Below are positions 1 to 24,089 of a stretch of 24,089 bases of DNA, in pieces. The first letter of the stretch is position 1. Every line of letters begins with the position of its first letter. Source of the DNA: a virus; IMG/VR virus record IMGVR_UViG_3300009152_000204, positions 1-24,089 of that record; one strand, given 5' to 3'. The notes under the pieces are model-generated. The model worked only from the letters and a program-made list of their open reading frames with translations, made no database searches and was not told the DNA's origin. The position numbers and the translations under genes are program-made.

Positions 1-1511
1 CTAGTTCCTGAGCTACCATCCGTTCCGTTTGAGCCAGAAGTTCCTGAAGAACCGTCTATTCCACTAGTTCCTGAAGAGCCATCTGTTCCATTAGAACCCG
101 AAGTTCCTGAGCTACCATCCGTTCCGTTTGAGCCAGAAGTTCCTGAGCTACCATCCGTTCCGTTTGAGCCAGAAGTTCCTGAAGAACCGTCTATTCCACT
201 AGTTCCTGAAGAGCCATCTGTTCCATTAGAACCCGAAGTTCCTGAGCTACCATCTATTCCACTAGTTCCTGAAGAACCATCTATTCCGCTAGTTCCTGAA
301 GAGCCATCAGTTCCATTAGAACCTGAAGTTCCGCTTGAACCGTCTGTACCGTTGCTACCACTAGTTCCCGAAGAACCATCTATTCCACTAGTTCCTGAAG
401 AGCCATCTGTTCCATTAGAACCCGAAGTTCCTGAGCTACCATCTATTCCACTAGTTCCTGAAGAACCATCAGTTCCATTAGAACCTGAAGTTCCCGAAGA
501 ACCATCTATACCGCTAGTTCCCGAAGAACCATCTATACCTGAAGTTCCACTTGAACCGTCTGTTCCATTTGAACCAGAAGTTCCTGAGCTACCGTCTATT
601 CCACTTGTTCCTGAAGAGCCGTCTGTTCCATTAGAACCTGAAGTTCCTGAACTACCATCTATTCCACTTGTTCCTGAAGAACCATCTGTTCCATTGCTAC
701 CGCTAGTTCCTGAGCTACCATCTATTCCACTAGTTCCTGAAGAACCATCTGTTCCATTGCTACCGCTAGTTCCTGAGCTACCATCTATACCTGAGGTTCC
801 TGAAGAACCATCCGTTCCATTAGACCCTGAAGTTCCACTTGAGCCGTCTATACCGCTAGTTCCTGAAGAACCATCTGTTCCATTGCTACCGCTAGTTCCT
901 GAAGAACCATCTATTCCACTAGTTCCTGAACTACCGTCTGTTCCGTTTGAGCCAGAAGTTCCTGAGCTACCATCTATTCCACTTGTTCCTGATGAACCAT
1001 CTGTTCCTGAGGTACCCGAACTACCATCTATACCGCTAGTTCCTGAAGAACCATCTGTTCCATTACTACCGCTAGTTCCTGAAGAACCATCTGTTCCATT
1101 ACTACCACTAGTTCCTGAGCTACCATCTGTTCCGTTGCTACCGCTAGTTCCTGAAGAACCGTCTGTACCATTAGAACCTGAAGTTCCACTTGAACCATCT
1201 ATTCCACTAGTTCCTGAACTACCATCTGTTCCGTTACTACCACTAGTTCCTGAAGAACCATCTGTTCCGTTAGAACCTGAAGTTCCACTTGAACCATCTA
1301 TTCCACTAGTCCCTGAACTACCATCTGTACCATTTGAACCTGAAGTTCCTGAAGAACCGTCTGTTCCGTTACTACCACTAGTTCCTGAAGAACCATCTGT
1401 ACCATTAGAACCTGAAGTTCCACTTGAACCGTCTGTTCCGTTTGAACCAGAAGTTCCTGAGCTACCATCTATTCCACTTGTTCCTGATGAACCTGATGTT
1501 CCACTAGTTCC
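1..1511 (-). repeat. Collagen-like coding repeat built from 27-base and 36-base units
   Basis: On the minus strand the array alternates 9-residue units (GSS GTS GID) and 12-residue units (GSS GTS GSN GTD), in variable order. The Gly phase is kept over the whole 1.5 kb: codons at both ends fall on the same Gly register. Third-position changes are scattered (for example GGA/GGT and TCA/AGC/AGT/TCT). The palindrome ACTAGT recurs in many GTS-containing units. Such an array can gain or lose whole units without a frameshift. It continues past the left edge. Confidence 0.9.
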
Positions 1512-2357
1512 TCCTGTTATTACTACGGTAATGTTTCCACTACCATTATTTACTACCGATGCTCCACTGAATGTAATTCCTGAAACGGAAGTAACTGTTG
1601 TTGTTCCGTCTCCAACGGATAAGGCTGAGCCAGACCCTGAAGTTATACCTGTAATTGATACTACACTACCGTCACTATTATTAAGAGATAACGTTGAGGT
1701 ACCACTGTTATATGTTCCTCCCGTTACTGTTCCTGTAAATCCTGTAACAGTTACAGTGGCTCCATAATTGTCGTATAATTGTAATGTAGTTGTTGCTGAA
1801 AAATATGTACCTCCTGTAATAACAGTATCGTTCATATTCGCAACTTTCCATCTCGCATTTTCTCTTGTAACACCACTAACACCTTCAATAGTCGAACCTG
1901 TCCACGCATTTAAAAACGCGGCTCCCGCTACAGTACTGTCTTCACATGTCCATCCAAATCCATCAAATCCAAGAGCTCCTGAAATTTGTGCAGCATCCCA
2001 TAATGCAGCATAACCATCAATAATATATTGATATGTGGTATCCGCAGATATAACATATACCATCATACCTAAACGTCTTCTACCTGAAGATATTTCATCA
2101 CTATTAAGTGTTAAAACATTTGGAAATTCATTTGGTGCATTATAATTGAATGCGATAGGTATAGTATTCCCACTATACAAAATTTGACCCGAGCTTCCCT
2201 CAGGTATTGTATAGTTTAAATTTTGGTGCGAGTAAACTTCCATATACCCACCTATAGAGTATACACTGAAGTTTGTACCATTACTGTTATCAAGAGAAAC
2301 GCCGATTGGTCCTTCGTTGATAGTTCCTGCTATTGGATTTTGATAGTTAAAGCTCAT
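1..2357 (-). CDS. Collagen-like (Gly-X-Y) tail fibre protein, 3' end outside window
   Basis: Translating the minus strand from the ATG at 2357 gives an unbroken frame to the left edge, about 785 residues with no stop, so the C-terminus is missing. The start reads MSFNYQNPIAGTINEG. Residues 1 to about 180 form a non-repetitive domain with one Cys (GWTCED). Residues about 183-245 hold two similar beta-type units around TGGTY...TLxL...TVTG. From Gly283 on, the chain is a regular Gly-X-Y repeat built from GSS, GTS, GID, GSN and GTD triplets, in phase for about 167 triplets. Gly-X-Y proteins form trimeric helices and are common in phage fibres, so a host-contacting fibre is likely. The gene starts 16 bases after the Thr/Pro-rich gene and has no promoter motif of its own, suggesting cotranscription. 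Repeat DNA is visibly richer in G+C than its neighbours. Fibre is well supported; the receptor is unknown. Confidence 0.85.
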   Translation of the reverse strand, partial: MSFNYQNPIAGTINEGPIGVSLDNSNGTNFSVYSIGGYMEVYSHQNLNYTIPEGSSGQILYSGNTIPIAFNYNAPNEFPNVLTLNSDEISSGRRRLGMMVYVISADTTYQYIIDGYAALWDAAQISGALGFDGFGWTCEDSTVAGAAFLNAWTGSTIEGVSGVTRENARWKVANMNDTVITGGTYFSATTTLQLYDNYGATVTVTGFTGTVTGGTYNSGTSTLSLNNSDGSVVSITGITSGSGSALSVGDGTTTVTSVSGITFSGASVVNNGSGNITVVITGGTSGTSGSSGTSGIDGSSGTSGSNGTDGSSGTSGSNGTDGSSGTSGSNGTDGSSGTSGSNGTDGSSGTSGIDGSSGTSGSNGTDGSSGTSGSNGTDGSSGTSGIDGSSGTSGSNGTDGSSGTSGSNGTDGSSGTSGSNGTDGSSGTSGSNGTDGSSGTSGIDGSSGTSGTDGSSGTSGIDGSSGTSGSNGTDGSSGTSGIDGSSGTSGSNGTDGSSGTSGIDGSSGTSGSNGTDGSSGTSGIDGSSGTSGSNGTDGSSGTSGIDGSSGTSGSNGTDGSSGTSGIDGSSGTSGSNGTDGSSGTSGIDGSSGTSGSNGTDGSSGTSGIDGSSGTSGIDGSSGTSGSNGTDGSSGTSGIDGSSGTSGSNGTDGSSGTSGIDGSSGTSGSNGTDGSSGTSGSNGTDGSSGTSGIDGSSGTSGIDGSSGTSGSNGTDGSSGTSGIDGSSGTSGSNGTDGSSGTSGSNGTDGSSGTSGSNGTDGSSGTSGIDGSSGTSGSNGTDGSSGT

Positions 2358-2373
2358 AGTCTTTTTATTATTT

Positions 2374-4062
2374 TTATATTAAGGTGTTCCCTTTAAAGTA
2401 AACATTATTTACTGAGGCATTTATTCTAAAATCTGTACCAGAATATGTCGTGTAAACACGATATGTTCCTGGAGGGATTGTTCCTCCCGTATAATTGATT
2501 GTTAGATTGTAATATGCTGAATTTAAATTTCTAGCGGTTAATGCGTTTGGATTATTTGCGGTATTTGTTCCAATTTGAGTCATAATCTGACCGTTTGTCG
2601 CTCCTGTTGAAACATACCATGTATACCAAGCATTACTTGGTGTTGTACCTCCTGATACTTGCGTAGTTTGGAACAAGTACGCATTGATTGGATTTCCGTA
2701 AAAATCGTTTCCTCCTGATGTCGGAGAAATTGTACCTGTAATAATTGCAGGTGAGTTTCCTCCCCATCCTGAGTAGTTCAAGTAAGCATTCATCTGTTGA
2801 TTAAATGTTACAGCGTTTGCAGTAGTTGCTCCATTATTGAAGAATCCACGGAACGTTGAACCTTGAGATACCATCCATCCGTTGAAGTTAACATTCTGAG
2901 CTTGAGGTTCAATTGTTAAATATGCCAAGAATGGAGCTCCTGTTGGTGACGGTGTTTGGGTCATTGTTGGAGTCATACTATTAGTTGGAGTTGCAGTATT
3001 TGTTGGTGTTTGCGTTACTGTTGGAGTTTGTGTCATTGTTGGTGTAACTGTCGCAGTAGTTGTAGCAGTTGGTGTTGCAGTTGCTGTCTCAGTCGGTGTT
3101 GCAGTTATCGAAGCTGTTGGAGTTGCGGTTGCGGTTTCTGTTGGTGTAGGTGTTGATGTTGCAGTTACGGTAGCAGTGTTAGTTGCGGTTACAGTCGGAG
3201 TTGGTGTTTGAGTATTCGTTGATGTTTGAGTAACACTTGGAGTATTCGTTGGTGTATTAGTAGGAGTTTCGCTTGGAGTACTTGTAGGAGTTTCTGTGTT
3301 AGTTGCGGTGTTGGTTGGTGTTTGAGTTGTTGTATTAGTTGGCGTATTTGTAGGAGTCTCACTTGGAGTCTGTGTTGGAGTTTCAGTATTTGTTGGTGTT
3401 ACGGTTGGAGTATTAGTTGGTGTAGTTGTAGGAGTTTCTGTTGGAGTATTAGTTGGAGTTTCAGTATTAGTTGGAGTTACAGTTGCAGTATTAGTTGGTG
3501 TATTTGTTGGAGTTTCTGTTGGCGTTACCGTTGGTGTATTTGTAGGAGTTTCGCTTGGAGTACTTGTAGGAGTTTCTGTGTTAGTTGGTGTTACGGTTGT
3601 AGTGTTAGTTGGTGTTACGGTTGGAGTATTTGTCGGAGTTACTGTAGGTGTCTGCGTTGCAGTTTCAGTTGGCGTAGGACTAGCTCCTATTGTAGGAGTT
3701 GGACTTGGTGTATTTGTTGGTGTTGGCGTATTAGTTGCAGTCTCTGTTGGAGTCGGTGTATTAGTCGCAGTTTCTGATGGAGTTGGAGTTAATGTTGCCC
3801 CTGGAGTTATCGATGGAGTTGGTGTTGGAGTAGGTGTTGTACAATCTAAAGAAACTACTACTCCGTTGAACATATCTGTTCTTGTATACCCTGAACCGAA
3901 GAACGATGTATTAACATAAATGCTAAATGGGCCTAACGCATTTGAGTTGGAAGCTAATCTTACTATGTATGTTGTACATGCACTTACACTAACTTGTTCA
4001 GTTACTGTAGTGTCATTACAACCAGGTGCGTTATTTACGACTAAAATATTATAAAGTGCCAT
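2374..4062 (-). CDS. Thr/Pro-rich stalk protein with globular ends
   Basis: This 562-residue protein is unrecognised as a family but clear in design. Residues 1-74 are a small globular domain with Cys at 15, 29 and 74. Residues 75-374 are a low-complexity stretch in which Thr is nearly every second residue, mixed with Pro, Asn, Glu, Ala, Val and Ser. Residues 375-562 are a C-terminal domain rich in Asn, Gly, Tyr and Thr and free of Cys. The middle resembles mucin-like or PT-repeat linkers, which are extended and stiff and can be O-glycosylated. I infer a fibre or spike with a stalk and a distal head. There is no signal peptide, as expected for a virion protein. It is first in its transcription unit: a TATTTATWA motif lies 14 bases before the ATG. 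The fibre gene follows after 16 bases. Confidence 0.75.
2941..3840 (-). repeat. Thr/Pro-rich low-complexity coding repeat (stalk)
   Basis: About 300 codons encode mixed short units such as [20 protein letters not shown] and [10 protein letters not shown], with a Thr at almost every alternate position. The DNA shows short tandem periodicity (6, 12 and longer multiples), seen on the plus strand as recurrent gttggagt/gttggtgt words. It can expand or contract in frame. No Cys, no aromatic residues and almost no Lys or Arg occur within it. Confidence 0.85.
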
Positions 4063-4070
4063 CCGCGGAT
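4061..4070. other. 10-base perfect palindrome overlapping a start codon
   Basis: The sequence atccgcggat is its own reverse complement, and its last two bases on the minus strand are the first two of the ATG at 4062. It is G+C-rich inside an otherwise A/T-only leader and occupies the place of a ribosome binding site. It could be a protein site, or chance. Confidence 0.35.
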
Positions 4071-4076
4071 TTTATT

Positions 4077-4086
4077 TAATAAATAC
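4077..4086 (-). promoter_or_regulatory. Putative late promoter, divergent copy, upstream of Thr/Pro-rich gene
   Basis: The minus strand reads GTATTTATTA, a variant of the CTATTTATAA motif found before the three other units. It ends 14 bases before the ATG at 4062, the same spacing as before the genes at 18978 (14) and 10562 (15). The gap before this gene is 95 bases (4063-4157), the longest leader in the region, and otherwise contains only A/T-rich sequence with no clear hairpin. Confidence 0.55.
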
Positions 4087-4157
4087 CGCAAGTATTCTAT
4101 TTCCTTACTAATAATCTTAAAAATAATAAAATGAATATCTTTTTTTAAAATTATTTA

Positions 4158-4538
4158 TTAACAGCTTGGGTCTGATAAATTTAAATCATTAATAAAACAA
4201 CTTGGGTCGGCTAAAGAAACTCCAAAAGTACAAGATGAATTTTGAATATTAATATCAACATTACAATTTGCCATCTCAATTGTAATTTGGAATGTACAAC
4301 CAAAAGTACAATTCAATATTTTGAATATTGAACAATTATTAGAGTCGACCAATGTCAACATTATTTGAGGTGCAGTCTGAAAAATTGAAGGTATAACAGT
4401 ATTATAATAAACTGTAGGTGGAACCGCAGAACTTATGGTACCAATCAAAGTTTGATAATTACCATAAACGTCCGATATATAAACACTAAACGGATACGCC
4501 GTACTCCCTGATATGTCTGTTATTCTAACTTGTGTCAT
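4158..4538 (-). CDS. Small Cys-rich virion-type protein, function unknown
   Basis: The ATG at 4538 overlaps the TGA stop of the adhesin gene in an ATGA junction, so I prefer it to a GTG nine bases upstream. The product is 126 residues, beginning MTQVRITDISG. The first half is beta-type with PFSVYISDVYGNY. The second half has seven Cys, ending in two SC-containing repeats (ADPSC and SDPSC, the latter at the very C-terminus). The Cys are not in a zinc-binding arrangement I recognise. It is last in the unit of the 995-aa and 710-aa tail proteins, so a small tail or fibre accessory protein is the best guess. Its PFSVY segment recalls PFSIY in the N-terminal domain of the next gene's product, but the match is too short to prove relation. 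Confidence 0.65.
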   Translation of the reverse strand: MTQVRITDISGSTAYPFSVYISDVYGNYQTLIGTISSAVPPTVYYNTVIPSIFQTAPQIMLTLVDSNNCSIFKILNCTFGCTFQITIEMANCNVDINIQNSSCTFGVSLADPSCFINDLNLSDPSC

Positions 4539-6667
4539 GATAAGCACATTATGTCATAAACTATTATTAAGTCAATTACAATTTCTTGTCCTTGTAAGGA
4601 TGTATTGTTTTTGCTTGTTTCAATAGTGATTTGATTATTTAATTGGTTGATAGTCACATTACCTATACCAGGAATACTCAACAATAAAGATTTTATAGTA
4701 TTATACCATAAATTATCACTTGGAGCTTGAACTAAAGATGTTGAAGTAAAGAATGGTTGGCTAACTACTATTCCTGCAGGATTTACCGATACTTTGGCAG
4801 TATATGTTGCATCAACTAAATTACAACTTGTATTACCTGTAGTTAAATCATAAAATCCTTCGTTCAACATTTGTAACATACCAAACTTAGTTGGTGAAGA
4901 AACGTTGAATACTTCTGCACCCATAACATATGATTGATATGAAGCATAATTTTTATAACAATTAATACTTGTCGTTCTTGTTAAAGAACATCCATTATCA
5001 TCAACTACGGTTAAACTATATGTTCCTGCGGTTAATCCTGTAACTTGAATTTGTTGTGGCTCATTAGGAATATTGTCCGACCAATTAAAATTAAATGGTG
5101 GTTCACCTGACGATATAAATGCTGTTATCTGTCCATTACTACCACTACCACAAGAAGTACTATATAATGAAAAATCTAAACGTTGGCTGAACGGAATAAA
5201 AACAGTTTGATTTTGAACACACCCATCAGAATCAGTAACACTAACATTATGGGCTCCTGCCGATAAATTATTAAACGTTACCGCGCTTAAGTTAGTATCA
5301 AGTACGTTATATAACCCATCTACAGAATAATCCAAAGGCATTGTACCTCCTGTTGTTGAATATATGGTTATTGTCCCATTATTTTGATTACAACTTGTTT
5401 CAGTAACATTTGTTGAAATTGTAAATTTGTTTTCTGTTATAATGGTAACTTCTTGCATGTAAGAACACCCTGTCGAATCTGAAACTGCGACAGTATACGT
5501 CCCTGTAGATAATCCATCAAAAACATAAGTTGTTTGAGAAGTGTTTATATTAAGTTGTGTACCATCTGGTGAAATTAATGTATAAGTATAAGGAGTTGCT
5601 CCACCAACTACCGATATTTGAATTAATCCATTTGTACTTGAACAAGTTGAATTTTGATTAGTAACCAATACTGAAGTTATTCCTCCAGGAGTTTGTAATG
5701 TAGTTCCAGCAAATAATTGACAATACGCAGCATCTGTAACTTGGAAGTTATAATCACCCGCAGTCAATCCTGATAAACTATAAGTTTTTGAATATGATAT
5801 TAATACGTTACCAGTTGATGCCGAATAATAATAGGGCGCAGTTCCTCCCGTGATAGTTAAATTAATAACACCATTATTTTGAAAACAACTTGGTGATGTT
5901 GAAGTTATAATACCTAATCCAATTTGATTAACATTTGTTACCGACCCTTCCGCAGATTTTGTACATCCATATGCATCTGTTACAGAAACCGAATAACTAC
6001 CTGAGGTTAATCCCGTAATGGTACTTCCTGTTTGACCGTTACTCCAAAGATATGAGAATGGAGCTTGTCCTGTTTGTCCTGTTACAATTATTTTACCTAT
6101 TGGAGTTCCTCCACAACTTGAATTTGGTACAACATATAAACCAAAACTAAACTCTGTTGACGTGTCAATAATAAAACTTTGTGTCTCTCCCGTACATCCT
6201 CCTAAATCTTGGGCCACCATATAATAAGAACCATAATCAATTCCTCCAAAAACAACTTGCTCAGTATTGGTCACTGCTGATTGAATCAAGGTGTTACTCA
6301 TATCATACAAATAAAAATTTGTTGACGAATATTGAGATGTTGAAGTTCCTGTTACAGAACCATTGGCTAAATTACATGTTGTATCCTGCACCCCTAAAAT
6401 TGAAGCACAAACTCCGCTTGACACAGGTATGTTTATATAAAACTCTTGGTTAGTTGGTATTGTAGAATCATTAACTCTGATTACATACGTATCTGCCGAC
6501 AATCCATATCTAGATGAATAAAGTACTGCGGTATCTTGACCTAAATCAGGACTTGTCCATTGAACGGTATATGGTGCGGTACCTCCTGTTGGTACTATAG
6601 TAATAGCTCCACCATTATTTGATTGACAATCACCCGTAATCTGTAATATATAATTAAAAGCCGCCAT
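4535..6667 (-). CDS. SprB-type repeat tail adhesin
   Basis: The 710-residue product has about seven repeats of roughly 75-80 residues (about 5-82, 88-168, 173-245, 250-328, 332-411, 414-492, 497-569). Each starts near a Cys with an NxGxI-type strand, has a G-G-xxPYxYxxS core, then L(S/T)xGxYxVxVTDxxGC. This is the SprB-repeat pattern known from the Flavobacterium gliding adhesin SprB and other Bacteroidota surface proteins. Residues 570-620 are a linker. Residues about 594-707 resemble the C-terminus of the upstream 995-aa protein (QPFFT...PSDNLW against EPFYT...PSNRDW). The ATG overlaps the previous stop as TAATG. I infer an Ig-like adhesin fixed to the tail through its C-terminus. The repeat call is strong; the adhesin role is inferred from family and context. 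Confidence 0.82.
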   Translation of the reverse strand: MAAFNYILQITGDCQSNNGGAITIVPTGGTAPYTVQWTSPDLGQDTAVLYSSRYGLSADTYVIRVNDSTIPTNQEFYINIPVSSGVCASILGVQDTTCNLANGSVTGTSTSQYSSTNFYLYDMSNTLIQSAVTNTEQVVFGGIDYGSYYMVAQDLGGCTGETQSFIIDTSTEFSFGLYVVPNSSCGGTPIGKIIVTGQTGQAPFSYLWSNGQTGSTITGLTSGSYSVSVTDAYGCTKSAEGSVTNVNQIGLGIITSTSPSCFQNNGVINLTITGGTAPYYYSASTGNVLISYSKTYSLSGLTAGDYNFQVTDAAYCQLFAGTTLQTPGGITSVLVTNQNSTCSSTNGLIQISVVGGATPYTYTLISPDGTQLNINTSQTTYVFDGLSTGTYTVAVSDSTGCSYMQEVTIITENKFTISTNVTETSCNQNNGTITIYSTTGGTMPLDYSVDGLYNVLDTNLSAVTFNNLSAGAHNVSVTDSDGCVQNQTVFIPFSQRLDFSLYSTSCGSGSNGQITAFISSGEPPFNFNWSDNIPNEPQQIQVTGLTAGTYSLTVVDDNGCSLTRTTSINCYKNYASYQSYVMGAEVFNVSSPTKFGMLQMLNEGFYDLTTGNTSCNLVDATYTAKVSVNPAGIVVSQPFFTSTSLVQAPSDNLWYNTIKSLLLSIPGIGNVTINQLNNQITIETSKNNTSLQGQEIVIDLIIVYDIMCLS
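4961..6655 (-). repeat. About seven SprB/Ig-like protein repeats
   Basis: The repeats are similar in protein but diverged in DNA, so they are old duplications rather than a recent tandem array. Most end in a TDxxGC-type motif (TDAYGC, SDSTGC, TDSDGC, VDDNGC). The first repeat lacks this motif (VNDST), and the fourth has TDAAYC instead. Confidence 0.75.
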
Positions 6668-9654
6668 TAAATGGTATTACAATTTATATTAATGTTTATT
6701 CCTGAATTTAAAGACAATATTTCTCCAACATTTCTTTCAGTACAAGTAAGACTCGTTACTGTTAAAATATTACCATTTAAGTAATAAGTGTATCCATATT
6801 TATATAATTCAGGTAGATATTGAATTAAAGCATTTCTCCAATCTCTGTTTGATGGTACATCTGTTAATCCGTAACCAGTATAAAATGGTTCTTGTATAAT
6901 ACTGTCACCTCCAATTGTTAAGTTAACATACCAATTAGATTGTACTGAATTTTGTACACATTCATTTAACGTTACCCCACTTGATGATAACATATTATTT
7001 AATCTGTTAGATAAAATACTACTAAAATTACTCACATTAGTATCACCATTTAACCAAGGATATATATTAAAATCTGTATACTCCGTCGCACATGTATAAT
7101 CAAATATATTTGAAATAATAAAACAAGGGTCGACAGGTACTGGTATAAATTGGCATCCTCTTTGTCTTCTATAAACAAATTTTTGTTTGTGTAAAACTGA
7201 GTTTTCCATTCTAACACCTGTATTCCAAATAGTTGTGGCAGGAATCATTTGTTCTGCCAATTTCATCCAATAAGGCCCAATACCATTTACGTAATCAATT
7301 AGTTTTTGATACGTATACTTGTTGTTTGGTAATCCAACAGTTGCTTCAGATTCAATATATTTCCACCAAATGGATTGTAATGTTGGATATCCTCCTGTTT
7401 TACCATCTGTAATGTATTGTCTGTTTCTAACATTAATCATGTTCTGCCAAAATGTTTGAGAGAATTCGAAGAATGTTTTTTTCTTTGGCTTAGGGTCAAC
7501 ATATGTCCAATCTACTCCACCAGGTACAGGATAACCAACAGTTAATCCTGATTCAGGAATTGGATAATCATATCTTCTTGATTGGTCCCAAACATCATAA
7601 ACAAGACCTTGTCCAGGGTTTAAGAATAAATCAACATTCTTAACATTTAGGACTAACTTTTCATTATCAACATAATAATAAGCATTATAGTCGGCGTTTG
7701 TTGAAACTCTAATTTTATTATCTTCTTCTAACCACGATTTATTATTATCAACAACTTGAGTTAATTTAAATCCTTCCGTCATATAAGGAAAATCTCTAAA
7801 TCTATTCAAATATGGTTGACCATAAGAAAACGGAGTTAATTGAGTTTGAATATCATAGTTTTGTCCTGTGTATACGCTTCCTGTAATTCGTACTTGGTCA
7901 GGACTTCTGTGTTGTGGTGTTACTTCGTACCATCCCGCTCCTAATTGGAAGAAATAATCCTCAGTATTAAGAGGTGCTTGAGGATAACCTAAATCATCTA
8001 TTGGATAATCTTCTAATCTAATGTTAACATTACTGTAAGTTGCCACGGATGTAAAAGCGCTATATACATTTCCTTTAATTTTATATGTTTGTCCTGGCAA
8101 ATAAGATGGAGTGTCTTGTACGTAAGTACCTCCCGATATTGAAGCCCATTGTGTATAGAATTGGTCTAAATTAATTCTTTGGTCAGCAAGATAAATGTGC
8201 TCATTGAATTCAATTAATGATTCGGGAGCTCCAATTAATCTCATCATAAATTCAACAGACCTTCTTGTTCCTTTAGATTTGAAAAGGTATGCTGCATTTA
8301 AAATTAAATTTCTATAAAACGCATAATTTAATTCTGTAGGCGTTAGGGCTCTTGCATAACCAGGATAAGTTGGTGTGTTTGTATTTCCAAAAACAGAGCT
8401 TAAAAAGTCTTCATTTGTTATTGGTGAAAAATTTGAAGAATATCCTAACGTTCTTGCAAGGTTAACTAACAACTCAGATGGAATGTCATTTTCAGGATTA
8501 TAATTAACCGAATTCATATAAGCCAATGCGTCAATGAATTGTTTTACTTGGTCAAAACTTCTACCGTATATTTGAAATATTTTTTCAACCTTTTGTCCTC
8601 TTGTATCAAATTCTTTTAATGAATCAGAAGTTAAAAATCTTGATATTAAATTTGTTTTAAACGAATCTAAATTCTTACCAATTTCCTCTAATTTACTTAA
8701 ATAGTCATCAAACAAAAAGGACCTAATATCTAAATTCCAAGTGCCATCCAACGGCCAAGTAACTTGTTGATAGTCAGTATAAAATTGCCCATCTTCATTT
8801 TGTTGAGGTACTTGAAATATTGCAGTATATGGTGGTCTTATTAAACGATTTAATAAAAACTTTTCAACCTCATCAAAATTCTCAGCGAATATTTTATCTG
8901 TAATAAAATCATTTGGTCTTATTTGGTATTGTTCGTTGATTGTAGAGGCTGTAGTACCAAATGGTGCTCCTGATACATAAAATTGAATATATCCCGAATT
9001 TAACGTCTCTGATGGTGTAAATGATACAATATTATATATGTTATCGTTAATACTCACACAATAATCTAAATAAGTGTTATATAAATTTCTGTATGGTGAC
9101 TGTGTAATCTCACTAGCTAATAAATTAGTTGATGCACTTATTGAGTAATCGATACCAAAAGGGTTGTTAATTCTACTAACGTCAACTTGAAAATATGTTT
9201 CATCTTCTGTTTCATTATATTGAATATTAGTTGCTGTAGGTCCTGTTGTAAAATCAAGGTTGGTATACATAATATCCAAAGAAGCTGGAAACTGATGAAG
9301 AATATGTGTAACCGAAACTTGGAATCTTTTACTTAAAGAACCATACATTGAAAAGTTAAGAACCTGAGATACGTCATAGTTTGGATAAACTCTAAATTGA
9401 GTTGCCATTATTCTACGACTTTCGGTTAAATCTTCAATATCTAACGAATCTAAACTAATAGGTTCAGAGAACGCTCCAACGTTAAAGGTTCTATTAACCT
9501 TTTCAACTACTGAAGTTGTAAACTCAAAATTACCTTGCGTAAGTCCGCCACCCTCAACTGTTTGTAATCCTACAATGTTGTCAGAAAAGGTTGCAGCTCC
9601 ACTACCAGGTCTTGGAGGGTAAAAGTATTTCGTAGTCTTTTGCGTTATCGCCAT
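6667..9654 (-). CDS. Large tail/baseplate protein with P2 gpI-like core
   Basis: The 995-residue product starts MAITQKTTKYFYPPRPGSG, with its ATG in a TAATG overlap with the previous gene. Residues 1 to about 250 are beta-type. Residues about 350-490 look like a tail protein I (P2 gpI) core: helical RGQKVEKIFQIYGRSFDQV, then SELLVNLARTLGY, then the diagnostic YLFKSKGTRRSVEFMMRLIG. Residues 500-790 are beta-rich. Residues 796-834 hold EQMIPATTIWNTGVR and the basic QKFVYRRQRGC. Residues about 880-990 form a module similar to the C-terminus of the 710-aa adhesin. P2 gpI corresponds to T4 gp7, which joins gp6 in the wedge core, so this may be the gp7 counterpart although it lies five genes after the gp6 homologue. 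Baseplate role is likely; exact equivalence is inference. Confidence 0.7.
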   Translation of the reverse strand: MAITQKTTKYFYPPRPGSGAATFSDNIVGLQTVEGGGLTQGNFEFTTSVVEKVNRTFNVGAFSEPISLDSLDIEDLTESRRIMATQFRVYPNYDVSQVLNFSMYGSLSKRFQVSVTHILHQFPASLDIMYTNLDFTTGPTATNIQYNETEDETYFQVDVSRINNPFGIDYSISASTNLLASEITQSPYRNLYNTYLDYCVSINDNIYNIVSFTPSETLNSGYIQFYVSGAPFGTTASTINEQYQIRPNDFITDKIFAENFDEVEKFLLNRLIRPPYTAIFQVPQQNEDGQFYTDYQQVTWPLDGTWNLDIRSFLFDDYLSKLEEIGKNLDSFKTNLISRFLTSDSLKEFDTRGQKVEKIFQIYGRSFDQVKQFIDALAYMNSVNYNPENDIPSELLVNLARTLGYSSNFSPITNEDFLSSVFGNTNTPTYPGYARALTPTELNYAFYRNLILNAAYLFKSKGTRRSVEFMMRLIGAPESLIEFNEHIYLADQRINLDQFYTQWASISGGTYVQDTPSYLPGQTYKIKGNVYSAFTSVATYSNVNIRLEDYPIDDLGYPQAPLNTEDYFFQLGAGWYEVTPQHRSPDQVRITGSVYTGQNYDIQTQLTPFSYGQPYLNRFRDFPYMTEGFKLTQVVDNNKSWLEEDNKIRVSTNADYNAYYYVDNEKLVLNVKNVDLFLNPGQGLVYDVWDQSRRYDYPIPESGLTVGYPVPGGVDWTYVDPKPKKKTFFEFSQTFWQNMINVRNRQYITDGKTGGYPTLQSIWWKYIESEATVGLPNNKYTYQKLIDYVNGIGPYWMKLAEQMIPATTIWNTGVRMENSVLHKQKFVYRRQRGCQFIPVPVDPCFIISNIFDYTCATEYTDFNIYPWLNGDTNVSNFSSILSNRLNNMLSSSGVTLNECVQNSVQSNWYVNLTIGGDSIIQEPFYTGYGLTDVPSNRDWRNALIQYLPELYKYGYTYYLNGNILTVTSLTCTERNVGEILSLNSGINININCNTI

Positions 9655-10562
9655 TAGCTAGTTATGTTTGTAAAGTTTTTACTGAAATCAATATTATCGT
9701 TTCTATTTTGTCTAACCTCATATAACAACGCGTTAAATTGGTCTCTAATTTCATATAAGTTGTATTGTCTGTATATGTTATTTTGAGAGTCATAGATTGT
9801 GTAAATACCATCATCAATAGACTTGGTCTGATTACCGTAAAGAGCAATAGCAAGAGATGAGATATCGTATTCAACCATTTCTACCTCCAAACTAATAGGA
9901 TTAAAGAAAGTGTTAGTGATAATAATATCTTGGTCAGGCTGTCCAATATATGGAGTTGCATTTGGTTTGTTAGTTGGTGATGATGAAGGTGATAGTGTTA
10001 GGAAAATAAGATTCGAATCTCCATCGACATATCTATATCTAATAGATTTTTGAGAAGTATTAACTTCATTACTTACAACTGGTTCGCAATAAAAACTTGA
10101 AGTAACTACTCTAAAGAAGTTAGGTATTTTTGAGCCGTCATTATTTAAGTATTCAATTCTAAATCCTACAAGTCCTTGAGGAACAAATTTATTTTGGTAT
10201 TGAGTAGGTACGTTACTAATATCGATAACAAGACCTTTAACATTTGGTAATGCGCTTAAAACACCACAATCAGTAATAACGGTTCTTATTTGAGCTGGTC
10301 TTAAATATAATGTGTAGATACCTAATGCGTTAAATTGATTTGCAGGTAATGTTAAATTATATAACCCACCTAAAACTTCAACACCCGCGTTTCCTCCTGT
10401 TTCACTATTAGCAAAGTAAGGTTTAAGTATGGTAGGTGCATCCAATTTTGTAAGCACAAATTGGTCTGTCACATCCCTTGTTGGAGTGTAGTTCATGATT
10501 ATCTCAACATCCTGTGGTGAAACATCTGATGGTCTTATTGTACCGTATGAGCCTATTGCCAT
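9654..10562 (-). CDS. Putative tail/baseplate protein, family not recognised
   Basis: The product is 302 residues, starting MAIGSYGTIRPSDVSPQDVE. It looks like a mixed beta protein with a short Ser/Pro/Asn linker (LSPSSSPTNKPNATPY, about residues 190-205) and a probable helical C-terminus (IYRQYNLYEIRDQFNALLYE). There is no signal peptide or membrane segment. It is the first gene of its unit, with a CTATTTATAA motif 15 bases upstream, and its stop overlaps the start of the gpI-like gene by one base. Tight coupling to that gene suggests a partner or assembly neighbour of the 995-aa protein. I cannot name a function. Confidence 0.6.
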   Translation of the reverse strand: MAIGSYGTIRPSDVSPQDVEIIMNYTPTRDVTDQFVLTKLDAPTILKPYFANSETGGNAGVEVLGGLYNLTLPANQFNALGIYTLYLRPAQIRTVITDCGVLSALPNVKGLVIDISNVPTQYQNKFVPQGLVGFRIEYLNNDGSKIPNFFRVVTSSFYCEPVVSNEVNTSQKSIRYRYVDGDSNLIFLTLSPSSSPTNKPNATPYIGQPDQDIIITNTFFNPISLEVEMVEYDISSLAIALYGNQTKSIDDGIYTIYDSQNNIYRQYNLYEIRDQFNALLYEVRQNRNDNIDFSKNFTNITS

Positions 10563-10577
10563 GTTCTCTTATTTAAT

Positions 10578-10587
10578 TTATAAATAG
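10578..10587 (-). promoter_or_regulatory. Putative late promoter upstream of the 302-aa gene
   Basis: The minus strand reads CTATTTATAA, 15 bases before the ATG at 10562. The 20 bases TAAACTATTTATAAATTAAA are identical to those upstream of the gene starting at 18978. It lies in a 42-base gap (10563-10604), the only gap between 18978 and 4158, where all other genes overlap. No conserved -35 element is visible, as in T4 late promoters. Confidence 0.65.
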
Positions 10588-10604
10588 TTTAGTTCTTTTT
10601 TTCA

Positions 10605-11693
10605 TTAGGTTCTTTTCTTATTATCGACATTAAAAAATCCATAACCATAATTAATCATGTCTCCTAAATTATCAACCTCCCCTAATCTTTGTACTCTTTC
10701 ATATGCACTATTCTTTCCTCTCTCCACAAATACGTCCGTTTGTACTTGAGCTTGGTCAATAACTTTTAATAAAACCTCATCTTTAGTTATAGGAACAGAA
10801 GTTAAATTGTTACTAGTTAATCCTGATGATTGTTGGAAAAAAATAGTTGTCCCGTCACTATAGTCATAATAGTTTACGTTTGTTATAGTGTAAGCAGTAT
10901 ATACTGAATTAATATCTGATATCGCTCCCCATATTTGTCCGTTAGCAATGACAGGAACTCCAACTTGGAATTTTGGTGAACCATATTGAGCTAGTTCGTT
11001 AACTCTTGATTTTGTTAATCCAGATACCGTAAATGGTATTGTCACATAATTGTTAGACGTTTGTGCGGATACGACATTGACAGCATCTCCTGAAAATATG
11101 TAATCATATGACACAGGTGTTCCAATCCAATTTCCAGACGAAGGAGTAAAATACGCGGTTCCTTGTGGGTTATAAATTGTTGGATTTGTGAATGGAGTCT
11201 TAATTGTTTTTGATACTCTTGTTACACCCCATGGATTAGTTTGTTCCATAGTAATAGTGTATTCACTATTTGCCGAAGCGTAAGTATGTGTTATTGATGT
11301 TGGTGTATACCCTGTTATAATTTCTTTTGGTGTACCATCTCCCCAATCAACTTTGTATGCAGATAAATCTAAAAACTTTTGAAATTGGCTTGATGTATTA
11401 TAAACATTATAAACATATGGGTTTGTAGTTGTTGATGAAAATATAAAATTTGCAACCACATCTTTTTGTAATACCGCTCCATCAAATGGGCTATAGTAAC
11501 CAGCGTCTACCGCTGTTTGTCTTAATAGAATAGGTACCGTTAGGTTAGTTAATAATGAAGTACCATCAGGACCAGAACTAACAACCGCGGTCATTGCAGA
11601 ATAAACTCCTACAGGAGTTCCACTATAGTTAACAACGAATAAGTCTCCTTTAATATTTTCTGGCGATACAGTTATTTTATATAAGTCTTGCAT
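10605..11693 (-). CDS. PKD-like domain tail protein
   Basis: The product is 362 residues. Residues about 110-168 match the PKD/Ig-like pattern: YKVDWGDGTPKE, then ITHTYASANSEYTIT, then NPWG. PKD domains are beta-sandwiches used in extracellular binding and are frequent in Bacteroidota surface proteins and phage tails. The rest appears beta-rich, and the C-terminus (GDMINYGYGFFNVDNKKRT) is basic and aromatic. The ATG sits in a TAATG overlap with the previous gene's stop. It is the last gene of the unit that starts at 18978; the next unit's promoter motif lies just beyond its stop. A structural accessory protein of the baseplate or short fibres is likely. The domain call is moderately sure, the role inferred. 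Confidence 0.65.
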   Translation of the reverse strand: MQDLYKITVSPENIKGDLFVVNYSGTPVGVYSAMTAVVSSGPDGTSLLTNLTVPILLRQTAVDAGYYSPFDGAVLQKDVVANFIFSSTTTNPYVYNVYNTSSQFQKFLDLSAYKVDWGDGTPKEIITGYTPTSITHTYASANSEYTITMEQTNPWGVTRVSKTIKTPFTNPTIYNPQGTAYFTPSSGNWIGTPVSYDYIFSGDAVNVVSAQTSNNYVTIPFTVSGLTKSRVNELAQYGSPKFQVGVPVIANGQIWGAISDINSVYTAYTITNVNYYDYSDGTTIFFQQSSGLTSNNLTSVPITKDEVLLKVIDQAQVQTDVFVERGKNSAYERVQRLGEVDNLGDMINYGYGFFNVDNKKRT

Positions 11694-12517
11694 TATTGTG
11701 GCGGATTAACATATTCGAACCATTTTATGGGTATATTTGTTCCCACCCTTTGACCTTGAGTATTAAAGACTTGATATGTTTGAGTTGTATAGTCCAACTT
11801 AACCGTATAGTAGAAATACTGAGTACTATCGAAGGCGTATTTATTACCCGATAAATAAGCTTGTGGCCCATTTGTTTGGTCCAAAGGATTAGTCCCTTTA
11901 CCTGTCATCATTTTAGTAAATTGACCTGTCTTAGCATTGTAAAACTTGGCACTCATATAAAATGTACTAACATCCAAAAAGTTTCTTTTCTTTAACCAAT
12001 AAATAAAAAACCCTTCTTTATCTCCAACATAATCTAATACAAACTTTGGTTTCTTAATGTTAACCAATGTTCTTTGCATTTGAGTTTCCATTGTTAAACC
12101 TTGTTGGGTTGGTAAAATTATTGTCAAATAATTTGTTTGGGCTTTTTCATCAGGAGTGTCATAAAAGTCCAATTTGAAAAATGAATTACTAAAATTGTTT
12201 TCGTAATAGTAAACTTCTTGAGGTGTAAACCCTTCTCCTAAATAATTGATTCTCCAATTATTAATATCATTTAATGAACCTCCAGAATAAAAATAAAACT
12301 CATAATTAATTTCAGTATTATTTGTTGTTGCAGTTGCAGGCAAATGTTCAAATCTTGAAACTTCAAAATCTCTACCAATACCTATTACTTCAGTAATAAC
12401 AGTTTGTTCATACTCTTCAATTGCCATATCTAAACCTAAATAATCCCATTGCAATTCAACAGGAATATTGATTTGTTTGTCGGTAATTCCGTCTTGTCTT
12501 ATTACTACTTTATTCAC
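11693..12517 (-). CDS. Putative baseplate-associated protein, family not recognised
   Basis: The start is a GTG at 12517, inside an 8-base overlap (GTGAATAA) with the stop of the 571-aa gene. The next in-frame Met is about residue 31, so the GTG is preferred because it preserves the coupled overlap. The 274-residue product starts MNKVVIRQDGITDKQ and is rich in Tyr, Phe and Asn, with a central IKKPKFVLDYVGDKEGFF and no signal peptide or membrane segment. The C-terminus ends in IKWFEYVNPPQ. Position between two virion-type genes with overlaps on both sides suggests a structural role. No function can be assigned. Confidence 0.6.
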   Translation of the reverse strand: MNKVVIRQDGITDKQINIPVELQWDYLGLDMAIEEYEQTVITEVIGIGRDFEVSRFEHLPATATTNNTEINYEFYFYSGGSLNDINNWRINYLGEGFTPQEVYYYENNFSNSFFKLDFYDTPDEKAQTNYLTIILPTQQGLTMETQMQRTLVNIKKPKFVLDYVGDKEGFFIYWLKKRNFLDVSTFYMSAKFYNAKTGQFTKMMTGKGTNPLDQTNGPQAYLSGNKYAFDSTQYFYYTVKLDYTTQTYQVFNTQGQRVGTNIPIKWFEYVNPPQ

Positions 12518-14225
12518 AATTATCTATTAATGGTTTGAATGAAAAATCATATCCTGTTAGATTATCATTATAGTTTATACCTTCAGGTATTAATCTAAAG
12601 TTTATATCTGAGTAAGGGTATTGTGCAGTATTCAAATATGGATAATCAACACCTCTACCAAGATTATCTCTATATCCATAAGTATACAAATCTCTCCATC
12701 TAAACTGTTGGTCCGTCATAGAGTAAAATGACCATTCAGGTACTTGGTCTACAAAAGCGACTCCACCTGTTTCAATATAATCAGAGAATACCCTAATTGT
12801 CATCTTATTATGAGGTTGGTAATAATACCCTGGCGCGTTTGTTGTTGCAACTGTTGTTGTTTGAAACACAGTTTGATTAAACTTTAATTTATGATAGTAT
12901 GGAGATACTACTCTTTCTATTTGTTCATAATCATTCCATTCACAGAAATCACCATCCATTATATCTCCTTTTTGTAAATCTAAGTTATAGTAGAATGTTT
13001 TGGTTTCTCCGTTTGTAAATGTGTATGCCGAGACTGGTATGTTTGTGTTTGATTTTTCATTGGTCAAATTCCACCACGGATTTGTTCTCTTTGATAAATT
13101 AAATTCCCATCCTTGTTTTAAACCAACTCCATTTTGTGGATTATTAAAATAACCTGAGTAACCTTTATTAACTATTGTTAAATAAATTTCAGTTATAGGT
13201 CTTTGTTGATTGTCTTTTAATCCAGCAAAATCCAAATCATATTTTGATGTCACATTATAAGTATTACTACTAGTTTTTTGAGAAATTCTAGTAATGTTGT
13301 TTGGAGTTATTGAACTATATTCTAATTTCTTTTCTTCATTAAAAACATTTTTTTCAAATCCAGCTTTAACCATTTCAAGGTCAGTTAGATTTGTTAAAAC
13401 TTTGTTTTGTTTTACATAATATTTTGACTTAGTTTCTGTTAAGTTATCAGGATTAATAACTCTTTTAAATGTACCTGTTGTACCATTACTAAATGTTGTT
13501 CCCGTATATCCAATATTTAAAACATTAAAGACATAAACACCGCTATCAAATAAACCATTACCTATAGAGTATACTTGAAATATATTTGAGTTTCTATACG
13601 TTATAGATAATTCAACATATTCTCCTTCAGTTAATCCATGAGGTGCAATACAATTAAACGCGATAAGTCCATTACCATTTGATGTAGAATTTAATATTGA
13701 AAAAGGTATTCCATCTTTTGCCAACCAATTTACTGCATTTGTATTATTTGAATAATAAGTTAATTCTTTATTATAATTGTTTTCATATGAATATGTTAAA
13801 TAGTACATCCAATTATAGGTATAAGCGCTTTTGGCTTTATATACAAAATGTTGGTCTGAAATATCTGGTCTAAAAAAATCAAATTCATAATATTGCGGAT
13901 AACCTGGCCATTTACTAGTACCACCATTTTGAGCACTTGATTTTGAATTCTCAGGACTTGTATAATAAAGATTATATTGGAAAGGTAAGTACCCTGTAGT
14001 TCCTGTATAAGTATTGGCATATAGATACGAGACTTTAAACGTTGGTCTAAATATTGTGCATCCTTGTCGTTCATCATCATATACTTGAGCCAAACTAATT
14101 GTCGAACTCCTATCATATTCAGTGATTTGTTGACTTTGTTCTTCAAGTGTTAATGAAATTTCTTCATTAACCGATGGTGCTCCTTTATATCTTAAGTTAC
14201 TTGGAACTATTGTATACTTACTCAT
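12510..14225 (-). CDS. Putative baseplate/tail structural protein, 571 aa
   Basis: The ATG at 14225 overlaps the previous stop by 8 bases (ATGAGTAA). The product starts MSKYTIVPSNLRYKGAPSVN and is strikingly Tyr- and Asn-rich. Residues about 187-256 contain CIAPHGLTEGEYVEL and a following GTTGTFKR, resembling the small beta domain with an HGL...G motif seen in various phage structural proteins. The C-terminal part has FRWRDLYTYGYRDNLGRGVD and then YPYLN. I do not recognise the whole protein. By place it could fill the role of a T4 gp8-like wedge accessory protein, but the sequence gives no support for that name. It has no membrane segment. Confidence 0.65.
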   Translation of the reverse strand: MSKYTIVPSNLRYKGAPSVNEEISLTLEEQSQQITEYDRSSTISLAQVYDDERQGCTIFRPTFKVSYLYANTYTGTTGYLPFQYNLYYTSPENSKSSAQNGGTSKWPGYPQYYEFDFFRPDISDQHFVYKAKSAYTYNWMYYLTYSYENNYNKELTYYSNNTNAVNWLAKDGIPFSILNSTSNGNGLIAFNCIAPHGLTEGEYVELSITYRNSNIFQVYSIGNGLFDSGVYVFNVLNIGYTGTTFSNGTTGTFKRVINPDNLTETKSKYYVKQNKVLTNLTDLEMVKAGFEKNVFNEEKKLEYSSITPNNITRISQKTSSNTYNVTSKYDLDFAGLKDNQQRPITEIYLTIVNKGYSGYFNNPQNGVGLKQGWEFNLSKRTNPWWNLTNEKSNTNIPVSAYTFTNGETKTFYYNLDLQKGDIMDGDFCEWNDYEQIERVVSPYYHKLKFNQTVFQTTTVATTNAPGYYYQPHNKMTIRVFSDYIETGGVAFVDQVPEWSFYSMTDQQFRWRDLYTYGYRDNLGRGVDYPYLNTAQYPYSDINFRLIPEGINYNDNLTGYDFSFKPLIDNCE

Positions 14226-17200
14226 CTATTGAATATTTTGTTTTAAATCTGTCTAATGCCGATTCCCCTTTAACCACTCCAAAATAAAATTGGAACGGAG
14301 CTCCGACTAAAAATTTACTTGAAGTTTGTGGTGTTGAAGTGTATCGTCCTCCTACTGTTGGATAACTTGTTACGTTTCCATCTACACTATATATGTATCC
14401 TCTTGCGGTTAAGTCATTTGCAACTGATGTTCCATTTAAATAATATTTTGTATTTGTGGCAGCCCTATCTAAAGATTGATAGTTATTTTGAATAATGTCA
14501 GCGGTATCTGTCGCCCAATTATTATTTTGATTTCCAAAAATAGTACTACTGCCAGACGCCATTTTCCATTGATAAAATGGTGTTAATTGTGATTTGACAC
14601 CATAAGCAAATGGAAAATACCCATTATTATTAGTCCCTCTAAAATCAATTCTACCAGGAGTTAAATAATCTTTAGTTTGAAGGTCTTGAGTTGTTGATGA
14701 ATACCAAACAGCCATAATTGGGTCACTACTTGTACCTAAGATGTTTGTCGCATTAATTGCTCCAGGTCTTATTTCATAATATTCAGGTGAAAAATTAACA
14801 TTACCTATTTCAGAATTTATTGACATTAATTGTGCTAAATCACCGTCAATTCTTAGTTGGGGTCTTGAAAATAATTGGTTAATTGAGTTATTACCTAAAG
14901 GAATTATTTGAGCCAAAAAACTTTCATCTGTAATTCTAGAAATAACAAATAAATTAATTAAATCTGAAGTATCTCCATAACTAGTTGAGTCTATATTAGG
15001 TATTATATATCCTTTAGTTGCTGGGTCAAAAGTTATTTCAGAATAAAAATAATCTTTCATACCCAAGTTAATTATTGTTGTTGGATATAATAAATTTAAT
15101 ATATTAACACCTCCAGGGTTATTTGTTTTTTTACCTATAAATTTATTTGAAATATCATTCCAAGGACTACTTCTATAATAGAAATTATTACTATCCATAT
15201 TAAAATATGCAACGTCGTTGGCAAATCTAGGATATTCGGGTTTATTTTTACTGTCGTAATATGTGTTAACTTGTAATGGAAATGCATATAACGAACCATT
15301 AATCCAATTATTCATAAATGATTGAGATAGAACTCCTCTACACAATCCATAGAAAAATCTAAACCTAAAACCCCATTCTCCAAAGTTTCCAAGGTCTTTC
15401 ACTAAGTCCGTTAAAGGTCTTCTCATGAACATATAACAACCACCTTCAACCGCATCCGCAGTTGTACATTGTTGGTTTATAGTAAAGTTATCTCCAAATC
15501 CTTGATAACAATCTAATCCGACCATAGATTCGCAATTAAAACTTTCCAATACTTTAATTGAGTTTGCTAATCCTTCTAAATCAGGAGTAACTGTTTGAGC
15601 ACCTGTTGAGAAAGCGGTTGAGGTAATATCATCAGACTCAGTATTAACCAAATAAACATAAAAATTATTATTTTGCTGTAATAAAGATGGATTATTTGTA
15701 AATGAAGAGCCATCTAATCCATCCGAAGATGGTAATCTATCAGTTCGTAAAACATTTAATGTGTCATTATTAATTAACATTGTAGGATTAGTACTAAAGA
15801 ATGTTTTTGTTGTATAATAATAACCAAAGCTAGCTGTGTTAACCACAAAATTACTTATACCTGAATTACACGCCATTACTGCAGACCCAGATAAGTCTTC
15901 ACTGTTATCGTATTTGGCACTAGATGCGTTGACATAATAAAAACCATTTGAAGATAACGAAAGTACTTTGTTACCATTAATTGTTGACTTAACAGGTAAA
16001 GGACTTGTTGTTGCGTCTAATGAACCATAATAGGCGGTATTTGTTGTTGTAAATCCCGTAAATGATTGTCCTGCTATTGGTGATGTTGTAGTACCAGGTT
16101 TAAAGAAATAAGATTGATAGTACATATTAGTTTGATTATACGGTTGTACAGTCATGCTAGATGTGTCTACTTTTTGTATAGGTATATTAACTCTTGTTGA
16201 TGCGGTTATTGTCCAATTTGAATCAAACTCAGTTGTTCCAAATAAATTACCCAAACAATATTCATTAACATATTTTGGAGAATATGGGTCAACCCCTCTT
16301 TGTAAAACTACAATATATTGTTCGTTAGCCCCTTGGAAAAATTCATAAGCGTTTAAAGTATTACTTATACCAAAAATGTATCCCCCAATCCACGCCCTCC
16401 AGATATTTGAGATAGAAGGAGTATTTAAAACATTCCCAAAAGATTGGGTTGTACCTGTGTTCCATATTTTAGCCGCGTCTGAAACAGTTATTGCGGTAAT
16501 GACTTGATAATATTCAAAATCCGCAGGGAATCTATAATTTGTTTCTGAAGAACCATACGGTAAATTATATCTTACAGGTGTTAAAATATTTGATGTTTGA
16601 GTTGTAGCATATGACACATCAATATATGTTGCTCCACTACCATTATAAGTTTGTCCACTAATTCCTGTAACCAATGTCGCCGTATCACCTGTTGTCAATC
16701 CAGTATAAAGATAATTAGTGTCAGTAGTCCCTGTTATGTTAACAAAAGTCAAAAGGTCTCCAGCTTGAAATTGTTCTTGACATAAAACTGTTATTGTATT
16801 GTCATAATGAAATTTACCTAAATTAGAATCTTTCGCGATTGTTACTTTAATTTTATTAATGTTTGAAAAATAACTATCTCTTTGATTAAAAATATTAATC
16901 CTTTCTCCAATAGGTAAACTATATGAATTAACAAATCTAGAAACTCCATCACTAGTGTTTAATGTTTGAGAAAGTGGTAATTTATATCTTCCTGGATTCA
17001 TATTAGCGGATGATAACGATAAACCCGCGAATGACTCAGAATACATTGTTGCATATACTGACCCATCTTCAGTTAACCCTGAAAAATAAGTTGATACTAA
17101 ACCATCATAATAAGAATCAGGTGATGATAAAAAACTTAAAACCCCTCCAGAAGCAGTATTATTAGCAATACCTGTTGTTTTTAAATCTTGAGTACACTCA

Positions 17201-18978
17201 CAGGCCTGACAATCAGGATAAGTTATCATTGGTAATCTTATTGTATAATCTTTTCTATTACAATATTTTCTCCATTTCTTAAATGGGTACCAAGTTATCG
17301 CAATAATACTAAAACCAATACCCGAAAGCCAACATAAAAAATCAAGAACTAAGTTATACAAGAATAATAAAATATGTCCAAGTGTTAATAAAATTAATGC
17401 AATTGGTTGTATTACCGTAAAAATTATTGAAAATAGAAAAAATAAAAAATCAAAATTTTTAAATCCGTCATTAACTGGAAATTTATTTACACTATCTTCA
17501 CAGTCTTGGTTATCAATTTCTTTAATACCAATAAATTTACCAGGAGATGGCCCAAGAAAACCTCCCCCTTTTTTAAATTGGTCAATTAATGACGATACAG
17601 TATAAACTCTATTATATTGAAATTCATAAAATGTATCTTCACAATCTATTACTTCATTAAGCCTATCTATTTTTTGTTGTCCACTAAATCCATTGGTATA
17701 TCCGCTCCACGCAAGTCCAAAATAATAAGAACTTTGTTGTCTTTTACCATTTAAAGTTGTCGGAGTACCAAATGTTGTTGGGTCTGCAGTTGGCGTTGAC
17801 CATCCGTATTCTTTAACATTTGGAACTAAATAATAAGGCCTTCTTGTTTGTAAAGTTAAATCGTTTGGTTGCGTCCACTTAACTTTAAAACGATATTTTG
17901 CCTTTGTTGGAATACCTATTGTTGGGTCATTAGACAAAACTTTTTCTCCAAATTCATTAGTTATAAAATAATCCAAATTCATTGGAAGTTCTATTAACCA
18001 TGTTCCTGAACCATCAATAACATTACCTGATTGTTCTAAATCATATTGTTCTAAAACAGGATTACCTTCACTATCTTGTTGTATTGTTTGTCTTAACGCC
18101 AAGATTTGGCCAGGAGCTGTTGTTAACCCACATAAGTTACCCATATCATCCCTTGGTCTACCATTTGCGCGTAATCTGTAACTATCTGGTGTTGAGAACA
18201 TTGAACCCATAAACACTGATGTTGGTTGAATATCAACATTAGCGTCATCCCTTAAGTCAAAATCTAATCTACTAACTGCAATTTGGCAAATTGTTGGGTC
18301 ACCCCATAATGGAGAAATTTCGGCGTTTTTAGTTAAACTAATAATTTGAGGTAGTGAACTTAAATCAGTCGATGACCTAAATTTACTACCAGCAACTTGA
18401 GCTTCAGTTGCAAGACCCATTCTAATCAAATCCTGAGGTGTTAGAGAGAAGTCCCCTATGTCTGACAGGTCAACATCCATAACAATAGTTTGTTCTCCTA
18501 ATGGAGCTCCCATTATCATGTAATCACCACTCTCGTTAGTTTTGGCTGTGAACTTATAATAAGTGTCATAAATTTCAACGGCAGTTAATCCTGTTAGAAC
18601 ATCCAATCTTGTTGGAAGGGTTCCTGTTGCCGCGTGCTTTGAATAAGATTTTTCGTAAGGCAATAGATTATATCTATAACCATCATCATTTTTATCTGTT
18701 GGTGATTTGTAAGGATATATACTTGAAATAAGTGGGTTAGATTCGTCTACAGTTTTTATTGGGACAAAAACAGATACTCTCGCATTAGGTATACCAAATC
18801 CATTGTTTGCAGTAACCCTACCTACTAATACACCATATTCCGAACAACTTCTTGTATAAATGTTGGACTGTTGTATTTTCAACGATAAAATTTCTAAAAA
18901 CTCAAATTCTTGGTCTATTTGAACATTAATATTTTTATTAACACCAAGTTCGGTTTTAATACGATATGATTCAGCCAT
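14218..18978 (-). CDS. Giant baseplate-associated protein with carboxypeptidase-regulatory-like domain and internal membrane-like segment
   Basis: The product is 1586 residues, the largest in the window, with its ATG preceded by AAAGG at a suitable distance. Residues about 48-172 look like a carboxypeptidase-regulatory-like beta-sandwich (GVLVGRVTANNGFGIPNARV ... NESGDYMIMGAPLGEQTI) with an insertion at about 76-145. Residues 173-500 are mixed. Residues 509-564 are strongly hydrophobic, enough for two or three membrane helices, then come basic KKWRKYCNRK and a Cys cluster, DCQACEC (590, 593, 595). Residues 600-1586 are beta-rich and Asn/Ser/Thr-rich, ending in APFQFYFGVVKGESALDRF. It follows the gp6-like gene and heads its own promoter unit. 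I infer a baseplate component, perhaps one contacting the host membrane. No exact homologue is recognised. Confidence 0.7.
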   Translation of the reverse strand: MAESYRIKTELGVNKNINVQIDQEFEFLEILSLKIQQSNIYTRSCSEYGVLVGRVTANNGFGIPNARVSVFVPIKTVDESNPLISSIYPYKSPTDKNDDGYRYNLLPYEKSYSKHAATGTLPTRLDVLTGLTAVEIYDTYYKFTAKTNESGDYMIMGAPLGEQTIVMDVDLSDIGDFSLTPQDLIRMGLATEAQVAGSKFRSSTDLSSLPQIISLTKNAEISPLWGDPTICQIAVSRLDFDLRDDANVDIQPTSVFMGSMFSTPDSYRLRANGRPRDDMGNLCGLTTAPGQILALRQTIQQDSEGNPVLEQYDLEQSGNVIDGSGTWLIELPMNLDYFITNEFGEKVLSNDPTIGIPTKAKYRFKVKWTQPNDLTLQTRRPYYLVPNVKEYGWSTPTADPTTFGTPTTLNGKRQQSSYYFGLAWSGYTNGFSGQQKIDRLNEVIDCEDTFYEFQYNRVYTVSSLIDQFKKGGGFLGPSPGKFIGIKEIDNQDCEDSVNKFPVNDGFKNFDFLFFLFSIIFTVIQPIALILLTLGHILLFLYNLVLDFLCWLSGIGFSIIAITWYPFKKWRKYCNRKDYTIRLPMITYPDCQACECTQDLKTTGIANNTASGGVLSFLSSPDSYYDGLVSTYFSGLTEDGSVYATMYSESFAGLSLSSANMNPGRYKLPLSQTLNTSDGVSRFVNSYSLPIGERINIFNQRDSYFSNINKIKVTIAKDSNLGKFHYDNTITVLCQEQFQAGDLLTFVNITGTTDTNYLYTGLTTGDTATLVTGISGQTYNGSGATYIDVSYATTQTSNILTPVRYNLPYGSSETNYRFPADFEYYQVITAITVSDAAKIWNTGTTQSFGNVLNTPSISNIWRAWIGGYIFGISNTLNAYEFFQGANEQYIVVLQRGVDPYSPKYVNEYCLGNLFGTTEFDSNWTITASTRVNIPIQKVDTSSMTVQPYNQTNMYYQSYFFKPGTTTSPIAGQSFTGFTTTNTAYYGSLDATTSPLPVKSTINGNKVLSLSSNGFYYVNASSAKYDNSEDLSGSAVMACNSGISNFVVNTASFGYYYTTKTFFSTNPTMLINNDTLNVLRTDRLPSSDGLDGSSFTNNPSLLQQNNNFYVYLVNTESDDITSTAFSTGAQTVTPDLEGLANSIKVLESFNCESMVGLDCYQGFGDNFTINQQCTTADAVEGGCYMFMRRPLTDLVKDLGNFGEWGFRFRFFYGLCRGVLSQSFMNNWINGSLYAFPLQVNTYYDSKNKPEYPRFANDVAYFNMDSNNFYYRSSPWNDISNKFIGKKTNNPGGVNILNLLYPTTIINLGMKDYFYSEITFDPATKGYIIPNIDSTSYGDTSDLINLFVISRITDESFLAQIIPLGNNSINQLFSRPQLRIDGDLAQLMSINSEIGNVNFSPEYYEIRPGAINATNILGTSSDPIMAVWYSSTTQDLQTKDYLTPGRIDFRGTNNNGYFPFAYGVKSQLTPFYQWKMASGSSTIFGNQNNNWATDTADIIQNNYQSLDRAATNTKYYLNGTSVANDLTARGYIYSVDGNVTSYPTVGGRYTSTPQTSSKFLVGAPFQFYFGVVKGESALDRFKTKYSIDE

Positions 18979-18992
18979 GTAATACCTTTAAT

Positions 18993-19002
18993 TTATAAAT
19001 AG
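18993..19002 (-). promoter_or_regulatory. Putative late promoter upstream of the 1586-aa gene
   Basis: The minus strand reads CTATTTATAA, ending 14 bases before the ATG at 18978, inside the 96-base gap 18979-19074. The surrounding 20 bases equal those at the promoter before 10562. An AAAGG between motif and ATG is the only Shine-Dalgarno-like sequence among the promoter-proximal genes. The rest of the gap is A/T-rich; a weak GTGTT/AACAC hairpin may end the gp6-like transcript, but I do not rely on it. Confidence 0.65.
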
Positions 19003-19074
19003 TTTATGTGTTATTTTTAAAGTATAAACACACTCTTTTTAAATTATAAACTAAACGATTTGAGAATAAACCTA

Positions 19075-20913
19075 TTAAGAGAAGGTAACCGATTGGAAGT
19101 TTTTAACCGAAATTCTGATGTCTTTATTTGGATAACGAATTTGATAAACTTGTGATGGTTGAGCAAAAATTGTATCATCAACAGGTACAATTTCTTTTGT
19201 TTCGGGATTTGAATATTGCATTGACGTTTCAGCCGAAGAGTATTGCCCCCCAACATTATTATAAACGTTAAGACCCGCAACAGTTAAAACACCATTTTGA
19301 TTTTGAACAATACTTCTAATCTCAGATAGATAAACGTTTTGACCAAGTTGTCTTACTTGTGGATTAAAATATGTAGATATCTTATCAACAACATCAGAAA
19401 TAATCTGTCCTGAATTTTGTGCAGAGTCTAATACAATTTGAACATCAACACTAAGGTCAATAACCTCAGCAGTTAATATTGAAATATAATCATTCATCAT
19501 TCTATAATTAGAAAGATATGTTGCAACGTTCTGTCTTAATGTATCAGATACTATACTTGTTAATTTACCTGATGTATCGTAAGATAATAACTGAATTAAA
19601 ATTTTGTTATTGTTTTCCGTAATTGAAACTTTGGCAGGAGCTCCAAACTCTGATGGCATATTTCTAATAATCGCCTCATAATCTTGTACTGTAACCGCTC
19701 TTTTTTGTGCGGCAAAGTTAAATGAAACGTAGTTTCTAATTTCTTCTAACGAAGGAATACCTGCTCCACCGATAGCCGCAGTCACGTTAGTACATCTTAA
19801 TGAGTTAACTACTGAAGAGTTAGTTGACTCTGAAGGACCATTAACATAAAATGAAACGGTTCCTATTTGAGTAATAACATTTGTACCTAAGTTTGTTGCT
19901 AATCCACCACCGACTCTATATTGAATAAATAATGTTGAATTAGGGATTAATGCAGAACCTAATGAAAAGTTATTAGAATATCTTTGTAAGTCTAATGTTG
20001 TACCTAATGTTGTAAATTGATTTAATGCATCTTGAGCGGTGTTAGTTCCACCACCAAATGTCATCTTTTTAAATCCTTCAGAAGTGTACTCGCTAATAAA
20101 TCTATTTTGAGTTTGGATATATTTTCCAACTTTAATACCTGGCTGGTCTGATACTTTTGTAGGGTCTTCAATAAACACTCTATCTTCGGCTAATGCGTCA
20201 ACTTGATACCATTTATTAGAAGCTCCTAAGAATTCTGCAGCTGTTGGTAAGTTTGTATACTCTGTTCCACTTTTTAATAAAACACTAGTAATACCTAATA
20301 CGTTCTTTTCAGGTAAGAATAATTCAAAAAATGGTCTAACATCATTTGGCCCAATAACTCTTTTGAATACTTTAGTAATACCATTAACAACAAGTTCTCT
20401 TTTTGTAATGGTATAGTTAATTAAAACGTTATTTGCGTTAAAGTTAGGTATCTTTAATCTATTCGGGAATCCTTGGGCGTTATATGGTGATGTAAAATCA
20501 ATGTCATATATATTTTCAAAAACTATTCCCGCTCCTGTCACTTGAGAACCTCTTGTAAGTGTTCCTAAGTATCTTTCATCTTCTTTGTCTCCAAACGCAG
20601 GTACTGTAATTGAAAAATCAACTAAAGATACTGAAGGTCTTTGACCTGGCAATTTTAAACCATAGGTTCTTGCAATGTTATAAATTGAAGACCTTTGTTG
20701 TGCGTATTGAAGAACTGTTTCTTGAATACTTCTATCAATATGATAATGTAGGTTATCTGCGACCGCAGCATTCAAATCTAAGAATACTGAAAATACAGAA
20801 GCGTCATTAAAATCTTGAATTAATTCAGGATAATATGTTCTTACATAATTTAATAACTCAGTTCTTATTCCTTGATAGTCTCTGGTTGTATATGATATTT
20901 TACGATTTGCCAT
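19075..20913 (-). CDS. Baseplate wedge protein, T4 gp6 / P2 gpJ family
   Basis: The 612-residue product begins MANRKISYTTRDYQGIRTEL and continues with VFLDLNAAVADNLHYHIDRS and AQQRSSIYNIARTYG, the N-terminal signature of T4-like gp6 wedge proteins. Residues about 385-430 hold the baseplate_J-type segment EEIRNYVSFNFAAQKRAVTV, then QDYEAIIRNMPSEFG. Length is close to T4 gp6 (660). In T4, two gp6 copies per wedge form the dimeric backbone of the inner baseplate together with gp25 and gp7. It starts 5 bases after the gp25-like gene and shares its promoter. The leader before the ATG is A/T-only, without Shine-Dalgarno. The identification is strong. Confidence 0.92.
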   Translation of the reverse strand: MANRKISYTTRDYQGIRTELLNYVRTYYPELIQDFNDASVFSVFLDLNAAVADNLHYHIDRSIQETVLQYAQQRSSIYNIARTYGLKLPGQRPSVSLVDFSITVPAFGDKEDERYLGTLTRGSQVTGAGIVFENIYDIDFTSPYNAQGFPNRLKIPNFNANNVLINYTITKRELVVNGITKVFKRVIGPNDVRPFFELFLPEKNVLGITSVLLKSGTEYTNLPTAAEFLGASNKWYQVDALAEDRVFIEDPTKVSDQPGIKVGKYIQTQNRFISEYTSEGFKKMTFGGGTNTAQDALNQFTTLGTTLDLQRYSNNFSLGSALIPNSTLFIQYRVGGGLATNLGTNVITQIGTVSFYVNGPSESTNSSVVNSLRCTNVTAAIGGAGIPSLEEIRNYVSFNFAAQKRAVTVQDYEAIIRNMPSEFGAPAKVSITENNNKILIQLLSYDTSGKLTSIVSDTLRQNVATYLSNYRMMNDYISILTAEVIDLSVDVQIVLDSAQNSGQIISDVVDKISTYFNPQVRQLGQNVYLSEIRSIVQNQNGVLTVAGLNVYNNVGGQYSSAETSMQYSNPETKEIVPVDDTIFAQPSQVYQIRYPNKDIRISVKNFQSVTFS

Positions 20914-20918
20914 TTATA

Positions 20919-21389
20919 TTAAATATTGATAATAACAAAATCACTCTGCGAATAAGTGTTTTTATCTGTTGAGTAGTCTATTTTAACTTTTGCCGTGTAA
21001 TCCGAAGTTCCTTTTCCTGGAAATCTATATATTGGAGATTCAGTTGTTCCTAATGTGCTTTGACCTGTTGCAATATCAACTTCCTCTTGTGGGTCTGCAG
21101 GGGTGATTGTTATATTGTTTAACAATAGATTTGGCATAAAGTTTGCCACAGCATCTCTTATGTCAGATTCAATTGCGTCGAATGTAAGTCCATCAAACGG
21201 TTCAAATACAAATTCATATAATCTTGTTCCAAAAGTAGGTAAAAAATATCTTGAACCTTTTCTTGTTAACAAAAGATGAATTAAATCCGCTTTAATTTCT
21301 TGTGCTTCAAACTGAGTAAGTTGCAAATAATCTCCCCTACTAGAATCTCTAAAAGGGAAATTAAGACCATATGTTGTACCTTGAGCCAT
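20919..21389 (-). CDS. Baseplate wedge protein, T4 gp25 / P2 gpW family
   Basis: The 156-residue product matches the gp25-like family: a helical EAQEIKADLIHLLLTRKGSR, then the core PTFGTRLYEFVFEPFDGLT, followed by DAIESDIRDAVANF and a NNITITPAD strand. gp25 nucleates the sheath at the baseplate and binds gp6. The family's usual Glu-Pro-Arg at the end of the helix appears here as Met-Pro-Asn (residues 85-87). About 25 residues (98-125) extend the region before the last strands. The gene heads a two-gene unit with the gp6-like gene; its promoter motif lies 29 bases upstream and the nrdA terminator just before that. Despite the old name gp25 lysozyme, no lysozyme activity should be assumed. Confidence 0.92.
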   Translation of the reverse strand: MAQGTTYGLNFPFRDSSRGDYLQLTQFEAQEIKADLIHLLLTRKGSRYFLPTFGTRLYEFVFEPFDGLTFDAIESDIRDAVANFMPNLLLNNITITPADPQEEVDIATGQSTLGTTESPIYRFPGKGTSDYTAKVKIDYSTDKNTYSQSDFVIINI

Positions 21390-21418
21390 AACTATAAATA
21401 TAATGTCCTGATTTTTCC

Positions 21419-21428
21419 TTATAAATAG
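21419..21428 (-). promoter_or_regulatory. Putative late promoter upstream of the gp25-like gene
   Basis: The minus strand reads CTATTTATAA, 29 bases before the ATG at 21389, immediately downstream of the nrdA terminator. A second similar word, TATTTATAG (21392-21400), sits only two bases before the ATG, too close to serve as its promoter. An AGGA lies between motif and ATG but too far from the ATG for normal spacing. Confidence 0.6.
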
Positions 21429-21435
21429 ATTAAAA

Positions 21436-21467
21436 TAAATAATCCCGATGGTGGTCGGGATTATTTA
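21436..21467 (-). terminator. Rho-independent terminator of nrdA
   Basis: A perfect 13-bp stem (21436-21448 with 21455-21467) encloses a 6-base loop. The stem core is TCGGGATTATT and its complement. On the minus strand it starts 6 bases after the nrdA stop (TAA, 21476-21474) and is followed by TTTTAAT. It separates the nucleotide-metabolism genes from the structural unit. The A/T-rich base of the stem could let it work in both directions. Confidence 0.85.
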
Positions 21468-21473
21468 ATTACT

Positions 21474-23900
21474 TTAAGATGAACAACCGAAACATTCAAT
21501 TTCGATTCCTTCAGGTTTTGGTGGTAAATTCATATCACTATAGTCTACTTTAGGAACCTCAACATTTGTTTTAGGTTTTTGTATTTTTGATACATCAACA
21601 GCCAAATGTTTAGCTCCTGTTGAAATCGCTTTAGTTCTAACATAATAACACAAAGTTTTCAAACCTTTCTCCCATGAGTGGAAGTGAGAAGATGTAATCT
21701 TTGACAGTGTTGGATTTGCCATATAGATATTCATTGATTGTGATTGGTCAATGAATGGTGCTCTATCAGCCGCCATGTCAATTAATTCTCTTTGAGAAAT
21801 CTCCCAAATAGTTTTGTACTTTGGAATTAGATGTTCAATTCTTTTAACTTTCTTGTTATAGTTTTTGTCCTCAGGGTCAAGGTATTGGTTAAAGTTAATG
21901 TTTTGAATAGAACCCTCATTCATGATGATTTCGTTTTTCAAGTCTTCACACCATACCCCAATTTTCTCGAAGTCGTTAATTAAGTACTTGTTAACAATCA
22001 TGATTTCACCACCAACAACTCTTCTGTTAAATAACGCAGAGTGAGCTGGTTCAGTCATTTCAAATGACCCTGTAATTTTAGCTGAAGATGCAACTGGCAT
22101 CTGAGCTGTAAATAAAGAATTACACACTCCGTATTCTTTAACATTTTCTTTTAAAGTTGACCAGTCTAAAAACAAATCAGACTCATCTAATCCCCACATA
22201 TCAAATTGGAAAATACCTTTTGACATTGGTGACCCTTTGAAGAATTTATACGGTTCTCTAATACCTTTCTTACATAAATCATTACTTTCGGTAATCGCTG
22301 CAAAGTAGATAGCTTCGAATATATTTTTATTTAAAGTCTTAGCTTCTTCTGATGTGAAGATATAATCCATTAGATAGAATACGTCAGCTAATCCTTGAGT
22401 TCCAATCGCGATAGCTCTTTGTTCAAGACCTCCTTTTAAACCTTTTTCAGTTGAGTAGTTGTTCTTGTCAATTACGTTGTTCAATGCTTTCACCGCTCTT
22501 CTAACTTCTTCAATCAATAACTTATAGTCAAATTTACCATCAACAATAAAGTTCTTCAATACAATAGAAGATAACGTACAGATTGCAGTTGTCTCTTCAT
22601 CAGTATATTGGTAAATCTCGTTACATAAATTTGATTGTTTAATCACACCTATGTTTTGGTGGTTAGTTTTCTTATTCGCACTATCTTTAGCACATAAGTA
22701 AGGAACTCCTGTCTCAACTTGAGACTCGATAATTTTAGACCAAATGTCTTGGGCCTTAACTTTTCTACCGATACCTAAATTAACAGCCTTTTGATAGTTT
22801 TCTTCGTATTCATCACCATAACATTCTTGTAATGGTTTGATACCCGATTTAATAATTTCATTAGGACAGAATAAGTACCAATCTTCATTGTTCTTAACCG
22901 CTCTCATGAAATTATCGGGAATCCATAACGCGGTGAATAAATCTCTCGCTCTTAATTCCTCAGCACCTGTGTTCTTTTTAATTTCTAACAAGTCCATGAT
23001 ATCTCTGTGCCATGGTTCTAAATAGATAGCTGCACTACCAGGTCTTCTTCCTTGTTGGTTAAAAAATCTTAATGACTCGTTAACTATTTTTAAGTACTTC
23101 AACAATCCACCCGCAAATCCTCCTGATGATTTAATTCTACTTTCTTTACTACGAATGTTAGACATTGATAGTCCAATTCCCGCAGCATCTGAAGAATAAG
23201 TTGAGATGTCATTCAAGGTTTTCAACAATCCTTCTCTCGAGTCAGAGTTGTTGTAATGTAACACACAAGACGCTAATTGAGGTACTCTTGTACCTGCATT
23301 AATCATGATAGGTGTTGCCTTTGATATACGTTGGTTTGATAATGAGTTGTAGTATTCTACAGCCTCTTCATACGTGTTAGTCACCCATAGAGCAACTCTC
23401 ATGTACATGTGTTGAGGTCTTTCAACAACTTTACCTTCAGGTGTCTTTAACAAGTACATTTCTTGTAATGACCTCCACGCGAAATAATCAAAGTTATAAT
23501 CATTTTCATGATTAATTACCTCATCAATTTTACTTGGGCCGTATTTTTCAATAATTGACATTAGTTCGTCATGTACAATACCATCAACGTGTAACGTATG
23601 CATTGTATTTGAGAAACTTGGGTCAGTTTCTTTATGATAAGAAGAAATTGCAACTGAAGATGCAAGTCTTGAATAATCGTGGTGACTACCTGTATAAGCG
23701 GCAGCGATTTCATATACAAGCTTATCTAATTCTTTAGTTGTAATAATACCTTCCGTTGGAACAGACGTAATAACTTTAATAAAGATTTCATCTGAATTTA
23801 CATTCAAACCTTTAGCAGCTCTTTTAATTCTGTTATATATTTTTTGTGGATTAAAAGACGCGTCTTCCCCGTCTCTTTTTTTAATTTTTAGTGACATCAT
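21474..23900 (-). CDS. nrdA: Class I ribonucleoside-diphosphate reductase, large (alpha) subunit
   Basis: The 808-residue product reduces ribonucleotides to deoxyribonucleotides with NrdB. Residues about 3-95 form an N-terminal ATP-cone for allosteric activity control. The catalytic set is visible: Cys212 (VPQLASCVL), Asn424, Cys426 and Glu428 (QSNLCNEI), Cys441 (ICTLSS), the paired radical-transfer tyrosines Tyr752 and Tyr753 (TLCYYVRT), and the mobile C-terminal thiols Cys803 and Cys806 (ECFGCSS). Length is typical. The C-terminal part (FIDQSQSMNIYMANP) resembles the eukaryote/Bacteroidota-type subgroup more than Escherichia coli NrdA. Two ATG codons are adjacent (23900 and 23897); no Shine-Dalgarno is seen. 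It lies 18 bases after nrdB and ends at a strong terminator. All key residues are present, so it should be active. Confidence 0.95.
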   Translation of the reverse strand: MMSLKIKKRDGEDASFNPQKIYNRIKRAAKGLNVNSDEIFIKVITSVPTEGIITTKELDKLVYEIAAAYTGSHHDYSRLASSVAISSYHKETDPSFSNTMHTLHVDGIVHDELMSIIEKYGPSKIDEVINHENDYNFDYFAWRSLQEMYLLKTPEGKVVERPQHMYMRVALWVTNTYEEAVEYYNSLSNQRISKATPIMINAGTRVPQLASCVLHYNNSDSREGLLKTLNDISTYSSDAAGIGLSMSNIRSKESRIKSSGGFAGGLLKYLKIVNESLRFFNQQGRRPGSAAIYLEPWHRDIMDLLEIKKNTGAEELRARDLFTALWIPDNFMRAVKNNEDWYLFCPNEIIKSGIKPLQECYGDEYEENYQKAVNLGIGRKVKAQDIWSKIIESQVETGVPYLCAKDSANKKTNHQNIGVIKQSNLCNEIYQYTDEETTAICTLSSIVLKNFIVDGKFDYKLLIEEVRRAVKALNNVIDKNNYSTEKGLKGGLEQRAIAIGTQGLADVFYLMDYIFTSEEAKTLNKNIFEAIYFAAITESNDLCKKGIREPYKFFKGSPMSKGIFQFDMWGLDESDLFLDWSTLKENVKEYGVCNSLFTAQMPVASSAKITGSFEMTEPAHSALFNRRVVGGEIMIVNKYLINDFEKIGVWCEDLKNEIIMNEGSIQNINFNQYLDPEDKNYNKKVKRIEHLIPKYKTIWEISQRELIDMAADRAPFIDQSQSMNIYMANPTLSKITSSHFHSWEKGLKTLCYYVRTKAISTGAKHLAVDVSKIQKPKTNVEVPKVDYSDMNLPPKPEGIEIECFGCSS

Positions 23901-23918
23901 AGATTTAAAAATAATAAA

Positions 23919-24089
23919 TTAGAAATCAGAATCAAATGATAATGTTTCGTTTAGTTTTGCTTTTTGGTATTCCATCGTTCTTGATTCAAAGAAGTTTCCC
24001 TTTGTTTCAACTGCGATTTGTTCCATAAACTTAAATGGTTGTTCAACGTTAAATTCTTTTTTACAACCAAATTTAACTAATAACCCATC
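23919..24089 (-). CDS. nrdB: Class I ribonucleotide reductase, small (beta) subunit, C-terminal end only
   Basis: The last 56 codons and the TAA stop are in the window; the rest lies beyond the right edge. The minus-strand translation contains KKEFNVEQPFKFMEQ, then NFFESRTMEYQKAKL, matching the C-terminal helix region of class I NrdB (NFFExRxxEYQ). The last residues, LSFDSDF, end in the acidic/aromatic tail type that docks NrdB onto NrdA. The metal ligands and radical tyrosine lie in the missing part and cannot be checked. It is directly upstream of nrdA and probably cotranscribed. Confidence 0.9.
   Translation of the reverse strand, partial: DGLLVKFGCKKEFNVEQPFKFMEQIAVETKGNFFESRTMEYQKAKLNETLSFDSDF

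Follow-up and report, generated by a model that had tools for sequence, protein, structure and literature searches.

The heptamer TATTTAT is very probably a promoter element in T4-like phages of Bacteroidota, and we consider it likely that, in the form TATTTAT-N4/5-A, it defines a class of late promoters served by a sigma factor of the gp55 type. The window analysed here is the whole 24,089-nt stretch of the IMG/VR record IMGVR_UViG_3300009152_000204, and on its sequence this 24-kb fragment comes from a Bacteroidota phage that is T4-like, with gp25- and gp6-like genes; a search for a named relative nearly identical to it gave none. According to the mechanism that we propose, TATTTAT would act as a single -10-like element, with transcription starting on an A located 11-12 bases after its first T. 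This A would be either that of the start codon, giving a leaderless mRNA, or one within an A-triplet some 11 nt ahead of that codon, giving a very short A-rich leader. The host RNA polymerase, most likely carrying a phage gp55-like sigma, would read the element late in infection; these promoters would drive the structural and other late units, and other units, some tRNA genes included, would use the host-type TAnnTTTG element.

The preliminary description had reported four minus-strand copies of TATTTATWA in the window, and these were confirmed: CTATTTATAA lies at 21419-21428, 18993-19002 and 10578-10587, and GTATTTATTA at 4077-4086; TAAACTATTTATAAATTAAA is common to the copies before 18978 and 10562; the distance from TATTTATWA to the ATG is 14, 15 and 14 nt at three sites and 29 nt at the fourth; and nowhere else in the late-gene array does a gap exceed 16 nt (the four measure 84, 96, 42 and 95 nt). 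TATAAATT, one base off the T4 consensus, is also present in the sites before 10562 and 18978. The scope given to the motif was too narrow: its core is TATTTAT, many units beyond the structural ones are headed by it, and gp25 has two copies, that at 21394-21400, 4 nt ahead of the ATG, being absent from the earlier account. The gp25-like baseplate wedge gene (20919-21389, minus strand; PF04965, 1.8e-10; phrog_261, 5e-17) would thus have a distal promoter at 21421-21427 (minus; start near 21415, leader of about 26 nt, AAAA at motif +11 to +14) and a proximal one at 21394-21400 (minus), with the A of the ATG as the predicted start of a leaderless mRNA. A further TATTTAT, at 21435-21441, is part of the intrinsic terminator behind the ribonucleotide reductase gene (21438-21465, minus), which is made up of a perfect inverted repeat of 11 bp, AATAATCCCGA/TCGGGATTATT, together with a T-rich tract.

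The gp6-like baseplate wedge gene (19075-20913, minus; phrog_6, 4e-24; PF04865, 7e-8) lies 5 nt behind gp25 and has no motif copy of its own. After it, a promoter is predicted at 18995-19001 (minus; start near 18989, leader of about 11 nt) for a 1586-aa gene (14218-18978, minus), which occupies the gp7 position and is named by position only, having no PHROG family and no match among phage records. Two more promoters, at 10580-10586 (minus; start near 10574, leader of about 12 nt) and 4079-4085 (minus; start near 4073, leader of about 11 nt), are predicted for a 302-aa gene (9654-10562, minus; no PHROG or Pfam family found) and a 562-aa gene (2374-4062, minus; phrog_15511, of unknown function, 2e-13), the next gene after the latter being a tail-fibre gene (3-2357) by its family matches. 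The structural nature of the units is based on the family matches of gp25, gp6, the tail-fibre gene and, weakly, 4535-6667 (Hoc-like, 1e-8); for three of the four headed genes (14218-18978, 9654-10562 and 2374-4062) there is no family match that would give a function.

Half of the TATTTAT copies in the window (6 of 12, both strands) fall within the 598 positions that directly precede the 13 gene starts of the minus strand (binomial P 3e-9), the copy in the terminator T-tract among them. With the AT-rich make-up of the leaders as baseline, 5 copies are seen and 0.66 expected (P 6e-4), and the reverse complement is seen 0 times with 0.97 expected. As a mere word, TATTTATWA is no more frequent in the window than chance would allow (6 copies, against a shuffle mean of 3.77, with 17 of 100 shuffles reaching 6); since shuffles match it, we dropped this count as evidence.

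In three relatives of 309-321 kb, TATTTAT was found in 94/380, 103/378 and 89/421 leaders, where 11.4, 9.2 and 13.4 were expected, a 7-11 fold excess over the leaders' own dinucleotide expectation that ranks it first, first and third among the over-represented 7-mers before genes (gene calls were made with an in-house script allowing ATG starts only). The motif is strand-oriented, its reverse complement being far less frequent before genes, and its density per strand is 2.1-2.4 per kb between genes versus 0.11-0.23 per kb within them; the comparison of leaders with gene interiors suggested earlier as a refuting test, when run genome-wide, thus gave a 10- to 19-fold difference and did not refute the reading. 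It precedes 71/150, 72/142 and 61/148 of the genes with gaps of 15-99 nt and is rare where the gap is below 15 nt (3/162, 7/169 and 5/192). In logos of 66, 57 and 85 sites, none of the columns between -18 and -45 relative to the start of the motif exceeds 0.2 bits, in support of the earlier view of a distinct promoter devoid of a -35 box. (Identical contexts were counted once in the logo, spacing and A-run tallies, and the logo and A-run-position tallies exclude genes lying less than 80 nt from the end of a contig.) The host-type motif TATCTTTG forms a separate class alongside TATTTAT in the relatives G001 and G012, and GGGTTTT, a terminator-like word, is enriched in the leaders of G011 (12, with 2.0 expected). 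Among 70 tRNA genes, none has TATTTAT within 120 nt and 6 have TAnnTTTG 6-10 nt upstream. We also saw TATTTAT after terminator-like tracts and, in cases that we did not count, on both strands between divergently oriented genes.

The leaders of the window are conserved in relatives down to 48% protein identity. That of gp25 is kept in 35/35 distinct relatives, the proximal TATTTAT being exact in 28/35 (the window's included) and reading TATAATTAT in the other 7, and the distal part follows the pattern [CG]TATTTATAA in 19/35 distinct leaders. Ahead of the 1586-aa gene, TATTTAT is kept at 14-17 nt in 36/36 distinct leaders, all 36 with AAA within +11 to +14 (83 loci supplied the gp25 and gp7 sets, L001-L003 among them representing the window). 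It is likewise kept in 29/31 distinct leaders of gene 9654-10562 (77/80 loci) and in 15/15 of gene 2374-4062 (23 loci, namely those of 66 whose match starts at residue 1).

The distance to the start codon is bimodal, with modes at 4-6 and 13-16 nt. The spacing of 14-15 nt noted at first is too narrow a description, as 132 of the 272 distinct sites within 3-24 nt sit just 3-6 nt from the ATG, and spacings of 4-5 nt account for 37, 42 and 44 copies in G001, G011 and G012. In the 13-16 nt class, motif positions +11 to +13 are A in 83, 95 and 83% of sites (n=85), and position +12 is A in 100, 100, 100, 91 and 100% of those with spacings of 13, 14, 15, 16 and 17; AAA occurs within +11 to +14 at 83/123 sites located 13-24 nt from the ATG versus 19/257 motif copies inside genes. 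The A-run thus keeps its distance from the motif, not from the ATG, and where the spacing is 4-5 nt the ATG itself occupies the place held by the A-run in the longer class. The run is weak where 25-60 nt separate motif and ATG (AAA in 5/47), and in gp25 leaders only 9/28 copies at 12 nt or more have it, terminator copies included. Among reciprocal-best orthologues whose proteins begin at the same point (190, 144 and 130 pairs in three comparisons), the 3-6 nt class is kept in 14/16, 12/17 and 11/15 pairs and the 12-18 nt class in 21/26, 13/17 and 11/16, with one pair per comparison switching from one class to the other. Leaderless starts at these promoters are, on this geometry, quite probable.

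The cultured Flavobacterium phage immuto allowed the motif to be set against gene function. TATTTAT is found at 20/32 unit heads of its structural block and at 11/73 others (P 3e-6). Because the limits of the block (78906-100819 and 114006-160354) were set from the annotation of the record with the list of sites already known, its P value is not blind; the test was therefore repeated with genes chosen by product name alone, giving 9/12 versus 11/73 (P 6e-5; 20 structural genes are named, and for 12 of them the gap is at least 15 nt). Another motif of this phage, TATATTTAGRTA, is at 0/32 structural-block heads versus 18/73 others. With 12/32 structural-block heads devoid of TATTTAT, this is enrichment, not exclusivity. 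In G001, the gp23, TerL, gp6 and hub genes have no TATTTAT within 60 nt of the ATG, NadR has it at 5 nt and the replication gene Ssb at 42 nt, and the portal (29 nt), tail completion (33 nt) and structural220 (30 nt) genes have distant copies, all without AAA at +11 to +14; functions there were assigned via 59 immuto proteins that matched only 20 genes, too few for counts by function, and leaders were listed to 60 nt. Many TATTTAT-headed genes have no known function. Assignment of these promoters to the late class seems likely.

As had been anticipated, the relatives have sigma factors of their own, and the search proposed for a gp55-like gene was successful. The gp55-like sigma that they encode is only remotely akin to gp55 and has an additional domain at its C terminus. 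A profile of 12 of these sequences aligned with 8 gp55 sequences at a probability of 93.3% (E 2.7e-7, 131 columns) over the sigma region 2 core, and a narrower profile at 78.8%. In a phrog_234 scan the gene was the sole match in 4/5 records (E 6e-4 to 8e-3), at a loose threshold with which 7/14 control genomes also match. Single-sequence matches to gp55 are weak (0.044, with 0.62 or none for distant relatives), and a PDB profile search placed gp55 second (E 0.007), behind an unrelated vesicle protein (0.0022). The model of the whole protein is of modest confidence (pLDDT 67, pTM 0.41); the first 27 rows of its Foldseek search are, by title, sigma factors or initiation complexes, none passing E 0.001. 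The C-terminal 96 residues are modelled as a helical domain (pLDDT 81, pTM 0.71), which aligns with sigmaE region 4 over 69/69 residues (Z 5.4, rmsd 3.9), an unrelated chain scoring 5.5 and the best Foldseek E being 1.7. We rejected the idea that gp33 is contained in this sigma, as there is no profile similarity to T4 gp33 (hhalign 0.6%). The gp33 (phrog_254) and gp45 clamp (phrog_223) families were found in 0/6 genomes each, and PF02916 gave no gp45 above cut-off in 5 genomes, with profiles that may miss divergent forms; gp33 orthologues have been reported in T4-like jumbo phages (PMC7824862). RNA polymerase was searched for with PF00562, which matched 0/4 genomes and 14/14 controls, and a phage RNA polymerase as the reader was rejected on that basis, in agreement with the preliminary description; the single-subunit model PF00940 matched no control and was uninformative. 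That the gp55-like sigma reads TATTTAT is, as a pairing, somewhat favoured.

The reader could instead be the phage RpoD-like sigma or the host primary sigma, with TATTTAT as a variant of TAnnTTTG, which we regard as possible though on the whole unlikely. G001 does encode a full RpoD-like sigma (265 aa; phrog_351, 5e-55; Pfam regions 1.2, 2 and 4), many sites read TATATTTAT, one base off TAnnTTTG plus T, and the spacing to the start fits the host rule of 4-5 nt. However, the TA two bases ahead of TTTA is unconserved (TATATTT in 48/380 leaders, GTATTTA in 30/380), and TATCTTTG coexists with it as a class of its own in G001 and G012. Furthermore, immuto has both the TATTTAT class and a gp55-like gene, whereas a Sigma70_r2 search of it gave nothing even at E up to 1; an RpoD-like phage sigma is therefore not needed there, though the host's own sigma would still be a candidate.

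Two further explanations dispense with a promoter altogether. In a phylum without Shine-Dalgarno pairing TATTTAT might be a translation-start element, as its closeness to ATGs and its absence before the tRNA genes would allow, and in Flavobacterium the bases directly ahead of the start codon tune translation (PMC6847099). We find this very improbable: the favourable bases described in that source are A at -3 and -6, not TATTTAT, the A-run tracks the motif and not the ATG, and the motif is rare inside tightly packed operons and occurs after terminator-like tracts and on divergent pairs. A mere effect of AT-rich composition, to which the AT-rich leaders and the unremarkable raw count of the window would conform, is refuted by the counts: the dinucleotide expectation is exceeded many fold, the reverse complement, equal in make-up, is far less frequent before genes, and the motif is conserved between distant relatives.

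If TATTTAT is indeed the promoter that we propose, it is a candidate for the T4-like late switch of a common but unstudied group of Bacteroidota phages; in IMG/VR the gp55-like sigma is present in at least 593 contig stretches and the gp6-like protein in at least 595. A 2010 review of late transcription in T4 raised the puzzle that a fused late-transcription sigma seems not to exist, none having been found by then (PMC2988020), and this question becomes testable in the present phages. A bolder version, which we hold to be doubtful, is that a one-piece T4-type late sigma, with a gp55-like region 2 and a region-4-like domain doing the jobs of gp55 and gp33, directs the host polymerase to TATTTAT-N4/5-A, that about half of these promoters start on the AUG, leaving a large share of late mRNAs leaderless, and that the bS21 of some phages may favour such mRNAs on host ribosomes. 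Predicted genome-wide leaderless phage mRNAs, the lack of Shine-Dalgarno pairing and bS21 in some phages together offer a testable mechanism for preferential phage translation. TATTTAT would also aid annotation, helping to place start codons and unit heads. Our literature search found no report of a TATTTAT promoter class.

The T4 late promoter is a single 8-bp -10-like element of consensus TATAAATA with no conserved -35, read in Straboviridae and relatives by gp55 with gp33 and gp45. The TATTTAT class resembles it in having a lone -10-like element, no -35 box and a position ahead of structural genes of a T4-like phage, and presumably in being read by a phage-encoded sigma region 2 protein on the host RNA polymerase. 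In contrast, the sense strand reads TATTTAT here and TATAAATA in T4, T4 late copies lie 14-28 nt from the ATG and none nearer, whereas nearly half of ours lie at 3-6 nt, and the phage sigma differs from gp55 by its extra C-terminal domain, the gp33 and gp45 families not being found here. The kinship to TATAAATA by reverse complement that had been put forward is not supported and was rejected on orientation: TATTTATA is its exact reverse complement, and opposite orientations precede genes in the two phages. In the 40 nt upstream of same-strand starts of G001, TATTTATA has 55/95 of its hits and TATAAATA 14/95, and in a T4 control (50 kb of late genes, 55 annotated genes, 60 nt upstream) TATAAATA has 12/18 versus 5/18 for the reverse orientation.

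With the primary-sigma promoters of Bacteroidota (TTTG or TAnnTTTG) the class shares a weak or absent upstream box and the element-to-start distance, 4 or 5 nt separating the end of the -7 element from the start in Flavobacterium johnsoniae (PMC6847099). The invariant TA and TTTG are nevertheless not those of the phage motif, in which A replaces the G of TTTG and the upstream TA is unconserved, and both classes stand side by side in phage genomes. The late promoters of phiKZ-type phages (TATG, G being the start) are also AT-rich minimal motifs near the start, but a phage multisubunit RNA polymerase reads them (PMC5312081), and none was found here by PF00562. The present phages are probably the same group as the bS21-encoding freshwater Bacteroidetes phages of up to 331 kb, with Bacteroidetes hosts, of Chen et al. 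2022 (PMC9723584), in whose main text the words promoter, motif, sigma and leaderless are absent; bS21 is present in G001, where it lies within the head-gene region, G011 and G013, and G012 gave no bS21 match. Finally, the TANNNT leaderless promoters of Actinobacteria and Deinococcus-Thermus likewise have a -10-like signal, which serves to recognise leaderless genes when it stands some 10-12 nt ahead of the start codon (PMC3160421), whereas here the motif is phage-specific and operates, as we propose, in a phylum with mostly leadered host mRNAs, 87% of the assessed F. johnsoniae mRNAs having leaders above 10 nt (PMC6847099).

The 24,089 bases of the window are the virus record in full, and its minus strand carries, by family match, genes for the large subunit of ribonucleotide reductase, the baseplate wedge proteins gp25 and gp6 and a tail-fibre protein. 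The virion region of the same strand also holds a gene (4535-6667) with six SprB-repeat stretches (PF13573, 1.5e-26). SprB is a gliding adhesin in Flavobacteriia, and by gp6 the nearest named relatives are Flavobacterium phages (immuto, 27% identity); together, these features point to a Bacteroidota host. The named phage collection contains no near-identical phage, and related gp6 genes occur on at least 595 IMG/VR stretches, one of them a 317-kb contig (G001).

The preliminary description placed an AT-rich motif before the minus-strand genes starting at 21389, 18978, 10562 and 4062. Re-inspection bore out all four sites, the 20 bases shared by two of them, the gaps in which they lie and their distances to the ATG, and added a fifth copy of the core, TATTTAT, 4 nt upstream of the gp25 ATG (21389). 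The raw count in the window does not exceed that in shuffled sequences; the placement upstream of gene starts is above chance. The motif is also conserved. Before the 1586-aa gene (start 18978), whose proteins are 48-100% identical across the set, it is kept in 36/36 distinct leaders (79 loci, window included), 14-17 nt from the ATG and always with AAA within motif positions +11 to +14. Directly 5' of it in these leaders (window 18978-19030 and relatives) stands CATAAAC, conserved at 97-100% per base, a putative additional element outside the core promoter; several of them show a TGTGT...ACACA inverted repeat further upstream. For gp25, TATTTAT falls within the last 60 nt of all 35 distinct leaders (73 loci) if copies in terminator tracts are counted, and within the last 14 nt of 28, the other 7 having TATAATTAT in that place; an upstream pattern [CG]TATTTATAA is present in 19 of the 35. 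The leaders of 9654-10562 retain the motif in 29/31 distinct cases (77/80 loci), the orthologues in three relatives (G004, G005 and G012) being without it, and those of 2374-4062 in 15/15 (23 loci). In this last leader (window 4062-4090 and relatives L331-L370), GCGG lies just 5' of the motif, and the window, like some of the relatives, has CCGCGG abutting the ATG, others having CCTCGG, CATCGG or CTGCGG instead; these GC-rich bits could possibly form a small hairpin or a protein site.

Genome-wide enrichment was assessed in G001 (317 kb), G011 (321 kb) and G012 (309 kb), with genes called by our own ATG-only script, by unbiased 7-mer counts over the 40 nt upstream of genes and an expectation taken from the dinucleotides of the leaders themselves. 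TATTTAT ranked first, first and third, occurring in 94/380, 103/378 and 89/421 leaders (expected 11.4, 9.2 and 13.4). The two 7-mers above it in G012 derive from another motif, TATCTTTG; this is the TAnnTTTG element of Bacteroidota, and it is prominent in G001 too. Equal frequency inside genes and in leaders had been named as the outcome that would refute the observation; the per-strand density of the motif between genes is 2.4, 2.1 and 2.2 per kb, compared with 0.14, 0.11 and 0.23 per kb inside genes, for the three contigs in the same order. It is also oriented: 55 of the 95 TATTTATA matches in G001 fall in the 40 nt before a start on the same strand, against 14/95 for the reverse complement.

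A motif so close to start codons could act in translation or in transcription. It rarely precedes genes with gaps below 15 nt (3/162, 7/169 and 5/192 in G001, G011 and G012), but does precede 71/150, 72/142 and 61/148 of those with gaps of 15-99 nt. On inspection, uncounted, it follows terminator-like GGGTTTTT tracts and, where gene pairs diverge, appears on both strands. Its distance from the ATG peaks twice, at 4-5 (to 6) nt and at 13-16 nt, and in the latter class (85 sites) A occupies +11, +12 and +13 from the motif start in 83, 95 and 83%. At spacings of 13, 14, 15, 16 and 17 nt (12, 28, 19, 23 and 6 sites), +12 is A in 100, 100, 100, 91 and 100%. The A-run is therefore fixed to the motif and independent of the start codon, the pattern expected of a promoter at which transcription favours a particular first base. 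AAA falls within +11 to +14 at 83/123 sites 13-24 nt from the ATG versus 19/257 copies inside genes; however, among copies at 25-60 nt the run is mostly absent (AAA in 5/47), which counts against the promoter reading. The tRNA genes offer no proof of a transcriptional role, since none of 70 has TATTTAT within 120 nt, including the large clusters of G001 (131607-138851) and G011 (134989-140972); the host-type TAnnTTTG stands 6-10 nt before six of them.

In F. johnsoniae the host promoter element is described as ending 4 or 5 nt upstream of the transcription start (PMC6847099). By this host rule, transcripts are predicted to start 11-12 nt after the first T of TATTTAT, on the A-run about 11 nt upstream of the ATG in the 13-16 nt class and on the A of the ATG itself in the 4-6 nt class. 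Of the 272 distinct sites lying 3-24 nt from the ATG, 132, about half, would probably give leaderless mRNAs. Same-start orthologue pairs in three genome comparisons retain the 3-6 nt class in 14/16, 12/17 and 11/15 cases and the 12-18 nt class in 21/26, 13/17 and 11/16, with one pair switching class in each comparison. Few copies lie 3-6 nt from the ATG in immuto.

The genes that carry the motif support a late class, by enrichment before structural genes. In immuto, which is annotated and in culture (recorded host Flavobacterium sp. LMO8), unit heads were taken as genes after a gap of 15 nt or more and the motif was searched within 60 nt; TATTTAT heads 20/32 units of the structural block, which was drawn after the sites were known, versus 11/73 elsewhere (Fisher P 3e-6). 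When genes were chosen purely by structural product name, 12 have such a gap and 9 of these carry it (P 6e-5 versus 11/73): tail spike, terminase, portal, tail-fibre protein, structural protein, sheath, tail completion, hub and tape measure, the other three being the capsid gene gp23 (126896), 137955 and 142850. TATATTTAGRTA shows 0/32 in the block versus 18/73 elsewhere; it is the core of a second, uniform immuto motif, TATATTTAGRTATCAATAATTAAAAC (L118, 62-77 kb of the immuto record), perhaps an early promoter. In G001 the motif lies 5 nt from the ATG of gp25 and of head completion, 13 nt from protease and, farther off, 29 from portal, 30 from structural220, 33 from tail completion and 34 from sheath; gp6, hub, gp23, TerL and a tail-fibre-like gene have none within 60 nt. 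Among matched replication and metabolic genes, DnaB, exonuclease, recombinase, ThyA, DnaG and PhoH are without it, and Ssb (copy at 42 nt) and NadR (at 5 nt) have it. The G001 bS21 gene (107695-107847) lies on the strand opposite to the neighbouring head genes, and in its leader TATTTGT, intermediate between the two promoter classes, stands 5 nt upstream of an ATG.

A candidate reader is also encoded. No RNA polymerase was found by PF00562 in four genomes, and G001 has two sigma genes, one RpoD-like (265 aa) and one of 260 aa (92371-93153) with relatives on at least 593 stretches. Distant relatives of the latter occur in immuto (within a gene annotated as hypothetical), a 484-kb uncultured phage and a Microcystis phage (E 7e-14, 2.5e-12 and 3.8e-12). 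The search for a gp55-like sigma gene proposed in the preliminary description succeeded in the relatives by remote similarity: a profile including the distant relatives aligned with eight gp55 sequences over 131 columns (probability 93.3%, E 2.7e-7). The gp55 family phrog_234 had the 260-aa type as its sole match in 4/5 records (E 6e-4 to 8e-3), with none in the 484-kb record; at the same loose threshold the scan also gave matches in 7/14 control genomes. Singly, the distant relatives gave 0.62 or no match against phrog_234, and 0.05-0.1, in two of four only, against Pfam Sigma70_r2. In a PDB profile search an unrelated vesicle protein came first (E 0.0022) and gp55 next (E 0.007). AlphaFold gave a model of modest confidence (pLDDT 67); the top 27 Foldseek rows are by title sigma factors or initiation complexes (best E 0.007), and residues 41-142 superpose on sigmaE region 2 (Z 9.2, rmsd 2.7, 91 residues), although among helical folds a Z of this size can reflect a common arrangement. 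The C-terminal 96 residues make up a helical domain with sigma region 4 among its best matches, not above unrelated chains; this domain is a putative region 4, and the protein the probable reader of TATTTAT. In three distant phages (L400, L401 and L402), but not in G001, the gp6-like gene is preceded on its own strand, at a distance of about 4-5 kb, by the gp55-like gene.

The bS21-encoding phages described in PMC9723584, which made use of lake metatranscriptomes, are probably the same group as the window relatives: G001, G011 and G013 (a further relative) encode bS21, with no match in G012 and immuto. Nowhere does the main text of that paper use promoter, motif, sigma or leaderless. Among the matches listed, from a coverage mostly outside subscription journals, no title or abstract reports, for phages of Bacteroidota, this TATTTAT motif or late mRNAs that are leaderless.

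Taken together, the observation made from the window alone is confirmed and enlarged: TATTTAT is almost surely a real promoter class, probably late and read by the gp55-like sigma factor. Late promoters of T4 are described as consisting of a single -10-like element that gp55 recognises (PMC7892883, PMC2988020), and T4-like jumbo phages, some with Bacteroidetes hosts, are described as encoding sigma factors and gp33 (PMC7824862); family searches of the relatives' genomes found neither the T4 gp33 nor the gp45 family. In 50 kb of T4 late genes, used as a positive control, 12/18 matches of TATAAATA and 5/18 of TATTTATA lie within 60 nt upstream of a start, an orientation opposite to that of G001, with TATAAATA 14-28 nt from the ATG. 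The TATTTAT system is a newly recognised variant of the T4-type late-promoter system.
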